Assembly: GCA_015179025.1 (NCBI GenBank)
Contig: WHUX01000019.1
Coordinates: forward strand, 434,001-498,000
Direction: 5' to 3'
Source of the DNA: Terfezia claveryi
Lineage: Eukaryota > Ascomycota > Pezizomycetes > Pezizales > Pezizaceae
Length of the DNA: 64,000 nucleotides
Positions 1 through 64,000 of this stretch are shown piece after piece (within the stretch, counting starts at the first letter, position 1; each line of letters begins with the position of its first letter). The position numbers and the translations under genes are program-made. Under the pieces are notes generated by a model that made no database searches, was not told where the DNA came from, and worked only from the letters and a program-made list of their open reading frames with translations.

Positions 1-3000
1 GCAAGCTATATTGCTTTGCTTATTATATCTTAAATTGAATATTAAAGAAAACTCTATTTGCTTTTGGTGGTTTGCTTAGTACTTACTATAGTATTTCTCA
101 TGTTAGATGAATGGAGACTCCTGCATCATTCTGTCCATCACGAATAGGATTTGATCTGGTTATGGGTCCTAGCTAATACATGGTTTTGTAACAGTCCCTA
201 ACAGTTGTTGAATTAGAGATCTCAAAGCACCATCTATACCCCAGAGGCTACCTCAATAGGCCCTCAATAGGCCACCTCAATATGCCAACTCTATAATAGC
301 CCTATGAAATAAGATACGCTCGACTATATGCTATCTTGGCATTACATCCACTCCAGTGGAACGAACCCAAAGGTGTTAGCATGCGACATGCATATGTGTG
401 CATTAACTTGTGTCCAGACGTTACACATATCATTACAGTACTAGCTGGGTAAGCAGGATGGCCCTTGTAACAAAGCATTTCTCCAGAACTTGCTAGACAT
501 TGTCCAACGCTACTCTGCAACTTCGAAGGCTACATGCTGTCTCTAGAAGATCAGAGAGAAATCAATCGAGGTGAAACTTGCTGTCTCTTTGTCCCTGTAG
601 GGAGAAACCCAGAAATGGCAAATTGGGCGGACATGGTCTGAGACCAAGAGATCCAAATATGGCACACCGGGCAAAACTGTGGAAGGATAAAAGAGCAGGA
701 AATTGTCGGCTGGAGTAAGGGTTTTTCTTTCTTTTTCTTTCTTTAGAGTACTAGAACCATAGCATCAAGGCTATAGCGATCTCTAGAAAACTCTTTTATT
801 ATCACTTTGAATACACGCACTCTACTCTCTTCACGATTCCTCCGCTTAATAACCTCGTAAGCTTACAGTCCCACCATCCACCACCATAGAGGGAGAGTTA
901 TTCCTCTACTGGCGTCAGCTGGGCGTAGATTCATCGGATTAATACATACCGTTAGGATCTGGTTTTTTTACTTCAAACCAGCTGTCATGGCCCAGCACGG
1001 TACAGATTTGCACGGAGGCGTTAAATAAATACTATAGTTCCGCATACCAGAGCAGGAGAACTTCCCGACTGTTCCAATGAAAACTGCCGAGACTGGCCCC
1101 GCCTTGGAATCAACCGTATCAATCGGTTAGGCGCAAATTTAAAATCAGGAGTTTGAGTGAGAAGATTATACCAGCGCGTTGCATTAGTTACCCTGAGTTA
1201 CATGCTTTTAATTATCCTCCTTGCTGCCAGCATCCCCATGACTGAGATTAAGCGAGAGGAGAGCGCTTTGTTATGGCTCATACAAGCTTTTCCAACGCCT
1301 CTTCGATTATTTACTCTCTCTTGTTCACGCGGACGGCCACATATTGCCTGTCCTGATATTCACTAAAGAGACGTTTCCAAACGCATAATGAAGTATTTAA
1401 AGTGAGCGAACCTTGAAGCTGAATATGATTGTCTTCTTTCTTTGATGTTTTGAGGATACCATTATATGTCAATGGAGGTGCAGGGGATAGACCCCGCCGA
1501 GTTAGCAGGTAAGATAGATTCCTCCAGAGTAAATTATCCACAAAGCGATCGAGGTAGCAGATGGTAAACAGTGGCCCAAGTGTTGATAAAGATAGCAAAG
1601 ATGAGAGTACTATGAGTCCCAGGATACATAACAGCACAACTATTCATGGGATTCAACCTTAGGGTAAGAATCGAATCGAGAGCATACAATTGGCCTGGTG
1701 TTGGAGGATTAAGTGGGAGAATGGAAGGATGTGAAAACTAAGATTCATGGATATAGTCTTGTCGAAAGTATTGCTCAGGAATTACGTTCGCAAGAATATG
1801 TCGATGTTCCACATAATGGATCTGAAAGGCAAAAGTCCAGAGCTGAGCCTATGGGCCATTCCGGAAAATTACATGCGAAAAGGCATAGCGCAGAGCTCCT
1901 CTTCGAGGTTTCAGTTCTACGTATCATGGCGAGCCATAGAGATGAAGATGGAATGAATTGAATTCTATTACATTACAATAGTTGTTCCCGCAAAATACCC
2001 CTTGTTCGCTAGTAGAATTTTGTATTCTAATGCATAAAGTTGTAAAGAGACTATGGATATACAGTAGTATATACATACCTATGTCAAGGTAATGCAACGG
2101 TTATTTTCATTAAGTACTTGAGCACTCAATAATAACAAGTAACTTTGGACAGCAGACATGCATATTCCCTAGTCAAAAGCGGCATAATTACAAACATCAG
2201 GTGTTATGCACCTGCAGGATTGTTGATTTTCCTTTTGAGCTGAGACCTCAGGAACAAAAGAAAAACTCTCGACCCCTTGTTAGAAGTACTGTATTCAGTA
2301 TATTTATACTGCGAGATTCGATTCCAAGACCCAAGGAAAAGCCTCATATATAATAAGGTCTTATATTGTAACAATCGCCAAATTCCCGGTTGAGAAAAAT
2401 AAGACTTTCAATGCACACTAGCGCATCACTATCGCCAGACTAAGCCAGTTTGGACTTCTGCTGGTTAATGAGTCTGGACGCCAAATACCATATAACTATA
2501 GTCTGGTTGGCACGTAACCAACGTGGTTGCTCATAGTAAGGGTTTTTCTCTCTTATTTCCCGCATGCACAATATGAAAGAAATTTCTTGTCATGGTGCTC
2601 GGATTAATTTCTTATCACTCATAGAAAGAGGCCTTTCTAGGTTAGGAGACGCTCCCTGTCACTGCGGGGCAACTGATGTTACGATATCAACCAAGAGTTT
2701 GGTCCCATGGTGTAGTAGATCATCGGCCCGGGTTAATTCAGCTCATCGGTATCAGCCGTTATCTGCGGTCTCAGTCTCGAACTTCGACATGAGGCTCAAG
2801 CAGTAAGCACCCTGCGCCAGTGGTAATGCAGGCCAATTGCTCTGACTACTGCTTCCGAGCAGCAAGCTACGATTTTCGTCCATGTGTGTGATGAACAAGA
2901 TGAATTGGATGACATTGGATAGCTAGATGCGTGCTTTGAATCTAAATCTAAGATTATGAGGGAATGAAGCTGTACAATCCTGTCAATAAATCATGCGTTG

Positions 3001-4077
3001 GCCTTTTGTATCAAGCCTGGCGGTAGTGCGGATTCCTGACATAGGGAGCGATGCGCTGGCAAACAACTACATGAGACAAGCGGCGCTTGGACATTGGGCA
3101 TAAAAGAAAGGGAAAGTAGGCATTGAATATGGCATGTGACTATGGCATTTGGATTGGGAATTCCTAAAAGAGGGGAACCCTTGGTTTGGGATCGCCTGGT
3201 GCGAGGCATCCTCTCCTCAACGTATGAAGCAATCAGAGCGTACCTAGTTGGCACTATAACCATACTACAAAATGAAAGTCCGCCGTCGCCCCCTACGTAG
3301 TGGGAAAGACCCGATTTATAATGCATATAGGGAAGAGGATTCTTGTATATTTTTAATGCTGGAGAATTCCTTCATAGATATACATGGTTGTGAAATTGAA
3401 GACCTCGATACCCTAGAGAGGGAGATGGGGTAGTAGGACCTCGATATCTTCCGTAAAGAGATCTGTAAATTACATCTGAGTGTAGATTAGAGCTATCAGT
3501 TCTATAATCCAAACCAGAGTATGACATCTACTTCTACTTTGCTATAGTACACGCACAATACATTTACCGTTAAACTATGGAGGTGATTGGTGATGTGTGG
3601 ATCATTCTATAACGTTACTTATGGACAATACTACTAGTCAGATCTGAAGTACACTATCTCCTAATGGGCAACATTAAAGGGAAACTCTTCTATACCTTGC
3701 TTCACGCATTTGCGTTATTATGTCTAGTCATATAGAGTGACGTAGAGCTGCAAGCTAATCTGAAAACCAAAGTCGTTGGTTTCCAATTCGTTTGCCAGGA
3801 TCCTGAGAACGGCTTGAGCTGCCTGAGAGAGCTTTTTTTCCGTCCATAGGGTCATAAGCGGTTTAGCTCGCCTGTTTGCAGTCTGCCAGCTTGGGGGCAG
3901 CGAGATGAAATCTATCAAATTCCTCGACTGGGCTTCCGCTGGCGTTCGAGTTAAATATCTAATTCTGGAGGGGGTGTGATTTAGTATAGGCCATATATCA
4001 TATATAGATAGCTTGTCACCCTCTGGCAGTTAGAAACAGAAACCTGCAATTGATTTCCTGCAGTACTTATCGTGAGG
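1..4077. other. Gene-poor left flank
   Basis: No reading frame here has a recognisable domain, and the longest open frames (about 110 codons) look random. It holds short local duplications near 240-290 and one copy of the dispersed TAGTCTGG motif at 2499. A shorter look-alike (GCCAGACTA) lies at 2434-2442. I see no tRNA or rRNA gene. It is probably intergenic DNA with decayed repeats. Confidence 0.5.
2499..2513 (+). repeat. Dispersed 15-bp motif, copy 1
   Basis: Perfect copy of TAGTCTGGTTGGCAC. The flanks are only weakly repeated: ATATAACTA before it and ACGTAACCA from 2512 match at 6 of 9 positions if the insert is taken as 13 nt. This may be an old insertion with diverged target repeats. 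See the finding on 9-bp duplications. Confidence 0.6.
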
Positions 4078-7000
4078 ATGGTTAAACGCGGAGCGCACGA
4101 GATTTTATGCGAGGAGGAGAAAAGGTTGAAGGAGGACAAGGAAAAAAAGAAGTACTGGAAGCGATGGGGACCTTACTTGAGCGAGCGTCAATGGGCCACA
4201 GGTATGTTGGAGAGTTCAATTGGCTTGAAAACTTTGCTGACATGAGTCTGGAAGTGCGTGAGGATTATTCGTAAGTTACCGGATCAGGGATTACTCTTTT
4301 TGACTAGCTAACGGCAGCCTCAAAGTCATGATGGTGATGCCTGGGGCCATTTCCCCCACGAGCACGCGCGGTCTCGCACATTTCGATGGGGAGAAGATGG
4401 AATTGCTGGAGTTTCAGACTCCCATGGGCTTCAGAATATAGCGTTTGCCTTTTGGAATGAAAAAGAGTAAGTATTGGAAACCGATGCCAGAAAACCAAAG
4501 CTCAGTAGCTAATTAATATGCTCTAGTGATTTCCTGAAGGAACGTCTATTTGGTTTGTCCAACCCTGAGGGTAATCACGGGGAGAGTTTGAAAGAAGCAC
4601 ATTTCCACCTGGACAACACACCTACAGTATGCCTTATGAGAGAAAGATCATTCCGGAATATTCGCTAATGCGATTACAGCACTCCTACATGAAATACCTC
4701 TACAAATACACACAGAAGAAGTTTCCATACGAGAAATTGGTTGAGGAAAATAAGAAGCGAACAAAAAAAGAGCGTGAATACACTATCCTTGACTCTGGTG
4801 CATTTGAGTGAGTCTAGGATCCTCTTTTTATTGAGAATTTAGAAATTGACATTGAGTGCAGCGAGGACCGATACTTCGACATCATCATTGAGGTGGCTAA
4901 AGACACCGATGATGAGGAGGAGCTACTCTTTCGAGTAACAGCATGGAACAGGGGTCCCGAGCCGGCACCACTGCACATCATTCCCCATGTGTGGTTCCGG
5001 AACACATGGTCATGGGGATATGAAGCGCCGGAAAAAACACCAGTGATAAAGAAGGAAGATGATTTCACTCTCAGGTCTGAGCACCATAAGCTTGGTGAAC
5101 GGTTTCTACAATATAGTCCTTCTCCTGGAGTCGCAGCAGGTTCCAACGACGTTCTGCCAGAACTTCTTTTCACAGATAATGATACGAATTTCAAGAAGTT
5201 GTATAGTGGAGAGAACAAGTCACCTTATGTCAAGGATGCTTTCCATGCCTATATTGTCGATAGTGAGAAGTGGGCCGTAAATCCAGCCTGCGAAGGTACC
5301 AAAGCTGCGGCGTGGTATGCGTTTGAAGAGGGTGATGGAGTTCCACCTGGTGGATGTGCGGTTGTCCGTTTCAAGTTCTCAAGGAAGGTAGAGGAGGAAG
5401 GTATCGATGAAGAATACTTTGATGATATAATTGAGTTGAGGAGGAGTGAGGCAGATGATTTTTACTGGAGAATTAGCCCTCTACCGATGGCGGATGACTT
5501 GAGAAATGTCCAGAGACAGGCCTTGTCAGGAATGTTATGGACGAAACAATACTACCACTTCGTTTGGGATCAATGGGCCAACGGTAAGTAGATAGCATAA
5601 TTGGCTATGGAGAAGTATGGATGTGCTAATGATTATTTTTGATCCAATAGGTGACCCGGCGCAACCTCCACCCCCAGAGAGCAGGAAGAATATAAGAAAT
5701 TATCAATGGAAACACATGCACATCGACGATATTCTCTCCATGCCAGATAATTGGGAATATCCATTCTTGTGGGTCTATAACCACCACTGACCTGGCCCTG
5801 TGACTGACTTAGTAATAGTGCTGCTTGGGATACTGCCTTCCATGCCATTCCGTTGGCAATGATTGATCCTGAATTCGCCAAAAAGCAGTTGGATCTACTG
5901 ACAAGAGAGTGGTATATGCATCCTAATGGACAGGCACGTTTCTATTATCTCTCAGTGTATGTACCAACCTAATTGTATCTAGATTCCTGCATATGAGTGG
6001 AATTTCGGAGATGTGAATCCGCCTGTGCACGCCTGGTCAGTGTTCAGGACATTTAAGATCGAGAGGAAACTGTACGGGAGGGAAGACATCGACTTCCTGG
6101 AGCGGGTTTTTCAAAAGCTTCTTTTGAACTTCACATGGTGGGTTAATCGAAAGGTCAGTTTACCCTGAAATGATGAAAGGAAAACCTTTTACTGAGATGA
6201 ACCGCAAATAGGATAATGAAGGAAATAACCTTTTCGAAGGTGGTTTCCTGGGGCTGGACAACATTGGTTTGTTTAACCGTTCAGAGCCTTTACCAACTGG
6301 AGGAACTCTTCAACAAGCAGATAGTACAGGCTGGATGGCATTTTACTGCCTTTGCATGTTGAATATCGCTTTGGAGTTGGCGAAGCACAGGCGTATTTAT
6401 GAAGATAGTAGGCAACATGGCTCTCTATAATTCGACGTGCTAACAATTTTTTAGTTGCCTCTAAATTTTTTGAGCACTTTATCCTTATTAGCGATGCGAT
6501 GACTTATAAAGATGCGGAGAACAAGGAGGCTTCTCTCTGGAACGAGTCTGACGGCTTTTATTACGATGCCATCTCTTGGGGAGGCCCTTGGACACAGCAG
6601 CTTCCAGTCAGATCACTCGTCGGATTGATACCGCTCTATGCTGTGCTCACCTTGGAGCCTGAGCTGATTGAGAAGCTCCCTTCCTTTAAAAAGCGAGTCG
6701 ACTGGTTCATAGAGCACAGGAACGATATGGCTGAGAGGAACATGAGCAGTATGAGAAAAAGAGGGAAGGGAAAGCGAATGCTACTCAGTTTGGTAAATGA
6801 AGATAGGCTGGTGAAGATCTTGCAGAAGATGTTGGATGAGACAGAATTTTTTTCCGAGTATGGTATCAGATCGCTGTCAAAATATCACAATGACCACCCA
6901 TACTCAATGGATGTCCACGGGCAAGAGTTCAAAGTTTCCTATGTGCCTGGAGACTCTGACAGTGGCTTGTTTGGTGGGAACAGTAACTGGAGAGGAGTAA

Positions 7001-7805
7001 GTCATTGTGTGTTATCCTCAATTTAGTTATCGACACTAACACGAAGTTAACTTGAAAGCCGATCTGGCTTTGTGTCAATTTCCTCCTCATTGAGTCCCTT
7101 CTCCGGTTCTACATTTACTATGGTGATTCCCTGAAGGTCGAGTGTCCTACAGGCTCGGGAGAATATATGCATTTGGGGCACGTTGCAGAAGAGCTTCAGC
7201 ATCGCCTCCAACACATCTTCGCTAGAGGTGACGATGGCCGCCGTGCCTGCAACGATGGGAACGACAAGCTCGACTACGACCAGCACTGGGCGAATTACTT
7301 GTGGTTCCACGAGTTCTTTGATGGAGACACTGGCAGAGGGCTTGGCGCGTCTCACCAAACAGGCTGGACAGGTCTCATCGCGAAAATGATACATGACTCT
7401 GGTGTCAACTGCCGTCTTCCACATACTCCCCGTACACCGGCTTCTGGAATGCGCCACTACTTTGATGAGACTATGAGCACAAAACCTAAGCCATATATAG
7501 GTAGTAGGAGAATGAGCACTAGGTCTATTGCTGGGAGAAGTGATTTCGGGTCCGAGGCAGATGATGACCATGAGGATGAGAAGCAGAGGGAGATTGACGA
7601 TAAACGTGTGTTGGATTATGTGTCCAGCCAGTTGCACAGGGTCAAGAGTCACGATACGACTTTTGATTTTGATCCGAATGAAGGAGAAAATGAGTTTGAG
7701 GCACAGGCAGATAATGGCCCGGGGACGTGGAGAATGAAGAATGGGGTTGATGCACAGGCAGATAATGGCGCGGGGACGTGGAGCACAGCGAATGGATTTC
7801 ATTAA
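4078..7805 (+). CDS. GH63-like glycoside hydrolase (12 exons)
   Basis: Predicted 1039-residue protein. Exons: 4078-4201, 4255-4270, 4326-4466, 4527-4626, 4680-4807, 4862-5583, 5651-5768, 5819-5933, 5983-6153, 6212-6407, 6455-6996, 7059-7805; the sum is divisible by three. The N-terminus carries [17 protein letters not shown] followed by an [14 protein letters not shown] block. These, with the downstream [15 protein letters not shown] and NPPVHAW blocks, are typical of fungal cytosolic proteins with the glycosyl hydrolase 63 fold (an alpha/alpha barrel related to mannosyl-oligosaccharide glucosidase). There is no signal peptide or membrane anchor, so it is unlikely to be the ER glucosidase I; the substrate is unknown. 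Intron 8 begins with GC (CAG|GCACGT). The last exon ends in a 51-bp tandem duplication coding two near-identical 17-residue units. The fold call is fairly sure, the reaction is not. Confidence 0.85.
7701..7801 (+). repeat. 51-bp in-frame tandem duplication
   Basis: GCACAGGCAGATAATGGC recurs exactly 51 bp apart (7701 and 7752), with one mismatch over about 31 bp. It codes [10 protein letters not shown] then [10 protein letters not shown] at the extreme C-terminus of the GH63-like protein. The second half of each unit has diverged. Confidence 0.9.
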
Positions 7806-8563
7806 GGAAGCTGTTTGAGGGGGGTGGAGTTTTGGGCCAATGTATATGGGCAATATGCACTGGATAGGCTAGAGGGATTGTATTTATTATTATCTGGACT
7901 TTGTTATATACCTTGGTGGGTAGAGAAATGAATCACTTGGGTTAGGGACAACCTTGTCATGGTACCAATTGTCATAAGATCCTGCGGTACACAAAACTAG
8001 AGTCAAAGTCTGCACCAATGTATGGTGCAATCATATTGGAAACAGCAAGCCACAGTTGAACGGTCAAAATGCGAAAGATTTTGGAAAAACATGTTCTTAT
8101 TTCTTTCTGTAAAAAACAATGGATGGCACAAGTAAGGTATTTAGACCATTGAAAGATGGACCTCCACACCCATGGAGGACGGGGTGCAGCGGTGAGTAGG
8201 TGGTCATAAATCTTCTTTGCACCAAAATAGGGTCAAGCCATGGATGTGTATGCTGGACCCAGAGTGTTGGCAAAGGTTTGAAAAAGTAGAGGGGACAATG
8301 AGGTGAAAGAGAACAGAGGCGAGAACGAGAATAATATGACAAGTGCTTTTGTATGCTTTGAATTTATTATATTGCTCATCTATTGTACATAGAATATGAA
8401 TTCTGAGGGGTATAGCTGATGATTCCCAAAGAGGGTCGGGTCGAGACTAAGCTGATGAATCCTAGAAAGCCTTTAATGCCAAACATGTTAGTGAATGTTG
8501 ACTTTAGATATATCACGAGGTGCAAATGTTCATGTGAATAGAAACTGAAATCTGTGTCTTTGA
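7806..8563. other. Convergent intergenic region
   Basis: Lies between the 3' ends of the GH63-like gene and the small gene on the other strand. Only short frames without recognisable motifs are present. I see nothing else in it beyond AT-rich 3' flanks. Confidence 0.5.
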
Positions 8564-9111
8564 TCAGACATCCAAGGAAGATATTGCGATCACTGACTCG
8601 GCTAAGTAGGTTCTGTTGCCGGCTATCGAGGAAACTGCAAATGGGATTACGTTTTTTTCATCATAAAAACCAGATTTCGTTGGGTATATATACATACATA
8701 GGAATGTAGGGACGAAGAGAAAGAAGTCCTTACCAATTAGTTCACAGCGTCGTTCCAAAATGATGTGCTTGCCCGAAATGATGTCAAATCTGGAAAAGAA
8801 GATCAATTTCTTTTATTAGCACCAACGCTCACAGCATAAAGACAGACACAGATGTGTATTTGTAAATAAGTCAGGTCAGGCAAGAGTTACTGGCAAGTAG
8901 CAAGTCCAGGCTCAGCCCAAAAGCTGAGTTGGACCCGAATAGCAACGCTCTCTTCAAGGTCGGATCGGAAAGGAAAGAAGTTTTGTGAGATATCATCAAT
9001 CCTGACGAAGGGATGGGGCAGAGAAGAAGGACGGTGGGATTGTTATGTAGCTTACCAGTTACGTGTACGAGTTGATCCGGCTATGGGCACCACGGCCCTC
9101 TTGATGCTCAT
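8564..9111 (-). CDS. Small four-exon protein, unknown
   Basis: I do not recognise it. A reading of 97 residues is assembled from exons 9056-9111, 8891-9001, 8734-8789 and 8564-8634. All junctions have GT-AG borders (GTAAGC, GTAACT, GTAAGG donors; TCAG, CCAG, GCAG acceptors) and the frame stays open throughout. The product starts MSIKRAVVPIAG and contains LEESVAIRVQLSFWAEPGLA and FDIISGKHIILERRCELI. It has no signal peptide, membrane segment or low complexity. Four consistent short exons are hard to get by chance, but a homologue search is needed to confirm it. An upstream exon cannot be excluded. Confidence 0.42.
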
Positions 9112-11375
9112 GGGCCAGGAATGCGACAAGAATCTCAAATAGTGGTGGTTATGATAGTTGAAGAGGTGGGGTGTGAGGATGAGGGCAAATACGGGCCTTC
9201 TTATAGAGTACAAGTGACTGGTCGGGCTTGGCGTAGGAAATCTTGGCGCGCAGCTAGAAATTTCTTCGAGCTGGTTGTCTCAATTGTCCGCAAATGTAGT
9301 TCCTGAATCGAAGGTTTCTGGAGCCGTTCTGTAATCCTAGTTCATGTGGCCTGCTTTTGTATCTTCACAAATGCAACTTCACGGGCCTTAGTGGCGAGGG
9401 GGCCTGGATAGCATTCGATTTATGAGCTTTTCTTTTGTCCGCAGCCCTGAGGAGAGAATTGTGCAACCTATCCGGGGCGAAACAACGGACACTGACAGGG
9501 TGCCGAGACAAGACAGATGTACAGAAACACGCAGAAGTGATTTGTGAATTGGATAACATTGGAAGAGATGGGATTAGGGATTAGGGATTCGGGGAGGGGG
9601 GGTGTTGGGATTCATTCTCCCTCTAAGCTAGAGTCCCGTTCTTTCTTCCGCTACTTTGACCGTATCCATGAATATCCATGAATATCCACATAATATCCGC
9701 GTCTCTGTTCGGCTTACTGTGTGTTGCCTCCTCGGCCTGCTCCCGTTCCCGGTGTCGCAGCATCGGACATTGCCCGCTGAACTGCGTGTACTTGTACTTT
9801 ATGGCTTCCTCGTCTTGACCCGCCTGTTCATTGTATCTTTCCCTCCCAGCTGGTTGGCCCGTCCCCATATTTTCTGTAATCGCAAGTTAGCAGCAATAGC
9901 AGCAGCAGCATTAGAGCCGGCTGGGTCGACGTCAGGGAGCGCGTCGGTTGCTGTTTGTCTTGAAGCAGGTGAGGGAAGGGAAGCGGAGAGCGAAGCAACG
10001 GCGAGCGGGCAACCAGGCAGCGCAGGGCCTCTAGGGAGTAGCTCTGCCAGGCCTCTCTCTGCTGGGGAGACATCACCAACCCTACGCCCACCCTGTTTTA
10101 ATCTCGTTCGAGCGGACGACGGGGCGCTGCTGGTGCTTTGCGAAATAAAAAGGGCTCTCCGCCGCCGTTCTAAGCAGCTCCCATTGCGCGCCGTGTCCAG
10201 TTTATCAGACACCAACCCACCCATACCCATCATCACCAACCCAAGCATCGTTCAACCCCCCCTTCCCTCCCCTCCTCTCCTCCACTCCCCCCCCCCCCCC
10301 CCGCGCCCCGTTGCTTTTCTCTCTCTTCTCCCATCAAACGCTTCTCTTCTCCTTAAAGCCGTGTTCTTCCATACGGCCCCAGCCACCAACTCTCCCCCGT
10401 TTTTTTACCCGCTCAATTTACCAAGAAACAAAAAGAAACAGTGGCCGCACACGAGAACGTTACCTGGGCGCACCAAGCGAAAACAGAGCGAAGCAGCACC
10501 CCAGCCCTGGTACAATCGAAACCTACAGTCGGAACCTTGGTTCTCAAGGGAAGCCCCGACCGAACCCTGGCTTCTTCACCTCGCTCTGCATCCTCCCACA
10601 ACTAAGCAAACCCATCAGCAACACCACACACCACACACCCAACACACACCTTACCCTCCATACATCCACTCATCCCCCCACACACACTCTCAACCCCCCC
10701 AACCCCCCTCCCCCCCCCCCCCCCCCAGCAGGATCTCCATCTTCCCCCATCAAACAATTTTTACTCTCCAGCAAAGCCACTTCCGCCATGCGCTCTGGAG
10801 CCCAATACTAGCAGATCTTGCTTCCTTGGTAAGAGAAAAAGCCCTAATTCAACGCGCAGCTACCTACGCCGAAGACCCTGCTCCCGGCCGTTTCCCGTCA
10901 ACCCGCACCGCGAAAACCACTTGTACCTCGCGAAGCTTGCCCGGCAACATCTTAACTACACAACTACATACCCACCCACCTACAGTCACGCTAATCCCGT
11001 CCCCTTCGAGCCTCTGCCGACGGCTACCCTCGCTCATCCCCGCAATATCGGCTCCTCTCATCTGCGTGGTTTTTCTGTGCACCGTCCCCCGCCAGGAAAA
11101 TCGCGCCGACAGCGGTTCTCCGACAAACCAAGCGCTTGAGGCCTCCGTTAGAATTGGCAAATCGTAATTAGGATATAAGCCTGGTCAACGTGCCCTGAAC
11201 TTCATCACAAAACAGCGTCAGCTTGGTCTCTGCGTACCGAGCCGAACACGCTACCTTACACTCGTTTCTCAGGCCTCTTCACTCCCAATAAGGCGCGTTT
11301 TTTTAGGCGGTTTTCTGGTTGAGGGTCCTGGTCGTCTGAGTGACCACAGAAGCGCTACCCCCAGCACGATAAAAG
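9112..11375 (+). promoter_or_regulatory. Pyrimidine-rich promoter and long leader of ptaB
   Basis: About 2.2 kb of C/T-rich DNA precedes ptaB, with C runs near 10287-10302 and 10708-10726 and many CACA/CCCTCC tracts. Such leaders are usual before fungal developmental regulators. An open frame of 503 codons (9656-11167) crosses it, but its Pro/His/Ser/Thr make-up follows from the base composition and I do not call it a gene. Short ATG-led frames in this leader could act as upstream ORFs. A GGGATTA triplet repeat lies at about 9570-9590. Confidence 0.5.
9570..9590 (+). repeat. Three GGGATTA units
   Basis: Short tandem of a 7-bp unit that resembles, but is not, the fungal telomere repeat TTAGGG. 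It is followed by a G-rich stretch to about 9605. Too short to call an interstitial telomere. Confidence 0.6.
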
Positions 11376-12014
11376 ATGATGACATATACCAACTCCAACC
11401 ATCAACACAATGTGTCCCAAGCACCCCAACAGATTCAAGCTGGGCATCCAGGGCCTACGCCTCATGCAATGCAGCATTTACATCCAAATCCGCACTTCCA
11501 ACAACAACATATGCAAGCAAGTTAGTTACATTCGTTCCTTACATGCACATATATATCCCGGAACAGTCGCTTCAGAGCACGCAAGAGAATTGAATGCAAT
11601 CGTCTTTAGCGATATATCCTGAGCCCTGGCTAACTATATGCGCATTCAGTGGCCAATGTGAACAACCCACAGTTGCTCCAACAGCGATTCCTTCGACATC
11701 CGCAACAAATGTTTATGAACGGCCTGGCAGTCTCTAGTGCAGGCAATCCAGGTACTGCCCCTGAATCTCAGCAATTTGCTCGGGCATTCATGCCTAACGG
11801 GATACATGTAGGCGTATCAGGTAATCCACAGAACGCTGGTATAGCAGGATTTGTTGGTGCAAACCCCCATCATATGCGGAGTCAGATGTTGCACCAACAG
11901 GTAAGAGTCCCAGTAAAGCTTTTGATAGGCCCATCTAATATATCTCTCAATAGCATCTACAAGCTCAAGCAGTCCAACAAGCTCAGATCCACCAACACCA
12001 ACAACAACAGCAGC

Positions 12015-12063
<49 letters not shown>

Positions 12064-12095
12064 CCAACAACAACAACAGCAGCAACAACAACAGC

Positions 12096-12138
<43 letters not shown>

Positions 12139-13784
12139 GCTGGCAAACCAAGTACAAGCTGCTGGCCAGAATATGAGCATGCCACAGCAGCAGGGTACCA
12201 TACCTGCGAATGCGGCTGCGACGTCAGGTCCTGGGCAACAACTCAGCCTTGCGGCTACACATGCTACCCTACTTGCACGTCAACAGGCACAACAACCACA
12301 ACAGTAATACTCCTTCCCGGTTTACATTTGTGCAAGCTAACAGTTTTCAGAAATAAGCCAACAGGGCAGGCTGTATTGAAGATGCTACATTTCAATAGCT
12401 ACTTAAGCGAATTCGAGGTATGCCCCTAACTCCAAAATCAATGGACACATCTAGCTTACACATCACAGAAAGACAAACAGTTAAACAGTATAGTACATTG
12501 GAGGAGATTTGTGGGAGACTTTTTCTCCCCAAACGGCCTTATGCGCCAGGCCCTGTGGCATAACCAAACTCGAGAAGGGAAACAATTCGAAATAGGAAAT
12601 GCAATTTTGCCACGATTTTTTTGGGAATTAATAGAAAGTGGAGTTTATTCGGTTCGGTTTCAGCTCGAGGGTCTTAGAGAGAGGGAGCTTTCGGGTGGCC
12701 AAGGGATGGTTGTGGAATGTCCCCGTGCAGGATTAATATACAGATATAAAGATGCAGTGGTATGTTGTGTGATACAGTTTCTGGGGAAAACTATCGTTGA
12801 GAGACTGACCTTTCCAGTGTTTCCATCACGGGACTCTAAAAGCGACACTAAACGCAGCTTTACGGATTGATATGTTGGAGTTCACTGTCACAGAGCACCA
12901 AGAGTTTGTGTCAAGATCATCCCTACAGTCAATGCCTAATCCAAATGATTCCCCAGATGTAAAGGCCTCCCCACATAGTAAACAACTTGGGAAGCGGCCA
13001 TTACCACAAGGACAACAGGCATCTCAGGGAATTTTCCTCCCAGAAAGCATCACAAATTCCTATGGATTGCATCCAATGGTGGTCCGATTCCTAGAGGTTC
13101 GTATAATCTAAAAGTTGATTTGTAATAGTGCTGTACTAAGATGTACGTTATTAGACTGCCGAGACAATGGCATACTTGCAGGATATCATGAGCTTCTCTC
13201 GAGCGCACCCGCAGCTCACACCGAATGCTGCACTCCAGAATCTAGTAGAGCAGCTCCACACGCAGCATCAGATTGCGCAGCAGCAGCACCAACACCAACA
13301 ACACCAACACCAGATGCAACAAGCCGCTGCTATTGCAGCTGCAAACGTGCAAAGGATGCAAAATTCTCAACAGCATCCAGGAGGGCCAAATGCGGGAGCT
13401 GGAGGGCCACAAATGCAGAATAGCCCACACATGGTGATGGTACCAGGCATGGCGGGCTCACTGGCTGTGGCTGAAGGCAGGCTAGTACCTCCTTCATCAC
13501 ATACTGGACAGACGCCTTCTCCTGCCAATCAACTTCAAGCACCTGGTCAGCAGCCCCAACAGCACCCAATATCTACTTCTTCCTCGCAAAATAGCACGAC
13601 AGTTGGCAGTGCTAATACCTCTCCGAACCAGCCCAACAAGAGACGAAGGCCGAGCACCAGCCAGACCGTAAAGATTGAAGTTGAAGAAGGATCTGAGCCA
13701 AAGGCAAATAGTGGGCAGAACATGGTGAAACCCAGTCCGAGGATGGCGCCTAACAAGAGGTTAAAAACGGCAAACCCCTCATAG
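11376..13784 (+). CDS. ptaB: PtaB/Mfg1-like LIM-binding transcription co-regulator
   Basis: Predicted 670 residues from exons 11376-11520, 11650-11900, 11954-12303, 12351-12417, 12469-12759, 12818-13096 and 13155-13784. Residues about 265-405 form a LIM-domain-binding (LDB) region: a GQAVLKMLHF lead-in, GDFFSPNG, LPRFFWELIESGV, a GLRERELSGGQGMVVECPR block and IDMLEFTVTEHQEF. In Aspergillus the PtaB protein with this domain partners SomA/Flo8 to control adhesion and development; in yeast the relative is Mfg1. The N-terminus is Q/H-rich with one very long polyQ, and the C-terminus is disordered with a basic NKRRRPS patch, a likely nuclear signal. The start is the first of two tandem ATG codons after a long leader. 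Family call good; partner and role inferred from relatives. Confidence 0.83.
11990..12140 (+). repeat. CAA/CAG repeat coding polyglutamine
   Basis: About 45 glutamine codons, mostly CAA with scattered CAG, interrupted by rare His codons. The mixed codons and His breaks would damp slippage. It creates false open frames (polyN, polyT, polyV, polyL, polyC) in the other five frames. Confidence 0.95.
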
Positions 13785-15559
13785 CGCGGGGGGTCTTGAA
13801 CATTTTTGCGTCTTGGTATTGCAGGTTTCTTGTTGACTTGGTTGCACTTCATATTCGAAAGTCGGTAATGTTGCTATGGTTTCCTTTGCTTTTTCCGTCC
13901 TAAAATGGGTTGGGGTGTCTTATGGATTCAGGCACGATAATGGTTTTTCCCACATTTTGTCTCGTCATCTCTTCCCGTCTTCCCTTCCGGCTCTCTGGGT
14001 TACTGGCTTCTTTCCTCGAGCACTACCTCTGTCTGTGATTTTGAAGTTATTGGTTTTCAGCGTGGCGTTTATCAATCTTTTGTCTATTTTCTGTGGTTGT
14101 ATTGCTTTCGGAGTCTTGACATCATTACACGGTGGACTCAATCTGGAACCAGTTTCCCTACTGAGTTATACCATGGAACATACATTCCTAATGTACTGGC
14201 CACAAGATGAACTCTTAGTTGGGCCGGCTTCTTGATGGTTTTTCGATAAATTTTGATGTATGGCATTGACTGAAGTATTTATTTTCTTCGATGTTATCAC
14301 AGCCCTGGGTATTCTGTGGGTATGGTTCTCATTTTTTTCCTTCTGTAAATTTATTCATGATCCATTAACAGGACGAGATTTTTTTTTTTTTTTTTCTTAC
14401 TTTGGATTTCAGTCGTTTGTTCTTACACTATCTCAATTTGTTAGTATTCGTGGTATCATAAGGACGGGTTAGGTTGGTTCAAGTCAGTGTAGTTATCAAT
14501 TGAGAGTTTCATTTTCAGTGGACGATGGTGTTTACAATTTTGTGGGAGGGATTGTGTGTACCGTTCGTTGGTGTGGGGTTCACAGACAGGGTGAATGGGG
14601 CCGTGGTGGTAGGCATGGATTGAGGATTGCGGATCATTTGGCGTGTGTGTATGTAATGGAGGCATATCCTGCTCTACTGAGTAAATTCAGGACTTCTTTA
14701 TTATTGTATATCTAAATTTCATTCTCATTTGATTTTATCATCCTCCTCCCCCATCCGGGGCGCTTCGTGAGGTTCTCTCTTTTTTCTTTTTTTTCTCACT
14801 TCAACAGTTGAATCCTTTGGTCTGCAAGTTAAGCTTTTTAGGGGTGTGTGTCATCGGGCGAACCGGGGGGGGCGCTTGCAACACAGACTAGGATTAAATG
14901 AAAACTAAACAGTTTGCAGTCTAAATGACAGCTAGTTTTTATTTTTTTTAAAAAAAAAAAATTAAAAAAAAAATATATATATGGTATGGCTGACACTCAG
15001 CAATCTCTAATATCTCTGTTATTGCAGGATTGCTAAAAAGATTTTTTTCCTTTTTTTTTTTTTTTTTGGGGGGGGGTGCCCTTAAAAAGGCGCAGTACTT
15101 ACATAAATGGAAATAAAATCTTTTGAAATTCAAGAAAAAAAAATTACATTACATTTTACTGCCACGCCCCACACACAACCCCCCCTTTGCTGTGCTAAAC
15201 ATTACACGGCCGGAGTTTTTCGAATCAGGTGGCACATTTTGGGGAGGGGGGGGCGGAGAAGGGGGGGGGGGGGGGGAGGAATTGGGGGGATTGGTTCAGA
15301 TAAATTGTTACTTTGCCTCAAAAATTGGACGAGTACAAGTAGAAAACTGGATGGTAGGTAGGCAAGTAACGTAGCGTTATATAGTTTGAGAGGAAAAATT
15401 TTTTTTTTCTTATATAAAACGACCCTATAACTGCAGCCCGGAGAATTTGATTGGCGGAGGGGAAGGCCTGAGGATAATATATGGTGGGAATACAAAAAAG
15501 GGCTATGGCTCTCCAGTCCCCCCCGGGCCCCTAACGGCTTTTGTCTGAATGCACATCTT
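13785..15559. other. Convergent intergenic region with homopolymer tracts
   Basis: Contains the ptaB 3' flank and then several unusual runs: a T run near 14381-14395, an A/T-rich stretch at 14937-14983, a T17-G9 junction at 15051-15076, and G runs at 15241-15282 able to form G-quadruplexes. T/G strand bias is strong from 13.9 to 14.7 kb. No gene is recognisable. Confidence 0.6.
15051..15282. repeat. Poly-T/poly-G and G-quadruplex-prone tracts
   Basis: A run of T directly abuts a run of G at 15067/15068, and 15241-15282 holds long G runs broken only by A or C. Such tracts stall polymerases and are prone to assembly error. Confidence 0.85.
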
Positions 15560-16410
15560 TTACGTCCTCCTCCTCGGTATCTCACTCGCCCCACTACTCC
15601 TCCACGCACTCAAAATAAAATCCACAATCTCCTTAACCCCAACTCCATGCTTGACCTGCGCAAAAATCGTGGGCCCCCCTTCCCTCATCCTCCCCGCATC
15701 CCTCTCCATAACATCCAAATCCGCCCCAACAATCTCTGCCAAGTCTGTCTTATTGACCACCAACAAGTCACTCTGTGTGATTCCCGGTCCGCCCTTTCTT
15801 GGAATCTTATCTCCTCCACTCACATCAATGACGTAGATGATGAAATCCGCCAATTCTCGGCTGTAGTTTGCAGCTAGGTTATCCCCACCAGACTCGATTA
15901 GGAGGAGCTGCGTGTCGAATTCGCCATGCAGATCCTCGAGCGCAGAGAGGTTTGTGGAGATGTCCTCGCGCACGGCGGCGTGAGGGCACCCGCCGGTTTC
16001 AATGGCGCGGATGCGCTGTGGGGGGAGCGCCCGGTGGCGGGTGAGGAACTCGGCGTCTTCGCGAGTGAATATGTCGTTAGTGACGGCGGCGATGGAGTAC
16101 GTGTCTCGGAGGGCGAGGCAGAGGGCCAGCATGAGGGCGGTTTTGCCGGAGCCAACGGGCCTGTTATATTATCATGTATATGTTAGTTTGAGCTAAAGAT
16201 TTGGGGAGTGGAGGAGACTCACCCGCCAATGCCAATGGTGAAAGCCCGTTCGCTAAAGTCCCTGCCCTCGACGACGGGAAGCTCGCGGTTTATGTATGAG
16301 CCTGGGCCGTCGAGGATCTCGTGGGTATGCCCATGGTCAGCGGCGCTGTGCGAATGCCCGTCATGAGAGTGTGAGTGGCCGCCACCATCATGGGTGTGTG
16401 TATGAGACAT
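15560..16410 (-). CDS. ureG: Urease accessory GTPase UreG
   Basis: Predicted 262 residues from exons 16223-16410 and 15560-16160; the single intron 16161-16222 splits the P-loop (GIGG|PVGSGKT). UreG is the SIMIBI-class GTPase that loads nickel into urease in the cytosol. Visible features are an N-terminal histidine-rich metal-binding stretch ([20 protein letters not shown]), the P-loop, the nickel-binding Cys-Pro-His in [23 protein letters not shown] and the NKTDLA guanine-specificity motif. Length and order fit fungal and plant UreG. The start is the only ATG that keeps the His-rich leader. Confidence 0.97.
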
Positions 16411-16715
16411 GATTATCTTGACTCAAAGCTTGTAAGAAAAGACGATTGGGTATGTTTACACGTTAAGGTATGAGGTTGAAGATGCGGGCCGGGGAGGGGC
16501 CGTTCGCATTAGTTCGGTATTCGCTCGGGAACAATCTAAAACAACGACCTTTAACAGCCTATGCTTTTTGTACTCAAATTGTATGCTGCTCTATCTATGC
16601 CTATGATATCCCCTTTTAAAATTCTCATGCCAAAAGAATCAGAAGCTCAAGCACATTACTCGCTCTAAATCATTTACCCCAGCGATCCTTCTAATTCCCC
16701 GTTGTTTCCCATTCC
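16411..16715. other. ureG promoter and LYS2 3' flank
   Basis: Short tandem-oriented intergenic stretch on the minus strand. I see no distinct motif in it. Confidence 0.5.
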
Positions 16716-19700
16716 TTACACAAGCGCCCCTCTCCCACCAACTTCACCCAATCCCTTCCTCTGCGACTCCCCAATCTCAACCCGGGGTAGCCTAAACTTT
16801 TCCTCCCCATCCAACTTCACCCCACTCTCCTCCAACGCCGGTGGAGCAGGCAAGAATCCCAAACTGACCAGATATCCGAGATAAATTCCCATAGTCTCCA
16901 CACTAACACCCATCCCCCCACTCTTATCCTCCTTAGTCCACTCCGCATCTCGCTTCAGCGCTTCAGCGGTATTAGAGTCGTCCAGCTCTGGTGCCTTGGT
17001 CGATTGTGGAAGATTATCTAAAACGAAGTGCAGAAGCGGGAAGAGGGCATTCTGCTCCTCCTTTTCACCCTCCGTAGTGATTGGAGCAGTGATATGCTTC
17101 TCAAGGGCAATTCTCCAAGGAATGTAATCCTCAGTAGAAACGGGGTAATTGTATGTAGACAACGTACTCAAGAACCCAGTGAACCTCAACCTAGGGTGGG
17201 AAGTAACATGGGCGACAATGCTAGCATCTCCAGATGCCGGAGGAAAGAAAGCACATGCTGCGACAACTCTGGCCACGTGGTCTACAGGGACCATGTTTAC
17301 GGTATTGTGGATTGCTGGGATCTGACCAAGTTGGACACATCCCTTGATCATACGGATCAAGAAGTCGTCTGTGTTTGTAACACCAGTCTTGCTGTCTCCA
17401 GTAATGTAGCCAGGTCGAATGACACAGCCAGTGAGCCCTCTCCTTCCGGCTTCACGGACGATATACTCTCCAACCCACTTGCTCTGTCCATATCCAGTTG
17501 TCAAATCTTGGGAGGATCCCTCGAGATCATCAGATTCTGGAAGACCGGCACCGCCAGACTGGATGATTCTGTCAGAAAGCTGGACATAGTGCTCACTATC
17601 AAGGACCGAGGTAGATGAGACAAAGGTGAAGCTCTTGGGCTTTCCATTCTCGCAGAGACGGAGCAAGTCAATAGTACCAATCACGTTAGCGGGACGCAGC
17701 TTGCTGTATGGGTACACCCAGTGGACTTGTGCACCATTGTGAATTATGACATCGATCTCTTGCTCCATACGCTTCTCTGTTTCCTCATCAAGACCAAGCC
17801 TAGGAGCACCGAGCTCTCCAGGGATTGCCTCAATTTTAGAGGCCCATGAAGCATCCCACACATTGTAGGCTTCGCATGACTTGGCGACACGTTGAAAAGC
17901 CTGTTCAGCTGTCTTAGCTCGCACATGCACGATAACCTTTCCGACCTCGGGGTTCTGGCGGGTGAGAAGGTCTCTGAGAAGGTAAGCTCCCAAGAAACCA
18001 GTGGCACCGGTAAGGAATACGGTAGCACCACCCTCCTTTCTCAAGGAAGAAAGGTTAGGGAGTGCAGTTGAGTAAAAAGATGCAAGTTCAGTCTTAATAA
18101 GCTCACGAGCATCATGGGCGTATTCAGCTTCCTTTTCAGAGAGCTCACGGTCCGAGGTTGCCGCATCGGTCTCACCACCGGCAAGAGGCTGAATTGAAAG
18201 CTCTCCAGTACCTTTCAGACGCTCAATCTCACCAGCAAGTCCCTTCAAAGTTGGCGACTTGAAGATTGCACCAAGAGCAATCTCAACAACGAATCTCTTG
18301 CGGACTTCGAAGATCATGCGTGTGGCAAGAATCGAGTGGCCTCCGACATCGAAAAAGTTGTCATCTAGCTCAATCTGAGTCCCTGCGTGAGGCAAAAGAG
18401 ATTGCCAGATTTCCTTGAGCTCCTTCTGGATTGGATTGAAGGCAGAATCCTCAGGCTCGCCAGCGTGCTCGTCTTCCGCACCATTCTTGTGGCGCCTGCG
18501 CCTAGCAGCAGCAGCAAGTTGAACGGTATTGGGGAAAGGCAATGCTGGCTTGTCAATCTTGCCGTTGGGGTTGAGAGGGAGCTTGCGGAGTGGGACAACG
18601 ACTGGTTCGGGAAATTTAGCATCCGAAGACGTCCAGGATAACTGCACGAGACAACTAACCGGTAGGGACAGCATAAGTTGGGAGTTTCTTCTTCAAGTAC
18701 TCCTTGATGTCTCTGATCAACTTTTCGTACTTTCTCAATCCCCTTACAATTTCATCCCTCGGTTTACCATCCTCTTCACCGACCGTCTCATCTGCACTGA
18801 CCAAAGCATCCAAATCAGCGTTTTCGAGAGGCACAATATAAGAAATCAAAACTGGCTCCTCATCCTTATCTCTCCTAACGAGAGTAATGTTCTCCCGCAC
18901 AAGCGGGTGCTGGGACAGGTGGGTATCAATTTCACCCAACTCAATCCTGAAACCACGGATCTTGACTTGGTCATCGGCTCTTCCACTACATTCAACGTTT
19001 CCTCCTGGGGTATATCTTCCCAAATCACCAGTCCTGTAAAGCCTGTCCCTAGGACCCTTGTACAAGTTGCGCCATGGGGCATCTAGGTTCTTGGTATCCA
19101 ATTCCCTCCAGTGTCCCTCTGGCACGAACCAGTTGCTGACAAATTTAGTGGCAGTCATGTCAGGCAGCTTGAGGTAGCCCTCCGCAAGACCTCCTGCACG
19201 AACATAGATTTCTCCAATCTCTCCAACACCGCAAACCTGTTCTCTGTTGTTCCTGTTAACAACGAGCAATTGGACATTCAACATACCACGTCCAGCGGCC
19301 AGGACATCCTTCTGACTCTGCAAAAAGGTGGGATCAGAGTTGATCGATGGGACCTCAAAGTAGGAAACGGCACGCTGTGTCTCTGTAGTACCGTACATAT
19401 TTACAACAGCGACGTTCCGGGCGAGGGACTGCAGGCGAAGACAATCACGCTTTGTCAAAATATCACCAACAAAGAAAGCATGGTGAAGACTGGGGATAGT
19501 CCTGGTAGCTTGAGCAGAGAGAAGTTGACCCATAGCAGGAGTCAAGTGAGTGATGGTAGCACCATTCTCATCCATCCATTCGGCAAGGCGACCTGGGGTA
19601 CCGATATCATCCGCTGTGGGTACCAGGAGCTTAGCCCCCAAGAACAAGGGAGTAAAGATATCTCTCTGGATTGGATCATGTGCGATACCGCTGAGCATGG

Positions 19701-21228
19701 TAAAGCGGTCCGTCTCGGACAAGCCGAATGTTTCGGCCATCCATGGGAAATAGTAAGTCAAGCTGAAATGACGTCCTCGGACACCCTTTGGAATGCCTTC
19801 ACTCCCGGAAGTAAAGCTAAGTGTTGGATTTGAGTCAGGCCCCACGACTATCCCAGTACCTTCAGCCCTGAGAGAAACTTGATCTGCCAATACGTCCTTC
19901 CCATCAACTTCACCACCTTGCAGAGTTCCATCTGCCTGGATGGCCAAGCCAGGTATCTCAGTCAGGATGCTGAGCTCATCAGCGATGTAGTTGCGGACCA
20001 AAGGAGCCAACTTCCCGGCCTTTTTAATGACAACCAAAGCCCGTGGTTGAGCGACTTGGAGGTAAATGTTCTGTCTTGCAGGTGGATATGCTGGGTCAAT
20101 AACGGAGAAGGTCGCACCAGCTTTTAGCACACCCATAACGGCAACCACGAGATCCACACCTCTGTGGGCATAGACAATTACAACATCGCCCACCTTTACT
20201 CCCTTCTGGACGAAATGATGCGCCAATATGTTGGATGCTTCGTCAATTTGCTGGTACGTAAAGATCCTATTCTTAGCCTCCTGCTCACTGAAGTGAGCAG
20301 TCTCAATAATACATTCCCTATCTGGATGCTTCTTAGCATTTTCAGAGAAGATATCGTGAATAGCTCCACGGAAATTGCTCCAATCGAGATCCTTGGTAGG
20401 GTCAGGAAGGATCTTCTCTTGCGCCGCAGTCTTCAAGGATATTGATCCCACTGGAATCAGAGGGTTTTTTGCCCCGGTTTGAACGATTTGTAGAAGCTGA
20501 TCGAGCATGTATGATATCCTTGCGGTAGAGAACATCAACTGATTGTAATGCGCCTGAAGAGTGATCTCGGGAAGCAGAGAGGCACCCCTAAAGGCCTGGG
20601 AGGCAGAAATGGGAGCAAGTTCCACATATATCGATAAATCTTCGGCAAGGGCATGGGAAGAAAGAAATTGCTTGGATGGGGCGTCCGGGGTATAGTAAAG
20701 CGACTGGCGGAAAAGGGCCGGAGCAGCAGCAGCACCGGATTTAGTTTGTAGATGCTGAACAAGAACCGCGAATGGTACAGAGTCTGCAGCACCTTCTTTC
20801 TCGAGCTGTGAATATGGTCAGTTGCATGTACTATATCTGCAGAATGTGATATAACTCACCTCATTCACCTTGTTTAACAGCGACTGGAATGTCGTCTGTC
20901 CGTTGATCAGTGTTCGTAAGACAAATGGCTCCTTGTTCCCACCACTCGTTCCCAGACTGATATCCTCATCTCCTGTCAATCTGAAGGACAAAATCGCGAA
21001 TGCTGCCAACAAAATTGTGAATGGAGAGAATGGATTTGAACCGTCCAAAATGCTCAATTGCACTAAAGCAGTCTGTGTTGCCTTTGGGATAGTTACGGAG
21101 TGTATAGCCTCAACAAGACCAGGAGGATCAGGTCGAACATAGTCCGTGGTGAGTGTTTGAGTGGTGAGGCTTCGTAGACGATCTTCCCATCGCTGAAGGC
21201 GAGCCTCGAGAGAATCGGACGACGCCAT
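16716..21228 (-). CDS. lys2: L-2-aminoadipate reductase, large subunit
   Basis: Predicted 1466 residues from exons 20860-21228, 18660-20805 and 16716-18601 (introns 20806-20859 and 18602-18659). The enzyme reduces alpha-aminoadipate to its semialdehyde in fungal lysine synthesis, through adenylate and thioester intermediates. Order of parts: a condensation-like N-terminal region (about 1-200); an adenylation domain with [13 protein letters not shown] (near 455), [11 protein letters not shown] and YRTGDLGRY; a carrier domain with DVGGHSIL, whose Ser near 928 receives the phosphopantetheine arm; and a short-chain reductase domain with [11 protein letters not shown] (near 1040) and YGQSKW. The protein needs activation by a phosphopantetheinyl transferase (Lys5 in yeast). 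The second intron was placed by restoring the conserved [21 protein letters not shown] run. A TGACTC core lies about 95 bp upstream of the start. Confidence 0.97.
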
Positions 21229-21321
21229 TGCTGATGCTTCGATAGGTTTGTAAGGCTATGGGACCTGTGAAGCAAGGTTTGTGCCTTGCAGCCTTGCAGC
21301 TATATTTGTAGGTTGGCCATA

Positions 21322-21327
21322 GAGTCA
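21322..21327 (-). promoter_or_regulatory. TGACTC core upstream of lys2
   Basis: GAGTCA on the plus strand (ATGACTC on the gene strand), about 95 bp before the lys2 ATG. This is the core of the Gcn4/CPC1 site that drives general amino-acid control in fungi. A 6-mer is expected by chance about every 2 kb counting both strands, so position is the main argument. Confidence 0.45.
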
Positions 21328-21428
21328 TCTGTTTGCATGCAACGCCGGCGCATTCGGGGTATACCCGTATGTAAAATGGTCTGATCGAGACTAATGTAAA
21401 AAGGACCGCAAAAGTCCCAACTCTACAG

Positions 21429-21438
21429 TAGTCTGGTT
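21429..21438 (+). repeat. Short TAGTCTGGTT insertion with 9-bp repeats
   Basis: The 10 nt TAGTCTGGTT are bordered by ACTCTACAG (21420-21428) and ATTCTACAG (21439-21447), which match at 8 of 9 positions. The insert equals the first 10 nt of the 15-nt motif seen elsewhere. Confidence 0.65.
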
Positions 21439-22444
21439 ATTCTACAGCTATTGTCGAGTGTTGTTTTCCTACTGCAAGAATGACGCCCGAATAAATATAT
21501 AAACACATAAAGATTTGTATCTAGATCTCGATTCATTACAGAGTAGAAGATTTTCACAGAAAAAAATAATGCTGTGCACGAGGATTAAAAAATTTGTGAG
21601 CCCCGCCTTCAGGACGCATAACATGGTGGGGGTGCCAAAACTGAACATTTTATTTTCCGTTACCGGTACTCTGCATGTGGGCACATTGATGGTTCGAGTC
21701 ACGAGACATCAAGACTAACCTGATGATCGATATATCCATGACCATTGGTATTGCAGCTTGAAATATCGCTGGTGTCCCTGGGATTGAGTATGTACTTATG
21801 CTTTGAGATTTTCCTTTCTAAAAGCCTTTGAAACCTCCGATTCAGATTTGAGTGCCGTATTCAGGGTAACCACTGTCATTAGTTCCCTTTTTGCACAAAA
21901 ACTGCTATAGTTTTGGGTTTTTAAATGCTTTAGCAAAATCAATACCTTATAGGTATATGTGGATTTGGTGATATTGAGTGATGACGCGGCATTTGCTATT
22001 TCAAAAGTAAACCTACGTTAAATACTTGATATGATGAAGCAATGATTCGACAGTGTATGTGTTAGCACCCAAGATACTCTTTACGGAACATACATCTCAG
22101 CTGTAAGACATAAAAGTTGCTTAGAAGGCAGAGGCCCATTAAGCAATTAAGCAATTCGATTAAATAGAAGACGAGAAAGGCAATAGAACTTATAAGTCGT
22201 TTCAGTTGCGCATGATCGATCGTGATATCTGCCTTAAACCTTTCAATGAACTCTCATCCGTAAGCCACACACAAATAATCTCCCATATACCTGCTAATTT
22301 TTGAACCACCCAAGCCATTTCCCTATCCCCCTAGCACCCATGTATTTACTCATGCACATTCCTTTGCCTGCCTGTATAGTGTTGTCGTCGAGTCGGGCAG
22401 CGCAAATAGAAAACATCAGGACTCTACTCGACTTTCCAGAAACT

Positions 22445-25200
22445 TTAAGTAGTACCTGGTGCGCCAGCTCCTGTACCAGGAGCGCCACCTGCTTGTCCCT
22501 GCGACGCGAGCATAGCATAGTACATAGCCACATAATTCTGGTATCCTCCCCACGGCGCATATGGGTCGGCACCGGCATCTCCACTTGGCGCTACACCTGC
22601 CGGCCCTGCTGCTCCAGGCTGGGCACCTTGTTGCTGCCCCTGCATAGGCTGTTGCTGGCCATACCGGTCGTTGTTGTTATTGTTGTAGTCATGATGACCT
22701 CCTCGGTCACGGTCACGATCATTGTTGTGCTGTCTATCACCCCCCCCACTATGTTGCTTCTTATGCTAAAGGTAGAGAAGAGAGACGAGGGGTTAGTGGT
22801 TTCACGTCCCTATCACATCAAATTTGTTTTTGGCTTCTCCCACACACACATAGAGACACGTATCAAGAGCAGGCATCAATCAATCAATGAATCAATCAAT
22901 CATTATTCGCACGCAAAGATTCACGGGGTGGGGGTCGAATTATTCCTCATCTTTTTCCCAGCCCTTTTTCGGCCCGTGGTCACAGACATAGAAATAGGGG
23001 TTGTCAAATCATGTGATGTGGATGCGAGTACAAAGATTAGAGAGACCTTTGGCGGTGAGTGGGTGGCAGGGTGCAAAACAGGGAGCAAAGGTGGAGAAGA
23101 AGGTAGGAAGGAAAAGGGGATGAATGGGATTGTTAAAAGCACAATCGTGACAGATGTGCACTTTCCCTTTATTCCCCTTCTCATCCCACCGGCTTTCTCT
23201 CCTTTATGATGCACTTGAGAATCATTTCACGTTTTTCCTTGGTTTTACTCCCTCCCACCCACGCCAAAAATTTTTGCATAAACCGACGAGACGAGAGGAC
23301 GAAGATATATGATATCATGTATGGAAATATTTTGGGAGGATGATAATGGGCCGTTGTATCGGGGGATGGGACAAAGGACATATAATGACGATGATGAAGG
23401 ACATACCGAGGCTTCCACTTTGTCTTCAATGGCTTTTCTAGCACGAGTGATTGCATCTTTAGGGCCTTGCAAAGATATCTCCCGCTCAGTATCAGAGGGA
23501 TGAAATTGGCTAGAGACATTGATTCTGCATCCGGTTGAGGACTGCATTTCTTTGATGGTCTCGCCGCCTGTAAGAAAATCTTAGTGGAGAGTCCTGTAGA
23601 TTGAATGCGGAAGAAAATGTACCTTTTCCAATTATCATGCCAACGGCATCAATGGGCACTTTGATAGTTTCTGTGACCTTGTCACCATTCCGCTGTCCGC
23701 CACCATGATTACCGCCATCATTATACCCACCTTGTGCACTTGCATGTCCTCGATCTCTTGCACCACCTCCGCTGCCTCCAGGTGGTCCTTGCGGTGGCCC
23801 ACCCGGTGTGGCTTGAGATCGGATATCACTATCAACTATTTCCATGATCAAGTCTTTTGCCCGTTTCGCAGATTCCGCAGATCCTATCAGATTAACTGGT
23901 CGCAGGCCATTGACAGATTTTTGTTCTCCAACAATGTTAATATGACAACCGGAGCGCTCTTGGAGATCCCTAATAGTCTCTCCACCACGCCCAATAATCA
24001 GCCCGACAGTTCTATCGGGTACCATGATCTGGAGACTGTCCTCTGGATTATCATTGCGAGGGTCGTAAGTATCTCTGTGGTTACCTTGATTTGGGTAATA
24101 CGAACCGCCATCTCTCAATGGTGGCTGGTGAGAAGAAACACTAGGTGCATTTCTCTTGGGAGGACCGCCACTACCTCCAGTATTAGATCCAGACCCTTTG
24201 GCATTATCCTCAATGATCTGCAAGATTTGTTGCCTAGCAGCAGAAATCTGTTGCCGTGTCCCAATGATATTGCATAGCCTCTCTGGTGTATCTCTGTGAT
24301 CTGCTCCAGTCAAAAATTGGACCCGTGCTCCTGTTTCTTGCTCTACTCGTCGCAGTGTTTCTCCCCCTCTGCCAATGATTAAACCCACTAGCCCAGATTC
24401 AATATGCATCTGTTCTGTGAGTGCGTCGGGATTCTTCTCTCGTCCACCACCGCCACCACCACCTCCCCCTCCCCCAGTGCCACCTCCAGATTGTCCGGCC
24501 CGTCCAGACTGAGTATTTCCTTGACTGCCACCATACGACCTTGCCGGTGGTGGACTATATGGTGCACCACGCCTCGGTGGGCTATAGGACCGTTCTCGTT
24601 CGAAGTTACGGCCCCGGCGCTCGTCCCTGTAAGGATTGTAGCCGTCCCTATAGGTGTCTCGCCTGGGTGGAGGAGAACGTGAACGTGAGCGAGACCTTAC
24701 TCTCCCGTAGCCACCGCCACCTCCTCGCTGATTTCGTTGGTCGTCGTAACGGGGAGCTACATTACGGTTATTAGCAAAGAAATTCCATGTGGGTTCCCTC
24801 CCCCTTTCTTATGATACTAACCTTGCTGTTCGTTCCGGTAGGTACCCCCCGATACTCCCCTTTCCGCCGCAATGCTCTTCGCACGAGCAATTGCATCGGC
24901 CAGTGATACTGTACCGGAATTCACGGGCTTGATGTTGGAGAGATCAAGTGCACCGGAAGACGTGGGCTGTGGTAATGCGAAATTCCCCTGAACTGCAGAG
25001 GGCTGTTGTTGTCCACCTCCGAGACCTGCGGCAGCTAAATTCTGAGCCAGTTGGGCATGCATCGCCGACGGGTGGGGAGCTTGCGATGGAGGACGCTGTT
25101 GTTGTCCTGCTACGGGAGTGTTAGCACGCGTAGAGAGTGGTGGAGAGGCAATGTTACTCAGGGCAGCCAAAAGTGCGCCTAGATTCTGTTGGTCCGCCAT
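22445..25200 (-). CDS. FUBP-like protein with three KH domains
   Basis: Predicted 664 residues from exons 24822-25200, 23623-24756, 23407-23567 and 22445-22765. Three KH domains bind single-stranded RNA or DNA. Their GXXG loops are visible as IIGRGGETLRR, IIGRGGETIRD and IIGKG|GETIKE, the last split by intron 23568-23622. An RS-rich, RGG/polyGly stretch lies before KH1, and a Q/N-rich tail ends with WGGYQNYVAMYYAML, reminiscent of the tyrosine-rich tail motif of far-upstream-element-binding proteins. It is probably nuclear, acting in mRNA processing or transcription. The third intron (22766-23406) is 641 bp, ten times the usual size here. Family call sure; exact orthology not. Confidence 0.9.
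22766..23406 (-). other. Unusually long intron of the KH gene
   Basis: GTATGT donor and TTTAG acceptor. Removing it joins KVEAS to HKKQHSGGG in frame. It includes an ATCA tetranucleotide repeat at about 22870-22900 and C/T-rich runs. Retention would stop the protein after about 45 extra residues and lose the tail. Confidence 0.75.
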
Positions 25201-25623
25201 TATGTGAGCTAAGGTTGGGTAAAGTGAGGGTGCGTTGTCTTTGAGGCTTTGCTCAAATGTTGCTCAAATGGAATCGCAGAGGCTTGAAGTAAGTAAGGTG
25301 CTAAGCAGAGGTCTTTGCCTGCGTAGGATGGATGCTTTTTCAATTTGCAGCGGGCACGACACAAAGGCGAGGAGGACGTTAGTAATCGATGGGCAGCTGA
25401 TCAATTCCCATCCCTCTCTCCCCTTTCGATTGAGGCGTATGAACGTTCGATTGGTGGTTTGTATGGAGTGAGCAGAAGTGAGCAGTGGGCTCTTGTTGAT
25501 GCAGCGAAGGGTTTAATCTCCGGCCTCGTGGCTGTTTGGCTAATGCAATGTGCCACGGCGTGGCGTCTTTCAGTAGGTAGCCCTGCTTACTAAGTATACA
25601 TACCTAACTGTACCTAACCTTTA

Positions 25624-25638
25624 GTGCAAGCCAGACTA
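25624..25638 (-). repeat. Variant of the dispersed motif (GCTTGC type)
   Basis: GTGCAAGCCAGACTA, the reverse complement of TAGTCTGGCTTGCAC, 13 of 15 identical to the main form. The 9 nt after it (AAGTAGGTA) match CAGTAGGTA at 25571-25579 at 8 of 9, which would make a 59-nt insert; this reading is tentative. Confidence 0.5.
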
Positions 25639-25655
25639 AAGTAGGTACCTAGTCT

Positions 25656-25670
25656 TAGTCTGGTTGGCAC
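25656..25670 (+). repeat. 15-bp insertion with perfect 9-bp target repeats
   Basis: TAGTCTGGTTGGCAC is bordered on both sides, with no gap, by ACCTAGTCT (25647-25655 and 25671-25679). This is the clearest single example of the family. Confidence 0.9.
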
Positions 25671-26895
25671 ACCTAGTCTCATCTACGTTTGGCAGGTAAT
25701 ATTAGGCCTCCCGGATCCCGCCGTGCAGAGATATCGAGGCAAGACTGGGATGTTATGGTATGCAGGACAAGTGTTCCAGCATTGCATATGTGCATATGCA
25801 TGGAGTATAAAGTCTCTACATATTTGAGCACAAGCATGAATGCCTTAGGTACGTTGCTTGTTCGTCTGACACCCAGAAACAAACCGAAGCAAACATCAAA
25901 AACTTCCTTCAACATATACAACTAAGTCTGGCTGCCCTCTAGCTACACGTGATCACAAAGATCCATCCAACTCTATTCAATTCTCGTTGGCCACGGATAA
26001 GCGTCACTCCCTGGCATAGCGTGCGTCAATTAATAATTATGCTGACTCTGTCTATGTACACACTCACCTCCTAGACAAAGCAGTCTCGCAAGCACGAGAA
26101 GTCCCGACATAAGCCCGATATTCCTGATATTCTCACACAGCTCCAACTCCAACCTACTCTTCTATTCAACGTTAAAATCAAGTGTGTAGGTTGACCAGAA
26201 CAGACCGTAGGACATCCAAAGACAAGAGTTGGTACTGGCGGTCTGCAGCCCTTTTAAAAAAACACCCCGCTACAGTCACCCCGCTCTATCCCCTCCTCCT
26301 CCTTCTGCACCCGTGGCCAGGGTCCATTTGTCACCAAAACACCCCGATCCAGTTTCGAAACCCGAATATCTTATAACGCGCTCTTTTCTCTGCTCCGACC
26401 CCTCGGTGACACTCTTACAGTCTCCAGCCTTCATCCTTCAGCCTCGGCACCCTCCTCACCCTGTCCACTCCTTACATCAACATCAACAACATTCACAAAG
26501 ATCAGGCTAGTTAGGTTTCAGTGAGCGTCCACAATACAATAACCTTCCTGAGTCCTTCACTCACTCTATTCATTTTAGGGCTGGTGAATTGAGCCTCGAA
26601 TCCCTCCACTTCAAAGGTTTCCGGAATCTCACTCCTTACTCCGAACCAGAATCACACGAAGCATCGAACAAACCGACAGAGGTTTCAATAAATTATAATC
26701 TGTTTCTTAGATTCAATTTCATTGCGGTCCTCGACAGCCACTCCTTGTAACTCCTCGGCCATCGCTGGATCTTCGCGCCTATTGCGGGAGTGCTGAATTC
26801 ATTGGCCCTCACCTATCCGGTACCCCGTCCGCCGTTGGCAACAAGTTCCCTACCCCTACCTTGAGTGCCACTATTGGCCACTCCAGACACTCATC

Positions 26896-29809
26896 ATGCT
26901 CGGCTCCACATTATCTTCTCTCATTGCAGCATCTCCACAAATGCCATCAGCATTGTCACTATCGCTTCAATCATCAGGTCTCATTCCCCCCACACCACTC
27001 TCCCCTACAGCAATCAAAATCTCAAGAGATAGTAGGCTTCTGGAGCATCTGATGCCAAAGGTTGGTCAGCATGAACGTATGTTATTGCTGAACTGGTTTC
27101 TGGAGGAGGAAAAGCTCAAGCAGTATGAGATTTTCAAAAAAGAATTTTTTGAGGACCCTGATGAGTACAATTACGCTCTGTCTTCCATATTGGGCACCTT
27201 TATGTGGGATGTAACTCCAGTCAACCCTAATCCCGGCACTATATCGACTTTTGTGGGACCCAACTCGGTGCGTCGAAATAATCTCTACCCATACCAGCTG
27301 GCTCTCACGGAGAAATGGAGGGTTCTTGGAACAGTATTTTCACATTCATGGAACAATGCACTGGACAAACCCCAGCGAGAAGCACTTATCATGAGGTCTT
27401 TTATTGATACCGCAAATATCAATAAGGATATGACCGACGCTCGCAGACAGTCATTTGATCTTAGAACTAGTGAACTTTCGGGTAGGGGGTTTATCCCCTT
27501 TATTCAAGAGCATCTACTTCAGAACACCACCACTGGAACCGGTCACGGTACTCCAGTTAGCTTGCCTCATACTGAAAATATGGTTAGGGTTTTCAAGGAC
27601 TGGGTTGAGAAATCCGGGTCTGCGCCTGAGGATGACAACAACGATAATCTTTTCAGGAGGTCCTGCGCTCTGTCACTCAGAGACAAATGCATTTATTCGA
27701 GGGCTTTGTTTGCTACGAGACTTTGCATTACTGTTCTTGAGATGTGGGAGCAAATAATTAGGACTGTCGAGGTAAAACGTCGACGCACCTCAAAATCTAA
27801 CGACGTCGCTATTGAATGTCCGCCAGTAACAACTGTGACAGAGGTTGAGGCTCCAGCAAAACAAACAAAGCCTAAAAAGAAAAAGAAGGCCAAATCTGCA
27901 AAGAGGGCACGCCGAATGCTTGCTGACACTGAGGTTGACGCTAAGCCTACCACCGAAAATTCAGGGATCGAATTTCAAAATGTTCAGGGTAATACGTTAG
28001 AGTTTGGCTTTGAAGATGAATTCACGGCTGCTAGTGGCACCGATGAGTCCAAGTCTTCTGGGATTTCTTCTCCAACCGGTACTGGCGGCGAAGGATCTAA
28101 GTTTTCATCCTCCACAAAAGTCGAACTCACAAATGGTCAGAGGGACGCGCAAGGCCATGTTGGTGAAGAAATTAGCCATGCTATATTAGTGGACCCAATG
28201 GACCTCAATGGTGGAATATGTGAGCTCCAGAAAGAGAGTTTTGAAACCCTGGATGACAAGCACGAGGACAATATTCAATTGAAGGGTCTTATCGATTCGC
28301 AGGTTGTTAATTCACAAGAAGGTGATTCACGTTCCTTCAATGTGTTGAAATTTTGTAGATTGATGCTTACATCCAAACCTAGTGGTTCCGAGCACGGACT
28401 CTACCGCCCTCAATCCATCTATTGTTGCGGTCCCCAGCTCGGCTGAATTCGACTCAAGGTTTCCAATGTGGGAAGAATTTCCTGATCAACAAGAATCAGA
28501 GTGGCTACCAGTCAAGGGCAAGAAACGAAGAATTCAAACAGCGGAGAACAACCGCGCAGGTTCTAATAACCGCAATGCAGGGAGAAAATCTATTTCTGAG
28601 GGTCGTCAGCCTGATGCGAGTTTGAATTCTCAGAAAGCGAATAACAAGTATCCACACAGCCCAGCGCAAGTACAGCCTCAGCATCCTGCTATAGCCCGCC
28701 AACAGGCCCAGTCTACTACCATGGCTCGCCCGCAGCCTCAATCTACTCGCAGGCCTGCCAACTCCCAATTGCCAAAGGTGATAATCACCAATCAACAAAA
28801 CCCTTCGAAGCATCAAAGTCCTCCTATTCAATCAAGCACTTTGATCGAAAAAGTGCAGGAGGCTATCGAGAGTCTCAAGAAGCCGACCACCAAACCGCCA
28901 GATGTTGGAGTGGAAGTTCCTATGGAGGGAAGTCTCTCCAATGGGAACTTTGACTCACCACAAGTAGGCACAAACAATATGCACACTACTCCACCCTTGG
29001 AAATAGCGGCAAAAGTCCATGAATCAATCCCCACAGTTGCATTTACAGTTGAATCAGAATCGACTGATATCTTGGCATCGTCGTCGATCGCTCCAGTCAA
29101 AGTCAAAAAACACAGGCCACAGAGAAAGAGAACGAAGTCTATCTCAAAAGAGCAATTTACGGAACATGATTTACCTCACCCTGCTGAAGGCACAATCCCA
29201 CCCTCGGAGTCATTGAACCTGGAGCATGTCACATTTTTTTGCGCGGTATGTCATCGGCCCCGTGGCTACCATCACTCAGTACAGTGCTCTATATGTGGGC
29301 CTGAGTCTACCATCAGGTACTGTTCCCTTTATTGTCAAAGGCAAGACACCGAACACTGGCGCCTATGCGGACTCACTCCATTCCCTGTTCCCGTCCTGGT
29401 CCCAGGAAGTACAGCCGAGTGTCGATCAATTACACAAAACACAGCTTGGATGACGCCAGCTCTCGGGCGCCAGCAGATGCTTCTGGCAGATCAGCCCAAT
29501 ATAGACTACTTTCTTTTCAGCCGGAGTACTAACTTGCCCAAGCACAAACTCGTATTTCATGACGAGAAAATGAAACCGCAATTTACAAAGCTCCGTCAGA
29601 AATTGTTTCAGCAGCAAGGCGTCAAGGCTGTCACTCTTCTGTACAGAGTCATAAAGTCGCATTGCCAAGATATAGGGATCAATCTTACTCCACAGGAATT
29701 AGCAAGCCAATTATTTAGTGAGTTCGGAGTTAATCCACTTCTGGCCCCAGCCAGCAAGGACCTTCGAATCACTCCCCAAGACTGGATTGCGGTCGGAGTC
29801 TCGGTTTAG
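26896..29809 (+). CDS. MYND-type zinc-finger protein, uncharacterised
   Basis: Predicted 950 residues from two exons, 26896-28321 and 28383-29809. The intron (28322-28382, GTGATT donor, CCTAG acceptor) joins VNSQE to VVPSTD in frame. The only recognisable domain is a MYND-like finger at about residue 760-800: CAVC, CSIC, CSLYC and HWRLC, a zinc-binding protein-interaction module. The spacing between the second and third cysteine pairs is longer than usual. The N-terminal 300 residues are well folded in composition but match nothing I know; the middle is disordered, with a lysine-rich KKKKKAKSAKRARR patch (nuclear signal) and a second basic patch before the finger. Function unknown. Confidence 0.8.
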
Positions 29810-31573
29810 AGATGCTATCGTTGATATCTGAATTCAGCGAGAGTGGCACTCAACACTCGGTAATACAATATGATCCTCAATTTTCTATTTCGTTTGTTTT
29901 ATTCCCCGAGGCAAGGTAGGTTACTGTGCTTTCCTTGACTGAGTCGTTGTATATTTCTAGGTTTGGTCCATCTGAATTGAACGGAGTACGGCATGGTTAT
30001 GATGTTTGTATGGAAAATCATGTATCGAGGGTTGTCCGGTGTTATGAGGATTTCCATTCCGTTGGTATTTGCTTTCTTACTTTCTCTATAGGCCCAAATT
30101 CACATCCAACAAAACATTCGAGATAAATCCACACGTCTGCAGTATCAAGTGGATGTCAAGCAATCTTGATGGGTAAATATGCACCGAAGTTTGCGCTTTT
30201 TTTTTCATACAGTTATAATTTTGCATGATGTTACGATCATGCTTCTTGCTTCACACTTTTCGGATTTTTTTTCGGATTTTTCTTCTATCCAAAATTCATC
30301 TCCTGGGCTTGTCTCTTGCATTTTCTCTGGGCTTTAGCAACAATTGGCATTTATTCCTTTATTTTCCACAATTGTGTATTATACCGTCATCACGTTTCGT
30401 GATATCATTTTTTTCGCCTTTTACCACAAGGAAGAAGTTGTGGTTTCCGGTTGGCTTAGGCTTGCCTAACGCTTTGTGCCCTAACATGTTTCCCTTGCTT
30501 ACATTATTTCTTATCACTTACCTTGCTTTGTACAATTGGTCCCAGTTGACGCTCGCATTAAGATAGAAAAGAAGGTTGCAAAATGCTGTTGATGAATGGG
30601 AAGGTGGAAAGAGGAGCGTAGGGTATGAGTGGGCGAAAAAGCCAGGAGGTCACCATCAGATATGAAATGAGGGATGACAGGCTAACCAGATGTGTTTCCT
30701 TGTATAATATCTTTCTTGTACAACTACATGATAACTAGCAACGGAGTACAGTCAGTGGATAGGGAAGGGAAGGATTTTGTTAGCGGAGGATAACCATTGG
30801 GCGGGAACTTTCCCAAGTGCAACTATCCTACCTAGAATCCTGGAAGGTATTTCACTGTTGGAGGTGACATGTGGCCCTTCGCGGAATCTGGTTTTCTCGG
30901 GACAGTTTTATATGTAGAGAGCATTTACAATTCAGATCTAGCAATACATATCCTTTGGCAGTAAATACCGGAAATATCGCTGCACTAGTTCAGGGTGCCA
31001 TAACGTATCTGAAGGTAACAGTTGTAATCCTGAATGTAGACCACCTAACCAAACCCAAAAACCAGAACACCAAAAAAAAGAAACCTACTCCATCCTTAGC
31101 AAAAGAAGGTCAACCCCATTGACTATGGATGCCATTATATCCAGTCAACTGTTTGAAACACCTTTCCCCTCCACTTCCTTCATCTTTCTTGCCACACATG
31201 TCCTAACCCCTTCTCTGAGGAATGTTGTCTCGCCGCCTTCTCATCCTCCTGCCATTTATGGAACACCTCCGCTCCACAGCTTCCACCAGACCCTGCAATC
31301 TCCTCCTGGCGTTCCAAGTTCTCCAACTCTGTTTTCGAATACTGACGTGCCTGCACTACTACCTCCTCACACAGCTCAATTCTGATCAGCCAACCATCCC
31401 CTTACCTACTACAAGATCTCATTCACCAAAAAAAAAAAAAAAGACCCTTAAGCTAAGCCTTAACCCCTCCCCCCATATATACCCGCCCCAAACAATACAC
31501 CACACCCCCCTTCCCCCCTCCTTTCCCCCCCTTTCTTACATGGACACATCCCTGTGGAAAGAAACGCATGCAT
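29810..31573. other. Convergent intergenic region
   Basis: The 3' flank of the MYND gene, T-rich to about 30.4 kb, then C/T-rich DNA up to the small gene on the minus strand. An A run lies at about 31428-31443. Nothing coding is supported. Confidence 0.5.
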
Positions 31574-31825
31574 TTACTTTTCCTCAGTGGGCGTGAAATG
31601 CTTACCACCGCTGCTGGAAGCCTGTCCCCCCTCTCCAAACGTTCCCCGGCGATCTTTCGCCTGCTCCTCCTGGCTCTTTGAGCTTATCACATTCCCCGGC
31701 CCACCCGTGCGTTGGGTACTATATCCGGTTTCATACGGAGTTCCGTGGTCGTCCGAGGTAGAAACTAAGTTAGACGCAGGGCCGCGGGTGGGGCGATTGG
31801 GTGTCAGTGGGGGCGACAAGGGCAT
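31574..31825 (-). CDS. Small disordered protein
   Basis: Single-exon frame of 83 residues. It is rich in Ser, Gly, Thr and Pro, with PYETGYSTQRTGGPGNVIS and QAKDRRGTFGEGGQASS, and ends in Glu-Lys. The composition differs from random frames nearby and the protein-like Gly/Arg pattern suggests a real small gene. No domain is recognisable, and I do not name a function. Confidence 0.5.
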   Translation of the reverse strand: MPLSPPLTPNRPTRGPASNLVSTSDDHGTPYETGYSTQRTGGPGNVISSKSQEEQAKDRRGTFGEGGQASSSGGKHFTPTEEK

Positions 31826-32452
31826 TCTTGTTATATCTATGTAATCTCGGGAAAGGGGGGGGAGTAGTCGTATTGAAGGTAAAATATATTGTCTGAATTT
31901 TGCTTGTGCGGTTTTGGAATATTGGGGCAGGGGCGCAGTCAGGGACTACTTATGGGCTGATCGGAGATGTAGTTGCCGTCATTACGTCATAACAGTAAGT
32001 TCTGCAGATGGGCGGAGATGGAAGGACAATTAGCAGCTAAGCTCGATTGAGGTTTGGATAAGATCACTTCTATTGTTGTTGAAATAAATAAGAATTTGTG
32101 ATTTTTTAGCCCTATCTTATTCACGCCTCATGATATCCAATTGCAAATATACCCAATAAGGGAAGAGAAACTCAAGTACAAAAAGTATATAACAAGAAAT
32201 CAAGATGCCTTGCAGGATCATGCACCATGAACCTCCCCAATCCCCCACCCCTAAAATTATCCATTCCCATCCATAGCAAAGCAAAGCATAACCTGATATT
32301 ATAAAGAAAGAGACAATAAACAGCAAACTCCGCTTGTGGTGACCTAAACAATAACCAGAAGAAAAAAGCAGTAATAAAACATACAATGCTCGAATCCCCA
32401 TATGCGGAAAGAACATCTATTCCCATCCCAACCTAGTGGTTATATACGGTAT
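31826..32452. other. Tandem intergenic region
   Basis: About 630 bp between two minus-strand genes: the promoter of the small gene and the 3' flank of the calcipressin gene. No motif stands out. Confidence 0.5.
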
Positions 32453-33378
32453 TTAGACAGAAGTATCCATCAATTCCACCGGAGGTCTTGATGTGGGGGT
32501 TACAGTCGCCTTTGGCGGTGCAGTAGGTGAAGTCGGGCTCTGGGGTACTGATCCGCTAGCTTCCCCATCCGAGAAGTCGTCAACTGAGATCGACGGCATA
32601 TGTGTCTCGTTCTTCTTTTCCGGCTCAAAAAGCATCACAGACCCCGACCGTGTCCTACAAATCGGCTTCACGCCCACCTCCAAACCTTCTCCATCCGCCG
32701 TTTTATCATCCGTGCTCTCTCTTTCAATATCCCCAGGACCCCGAGGCTTTGCTCGTAGCTTGCTCAAAGCATCTGCTAAATCCTCCGCCAAAATCTGTGC
32801 ATTTGGTGGTTCCTCATCCTTCACCTCCCATCCGTGTGGGGGACTGGGTGGTGGGGAGATGAAAAATAGCTTCTTTGCGTCGGGAAGGTGGAGATGCTGG
32901 TCACCAGGCTCGGTGGGAGTGGTTTCGCCGAAGTAGACCCTAACCCGGTCACCCATGATGGTTGAGCCATCTAGAGCTTGTCGGACTACGATGGCTTCAT
33001 CTTCAGAAGGGAAGGAGCAGATGATTCGTTTGAACGACTTTAGGGGAGACCATGTGAGGACATTGGCGTGAGTGGAAATGATGTTGCGGATGTTTTGGAG
33101 GCTCTCTGGATGGAAGACTTCTGGGTTTTGGAGATTCTGCTTGGATTGTTAGTGACTTGAGGGCATTGAAATGAGGGAAAACGGATACTGACTGTTATTA
33201 AAAGGGTATTTGTTGGTTTCGTGGGTTGTGTAAGAGGAGGGAGGTTTGAGAGATCTAGCCTGAGGGAGCCTCGGGATGATGATCGAGACCTGGTGTTTGG
33301 GCTCGAAGGTTCGGACAAATTGGAACTGTTGGTGCCGTTGAAAGCTGTTGCTACCGGGCTAAGGCTTGGGCTCTCCAT
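32453..33378 (-). CDS. Calcipressin (regulator of calcineurin)
   Basis: Predicted 289 residues from exons 33193-33378 and 32453-33136, with intron 33137-33192. Calcipressins (RCAN; Rcn1 in yeast) bind and tune the Ca2+/calmodulin phosphatase calcineurin. The N-terminal half is an RRM-like fold starting at LLITNLQNPEVF and including MGDRVRVYFGE. The family signature FISPPPSPPHGWE follows at about residue 150. Near the C-terminus, a PSISVDD stretch resembles the PxIxIT-type calcineurin-docking site. Phosphorylation of the SPPPSP serines controls the protein in relatives. Length and order fit the family. Confidence 0.93.
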
Positions 33379-35028
33379 TGTTGCTGTTTAATCTCTGAAG
33401 TTATAACGGCAAGTGTTGGGGAATTGTCAAAGAACTTGACTGTTGGTTTCGTATGTGCTGCTGTAGTCTTCTTATACGGTAGTGTTACTGCTGCTGTTGG
33501 TTATAAAATAAAAATCCAGGAGGGAATACGAGCTTATATAATAAGTAAATGGCCAACACCGTTTGCAAAGCGCCTACCTAATGGCGGCGGCTTCTATCCC
33601 CGCAGCACCAGCGCCTGCAGCTGCTACGCCCACCACCTGCCTGCTAACCCAACAACGGAACGAAGAACCCTGAATATTGCTTCCGGGGGACGAAACCTGG
33701 CATGGCCCAAATCCACGGCGTTTGAACATCGTCCAATCCTGTCAATCAATGTAACCCCTGCCGTTTGTGATCGACTCTGCCTCTTCCCATCCCAAGCACC
33801 CCGTCAGCTTTTGAGGCGATTCATCCCCACAGTGACTACATACGAGGATCTCAGACTGTTGTCACAGGCAGGTGTTCTAGTATCCTCCATAATTATCAGC
33901 AGGGAAGTTTTCGGATCCTGGCCAAGAAAAGCAATGTGGTACCGGTTGTGGCGGCAGTAGGCTATGCCAGAGACGCACTCTATACTTTATACCGCTACAT
34001 TAGGTGCCCACTGTACGGGCGATGCTCCGTGTCACGATGATCGTGATGGTGTGCGATCAAGAGGAGAGGACCATGCTGTCGAGCCAGCAAAATAAGAATT
34101 GAGCCTTCGGTGTTTACAGAGAAGATTAGCAAGATGCATCTGGTGCTCCATAAGTATTGGATGGGAAATCTGTCGATGATTCTAGGACTCTACATGTCAG
34201 GGACAAAGCCAGGTCAACGTTTATTATTGGGGCTTAGCACTCCTTCTGACCGTGGCTACTGCACCTGTTTTATACAGATAGCCGAACGGACTACCGTACG
34301 TCTTGGTACCGGTAACAGCTCATGTATGGAATCCACTCGGAAGCGGGGCGAGTGAGACAGGAACTGTAACTTACAGTACTCCGAGACACCCGTAGTTTCA
34401 CCCGGTGATTTCTACGGAACCTGGTGTATATTGTACATACATGTTAGCCACTCTCCAGCTTTCCCAAAACAATTGTCACCAAACACCAACACCCGCAGTA
34501 CAATCAGGACATAACCATTCTTCCCCCAGCGTGGCCTTGTCAATCACAACATAGTCAACTAAGAGGACAAGGTCCTTGACGTTGGCTCTGGCTGCACCAA
34601 CCGCCCCGGACTTGTACTAACATCTCTTCGCGGGGGGAAATCACCCACCTATTCTCCCTTCCATACAGAGTATCTTTCATGCTCATGTTGGAGTTATCGT
34701 CACCCGTTCCCTAAATACCCGCCAGTTAATACATACATACTGTACTTCATAAACTCCACTCGTGAATGACCTCCACACTCAATGCTACATACAGTACAAC
34801 GTTATAGTAGTATATGTAGGCGGACTGTATGGCGCTGTCAGAGGCTTTTTCAATTCACCAGCAAGTGACACCGGATGTCAAGGTATCCTGATGCAATTCC
34901 TCGCTTATACGACTACACTGTCCTCCGAAGTTGTTGTCATGGGTATTAATTTATAACGGAATCTCAACCGAATGGGTTTCACAAAGCGAACTATCCTAAA
35001 AAGGGCCGTCGCAACAAATGCTTGCATT

Positions 35029-35035
35029 TAGTCTG
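35029..35035 (+). repeat. 7-nt TAGTCTG insertion, first of three
   Basis: TAGTCTG is bordered by GCTTGCATT at 35020-35028 and 35036-35044, a perfect 9-bp direct repeat. Read the other way, 35029-35043 is a 15-nt variant copy (TAGTCTGGCTTGCAT), so the boundary is ambiguous. Confidence 0.55.
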
Positions 35036-35045
35036 GCTTGCATTT

Positions 35046-35063
35046 CTTGTGCCAACCAGACTA
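35046..35063 (-). repeat. 18-nt insertion, second of three
   Basis: CTTGTGCCAACCAGACTA lies between CTTGCATTT (35037-35045) and CTTGCGTTT (35064-35072), 8 of 9 identical. The 18 nt equal the last 18 nt of the 30-nt insert at 51524-51553. Confidence 0.75.
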
Positions 35064-35071
35064 CTTGCGTT

Positions 35072-35086
35072 TAGTCTGGTTGGCAC
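35072..35086 (+). repeat. 15-nt insertion, third of three
   Basis: TAGTCTGGTTGGCAC lies between ACTTGCGTT (35063-35071) and ACTTGCATT (35087-35095), 8 of 9 identical. Confidence 0.8.
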
Positions 35087-36363
35087 ACTTGCATTGCCAC
35101 TAGCGTTCTGGTCTTGGGATCCCAATGCAAGGCGCAGTCGCAAATCGACAAATCTCCTCTTCAAGGCATATTTGCGCGGCGAAACAGTGACGATGAAAAA
35201 AAATTGTTAATTTCTGCACATGCACGCCTTTTTTTCAGTGGCGTGTTGCGAAACGGGGATATGCCGCTTCGGCTTTCAGCGGATCTGAGTTACAGTACAC
35301 GTATCTCCACGGGCATAGGAATGCTTCGGTGAATAAGCTATACTTTGTCGGCCGAAATTGAAACATATTCAACGGCATTGTTATTGCGGTTCATGATTCA
35401 TCATGATCACTACCTACTGACTCAGGAGGCGTGTTGAAGCACCAGGAATTTTAGGAGAGCAGAACAGCTCACAGTTGAATGAATCACTAATCACTATCAA
35501 TTACAAGGCGCTCGAGCTCTAGTCCTTTATTTGTACTATATTTACAAGAGTATACCTTGCAGGCAGTGTTTCGAGCCCCGAATGCGCTGCGTAGGCGCTA
35601 CATTTTGCATATGGCTGTCCCAAACCTACTCTGCCTTAAAGCACAGTCACTACCTACGCTTACCCTCATCTCGACCAGACCGGTACTTACCCACCTTTCT
35701 ATGTGCTAAACTGCGAAACCAACCAAACTATGCGCAGCCTTGGGACCCGCGCTGTGATAAACGAAAGGTGTCAGGGATCCAATGTTTAACATGTTACTCT
35801 AATAAGTTACCGATCCCGATCGTGAGTGGGGCGGGGTGTTTGTCACAGGGCCGAGGCCGGGGCTATGGGTCGCGCGAGGTGACAGGATTGGCCCTTGAGC
35901 TTGTGTACGTACCTCAATTAGGCACGGAGTACCGTGACTTGGGTACGTTATGGTCAACACAGCCGTTTTTATATTGGGGTTTTTTTATTTTGATTATGCT
36001 AATATATCTATTCTTGTCTTAGGTATCAATCTCCAGGAGTGTCAAGAACAAGCTTATTATACTGCGCCAGTAGACTGACGTTTTGTATGGGTGCCTGTTT
36101 TTATCTCGGCATTCCTGTTACCTGGTCATCTAACGGCAAGTACTGGACATACATTATAAATAAATTTATACCAAAGGCGAAATTGTACATTATCAGCGTT
36201 AAACATTACCAGAACCCCATACCCGTATGATCCGTGGAACCGTCGTCTCTCGTATACGGAAAATTCCAGCTTCAACATCAAGCTGAGACCCAAGCCACAT
36301 CCACAAACGCCCTTGCATACCTCCAACCTCAACAACCTTTTGCTATTCTTATACTTCCCCAAC

Positions 36364-37677
36364 CTACCAACTACTTCCCCCACCCCCGCCATAAGGCGTA
36401 GTACCCCCATTCCACGCATCATACGTCGTCCTCCCTCCACTCTGAAACGGCGTCGTATACCCCTGATCTCCCCAGCTATCATCCCTCCCACCCGCGTTCC
36501 CATTCGCCCCATGCGCACCCGGCGGGGATCTAGCTCCACCGCTGAACCCATCTACATTCGCGTCTGCGCCCGTCAGGCCCTGAATGATGGCGGCGAGTTT
36601 TTCCTGGAGGTATTTGATCCCCTGTTCGAGGATTTCTTGTGGGGGAATTTGTCCGACGGATTCGACGTCGATGTAGAAGCGGGATGGGACGGCATCATAG
36701 TTGAAGGGTTCGCCTTCGGCGAGGGGTTCTTCCCAGTCCGCGTTGTTGGAGCGGGGCCTGTGCAGAGGAGAAAGGAGCATATACGTCAGCTTCGCGGGAT
36801 GCAAACCCCTGCACACGGACGGGAGGGGGGAATATATGTGAACGGATGTACGTACCATTCCGACGCTGCATCCTCCTCATACCAATAATCAATATGCCTC
36901 AATTTATTATGTGGATCATATTCAAACGCCACTGCACTCACGGGGCTCCACTTCGCATGTTCCTTCGCAATCCCCTTCTTTGCTATACATCTCAGTTTCA
37001 GCTCCTGCCCCTTCCTCAGTTTACATATTATCGACCCGTGTCCGTCTGGGTCGTTAATAACTGGCGTTCCGCAGGCTGCGCCCTCCGCCACGGCGAGATC
37101 CCGTGCGTAGATAGTGACGTTGGTTTCGCCCGTGCATTTTGCGTACAACGTCAGCGTTACGGAGCACTGCTCACAGTAGGCGTCGCACGTGCAGTCGCGA
37201 TAGTAGACGAGTTTGTCGTCCACTTGGGAGGAGTCGAGGGGGATTAGGCCGAGCCGGTGCGAGAGGAATTCGTCAGGGATGACGGAGGAGTTGGTTTCGA
37301 TTTCAACGAGGTCAATGGCTGTGGGAAGAGAATGAGACTAAGAGTTAATTCATTGTTCCCCAGGAGACTGCCGATGCCATTACGTACCTACGGTTGGTAC
37401 CTCTGCTATTATTATACGTCGTATAGAATTTGCGAACCTATTCCTAGTCAATCACCCATTCCATCCAATTCCCATCTCCTCTAATTGCAATCCCCGAGAG
37501 AACCTACGCAAGATCACAATTCGACAACACAAAATCGACGTGTCTGTCATTTGCCTGCCGAATCGTAACCTGGGCTATTCAGGTACTCCCGCAATTTAGC
37601 TGTTGCTCCGGACTTCTAGAATGGAGCATAGACATACGTCCGATGGCATCGGGCCCAGCAAAGTCCATCTCATCCAT
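36364..37677 (-). CDS. rpb3: RNA polymerase II subunit RPB3
   Basis: Predicted 337 residues from exons 37638-37677, 37508-37574, 37388-37437, 36856-37318 and 36364-36757. RPB3 pairs with RPB11 in the alpha-like core that nucleates Pol II assembly in the nucleus. The spliced N-terminus reads [27 protein letters not shown] and [20 protein letters not shown], followed by [10 protein letters not shown]. The zinc site is [10 protein letters not shown], and [20 protein letters not shown] and [16 protein letters not shown] follow. The C-terminal tail after about residue 270 is Gly-rich and disordered, longer than in yeast. Three of the four introns sit in the first 200 coding bases. Confidence 0.97.
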
Positions 37678-38137
37678 GATTGTGATTGTATGTAAGAGAA
37701 GCGAGGTTGTTAATGTTGAGATGCTTGTCGTGATTCAGTTCGTGTGAATAGCTTATCTTTGGAACATTGGGAAAGAAACCTTAGTAATGAACCCACATTG
37801 CGGTGACGCTTGGCGGGCTCACGTGGCGATAATTCCACAGTTACCCTGAGCTCAGGCTCTAGGGAAGGAACGAAGATGCGAAACAATCTTAGGGCAACTT
37901 CCTACTTGTATATTATGACCTACATAAAAGAACCAATCGAGAGTAGAACGCAATTATCCTAGGTTCAAGACAACAACCCAACAAGATCTTCCATGTCTAA
38001 GTAAACTCTATATCAATGATGAACGTACAAAAAGGAATCCATACTATTCTCCACTGTCTTCACGAGCAGCGAGTGAAGTACAACTAGCTAAAACATCTTG
38101 ATACCCAGCTTTGGTTTGAATCTGGAGCTCGGGGTGT
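37678..38137. other. rpb3 promoter and trp5 3' flank
   Basis: Tandem minus-strand spacer of about 460 bp. I see no distinct element. Confidence 0.5.
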
Positions 38138-40636
38138 TTAGACTGGAAAAAAACCAAAATTAGCATTAAGCTCAGTGTAAGCCTCGGAATTTAGCAACCT
38201 ACATCTCAAATCCCATCCAATGCTCGGTCCCAATCTGGGCAACTCTTCCGCTACACTCTGCACATCCTTATCACCTCTACCAGACAAACATATCACGATA
38301 TCCTCATCCGGCTTCATGGTCTTTGCCAACTCCATCGCACCCCAAATGGCATGTGCGCTCTCCAACGCAGGAATGATACCCTCCAACTGTGAAATCAACC
38401 TGAAGCCCTTGAACGCATCTGCATCTGTCGCTGCAATAAATTTCGCCCTGCCACTATCTTTCCAAGACGCAAGCTCAGGCCCGACACCAGGGTAGTCGAG
38501 ACCTGCTGAGACGGAGTGGGTATCGGAGATCTGACCCTCATTGGACTGGAGGACATAAGTACGCACACCATGCAACACACCCTTAGACCCACCAGTAAGA
38601 GTGGCAGCATGCCTGTTAGTATCGAGACCATCTCCACCAGCCTCAACACCGAGAAGCTTGACACCCTCATCCTTGCTGAAAGGGTAGAACATCCCCACAC
38701 AGTTACTGCCACCACCAACACAAGCCACAACCGCCTCTGGCAGCTTGCCCCTTGCCGCTAAGAACTGTTCTCTAGTCTCATTACCAATAACACTCTGGAA
38801 AGTCCTAACAATTGTTGGGAACGGATGTGGACCGATCGCAGAACCAATGATGTAGTGCGTAGTGTCAACGTTCGTAACCCATGCTCTCAATGCTTCGTTT
38901 ACTGCGTCTCGTAGGGTCCTCGTCCCAGCATCAACGGCAACGACTTTGGCACCCAAAAGCTTAATCCTGAAAACGTTCAATGCCTGCCTACGTACATCTT
39001 CCGCACCCATGTAAATTGTACAAGTCATATTCAACTTTGCACAAATGGTGGCAGTGGCAACACCGTGCTGTCCAGCACCAGTCTCGGCAATGATGTTCCT
39101 CTTACCGAGACGCTTAGCCAAAAGGGCCTGCCCAAGAGCATTATTGATCTTGTGAGAGCCAGTGTGGTTCAAGTCCTCACGCTTGAGCCAGATCTGAGCT
39201 CCGTCAGCGTGCTTGGTGAGGTTTTCTGCCACATGGAGATGCCCAGGACGGCCCATGTAGTGATAATAGCTGCGGTATTCTTCCCAGAAGGCAGGGTCAT
39301 TCTGGGCTTCGATGAAGCCAGCCTCGAGCTCTCGGAGACAGTCCATGAGGGACTCAGGAACGTATTGTCCACCAAATTCACCAAAGCGGGAGGGGATTGC
39401 CGCTGAATGAGCGCCCCCAAATGCGGTATTCAGAGCATCAAGCTGGTCAGCCAAGCCTGGCCCCTCAGGAACCTTGGTGATAGTCTCATCAGCATGTCCA
39501 ACCGCTTCTCCCACTGCGTTGGCCTCTAGTGCCTCCTCCACTGTCACGGTGTGTATGGTCTGGATATTCTCCCTTCCCACAACCTCCGCACAGTATTGCC
39601 TCACAGCCTCCCTCTTAGCCTCACCTCCCTTTGGCGCCTGCCCAAGAATTGTCACAATCTGAGAACCAATGACCACTCCTTCAGCTCCCTCCCCGACACT
39701 GAGGAAGTGCTCCCGTGTGCTGACACCGAAACCGACGGCAATTGGAGTGTTACTGGAGTATTTATGTACTCGTTTGCAGAGCTCCGGGAGAGAAGCGTTG
39801 AGATATCCAGTGGCACCGGTAACACCCATACGAGAGACAACATAGATGAAAGAATCTGCGATGCCACATAGCAGCTTCATTCGGTCATCAGTAGTCGATG
39901 GGGCAATGAGTGGAACATAGCTCAAGCTATCCATCCCGTAACAATTAGAATAAGTAAAATCCTCAGAATAGGGTGTGGGATACTGTACCCTTCTTTTGTG
40001 CATACCCTCCTAAACCTAACAGCCTCCTCAGGAGGTAAATCGCAGACAATGAAACCATTTATACCAGTCTCCTTACACTTCTTGATCAATCTCTCCTCAC
40101 CATAGATCAATATGGGGTTATAGTATCCCATGAACAAGACTGGAACATTTAAGCCCTTCTTCCTTGCTTCGGTAACCATATTGAGAGCACCATCAATTGT
40201 AACACCATTTTGGAGAGAAACCTGGATTTATAAGCCCGATTCGTTAGCAACGGAGAAACAGTTTCGTATTCTGAGTGTTGCAAACGTACGTTATTTGAGT
40301 ACTGAATTGTAGGGCCGTCGGCGATAGGGTCGGTGAATGGGAGACCGAGTTCTATGATATCTGTGCACCACGCTGTTAGTTGAATGGTCACTGGATGTGT
40401 AGTTTCGGAACCGGAAAGTACCGGCGCCACCAGCTTCCATTCCCAACATGATATCGACGGTCTCCTCGACTTTGGGGTAACCTGCCGTCACATATGTGAC
40501 CAACGCCCGCTGTCAACTTGTCAGCTCCCCAAGCCACGACTGCAATTGCGCCTAGATGATGGTAATTGGGCAAAGAGGCACATACCCTTCCCTCCTTCTT
40601 GCATCTAGTAAATGTCGCTTTTATTGCTTCAGCCAT
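38138..40636 (-). CDS. trp5: Tryptophan synthase, fused alpha and beta chains
   Basis: Predicted 723 residues from exons 40586-40636, 40422-40509, 40290-40360, 39989-40221, 38203-39926 and 38138-38142. The alpha domain cleaves indole-glycerol phosphate and the beta domain joins indole to serine using PLP. Visible are [36 protein letters not shown] and [13 protein letters not shown] in the alpha half. [14 protein letters not shown], the PLP-lysine motif [13 protein letters not shown] and [10 protein letters not shown] lie in the beta half. Fungi carry the two chains fused, as here. The final exon is 5 nt (TC + TAA), giving the family's usual GWDLRF end. A TGACTC core lies about 195 bp upstream. 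Confidence 0.97.
38143..38202 (-). other. In-frame 60-nt last intron of trp5
   Basis: GTAGGT donor and TTCCAG acceptor. Its length is a multiple of three and it has no in-frame stop, so retention adds 20 residues and still ends at the same TAA. The spliced form ends GWDLRF, as in relatives, so splicing is the likely main product. Confidence 0.8.
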
Positions 40637-41509
40637 TGTGAATGCCTGTTCTAAGAAATGCTCAATTGAAACAGAAATTGAAAAGCAGGACAAGCCAGGT
40701 GGGGTCTGCGGTTTACAAATAGAATTATAGCGCTAGCGACAGGTATACTGGTGGGATGGAGGGGCAATGTCGATGCTGTAACGATAGTAACAGCGAACAG
40801 GAGCTCTATATACAATTCTAAAATATTATGACTCCGACCTACACTGTTGCATTTTCCTGACAAGTCGCCTGATAAAGAAAATATCCACTATATAGTTAAT
40901 AATCACGTCGGCCGCGAGCATGATGATCCGGAGAGCGGGGAGGCGAGGGGCAATTGTCTGTGCTAGCAAGGCGACTGGTGTCTATGGCTTCGGCGTTCTC
41001 TCCGTACGCCCTTGTGCATCGTATGATATCTAACCTCTGTACCGCGAACGCCTTATATCTGAGATCCGGTTCAAGTAGGCGAATCTGCATATATGCACGG
41101 TAGCTACACCCGTTGGAATATGTCTCTCAGTGATTGCAGTAATGCAGAGCTTCAATTATTACAGATGTACCTAATCCCGATTACCGATTTTATTTCAGAG
41201 TTAACCCGGGAGTTTTGTCTCAAGATGAAGGGGCAGCTTCGCATATGAAGTGAGTTGTTGATGTTCTGCAAGCAAGCTTCATTTGAAATTCGTGCGAGCT
41301 ACCGGAAATCATCTCGGCATCACTCTGACTTAGGTACTGTAGTGTGCAAGCAAATTCCACAACTGGGTATGGAAACAATCCACGGGATATGCGAAGTCTT
41401 AAGTGACACCCAAAAACAACGTCGCAAACATTAAGCCCTTCCGCTTGTCATAGAAATGCCCGGACCCACGGAACACTTCAGAAAAGGAGTGAATCATAAT
41501 ATTGACCTG
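40637..41509. other. trp5 promoter and spacer
   Basis: About 870 bp between trp5 and the V-ATPase pseudogene. Apart from the TGACTC core, nothing is recognisable. Confidence 0.5.
40829..40834 (+). promoter_or_regulatory. TGACTC core upstream of trp5
   Basis: Gcn4/CPC1-type core about 195 bp before the trp5 ATG. With the matching site before lys2 it suggests general amino-acid control of both genes. The evidence is position and motif only. Confidence 0.45.
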
Positions 41510-43440
41510 AATCCTACGTCTCAATGAGGGTCTCTTCCTCTTCAGATCGAGCTTGTCTCCATGGTCTCGAGTGTCCTTTTTGGAAGCTCTCTGCTTCTAG
41601 ATTCAATGACTGGAAAATAGTTCAAAACTTGTACAGAGACTAAGATTTGAATGCCCTTTAGAACTTTTCCAATCCAAACCTCTGATGACAGAGCTTCCTC
41701 GCCAACGACACCTTCATGACAGCTGCATCTCTACCGATGGCGTATTTAGCGTACTAGTGGCTGTTTGCAGTCGCTTCTACTTGTTGCCATTTATCAATCA
41801 ACCAATTGATTTGAGACATCGCCATGATCTATCCAAGTCATGCCTTCTCCGATGGCAGAATTTCATGAGTCGGGAAAGGATGGTAGAACATTATTTGGTG
41901 GATAGATACCGGCGTTGTATAACTGACGATCGACGAAGATTCGCCTGTATCCGGTCAAGTCAGGAATGGGGTGAGTGATATCACATCTATAGATTTACAT
42001 CAGTAAACTAATACAGAAAATCGTATTGTATACAGACTATCATGATCTTGAGTTAATACGCCGTATATATTTGATACAAAGTGAGCAACCTACCTCACGG
42101 AGAGCATCAGAATATGCCGAGAGATCTGTGAGAATAATCAAGACGTGCTTCTCAAGCTGGTAGGCAAAATATCCTGCGTTGTGAGAGTTAAGCGAGGTGT
42201 AATGATACGTTCAATTATGTCACCAGCTGATTTGTTGCGCCCAGATGCCATAGAGACGTACGTTGGGTCATTGGCAGAATTCAAGAACAGGGTAGCCCTC
42301 TCGAGGGAGCCATTCTCCTCAAAGTCACGAGTGAAAAAAGCGACACCAAGTTCATACCAATAGCAGCAACGACCTTAGAGAAGTTATCCTTATGGTCGTC
42401 GTGGACACCTTTGGGGGCTTCACCATGATGGCTTTTCTGCAGATCTGGGCGGCAATTTTGTTAGGAAGACCAGCAGCAGAGAAAATGGGGATCTTTTGCC
42501 CTCTGGCTATAGACCCAATTCTGTCAATCAAGGGAAAGCGGCCTCAATGTGACAGCTACGTACCAATAGAGTTCATGATATCTAAATACCGTTAGCTGAG
42601 ATTACCTTTCAGGCCAGCAGTGCAAGGAATACCTTGGCCGAAATACCAGTACTTATCATTTCCTCGGGATAGACGTGGAGTAGGGATTGATAGGAGATCA
42701 GTTGTTATCTAAGTAGTCCTCTGGAAAGACCTTAGGACCCTTATCAATGGCATACCGGAACCATCGAATATATGTCCCAACATGCCCTCTGACACTGGGA
42801 AGTTCAGATTCTGCCCGGTGAACTCGGCCGACTTCCTCACATCAACGCCAGTTGTACCCTCAAAGACTTATGGCAGAAGTCAGCCTGATACAGCAACCCT
42901 CTGAGCCCACCTCAACACTAGCCCTGCTGCCTCGAACTTCAAGGACTTGGCCAGCGCGCTTAGTTCCATCAGGGAGCGTTAAGCTAACAATCCAGGACTG
43001 ACTTCGTTTATCTTGGGTATTTAACATTAGCTGTGTTGATGAAGCTCGCGGTCAGCAAGTGCTAACTCTGGAGATAGATGGGAGACAAGAGATTACCCAG
43101 AATGACCAATGGACCGTTCACTCCCTGGACGGTATTGTATCTGGTGCGTTTATCAGCCATCTAAATCCTCTAATTGCGACTAACTAAGGACGTACCGAAT
43201 TCGTTGGTCAATGCCATAATTTCTAATGAAATCATATACTGTCAGCTTCTGGACAGGTAGATGGATGTACCAGCGCCCGTTGATTGCGCTTACCGAGTAG
43301 CAGCAGCAGCGTTAATTGTAAAAGCCTATGAAGTTCCCTGGTCAAAAACATTTTTTAGTGAAGTTAGCATAGATAAGTACCTCCTGTGTGGACATTCTGG
43401 GTTCGGCCGCTATGGCATATAGCGGGTCGGAGGATAGGTA
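41510..43440 (-). pseudogene. Decayed V-ATPase subunit B (VMA2) gene copy
   Basis: Minus-strand translation in shifting frames gives recognisable pieces of the V1 regulatory subunit B in the correct order: EPRMSTQE and INAAAATR (43.4-43.3 kb), RYNTVQGVNGPLVIL (43.13 kb), [19 protein letters not shown] (42.95 kb), [11 protein letters not shown] (42.76 kb), [18 protein letters not shown] (42.5 kb), [18 protein letters not shown] (42.12 kb), HPIPDLTGY and [14 protein letters not shown] (41.95 kb), SAIGEGM and DHGDVSNQL (41.83 kb). Frameshifts and stops break it throughout, and the segment between DALRE and HPIPDL is missing. Intron-like sequences remain, so it is a duplicated rather than a retroposed copy. 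A working vma2 must exist elsewhere. Confidence 0.88.
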
Positions 43441-44191
43441 TATGTGAAGATGAGCTGTGTATTCCTGAAGTTGCAAAAGCGGAGCGGAGATTTTAAGTAA
43501 GCGAGGTTTCTGAACGTTATACTCTAGTAACTTGCAATTGGAGATTGGCTACTCCATGGTCTAGATAACTTTCTCATGACTTACAGGTTGAGCCGTTATA
43601 TGAGTCACGGAAATGCCATATACTTGTATATACATGCAGTCAATTATGCCACCTAGCAAAGGATTCGAATTCACTCACATACAAAGACAACCCTCTTCCT
43701 GAGTCGAATGAAGATACATGACGGTGCTTCAGGCGCTTCAGAATCACTTAAATCATTACACCGAGATCAAAGAAGGGCCCGTAACCAGCACTGGGTACGA
43801 GAAGACCAATGACTATCCATATTGTGCTTCCGCCAATAATCGGGACACGGAGATCAATTGATTTTTTTGGGGGATATTGAGCACGTGACAAAACCCGGGA
43901 AAGTGTAATTTTTCTTCCGCCCTGTGTTAAGAAATTCTTTTACTGGCTATTCATATCCCAGAATCTAGATAAATGATATGGGCATACGTATAAACAAATC
44001 GACGGGGGGTGCGAGCATTAATGGAAAAACAACGCAAAAGATAGAAATCAAAAGTGGACATGGATGCGGAAGAGCTGGGGGTTCTCTATCCGGCAGCAGC
44101 GCCCCAGTCCCACAAACTCTGCCTGTCATGAACATAATCGTGATATCTAAACTCCTACACTCTCCTAATCACCAAGCGCATGCGCATACGT
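43441..44191. other. Intergenic spacer
   Basis: Between the pseudogene and the 3' end of the Nudix gene. No gene or motif is supported. Confidence 0.5.
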
Positions 44192-45093
44192 CTATCGTAA
44201 GACACTACTCCGCTTCACTGCCTCTAGTAGTTCGGGCCGACCCATTTGTTGAAAGCACTTTGTGGCTTCGTCGAAGGTCAACCATCTCCTCATGCGCTTC
44301 TGCATCTCAGGCCACCTGGCCTCCTCCCGTTCGACATCCACCTCGAAAAACATGAAAAGGGACTTATTTGGGAGAGATTTTGTGGGGGAGGTAGTGGCGG
44401 AGGCGGGAGGGGTGGGGTTAGCGATGTTGACGTTATTGCTGATACTGGCGTTTATTCGTGGGTCTGGAATTTCTCCAAGAGCTCGAGTTATTCGGCCGGT
44501 GATGCCAGCTTCTTCCCATGCTTCGCCTGTAGAAATGAAACGTCTGCATCAGTGGACGTTCGATTTGGGGGTTGTTCTGTTTGAAAAGCAATTGCGGGGA
44601 AGGGGGGAAGAACACACGCAATGCAGCGTCCTCAGGGGTAGCCTCGTCTGTTTCAAATCCACCCTTTGGCAAAACCCAATGGTTCTTTCTCTGCGTTGAC
44701 TCCACCACGAGGATCTTCCGCTTGTCTTTCGAAACGGCAACTACACCACACACCAGTCTTGATCCATCCGTAGCATAACCTGTTTTATCCGGGGTCAGTG
44801 CATGAACGTTATTTTCGTTTCTTTTTTTTGGTGTTTTGCTTTTCGGCGCCGGATCGTGATGATGGTGATTGGGGTGGAATGTTGAATTGGGTAATACATA
44901 CGTTGTTTAGTTCGTCCGGTTCGGGCCTTTTGACAAGGATGCTCAGTATTGTGCTCACATTTTTTATCACGAGAGTTTTGATGCAGGTAATTGAACGAAG
45001 CGGGAAGTCCAAGATGGCGAATCTCCGCTTCGTTGCAACTACCTGTCATTCGTCCTCTCGAGGTTTTGGTGGAGAATGCTATATTACCTCCAT
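44192..45093 (-). CDS. Nudix diphosphoinositol polyphosphate phosphohydrolase
   Basis: Predicted 175 residues from exons 45088-45093, 44902-44926, 44618-44779 and 44192-44526. Enzymes of this group (Aps1 in fission yeast, Ddp1 in budding yeast) cleave inositol pyrophosphates and diadenosine polyphosphates. The Nudix box is complete after splicing: GGFETDEATPEDAALR joined to EAWEEAGI, with the catalytic glutamates present. It is followed by ALGEIPDP and, near the C-terminus, EEARWPEMQKRMRRWLTFDEA. The N-terminus MEARTGRTKQRYATDGSRLV requires a first coding exon of only 6 nt and a 161-bp intron, which matches the family's usual MEARTGR start. That start is the least certain part; the box and fold are sure. 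Confidence 0.88.
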
Positions 45094-46475
45094 CGATCGT
45101 ACGCACTGTGCCATCTTTGATATATTTGCAAAAAAAGAAACTTGGATAGATGGGCCGTGTCTGGGTCAAGTCTCAGGACGCCGGAGATGTATTTATGGAC
45201 CGAAGAAACGTGTTGCGTGCGGTGTTCAGGTGCTGTCCGGGAGTAGAGGGACTAGAGGGAGGAGCCCGGTGGTGGTTCTGGCGGGACAAGGGAGGAGAAA
45301 AAAGATGCACGGCCCTGGAGCCTGTAAGCCTGTAAGCCTGAGACAATGGACCTGGAGGGGAGACGACCCGGGGAAGGAGGGCCTTATAGCGAGAACCGTC
45401 GAGTTCGAAGGGTGAAGGGCCAGTTTCTTGCGGCGTGGTCGAGACAAGACCGAGGATGGATATTTAAGTTCTATAAGTTGTTCTCCCCCAAGCGTAGCCC
45501 CGCCGTCCATGCATACCACGATCACTAACAATACTGCCCTCTGCGCTCGCGCGAGAACTCGCCCCTACTTCCTTTGCGAACGTACTTACCCCCACAAAGC
45601 AAACAAGCAGCACGGCTGCCAGAGAGCACAATAGAACGAACTGGGAAAACAGGGCATGCGCAGGGTCAGACCGACCGGTAGAACAGTGCCAATCGATCGT
45701 GAGGTTAAGTGGTATTTTCCTCACCCCCCGGCACACGACTTCAGTGCCACAACCTCTTCTCCGTGTACTTATGCAGCCATGTGTTGACCGCGCATATTAC
45801 CAGTTCTGGGTCCTCGTGTGCACCTTTGGCGACAACATTGGTTCACCTGGTGTCTCCATAATCATGCCTTGTATCGAGGCTCCATCCCTCGTCAGGCGAG
45901 CCACACAGGTTGAACCCTGATGGGCCCTGGAAGCAGCCCATCCAAATCCGTCTTCCACTCATCACCAAAGCGGCGTGACGTGTAGGAAGGTCATAAAACG
46001 GTCTTGAGTTCTGGCATCAGGGATCGCAAAGATGATCTCCTTAGCACGTCTCTGGAAAATCATACAGGCTTCCCTCTCTTTCCTCCTTTTTTTCGTGCAT
46101 CTGATACCTATTCCCATACGCTAGTGCTCTTCACAATAAAGAAAGAGTATTACTAGGAACCGTCTTGTCTACCGTCTTGTCTTGCAAGACAGCAGCTTTT
46201 AGTGGATTGATATGTCGTTAGTTGCATGTCAGGAATGTGCCCAGCTTGCACCGAATTGGTGTGGTCTCATGTGCAGACCCGCCTATGCCGCATTGGTTCA
46301 TTTACGTACAGACCAAAAACAAAAAACTTTGATATTCATCAAGATATTATACAGAGGAAAGAAACCTATGATAATAACCCCTCCCCGAGACTGTGTTTCC
46401 TAACTGATAAATGCCACAATTAAGTATATCTTCTCCAAAATTACACTAGGAATATCCATTCCCTCAATCCTATCG
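45094..46475. other. Intergenic region
   Basis: About 1.4 kb between the Nudix gene and ATE1. Short tandem duplications occur at 45319-45340 (AGCCTGTA units) and near 46160-46187 (CCGTCTTGTC units). No gene is supported. Confidence 0.5.
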
Positions 46476-48543
46476 TTAGTGGTTAAACCTCAATTCTATT
46501 TCCGTAGCCAACTCCGGGCCCACCACTGCTGCAAACTGCTCAACTGCACTTCTCACCATACCGCCCTCTCGAAACTGCCTAATGTTCTACAGACCCCGCC
46601 TACTAATCAGCAGCATATCCCAACCACATGGCAATGTGAAGGGAGCACTTACATTAGCAACCACGTGACCTATCCCAGGCACATATATCTTCACCTCTCC
46701 CAGATCAACCTCCTCCTCAAGTTCTTTCAATGACGGTATACCCGGCATGTGGCTTGCCCATAGATCTTCAGTGTATTCATCGTCATCTTCATCGCCAGAG
46801 CCGTGTCTATCTACCAATTCCTCGCCCTCGTCGATGTCTTTTTGTTTGGGGTGCCATAGTGAGAGAGCGTCGGGTTTAGAAGGAGAACAATAAAATTTCT
46901 CGGACATAATTTTCTTCACCTGCTCATCAAGTAAGTTCCAAACGTTATTCTCCGGATCCAGAAAATATGTTGGATGGAATTGGCCCTTATATTTCATTTT
47001 TGGGCAGTTGTGGATGTAGAACCCTGTAATAACATTAGCACCAACCAATTATTTGGAAAGAAATGGGCCGCAGATAACCTACCCATATAGTAATATTTAT
47101 AGCCCTCCTCTGCCGCCAATGCTGCCTCCCGACACGCGCTCAACTTCCCAAATCCCCACTCGGAGAAGTCGGAATGATACATAAAGTATACCCCACTAAC
47201 ACACCATGGGAGGAAGTCAAGGACAGCCATGGCGATCAGTCTACCGTTAAGGCGGTACATTTGGTGAAAGGACCCCATGCGTTTACCTCCATCAGAAGGA
47301 GACGCTGGAGTAGGTATCAAAGGGGAGTTGCAGAGGAAGCGCTGAAAGCTGTACTCAGAGACTTTTTCTGGACCTTCATGATGAACCGTAAATTGGTAGT
47401 TCTGAAAGAGAGAATATCTGGGGATGAGTGTTAGTGTTAAATGCCAGAAACTGTTGACAGTATTCCTCAGTAGAGGCTAGGCTTGTTCAAAGCTCGAGAT
47501 TGACCCCTAGCAGTTCAAGGAACATGGTCTCATGGCCAACCAACCACTTGGAAAAACGTACTTTTCCTCAGTAAAGGTAGAGGGTTCTAAGGTAACCTCA
47601 AATTTCCGGTTGGGTTCTGGTGGGGTACGTAGGTAAGGATATTCTGGTCCATGCACACTCCGGAAAAGGTCAAATTCGGTTTTCAGTTTCTTTTTCTCCC
47701 TGAAACCCCAGTATTGTTAGGCCGGGAATATAACTGCCGGGGTAAATTTGGAAACAGCAAGCCTAAGGAAAATATTACAGACTCTCGGGTTTTTGGGTAT
47801 TTCCTAGCACACTCGGAAAGATAGCCCTGCCCCACGACATAGTTTTCCCATCTGTGTAATGCTTTCCTATGTTCCCGGGACGGCTTGAATTGAGTAGCGT
47901 CCAGTCTAGAAATTCACAGCCTGTTAGAAATTATACTTAGACAAAGACATTCATTTGACTTTAACATGCCTGATTGTATATTGTATGCAACATGACTTTT
48001 TCAAATTGGGTCTGTATAGCAGATGTCCGCTCCTGCGATGCATGTGTTAGGCCCCTCGAACACAGGCTTATTGCATAAGATCGCTCACACTACCTTCTCC
48101 AACCAAGATCCAAGAGCTTTTGATAGTGTAGAGGCGACAGTGTGACCGCTCTAAGGTAAAAGGCCTGACCTGAAATAGGCAATTAACAATTATGTAAAAG
48201 ACCTCAATCTGCTTCCGATTAATCATCGTGGGTGTAGTACTTCCGGTACCAGTGCTACAGTAGCCGCAATCTCTACCTCCAGCTATTCCTGTAGGCCATT
48301 AAAAATTACTATCAACTTCATGGCTTGGTAGCGGCTAAACAAAAAAAAATCGGCTTTCGTGTACATAAGTGGGGTATAGGATGGAGGGGTAAATATTGCG
48401 AAACAGAGTCAACGAATGAAAGTTGCAGACAACAGACACGGGTTACAACGACTGGATACTCCGCGAGAGAGATGACTGCCAACATTTTTTGACGTACCTA
48501 TGTAGCCAACCTGGCTGTCAGGATTATGTGCGTTGGACTGCAT
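46476..48543 (-). CDS. ate1: Arginyl-tRNA-protein transferase ATE1
   Basis: Predicted 436 residues from nine exons: 48498-48543, 48241-48288, 48094-48169, 47970-48032, 47783-47905, 47562-47699, 47083-47417, 46653-47023 and 46476-46586. ATE1 attaches Arg to acidic N-termini, feeding the Arg/N-degron pathway. The conserved cysteine tetrad is present as DCGYC near residue 22 and the CC of KKSCCIQYTIR. LDATQFKPSREHRKALHRW, MGSFHQMYRLNGRLIAM and GVYFMYHSDFSEW follow, with GFYIHNCPKMKYKG, all in family order. The intron 47906-47969 starts with GC (AG|GCATGT). The first exon (MQSNAHNPDSQVGYI) was chosen because it restores phase and the usual GY-x-DCGYC spacing; it is less certain than the rest. The last exon gives EQFAAVVGPELATEI before the stop. 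Confidence 0.9.
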
Positions 48544-49557
48544 ACAGGGGCGCCTCTCCAAAGTGGTTCAATGGTGAGTATGCTTAACCTGCCCACAATG
48601 TATGGTGTCGTATTGAAATATGTGAGAAATAAGATATGATGAGGATATGTACCTCTGGAGATCAAAAGGGAACAGGCGCCCTATGACTACTGACCTGAGC
48701 TGTCCTAGACTCTCTCGTGAGTGTCGCCAACGGGTATCGGTAGAATAGGTTAGAGATGCGGGAACGTGTGTCGATCGACTGGTTGGTGTACTCTCTCGAA
48801 GCCCCTTATATAGCTAGTGGGTACCTCTATGATCCGTCTGGCTGCCAACCAATAGCATCGCTTTCATAAAAAGTGAGATCGACTTCAGACACGTGGGAAA
48901 CAAAAATGTAGTATGACGAACAGTTTTTACGTAAGGCCTTACAATGAGCACATCCAGCTCGATTAAGATCTAGATATCGATCGTATATGTAGCTCGTACG
49001 ACCTGAAACCTCCCCAACGAAACGACAACCGTTATACCAAACAGCACGATTGCCGACAGTCGCACATCCGGGTATATGCGGGTGCTGGCAGTACTGCAAA
49101 TATCTGAAATTTAATACTTAGTACGATGTACAGGTAGCAATCCTGAACACGGTTAGGCATACTATCTAGATGGCAAGCAGGCGCAGCTCTGAGAACCCAA
49201 GTCCGCAATTCTTCCATACAACTCATCTGATGCCAAAATGGAAACAGAACCAGGTCGAGTATAGATGTGTGTACTGTACTTATCAGATCCAGATTTGCCC
49301 CTGCTGGAAGAAAATATAATTCCATCTGCTTCACAATAGGCTTGCAGACCCTCATACTTCATCAACACAATCTTCATGAAAGTCTCCTTCTGGTAGCATA
49401 ATTACCATCGGACGATGCCTATATATATATATTCATCAGTCCATATGCATTGTGACCATTCTTCATATCCCCAGTCCTTCACACCCAGCATGCCTTTTAT
49501 CTAATTTTGCTTTCACCTATTTCGCCCATTGCTCCTTATAGTATTAGCTGACCATAA
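48544..49557. other. ate1 upstream region
   Basis: No gene is supported. A stretch at 48836-48856 (GTCTGGCTGCCAACCAATAGC minus the last base) resembles the dispersed motif, but it is not preceded by TA and has no flanking repeats. Confidence 0.45.
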
Positions 49558-49791
49558 TTATCCCATCTCCCCCCATAACTCTTCCCAAGACATCCGTGTA
49601 CTTCGATCTCTAGTCAAGAATTTTACTAATTGAACCTTCTCTTCTTCTGTTGATATCATTGGCTGTCCGTTTCCTTTTCGATTAGCTGGTGTGCCTAGAA
49701 AATAATCGTCAACTTTAATTCCTAAATAATCAAGAGCCATCAGCTGTGGGTACCTAATTTTTGGCTTGACTGTATATTTTGACAGGTCCAA
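49558..49791 (-). pseudogene. Fragment of a Tc1/mariner-like transposase N-terminus
   Basis: A 77-codon frame reads GNGQPMISTEEEKVQLVKF followed by RSTRMSWEELWGEM. This resembles the linker and second helix-turn-helix of fungal Tc1/mariner transposases (the xGRPxxITEExxxxLVxF ... RxxSxEEL pattern). No catalytic part follows in frame. Assignment is by pattern only. Confidence 0.4.
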
Positions 49792-50640
49792 GAGTCAATA
49801 TTTTGGTTGCATCCCCAATTTCTTTCCAATCCACCTTTGCCTTGTCTCGAAGGGCAATAAGCTCAATTCTCTCATCTCCAGTAGTGTTAATTCTTGAAAC
49901 TTCAAAATGACATGATTGATTTTCATCAGATGCTAGGCTCGGAACTTTACCTAAATTCCAAAGGATGCGTGAACAGAATATTCAAGTCCTAAGTCTTATT
50001 ACAGATATCAGCCAGTTGGTCATATTTGATAGGGTCAGAAATTCAACGCTACAGACCGCCGTGCCAACCAGACTACAGACCGCCACGCATATGCGGCTTT
50101 CCCTTACACCCGACCCGAGTACGGCTCAATCTACATATGTATATCGCTCTCCAAGTCCATTTTCATGCAGATTTCAATTCAATTTCAGGGTCATGACAAC
50201 GAGAAGCTCCGCTCTTCTTGCCCATGTGCTTTTTGGTTCTTATAACTGGTATTATGATATGATGATATTCCTAATGTGTCCTGCATGCGCCGGATTAACA
50301 GCATCCCGGAACCGAAAGCCAGATGGCTATCTCCACTAGAGCAAGCTTCTTACCTCCGTGGACTGCACCTTTTCCTCCTCATAATATAGCAAGAGGAGAA
50401 GGTCGTCGACGTGGTCTGCCGACCAGAGCAAGTACTTCTCCTCCAGGTTAGACATACCCATTTCCCTTATGCTTGATCTACTACCGCGATCCAAGATCCA
50501 GCGATATATTGGGATGCTGCGCCTGCTGTGATGCTAGCTCCATGCATTGCGATTCGCTCAAATGAGTATACAGATGGGCCGACAAAAGTGGCAAACCTAT
50601 GAGTGCTGATCAGGGTACCCCCGCTCCTGCTTCGTCACGC
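49792..50640. other. Repeat-bearing intergenic DNA
   Basis: Holds the 15-bp insertion at 50061 and no supported gene. The 124-codon frame at 49965-50339 runs through the insertion and has no recognisable content. Confidence 0.45.
50061..50075 (-). repeat. 15-bp insertion with perfect 9-bp target repeats
   Basis: GTGCCAACCAGACTA is bordered directly by CAGACCGCC at 50052-50060 and 50076-50084. Because the insert ends in CTA, the apparent repeat extends to CTACAGACCGCC. Confidence 0.9.
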
Positions 50641-50654
50641 TACCAAGATGCCAA

Positions 50655-51628
50655 CAACAATTGAGCAGTGCGGATAATGGAATTAAGTGCGGAAGGCTAT
50701 TCCAGGAGAGATATTCAGCATAAATTAGGAATTTCAAAACAAACTGTACAGCGAGTCGTTCAGGAGGGAATTCTGTGGCCAGCTCCAGCCAGCTCCATGA
50801 AGTGGTAGACCAGCAACCCTCAACCTAAGAGACAAAAGCTCTAGAGGCTCTAGAATGCAAATCCTTATGCTTCATTTAGATTTTACTGCAGAGTCTGGAT
50901 TGGGTATATGTTCAGAAACAGTGAGGCGGGTTGGCCATTATGTTAGATGGATTCGCCATAAACCTAGATGTGTCGGCTAAAACGAGTGAAGTGAGCTCGT
51001 AGTCAACAATAAACAACAGTTGAAGAATGGCAAAGAAAATATTGACATGAAATACATGTTGAATTTTATTATCTCCTCGTGGTGAGTTGATGCCAATATT
51101 TCTCCCGTGATTACAGCTATACCATCTATTCCCTCAACCTCCTAATTCAGAATAAGATGAAAGGCACCCTTTTTTTTAAAGAGTGAACGAATATTCTTGG
51201 GAGCTGTTTGGCACAATTCTCTATTAGTTTGAATTCGGTGGCGAGGACGTACATGATAAAGATCGACTTGGCATGAACTCTAAGCAGAAATTTTACACCC
51301 ATATTTGCTTCCACTAGTTTCAGAAGACTCAAACGATGGTGCACCTGGAAATTGAATATTATATCGACTCCAATATGGTATCGGCAGAATTCCTTTGCCA
51401 GCAAGCTCTTTTGATCTCAAATATATTGAGAACGTATGGGGTATTGCAAAAGCTTCGGAGGTACATAATGGCATAACCCAGACAAGCATCCTCATCATAG
51501 ATAGAGAAGGGCCTATCAATGCTCTCTACGAGAGGCTTGTGCCAACCAGACTAATCAATGCTGCTCAGGCTGCCTGGGAAGAGCTACCTTGGGCACGGAT
51601 AAATAGGACCTGCCAATTCGTAAATTGA
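50655..51628 (+). pseudogene. Decayed Tc1/mariner-like transposase
   Basis: The 5' part codes a helix-turn-helix, SRRDIQHKLGISKQTVQRVV, near 50700-50760. The 3' part (51395-51628) codes FDLKYIENVWGIAK and AAWEELPWARINR, the degenerate form of the SPDLNPIENVWG and AAWEELPW blocks that close the DDE catalytic domain. The middle is full of stops and deletions. A 30-nt insertion with 9-bp repeats interrupts the 3' part. Terminal repeats were not found. Confidence 0.72.
51524..51553 (-). repeat. 30-nt insertion inside the transposase relic
   Basis: ATCAATGCT occurs at 51515-51523 and again at 51554-51562. Between them lie 30 nt that begin CTCTACGAGAGG (a small hairpin) and end CTTGTGCCAACCAGACTA. 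Removing the 30 nt and one repeat gives GPINAAQAAWEELPW, the expected transposase sequence, so this is a real insertion. Confidence 0.9.
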
Positions 51629-51686
51629 CAATCATTCATCGTCTAAATTTTTTTTTTTACTCTCTCTATCTATATGTATATGTATC

Positions 51687-51703
51687 TAGCCTTGTTGGCA
51701 CAA
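51687..51703 (+). repeat. Diverged copy of the dispersed motif
   Basis: TAGCCTTGTTGGCACAA differs from the first 17 nt of the long form at two positions. It sits inside a TATGTATATG simple repeat, so the flanking repeats are not informative. Confidence 0.55.
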
Positions 51704-52428
51704 AATGTATATGTATAATGAACAACTTTACTTAAGGTTCGTTGCCGTTCTCAAGGGTTAGAATTTGAAGAAATACATACCCAAAGTGCAGGGACTTGGC
51801 GTCGGCTGATAGGTCTTGGGGTTTTGCCGACAAATTTTCTATGTGAGGGGTCATGCCGGCACCTCTGTGTGTAGTCTGGCTGCCGACCAGACAAGTATTG
51901 GCTTACGGCTAGGAGATGGGGTGGTGTAAGTCAGGCTAAGGTTTAATGTATTACTTGCTACTGAAGGAATATTTTATAAATTTAACTGAGAGCTTGATTC
52001 ATATGGGTTACCCTGATCTTGCGGCCTGGCCGATTTATTTGATGGGTAGCTTAATCAGGGTTACCCTGAATTTAGTCGCGCTCTTAAACCCGGAATACCT
52101 TCAAGGAATCACAGAAAACAGATCCGGCTTTGGGGATCTTAGCAGAACAAGCCTTCTGGGAGCGAGAATACTCGAATTTCTATTTCAGGCATCATACCCT
52201 GCCTGATTATTTGTCTTTGTTTGTGTAACCTCACTTCTGCATTCAAAGATCAAGCCAACAGTAGTTATCATACATTCCACTTGATGCTATCAAACGGAGA
52301 TCGTGGACATGCTTGCATGGAAAAGACCAGGCAATGAAGAAAGGCTATGAAGAAAAAATCGCTTACATAACGACTGGGTACGAGGGTTAACAAATATATA
52401 TTACAATATATAATAGTATGTGTAGTCA

Positions 52429-52443
52429 TTGTCTGGTTGGCAC
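52429..52443 (+). repeat. Dispersed 15-bp motif without flanking repeats
   Basis: TTGTCTGGTTGGCAC followed by AA, as in the long form. I see no 9-bp direct repeat around it. Confidence 0.6.
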
Positions 52444-52630
52444 AACACCCTCCAAAGAAGCAAGCAGAGACGTCAATGAACTTTTAGACTTGTCGTCGAG
52501 TGAAGGGTTGGAATTGCCTCTTCTCCATAGCACCTGCTTCTGACCCCAAATTGCCCAGTTCTATACGAGCTCACATCTCTTAGATTCGCTCCCAGCAATA
52601 ATCCTTCCGATTTAATCTCACTCACTGAGC

Positions 52631-53558
52631 TTATACCAGCGCCCTGACCTCCCCATCCTCATATTTCGCCTTGAAAAAAGTATAACTTAGCGTCACCTGC
52701 TCAATACCTTTCATCAAAGGGTCATTTGAAAACTCCGGGTCAATAAAAAAGAATACTGGCATATCGACTTCCTCCCCCGCGTTCAATTTTTGCTCTTCGA
52801 AGCAGAAACACTGAATCTTGCTGAAATACGGTGCCACTTGTCCTGGAGTTACAGAGTAAGTAGCCACTCCAATTATATCTTCGTCAGAATTATTCTTGGC
52901 CTTGTAGAATGCGAGTGCGGTTTCCCCGGGCAGCACATACACTTCGCGTTGTTGGGGAGTGAATTTCCAATCAAGGGTGGAGGAGACGCTGGAGTTGAAG
53001 GTGACTCGGATGCGGGGTGCCTTCTCTACGGGAAGGAGTTTGTCCGGGGTGAACCTAGTTGAGTCGGTGATGGGAATGCCACCGAAGCCGGTACGCTGGC
53101 AAATGGCACGGTACAAGGGGACGGAGGCATAAGAGAGGGTAAGAGTCGCTAGAATCATGCTGAGAAGCGGAGACAGTCAGCTGGGTTCAGTGGTGGAATG
53201 GAGATTCATCAGGAGCGTAAAGATAGAGGACTGACTACCTGGCTGTGTAGTAAAGGAGGGAGGTATTTTTTTGTTTATAATGGGAGCTATAGTCTGGCCG
53301 GTAGGGGGTCGACCGCCGTACAGCTTGAGTGGCATTGATGGCATTCTGTGTTGAGGGTGGGGGCGGGGGTAGGGTATCCCAGAAGGGAGTTGTAGAGGAA
53401 AAGAAGCGGTTCTGTATTCTCAACACCGCTTTTGGCCCGGAGGCTGTTGAAAATCGAACTATCAATGAAGTGAGTTGAGGTGTCCGTGATGGGGCTGATC
53501 GGCGGAGTAGAAGCGGTGGTGCGCGCCGGAGGCAATGAGAGGCAATTGAGGGTTTCAT
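52631..53558 (-). CDS. cox11: Cytochrome c oxidase assembly protein COX11
   Basis: Predicted 282 residues from exons 53239-53558 and 52631-53159, with intron 53160-53238. COX11 delivers copper to the CuB site of subunit 1 in the mitochondrial inner membrane. The start at 53558 gives an Arg-rich targeting peptide (CLRRAPPLLLRRSAPSR). One membrane segment follows the intron (MILATLTLSYASVPLY). Then come RAICQRTGFGG, and the copper-binding IQCFCFEEQKL with its Cys-x-Cys. The frame stays open 43 codons further upstream, but the chosen ATG is the one that puts the presequence at the very start. Confidence 0.96.
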
Positions 53559-54049
53559 GGTGATCGAATATTGGGGGGGGGGATAACTTTTGGCAGCGTA
53601 GCTTTGGTAATCGAGGGAGAGTTCAATCCACCTCGGCTTTTGTTTACAACGGCTAAGCTTTGAAACACACATCAAATATGGATTCATTTCTCTCGCCGTC
53701 TGTCAACTGCAAATGAACATATATATCATCTTGGCAGAGATCTCAGTGATCTTACCGGCCAAATGATTCAATTGAGAACCCTGTGGGGCGCCGTCATCCG
53801 AACCTTTTTCAACTGGTTACCACCGCAGAATACCCTGCAGGGGCAGAAAAAGCTGCTAGCGCTCAGTACGGTGCCTTAAGCGTAAAAACCAAAGGATGTG
53901 ATAACCATCTTGAAGTCAGTAGGTAGATAATCCATGCATCCTTTGTGGCTTTTATGAACTTCTTTCTAGTCTCGTGCCCTTCTTTCTGTGTTTGTTGTCA
54001 TTGAGCCACCAAAGTAGCACCATTCCAGCATAGAATAGTGCGAGCGACC
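53559..54049. promoter_or_regulatory. Divergent promoter of cox11 and the carrier
   Basis: About 490 bp shared between two genes for mitochondrial inner-membrane proteins transcribed in opposite directions. Co-regulation is plausible. I see no named motif. Confidence 0.45.
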
Positions 54050-55216
54050 ATGGCTGCCAAAAACCCAGCGGCAGCAAAGCCTGGGGCGATGCATTATCCA
54101 TTCTGGTTCGGTGGGAGTGCAAGCTGTATTGCTGCCTGCTTTACACATCCATTGGGTGGGTTCCAATCCTTTTAGGTACAACTGGGCACGTGATTAACCA
54201 TGTTGGTCTTAGATCTGGTGAAGGTCCGAATGCAAACTGCTCGTACTACTGCTGGAGGAGCAACACCGACAATGTTGGGGACCTTTGTGAAGGTTGCACG
54301 GAACGAAGGTATGAGAGAAAAAGTCTACGTGTTTCTGTGGTGTGTAGGGTGGAGCTAACAGAGAGTTACAGGGTTTCTGGCCTTATATAGCGGGGTGAGT
54401 TTACTTGAGGGTAACCCCGCCATATAGCCAGACTGTTATTAAACACTCAATTATAGCTCTCAGCAAGCCTCCTCCGACAGGCAACCTACTCCACCACCCG
54501 CTTCGGCGTCTACGAAACGCTCAAATCTCACTTCCAGCCCCCTGGCGAAACAATTCCTCCTTCCTTTGGTACATTGGTCCTCATGGCCTCCGTTTCCGGC
54601 ATGGCTGGGGGCGCCGCCGGGAACCCAGCCGACATTATCAATGTTCGCATGCAAAACGACCGCTCTCTGCCACCTTCCCAGCGTCTTAACTACAAACATG
54701 CCGTTGACGGTTTTTACAGAATGCTTACGACCGAAGGAGTGTCTTCCCTATTCCGCGGGGTCTGGCCCAACACACTCCGAGCAGCACTTATGACTGCAAG
54801 TCAGCTAGCGACATATGACGAGTTCAAGAAATTAATCTTGGGGGCGGGATTAGGGGGGGATGGAGTAGGAACCCATTTTGCGGCGAGTTTGATGAGTGGC
54901 CTTGTTGCTACGACGGTTTGCAGTCCGGTTGATGTGGTGAAGACGAGGGTCATGGTTGGCCAGGGGAAGGGGGTGGGGGTGTTGAGTGTATTGAAAACGA
55001 CGGTAAAAAAGGAGGGGGTACGGTGGGTGTTTAGGGGCTGGGTGCCAAGTTTTGCGAGATTAGGGTGAGTGTATAGTCTCGTATACTATGAGATTCGTGT
55101 ATTGACAATTTGGGGATAGGCCACATACGATTTTGACATTCATCTTCATGGAACAACACAAGAAGCTGTGGAGAATTATGCACCAGCCAAAGGAGCCCGA
55201 AGCAGTATTTCTTTGA
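54050..55216 (+). CDS. dic1: Mitochondrial dicarboxylate carrier
   Basis: Predicted 309 residues from exons 54050-54155, 54213-54308, 54372-54394, 54457-55064 and 55120-55216. It belongs to the mitochondrial carrier family: three repeats, each with a P-x-D-x-x-K/N signature, seen here as PLDLVK (split by intron 1), PADIIN and PVDVVK. The Asn in the second signature, RMQND after it, and WFGGSASCIAACFTHP at the start match dicarboxylate (malate/phosphate) carriers. Exon 3 is only 23 nt. The stop codon lies in a 16-bp tandem repeat. Confidence 0.92.
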
Positions 55217-55271
55217 ACCAGTACTTCTTTGAACCAGCGCTTCTTTGAACCAGCACTTCTTTAAACCAGCG
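55205..55271 (+). repeat. Four 16-bp tandem units over the dic1 stop
   Basis: The unit CTTCTTTGAACCAGYR is repeated about four times, the last with TTTAAACCAG. The TGA of the first unit is the dic1 stop codon. Confidence 0.9.
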
Positions 55272-56992
55272 GTCAGTTCCTTTGTCCGTTCCCATGTCCA
55301 GCTGCATTTTTCTTTTTTGTTGTGAGATTTTTTTGGCAATTTCAAAAGCATTCATGCAAGATTTACGGCCTTCCTTGTTTTGTTTATTTTTCCTGGTAAA
55401 GATATCCCCATAGACTTGTCCTCTTCAAGTTCTAATCTGTTATTTTTGTTATCGATTTTTGTTGGTTTCTGTACATTTCTTCTTTCTTACAGAGATATTA
55501 TGGAGGGCTTGCGAACTAGAGCTTGGATAGGGAGGAGGTTAAGGATAAAAGTTGGATGATCGCCCAGCTCACTGTCAACATTTACCATATTGGCTTAAGA
55601 AGCTTGGGCATGGTGCAAACAAGAGAATAAGAGACTGGAGTCTTCTGACAAGAGGAGAAATGAGGAATGAGAGTAAGAAGACTCGCCTGGCGGTACAATC
55701 GTATCCCGAAATTCGTTCATAGGTGGGAGTATTAAGTCCGTTGCAACTAAGTAGTTCGGTCCGTGTATGTCACAGCTAGTCAGGGTAACTTGGAAATACA
55801 GTCTCTGGGTTGCTATTCAGCAGTCCAGTTTTGCGTTAGGCTGAGGTGACGTTTCTCAAGATCACAAAGCTTGCGGAAGATGCGGAATATTGAGGTTATG
55901 GGGGAGGATTTTTTTGTCCTCGGTCTGCGGACCTTTCCTATCTTTTGTACATGCATAGCGGGAATCTTGCTTAAGCTTGACATGTTATAGAATGAGAATT
56001 AGTTTATATTAGCAGCAGAATCTAAAAGGGACTGATAGTGATCGAAATGCTGATTCCTATTCGGAACGAAAGGGAGAGTTTGGTTGAAGAGAAAGCTGGT
56101 TCAGATCCTGTTGCAGCGTCTTGACGGATCTCTCATGAGAAATCTCAGAAGGCTATCCTAGCTTTGTAGTCTGGTTACCTTCACACCTAGGAGTCTCCAC
56201 TACCCTCCCCATCTCCATATACCCTGCCTGTGAAATCTACTGGCTTACTCTCCTTAGGTATATTTTCATGGCATCTACACTGTATCACTTTTCACCGTTT
56301 CTGCCACCACGTCCTCTAACACCACTGACACCCCCGGCTTCGTCACTCTCTTCACTCTGTATAGGCCGCCCAAACCTAGCTCCATTTTCGTCCTTGGCTG
56401 CGGACATATCAAGGGAGAGGGAATTCGGGAGGCTCCAGAGTTCGATGTTCTCGGAAATTTAGTCTGGTAACCGAGGTTTCCAGTTCTAAGTAGCCTCTAA
56501 CGGTTGGGAGTGAGTGTAATTGCAAATTAGGAATTGTAGATGAGTATAGATAATCATATATGAGTGTAGATAAGTGTATATAGATAATTGTAGATAATTG
56601 TAGATAACGGTTACGTATAACAGTTAGGCTTACAATAGAACCAAACTAGTTCGGCTCAGACATTATAACCAAGTTACCCTGAGCTTTTGATTTGATAGAC
56701 TTGACCGAAAATACCTTTTTTGACATTGCGTCGATCAACCCATGTTCCCATAACATGAGACAAATTGACACTGTATCTCTACCAGACTACCTGCATCTAC
56801 GGAGGAAATGATGGCAAAGCTGTAAGCAGCTTCATCAGTCTGGCAAAGAGCTCGAGGGTGGTCGCGCAAACCTAGAACCATATCTTTCCCGTAGTTGTCC
56901 TCGTCATCGCACCGGCAAACAAAGGTCCTCCACATATACCCATTTCAATGTTCGCCCAATTATATACCCTCTCCAGCCACACCTCATTCCAT
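55217..56992. other. Gene-poor spacer with simple repeats
   Basis: Contains the 16-bp tandem, two partial motif copies (TAGTCTGGTTACC at 56167 and TAGTCTGGTAACC at 56460), an AT-rich imperfect tandem of TAGATAATTG at about 56540-56607, and an 11-nt insertion candidate at 56779. No gene is supported. Confidence 0.5.
56779..56789 (-). repeat. 11-nt insertion candidate
   Basis: CTACCAGACTA, 10 of 11 identical to the end of the motif, lies between ACTGTATCT (56770-56778) and CCTGCATCT (56790-56798), which match at 7 of 9. Confidence 0.45.
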
Positions 56993-57367
56993 TCACTTCC
57001 CCTCCCTACATAACCCCTTCCCTACCGCCCCAAAGATCCCCACCAGCTCATCCTCCATCTTCCTATCCCCCATCTGTTTCTCCACCTCCATCTTATGTAA
57101 TTCCGCCAAACCCGCTAATGGATTCTCTTTAGATTTTGCTTCCTTATCTTTTTTCCGCTGAATAGGGTCGATGGCAGGGAACAGCTCGTGTGTAGCTTGG
57201 GATAGGAGGGTGTCGATGTGTGTTGTTAGGAGCTCTGCGCGGGCGCGGTGGGCGCGGGTGGAAGGGGAATGTTTAGGCTTGTGGATGGCAGATTTTGGTT
57301 TGGAGGAAGTGGTGGAAGATTTGGCGGAGGGTGGGGTATGGCGAGGTTTGGAGGAGTGTTTGGCCAT
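56993..57367 (-). CDS. Small basic protein, unknown
   Basis: Single-exon frame of 124 residues. The first 45 are Lys/Ser/Pro-rich and basic (KPKSAIHKPKHSPSTR); the rest looks helical (RARAELLTTHIDTLLSQATHE and NPLAGLAELHKMEVEKQMGD). The helical half has protein-like charge patterning, which supports a real gene. It is divergent from sec17, 226 bp away. No family is recognised. Confidence 0.6.
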   Translation of the reverse strand: MAKHSSKPRHTPPSAKSSTTSSKPKSAIHKPKHSPSTRAHRARAELLTTHIDTLLSQATHELFPAIDPIQRKKDKEAKSKENPLAGLAELHKMEVEKQMGDRKMEDELVGIFGAVGKGLCREGK

Positions 57368-57449
57368 ACTGAAGTTGAATGAGAGTTCTATGCGGTGGGG
57401 CCTTTACTTGTGTAAACATATCAGAATCATATGATGTCTCGCTATGTTG

Positions 57450-57459
57450 AACCAGACTA
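57450..57459 (-). repeat. 10-nt motif end in the sec17 promoter
   Basis: AACCAGACTA, the 10-nt form of the motif, between GCTATGTTG and GCGGTGTCC (5 of 9). The repeat match is too weak to call an insertion. Confidence 0.35.
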
Positions 57460-57593
57460 GCGGTGTCCAACGTCATGACGCCAAGCAGGAGCTCTTCCCA
57501 GCTCAAGTAGGTGGGGTGAATAGCCAGCTCCTCCAGCTTGATTGAGGATCTATACGGCCATACCCTTCGATTTCATATCCAACTGCTAAAGCT

Positions 57594-58736
57594 ATGTCTG
57601 ACCCACGAGTTCTCCTAGCTCAGGCATGCTTTCACCTGGTACCCCCGTGGTATTCAATCACTAACAAGCTCTGCAGGCTGAAAAAGCACAAGCTAGTGCC
57701 TCCAGTGGGTTCTCTTTCTTCGGTGGACGTACAGAAAAGCTAGAAAACGCCGCCGATCTATATCAACAAGCTGCAAATGCCTTTCGAGTTCAGAGCCAAG
57801 GTCCGGAGGCTGGCCAGGCGTTTGAGAAGGCAGCTGCCCTTCAACGACAGTTGAATGAACCAGACGATGCCGCGAATTCTATGGTAGAGGCGTTCAAGAG
57901 TTATAAGCGACAAGACCCAATCAACGCTGCAAGGTGTCTAGAGCAAGCCATAAAGCATTATACAAGTAGGGGTAGCTTCAGGCGTGCAGCCACACATCAG
58001 CAAAATTTGGCTGAGCTCTGGGAACTTGACTTGGGGGATTTCAAAAAGGCTATTGAGGCGTATGACTTGGCCGGAGATTGGTTTTCGGGTGACAATGCTG
58101 AAGCGTGCGTATTTCTGCACTTTTGCCTAGTTGGAGTTTGCTGCTTACTTCTCAAATCAGACTCGCAAATAAGGTCTACCTCAAAGTCGCAGATTTGGCT
58201 GCTCTGGAAAAAATGTACGCAAAGGCGATTGAGCGTTACGAGGGTGTGGCACGAGCCAGTGTCAACAATAATTTGATGAAATGGAGTCTGAAGGATTACT
58301 TCCTCAAAGCTGGGTTCTGCCATCTAGCTCAGGGTGTATGGGATTTTTTTCCTTGCCGAGAGCTTCCAGTCACTAATATGTTCCGATAGGACATGATTGC
58401 TACCCGAAGAGCTCTAGAGACTTACGTGGACCTCGACATGGCATTTCCGTCAACAAGAGAGTACCAACTTCTCACTGTAAGTACTGTTACGTTACTCTCA
58501 CATTGACGGCTCTTAACGCGTCTGCCGCATCTAGGAAATTGCAGAAGCGGTTGAGAATGGTGATAGCGATTTGTTTGAAGAGAAGGTGTTTGCCTACGAC
58601 CAGCTGAGTAAATTGGACAAGTGGAAGACGACTATGCTTTTGAGGATTAAGGAAACGATAGCAGCGGTGAGTTGGATCTTCTGTTGTTGTCTATAGCACT
58701 TACAACTAACAAGTTTACCAGGAGGACTTTGCGTAA
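57594..58736 (+). CDS. sec17: Alpha-SNAP (SEC17)
   Basis: Predicted 288 residues from exons 57594-57623, 57677-58104, 58161-58335, 58390-58476, 58535-58666 and 58722-58736. SEC17 recruits the NSF/Sec18 ATPase to SNARE complexes for their disassembly after membrane fusion. The all-helical TPR-like array is plain: FSFFGGRTEKLENAADLY, GQAFEKAAALQRQ, AARCLEQAIKHYTSRG, AIEAYDLAGDWF, and DLDMAFPSTREYQLL near the end. The first intron starts with GC (CAG|GCATGC), placed so that LLAQ joins AEKAQAS as in relatives. The last coding exon is 15 nt (EDFA plus stop). Confidence 0.95.
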
Positions 58737-59283
58737 TCGGTTATGAGTATTTATATTCAGTGTCTGGGATCCTTCTCTAGAAATTCGTCGCCTGCGATGA
58801 GATCTTCAATCGTTAAGGGTTTTGCTGTGTTTAATCTGTCGTCTGTGGTCATCAAGTTCGAGTTTGGAGATTCTTTGTTAGAGCAAGGCTTTTATGCATA
58901 ATGAATTGTGTAATATCCATGATAGTCGCGTTTTTCGTACAATCTTATATATATAAAACCTTCGAATATGTAATATGAGGTTGATCGCAAAAAAAAATAA
59001 CCCACTGCTCACACGTGACAACTCCCCTTGCTGGCTTGCTTACAGTACCTTCTCCAAATACATTTGTACCACATGCTGCGATCTACCACGTTCTATGCAG
59101 GATTATTACCGCACATCAGCATTCATGAACGAGATCGAACTAATGTACCAGTAATCATTGAATCAACATATACATATCCAATCCCGTGAGTTGCAGGGCA
59201 GCTCCATCCCCTCTATATACGTCCGGCCCTTCGCCGCAGGCACTTGACATCTCAACAACTGAAGTCAACCTATTGACGAAAGC
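58737..59283. other. sec17 3' flank and dynactin promoter
   Basis: Tandem spacer of about 550 bp with no recognisable element. Confidence 0.5.
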
Positions 59284-62200
59284 ATGACCGAGGATTTTCA
59301 GATTGGAGACCGTGTCGACGTCAACGGGCAACTAGCCATTGTCCGTTATATTGGGCCCGCAGACTTTGCGCCAGGAGAATGGGTTGGTGTTGAGCTTGAT
59401 ATTCCAGATGGAAAGAACAATGGTTCGGTGCAGGGAGTAAAGTACTTCGAATGTGCGGACAAATATGGGAAGTTCTACAGGTCGAATGTCCCGCGATTGG
59501 TTGAGAGGGCCCCTCAACAGGCTCAGAGGCCGCAAGCTAGGCAGAGTCTAAGTAGGATAGCAAGTATTGGGCAAATGAAGGTCGGTTGTCTTAGTGAAGG
59601 AGGGGAGCGCTGTGCTCGAGGAACACATCCAGTGAATGTCTCTTCTAGGACAAAATCGTGATCCCGCTTGACGCCTGGTTAGAGCCATTTTATAGGTCAA
59701 CGATGCTAATATTCATGGTCCATCTCTTAGGGAGCAACCAAGATGTCTCCCTCCTCAACCTCGCAACCGCCGTCTAGGACCGGAACCCCTACTTCCACGG
59801 CTGGGTCATCCACTCGGCCACCCGCTTCGGTTTCAATGCAGCCAACCCGTACGACCACACCGTCACGTCCAGGTTCCATGGGTCCAGCACAAATTACCGC
59901 CATCTCGAAGACGTCTATGGCAGGCCGGCGGGGCTCGCAAATGGGAGGACAGGCAGGACAGAATCTGTCTCTTTCACCTTCTCCGGCTGGTGTTCCACGG
60001 CCTGGTTCAGGAGCCTCTAGTGGTGGGTCCAGAACACCGGTTGACCAGAAGGTTGCATCCCCAACAGTACCAACTGCCAGATCAATATCTGGCCAAAGAT
60101 TATCGGTTAGCGTCAAAAGTATCTCTGCCGTAAATGCGTTTCAGAAGAGGGGTGCAGCAGGGAGCAGTGGAGAGACAGATGCAGCAGCGTCATCAAAGGC
60201 AATAGCACAAAAGAGTCATGGGAGGAAAGAATCTACAAGAGCTCCACTGCTGGTCACTGCTCCGCAGGCCCCGGCAAGCCCAGAGCTACACAGGCGGCCA
60301 GCTAACGATGCCAGCCGTGAGATGGAGGACCTGAAAACTAAAATCAAAGTTCGTATATTGTGTCAACTCTCGATTATTTAGTGCTCACAGATTGTATTCA
60401 GGTCCTAGAAAAGAAGAGATTAGAGGATAGAGAGAAATTGCAAGAGATGGAACAGATTAGAAGAGACAAGGAAAAATTTGAATCCATTATTCAGAAGCTG
60501 CAAGGTAGGTGCTCTTTGGTCTCCCATTTACGGGTAATCAATGCCTTATGTTTGCCATATAGCCAAGTATCAACCTCAAGCAGAGGAAAACAGAGAGCTC
60601 CGGAAGCACCTCAAGGAAGCCGAGGAGAAAGTTGAAGAACTTGAAACTTCCAAAGCAGAACATGAGGTCATTGTAGAGATAGCAACTCTCGACCGGGAGA
60701 TGGCTGAGGAGCAAGTCGAGTATCTAAAGACTGAAGTCGAGTTATATCGGAGCAAGGCTGAAGAACTCGAAATGGAGATTGAGATTTTGCGTGAGGAAAA
60801 CAAAGAGTTGGGTCAGGAAATGAGTCCAGAAGAGAAGACCTCAGCCGGTTGGATACAGATGGTGAAACAAAATGAACGGCTGAAAGACGCGCTCCTCCGA
60901 TTGAAAGATATCACACAACAGACCGAAATAGAACTAAAGGATAATATTAAGGGATTGCAGGAGGACAATGAGCAACTCTCGCATTATAAAGAGCAGTACG
61001 AACAAACAAAAGACAGGCTGTATCAGGCCGAGTCAGCCGTGGAAGACCTTCGCCAACAGCTTGATACAGCACTTGGGGCTGAAGAAATGCTGGAGGAGCT
61101 GACAGACCGTAATCTGAGTATGAATGAACAGATTGAGGAACTACGAGCCACAATTGAGGATCTGGAAGCTTTGAAGGAGCTCGCTGATGAGTTGGAGATC
61201 AACCATATCGAGACTGAGAAGCAGATGCAGGAAGAGCTTGACTATAAGGATCTGTTCATCGCCGAACAGACAAAGAGAGTTGCACAATTGGATACGAGTA
61301 ATGAACAAGCTGAGTACACAATTACACGGTTCCGCGATTTAGTTAATACTCTGCAGAGGTAGGCTAAAATACTCTGAAGCGATCTAGGAATAATAGCTGA
61401 TTGATTTGCTTTCTTAGTGATCTCGAGGATCTTCGTGCTTCTCAACAAATTACGGAACAAGAGGCCGAGGAATTGACCGCAAGATCCAGGTCTATGATGG
61501 ACATCAACTTGAAACTCCAGTTGTCTGCTACGAAGGCTCAAAATAAGACCATTGACTTGGAGCTGAGGAGAATGGAAGCAGAGGAGGCCATGGAGCACCT
61601 CCAGATTGTGCAGGTATGGTCATCTTCGAATTTGAAGCTACAATACTAACGACTTAATAACATAGATGTTCCTTCCTGAAGCTTTCCTTCATGAGAGGGA
61701 TTCTATCCTTTCTCTCCTACGATTTAGGCGAGTGGCATTTAAGTCCCACCTGCTGAACACTTTCATTAAGGAACGAATCTCTGCAAACCAGCCCCAAAAT
61801 GGCAGTGAAGACTCATTCATGGCGGCTTGCGATATCTGTGATAAGCTTACCTGGATCTCAGCGATGTGTGAACGATTTACCAATTGCATTAGTGGGTGCA
61901 ATGTTCACCAATTCAACAAATTTAGAGATGCTTTGCATGAGCTAGACCCCGTGGAGAGGGCTCTCAATAGTTGGATTGATTCTTTGAGAAGGGATGATTT
62001 GAAGGAGAAACAATGCGCAATTGAGCTTCAAAGAACAATGGCGGTCATTTCTCACTTGGGAGAGATCCACCTACCAGACACGCTGGAGGGTTTTGCACAG
62101 CACTTGCAGATGCGAGTGCAACTCATGCAGAGTCACATGGAGTGCGCTGCTGCTGCTGTATCACATATCAAGTACATGGTTAGCACCAAGGTCAATCCGA

Positions 62201-63776
62201 CCATCGACGAGGAGGAGCTGGCTAGCATATTCGCAAAGAAGTCGGATGCAATTATTTCACACAGTCGCGGTGCGAAGGTTGTGGTTAGCAAAATTCTTAG
62301 ATCTCTTAGTGATCTGCAAACAAGATCTTTGTCCTTGGCAATGGAAACTAGGCAGTCGTTTGAGGAATGCGAGGAGGCTATGCAGAAGATTGCAGCCTAT
62401 GCTCGAGCATTGGGAGATGCAGTTGCTGACTTGCTCTACCATGAAGAGGGGAGGACTGAGCCAGTCACTTTTGCCGAGCTACAGAGCGTCATGTACAAGA
62501 CGACAGAAAGGACCTTGATGATGGCTGAAACAGACACTTTCAGCGCCTTTGGCAAGGAGCTAAGATCATTAACCAATATGTTAGTGGATCTGGGTAGCAT
62601 GGCCAGTGATTTGGATATGACTGCAGAATGTAAGATTTCCTCGAAATTCTACACAAGGAGCTTTGTTAACTGTAAAATAGTTGAGAGGGCCCCTGCTCCT
62701 TGGATTGTTCGTGCCCAGGAGCTCAAGAACACCAAGATTGTCAACGTCGATGTTGAAGATAAGTGTAGACGACTCAAGGAGGAAATTCGTGAGCTTGTTA
62801 CTCAGATCAGAGTCAGGGTATGTATACCTGACAAATTCCTTCCTCATGGTGCGACACTAACACCCTTTTTCAACCATAGGAGAAATCTTTGGACGAGGCT
62901 GCTGTCAAGATCGAGCACCTAGAAAGCCGCATGAGCACAGTAGGAAAGCAATCAGAGCGCATTGAAAAACTTGAGAAGAGTCTCGAGGATTCAGTCACCC
63001 ACGAGAGCAAGCTCGAAGCCAGTGTTGAACAGCTGAACAACGAAATTCTGCAGCTGGAAAGAGATGTTGTGAAGTGGAAGAAGACCGCACAAGAGAAGCG
63101 CACTGCTGGTGATATTGATCGCACTGGACAAGAGAGGGCAGTCGCTACAGCACGTGAAGTGGCAAGCTTGAAGAGTGAAATCACTAACCTCAGTGGCGCG
63201 GTGAATTTCCTCAGGGAAGAAAATGCGAGAATTAAGCAGGTTGATCTCTCCGCTACTAATAGCTGGTTGTTTGAACCAATCAAGCCATCGGCTATCCCTG
63301 TGACAAATAATGGTGTTCACGTAGGGAAGAGAGATAAAGCTACACGTGAGAAATTATGGAAAGAAGAAATTACTCGGGAAGGGAAAGACTTACTCTCCGA
63401 GCTTGTCTCCCTTGCTACTGAATCGAAAATTATCGACTTACGTGAAACACCTAAGAATCGGAACGCCTGGAGACCAGTTCGTGAGACTCCGGGTTATATT
63501 TACTGGAGACAGAGAGAACGGTACGAGGCGCTTGCGGGCTGGAGGGACTCAATAGTTGAGAGAGCCGGGAAGTGGGATGACATGAATATACCAACACCAT
63601 CTACGCCGGTAAAGGGAAGAAAGGAAAAAAGGATCTCGGCGGTGGCGAAAATACAGGCGTATCACATGTATCCAGGATTAGAGATGAAGAGGGGTTTGGC
63701 GCCTAAAGTAGAGGTGGTGATTAGGGAACCAGAGTCGTGGGATGTGTTGAAAGAGAGTCTTGGGTTGATTGGTTAA
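59284..63776 (+). CDS. Dynactin large subunit p150Glued
   Basis: Predicted 1335 residues from exons 59284-59580, 59731-60348, 60402-60504, 60563-61358, 61418-61613, 61666-62629, 62681-62817 and 62880-63776. This subunit (ro-3 in Neurospora, Nip100 in yeast) links dynein to microtubules and cargo. A CAP-Gly domain occupies residues about 5-75: GDRVDVNGQLAIVRYIG, APGEWVGVELD and the tubulin-tail-binding GKNNGSVQGVKYF. A Ser/Pro/Thr-rich basic linker follows to about 310, then a long coiled coil (about 310-640). A globular dynactin domain and a second coiled coil follow, and a C-terminal region ends near VLKESLGLIG. Length and order fit fungal p150Glued. Confidence 0.95.
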
Positions 63777-64000
63777 GATCTCGCGAGGGTTGTTGGATGG
63801 TTGATACCCGGTTTCTTTTGACATTGACATTTTGTTTCATTTTTGTGGGCTCTTTATACATGACATAAAGTGTGGTTGGCGTCTTTTCTCTTTTTTTGAC
63901 TTCCATTTGATATTCTTTTACGCTTTTATGATTTTCAAGTCAACACTTAATAACTTCTTTGTGCATCTTTTCCTATCTCCACTTTTTATCATGTCACCCC
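63777..64000. other. Dynactin 3' flank
   Basis: T-rich 3' flank to the window edge, with no feature beyond that. Confidence 0.5.

Follow-up and report, generated by a model that had tools for sequence, protein, structure and literature searches.

When a cut-and-paste transposon excises precisely, it leaves no trace, and excision is therefore hard to count. P elements duplicate 8 bp of their target, and their excision leaves tips of the terminal repeats at the donor site. According to excerpts of published reports, the P element transposase makes a staggered cut that leaves a 17-nt 3' extension (PMC10983969). Mutator-like elements are described with target duplications of 8 to 11 bp, and the MULE groups of Ascomycota include Phantom-Ca, with a 9-bp duplication and a 34-bp terminal repeat, and Mutyl, with 9 to 10 bp and 22 bp, respectively (PMC6446971). 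In yeast, excision of MULEs is described as precise in most cases, and only occasionally is as much as 13 bp of the terminal repeat left behind (PMC5225508). For rice, excision sites are described as containing filler and flank loss, the filler consisting of foreign segments (PMC4423477).

To characterize short inserts that start with TAGTCT(G/C)G, we analyzed a 64-kb window (the whole stretch of DNA under study, 64,000 nucleotides) together with the 72.6-Mb Pezizomycetes-like fungal genome. The initial annotation of the window had described insertions of 7 to 30 nt between locus-specific 9-bp direct repeats. All ten places that it quoted hold the motif or part of it, and its flank scores were reproduced by script, from 9/9 (25656, 35029, 50061, and 51524) through 8/9 (21429, 35046, and 35072) to 7/9 (56779). 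It claimed no flank repeat at 2499 or 52429, and we found none there (Table 1). Three places were missing from its list (8423 to 8449, 21378 to 21393, and 53967 to 53977), all of them belonging to the sister variant TAGTCTCG. One copy next to the insert at 25656 has an 8/9 flank match at 59 nt, which may be chance (25624 to 25638).

Table 1. Inserts and related copies of the terminus in the 64-kb window.
Feature	Position	Strand	Flank match	Flanks and remarks
15-mer without recognizable flank repeat	2499..2513	+	best 6/9 by script	
27-nt insert, TAGTCTCG variant	8423..8449	-	9/9	8450-8458 and 8414-8422, repeats of TCATCAGCT as read on -
16-nt insert TAGTCTCGATCAGACC	21378..21393	-	8/9	21394-21402 and 21369-21377
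10-nt insert TAGTCTGGTT	21429..21438	+	8/9	21420-21428 and 21439-21447; mismatch at repeat position 2
Variant copy TAGTCTGGCTTGCAC, inverted, adjoining the 25656 insert	25624..25638	-	best 6/9 within 40 nt	no clear repeat of its own
15-nt insert TAGTCTGGTTGGCAC	25656..25670	+	9/9	ACCTAGTCT at 25647-25655 and 25671-25679
7-nt insert TAGTCTG	35029..35035	+	9/9	GCTTGCATT at 35020-35028 and 35036-35044
Insert of the 15-mer plus 3 nt	35046..35063	-	8/9	one of three inserts clustered at a single target
15-nt insert	35072..35086	+	8/9	35063-35071 and 35087-35095
15-nt insert	50061..50075	-	9/9	50076-50084 and 50052-50060
30-nt insert TAGTCTGGTTGGCACAAGCCTCTCGTAGAG	51524..51553	-	9/9	51554-51562 and 51515-51523
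15-mer with one change, starting TTGTCTGG	52429..52443	+	none by eye	
11-nt insert TAGTCTCGTGC	53967..53977	+	8/9	53958-53966 and 53978-53986; mismatch at position 1
11-nt TAGTCTGGTAG, weak flank repeat	56779..56789	-	7/9	doubtful taken alone

The terminus is abundant well beyond the window. Genome-wide, there are 2,885 exact copies of the 15-mer TAGTCTGGTTGGCAC compared with none of its reversed control, and 363 copies of the 16-mer TAGTCTCGATCAGACC compared with two. The 15-mer continues with AA in 1,616 of the 2,885 copies; the remaining 1,269 diverge from the main end immediately after the 15-mer, and some of these represent other end variants. By extrapolation, the whole genome would carry about 10,000 scars. 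A 17-mer of the terminus had no match in the viral contigs searched, and a 28-mer had none in the bacterial and archaeal genomes searched.

We then asked how often the motif is flanked by repeats. In the window, 11 of 36 TAGTCT sites had flanks matching at 8/9 or better, compared with 0.21 expected from re-paired flanks; ten of these are listed in Table 1, and the eleventh, unlisted, is a TAGTCT without a following GG or CG. The same excess was seen in 264 kb read without selection, where 38 of 175 TAGTCT sites reached at least 8/9 against 0.87 expected. The initial annotation had put the chance of a perfect match at about 4 in a million, a figure that holds for one fixed position. Once insert lengths are searched, with 92 offsets tried per site, chance matches rise to about 0.1% for 9/9 and 1.7% for 8/9; even so, its conclusions that the repeats are not coincidental and that they represent locus-specific target duplications are borne out. 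In a screen of inserts that was blind to the motif, TAGTC ranked first among insert starts (17 versus 0.34). Perfect repeats around TAGTC inserts numbered 21, 20, 17, and 6 at repeat lengths of 7, 8, 9, and 10 bp, respectively, indicating a duplication of 9 bp. An initial signal of symmetric target preference was inflated by two-ended inserts that had been counted on both strands. With these set aside, the preference was weak: 3 of 32 had T at position 1 (P = 0.04), and 5 of 32 had A at position 9, which is not significant. We do not claim a target preference.

Most visible scars carry one end only, and a second terminus is absent from all but 4 of 61 tabulated inserts. The range of 7 to 30 nt given in the initial annotation describes the window, while elsewhere one-ended inserts extend to 36 nt and two-ended inserts to 54 nt. 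Specifically, 31 of 32 one-ended inserts with perfect flanks were at most 36 nt long, the exception being 46 nt. Frequent lengths were 10, 15, and 25 to 36 nt, with exactly 15 nt accounting for 11 of 59 one-ended inserts whose flanks matched at 8/9 or better. Perfectly flanked tips of 2, 4, 5, or 6 nt were absent. Single mismatches between the repeats were concentrated beside the cut end: 17 of 27 lay at positions 1 to 2, compared with six expected (P = 6e-6). Among the 53 inserts tested for empty sites, four had a paralog across the joint in the same genome, and in all four the paralog or set of paralogs lacked the insert.

We lean slightly toward reading these inserts as scars of imprecise excision, left by one or more related cut-and-paste transposons with TAGTCT(G/C)G ends and a 9-bp target duplication. 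Such an element would insert with a 9-bp duplication and would have terminal inverted repeats of at least 28 nt. On leaving, its ends would not be removed cleanly. One flank would retain a tip (commonly of 10, 15, or 25 to 36 nt), as if the strands were cut at staggered points inside the repeat, in the manner of the P element transposase with its 17 nt, while the other would be cut at the target duplication, often with the loss of 1 to 2 nt, before the two were joined. Where both flanks kept tips, these would be joined through a few shared letters or with extra letters, giving forms of about 30 to 54 bp. The initial annotation had left the choice between a separate mini-insertion process and footprints of a larger element; the latter is favored because a second end, when retained, carries the same sequence in the inward direction, because the two-ended inserts are not alike, and because erosion affects just one side of the joint.

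The inserts could also arise from abortive insertion, in which the transposase attaches the element's ends to the target at a 9-bp stagger but the body is severed close to the junctions; tips alone would then be deposited, and the donor would remain in place. We consider this unlikely. It would fit the near-absence of one-ended inserts longer than 36 nt, the missing shortest tips, as if a protein had shielded them, and the presence of many scars with no intact copy in the part of the genome read. However, trimming of both arms should usually leave two tips, whereas in the commonest form one tip is kept and the far cut falls at the duplication, to within 1 to 2 nt. In a variant of the excision reading, which is likewise improbable in our view, excision would be clean and the 3' end of a flank would copy a few nucleotides from a sister copy before repair stopped and the ends were joined. 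Interrupted repair of this kind matches the one-sided tips and the nearly exact far boundary. It could also account for the fold-back stems of some long tips, which resemble a nascent strand, but this sign is weak. By eye, fold-back tails had appeared to be the rule; when counted, stems of at least 4 bp occurred in 5 of 17 one-ended inserts of 23 to 36 nt (mean 2.5 versus 1.6 with shuffled tails). Moreover, gap repair often copies long stretches, whereas tips here rarely exceed 36 nt.

Two-ended forms provide a further view of the process. Two facing ends lay within 58 bp of each other at 128 places compared with none in the control, and some of these are neighboring inserts. Close pairs of ends within 100 bp were mostly facing (eight +-, four --, and one -+, against a random expectation of 0.7 for all orientations together). 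Among the 50 two-ended sequences listed (44 compared plus six more, one of the six being equal to one of the 44), 49 were distinct from one another. In the one identical pair (C90:3743 and C103:97130), an equal hAT match lies 415 bp away at both places, as would be expected of a duplicated segment. Among 44 joints, the tips shared a few letters in 14 and had extra letters between them in 27. Some observations run against the excision reading. The letters in those 27 joints are explained by neither end, and perfect flanks, present in 12 of the 22 two-ended inserts read with flanks, were absent from the other 10, some of which are two neighboring inserts. A double 15-nt tip occurred only once, which is not what independent keeping of both tips predicts, and some copies, such as that at 2499, have no flank repeat.

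Two-ended inserts also raise the possibility that the inserts are themselves mobile, as a tiny hairpin element of about 40 to 54 bp whose second arm is usually damaged or missing. The two-ended forms include nearly intact hairpins flanked by 9/9 repeats (e.g., L051, L056, L057, and L066), and L070 is one letter short of a 49-bp hairpin, although its repeat is only 8 bp and shifted by one. Forms such as L066 and L070 had suggested that the parent was an intact 49-bp hairpin, a candidate that we rejected for the one end variant tested: the 28-mer end with the inner core CTCGTAG has 49 genome copies, and the same 28-mer with a mirrored core has none, so that no copy reaching the core has an intact second arm. 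These counts favor true inverted repeats, at least 28 nt long, rather than an intact 49-bp hairpin. They are not decisive: the same counts would be obtained from a hairpin with a second arm that is damaged in every copy. Given also that the two-ended sequences differ and that one-ended inserts would require repeated deletions ending at the duplication, a mobile hairpin seems quite improbable. Still less probable, to the point of being very unlikely, are short RNA-templated inserts, in which copying of a hairpin RNA into the target would begin at its 3' end and leave the far end truncated. One end is indeed constant with an exact joint and the other variable with an eroded joint, but a fixed duplication and inverted ends, both found here, point to a DDE transposase rather than to target-primed reverse transcription.

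If the inserts are excision scars, a small number of intact elements would suffice, a scar being possible at every hop. We saw no full-length element with a TAGTCT(G/C)G terminus across about 309 kb of distinct sequence, equal to 0.4% of the genome, which counts against the excision reading, and end pairs up to 9 kb apart were limited to forms of 30 and 34 bp. Downstream comparison of 120 sites revealed no shared stretch beyond a few 14-mers, except at two sites in one locus. A search for 9-bp repeats around inverted ends matching at 10/12 yielded only one further pair, 5.7 kb apart (10/12). Two facing pairs of the 28-mer (C12:96587/113217 and C723:87114/99763) could be whole elements. The C12 pair encloses a hAT match, which could be due to chance. 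Among transposase domains, hAT is common (150 matches scored among 182 candidates), and the profile of PF21787, which we take to be the P-type transposase domain, had no match in this genome or in the control genomes. It is doubtful, but conceivable, that the usual outcome of this system is a deposited tip (7 to 36 nt, with a 9-bp stagger, at about 10,000 places), that intact elements are rare or gone, and that the tips serve as datable tags.

Because the scars bear the element's own tip, one genome may record many landings and departures in a form that can be read and dated. Insert length would show where the element ends were cut, and the scars would allow a test of the respective parts that staggered cutting and end joining play in repairing excision sites. 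In addition, they point to an origin of small insertions that routine repeat annotation would probably overlook. Among the papers listed by literature searches, titles and abstract openings contained no description of a TAGTCT(G/C)G scar family.

Compared with known systems, the locus-specific 9-bp repeats differ from the TA duplication of Tc1/mariner elements, which the initial annotation had rightly set aside, and from the 8-bp duplication of hAT elements. Its suggestion of a Mutator-like origin fits in part: the duplication falls within 8 to 11 bp, and two-ended forms have inverted ends (at least 28 nt, as we infer), but none of the 21 genome matches to MULE transposase domains was tied to the terminus. 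In contrast to MULE excision, tips of 7 to 36 nt are the rule among visible scars here, where precise excisions would be invisible. Like MITEs, the inserts are short, noncoding, target duplicating, and numerous, and some have two inverted ends; unlike MITEs, most (57 of 61 tabulated) lack a second terminus, and the listed two-ended copies differ rather than forming sets of like copies. Tips are retained as in excision of the P element of Drosophila, which is grouped here with its THAP9 relatives, although the duplication is 9 bp rather than 8 bp, and the 15-nt peak and scarcity of tips longer than 36 nt are compatible with, and no more than compatible with, a P-like staggered cut inside the terminal repeat. 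The scars share filler and flank loss with rice excision footprints, but here the filler is the element's own tip, with the same sequence at many loci. This tip-retaining form of scar would be unusual among known elements.

Short insertions carrying a transposon-end tip that starts with TAGTCT(G/C)G, here called scars, are far more common than chance would allow. In the window (contig C101, positions 434001-498000), the motif TAGTCTGG occurred 16 times, compared with 2.0 in shuffles, and the 15-mer that forms the main family terminus occurred 11 times with up to three mismatches, compared with 1.6. Throughout the genome containing the window (72.56 Mb, 794 contigs), there were 1,432 forward and 1,453 reverse exact copies of the 15-mer, while the same pattern read backwards was found 0 times. 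A sister variant, TAGTCTCGATCAGACC, had 363 genome copies against 2 for its control. Scaling by length from 0.36% of the genome, we extrapolate to roughly 10,000 scars. The host is a Pezizomycetes-like ascomycete, because the reading frames in the window look fungal and because of the relatives of its tryptophan synthase, for which the best named match among the records listed was Kalaharituber pfeilii (82% identity; other relatives at most 92%).

Scars lie between direct repeats. We scored the flanks of 36 distinct sites with the exact 15-mer, one of them palindromic and therefore entered twice. Within 100 nt, they matched at nine of nine positions (9/9) in 14 cases and at 8/9 in 7, compared with 0.1% and 1.7% for re-paired flanks. 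When one mismatch was permitted in the first eight letters, 61 of 323 sites had matches of at least 8/9 (2.7 expected). The same held in a 264-kb sample whose choice ignored the motif, made up of the window (64 kb) and 200 kb from contig C1; there, 38 of 175 TAGTCT sites reached at least 8/9 (0.87 expected), a count in which at least one two-ended site was entered twice. Four letter-reshuffled control 8-mers yielded a flank repeat at only 1 of 34 sites. We also screened this sample, blind to motif, for every perfect direct repeat flanking 7 to 40 nt. TAGTC ranked first as insert start for repeats of 7, 8, 9, and 10 bp (21, 20, 17, and 6 cases), and because its counts fall beyond 9 bp, the duplication is 9 bp long. 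The runners-up at 9 bp, with six cases apiece, were ACTCA, TGCTC, and GCTTC, which look like parts of a tandem array around C1:4.6-5.4 kb.

A paralog spanning the joint was available for 4 of the 53 inserts tested (flanks of at least 8/9), all on C1. For those near C1:152,120 and C1:65,870, the gap relative to the paralog equaled the insert plus exactly 9. The insert near C1:152,580 was also absent at 144.8 and 151.4 kb, where both paralogs have small gaps of their own. The region C1:128-152 kb (stretches L043-L046) is a local family of duplicated stretches that provides natural empty sites, and some of these stretches carry a putative tRNA gene, judging by appearance. The scar family is real, abundant, and unusual.

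Inserts on contig C1 and the paralogs that lack them
Insert (nt)	Location	Flanks	Empty site
15	near C1:152,120	AACATCTAG on both sides	C1:129,331-129,613, single repeat
34	near C1:65,870		C1:65,295-65,426, single repeat
34	near C1:152,580		around C1:128.9, 129.8, and 151.7 kb, in less similar paralogs
7	near C1:128,713		near C1:146.5 kb

Most visible scars keep a single tip. With two-ended rows left out, the 59 one-ended sites (flanks of at least 8/9) had lengths of 7 (1 site), 9 (1), 10 (5), 11 to 14 (11), 15 (11), 16 to 21 (4), 25 to 36 (17), and 38 to 59 nt (9). Several in the longest group may be neighboring inserts or chance, since just 1 of 32 one-ended inserts with perfect flanks exceeds 36 nt. 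Perfect-flank tips of 2, 4, 5, or 6 nt numbered 0 in the 264 kb with the low-complexity filter on; matches to 1-nt and 3-nt prefixes gave 23 and 10 rows, slippage-prone and tandem DNA among them. AA follows the 15-mer in 1,616 of 2,885 copies. Because the non-AA copies leave the main end at once, nucleotide 15 is a preferred boundary, and part of this remainder represents other end variants.

Other scars are two-ended, retaining two facing tips. The pattern TAGTCTGGTTG to CAACCAGACTA with 6 to 36 nt between occurred at 128 places and its control at 0. Repeats of 9/9 bounded 12 of the 22 examined with flanks; the rest include neighboring inserts and shifted repeats (the latter, for example, in stretches L054 and L070). 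Of 50 sequences listed from the 128 places, 49 differed. The sole identical pair (C90:3743 and C103:97130) is probably one event duplicated with its surroundings, as both members have a hAT match at a distance of 415 bp and the two matches score equally. Across 44 two-ended inserts compared, 12 to 30 nt per side were common to other ends, and the joints overlapped by 1 to 5 nt (14), were flush (3), or contained letters from neither end (27). The 30-nt double 15-mer occurred once. The first 100 places listed included 13 neighbors within 100 bp (0.7 expected), 8 of them facing. This clustering reflects two-ended inserts together with spots that were hit more than once. One of these is window positions 35020-35095, where three inserts of alternating orientation and related flank repeats share one target, which suggests repeated use. 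At C1:174,439-174,480 (L010), a 15-nt insert sits within an older one of about 11-12 nt, each with a separate flank repeat.

What element left these tips? The 28-nt end TAGTCTGGTTGGCACAACACCCTCGTAG had 49 copies, compared with 0 for the same end with a mirrored core, as an intact hairpin would appear from its other side. This difference favors inverted-repeat ends of at least 28 nt with an element interior beyond, although these numbers would also be expected from a parental hairpin that invariably carries damage in its second arm. Apart from the two-ended forms retrieved for that very trait, no element longer than 34 bp with both ends and a 9-bp repeat turned up in ~309 kb of distinct sequence, and 120 sites had no longer common sequence downstream. 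Facing 28-nt ends at C12:96587-113217 (16.6 kb apart) and C723:87114-99763 (12.6 kb apart) may bound whole elements, and the interval between the C12 pair contains a match to a hAT domain.

In repeats with a single mismatch, the mismatch fell at letter 1 or 2, beside the insert's cut end, in 17 of 27 cases (6 expected; P = 6e-6), the TAGTCT-side boundary defining the repeat by construction. The scar joint is asymmetric, as if 1 to 2 nt had been lost and replaced at the cut-end boundary. We infer a scar-forming mechanism in which the tip would be retained on one flank, the other flank would be cut at the duplication and then slightly trimmed, and the two would be joined. The nearest alternative is interrupted copying from a sister element; fold-back tails would suit it and were weakly enriched (5 of 17). 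For the joining of a tip to a trimmed flank, strand cuts staggered inside the terminal repeat would produce such scars naturally.

Candidate transposases genome-wide comprised 150 matches to hAT, 21 to MULE, and 10 to KDZ (9 above the cutoff), with 0 to a P-type transposase, for which the control was silent too. Two short elements on C1 (C1:94172 and C1:49593, within L031-L050), with 8-bp direct repeats, ends like TAGGCCTGGGCA, and 112 and 521 bp inside, appear hAT-like by repeat length. Fungal MULE groups agree with the scar family in 9-bp duplication and end length (PMC6446971). However, excision of MULEs in yeast tests was mostly precise (PMC5225508). A parallel for the proposed staggered cut is the P-element transposase, which leaves a 17-nt extension (PMC10983969).
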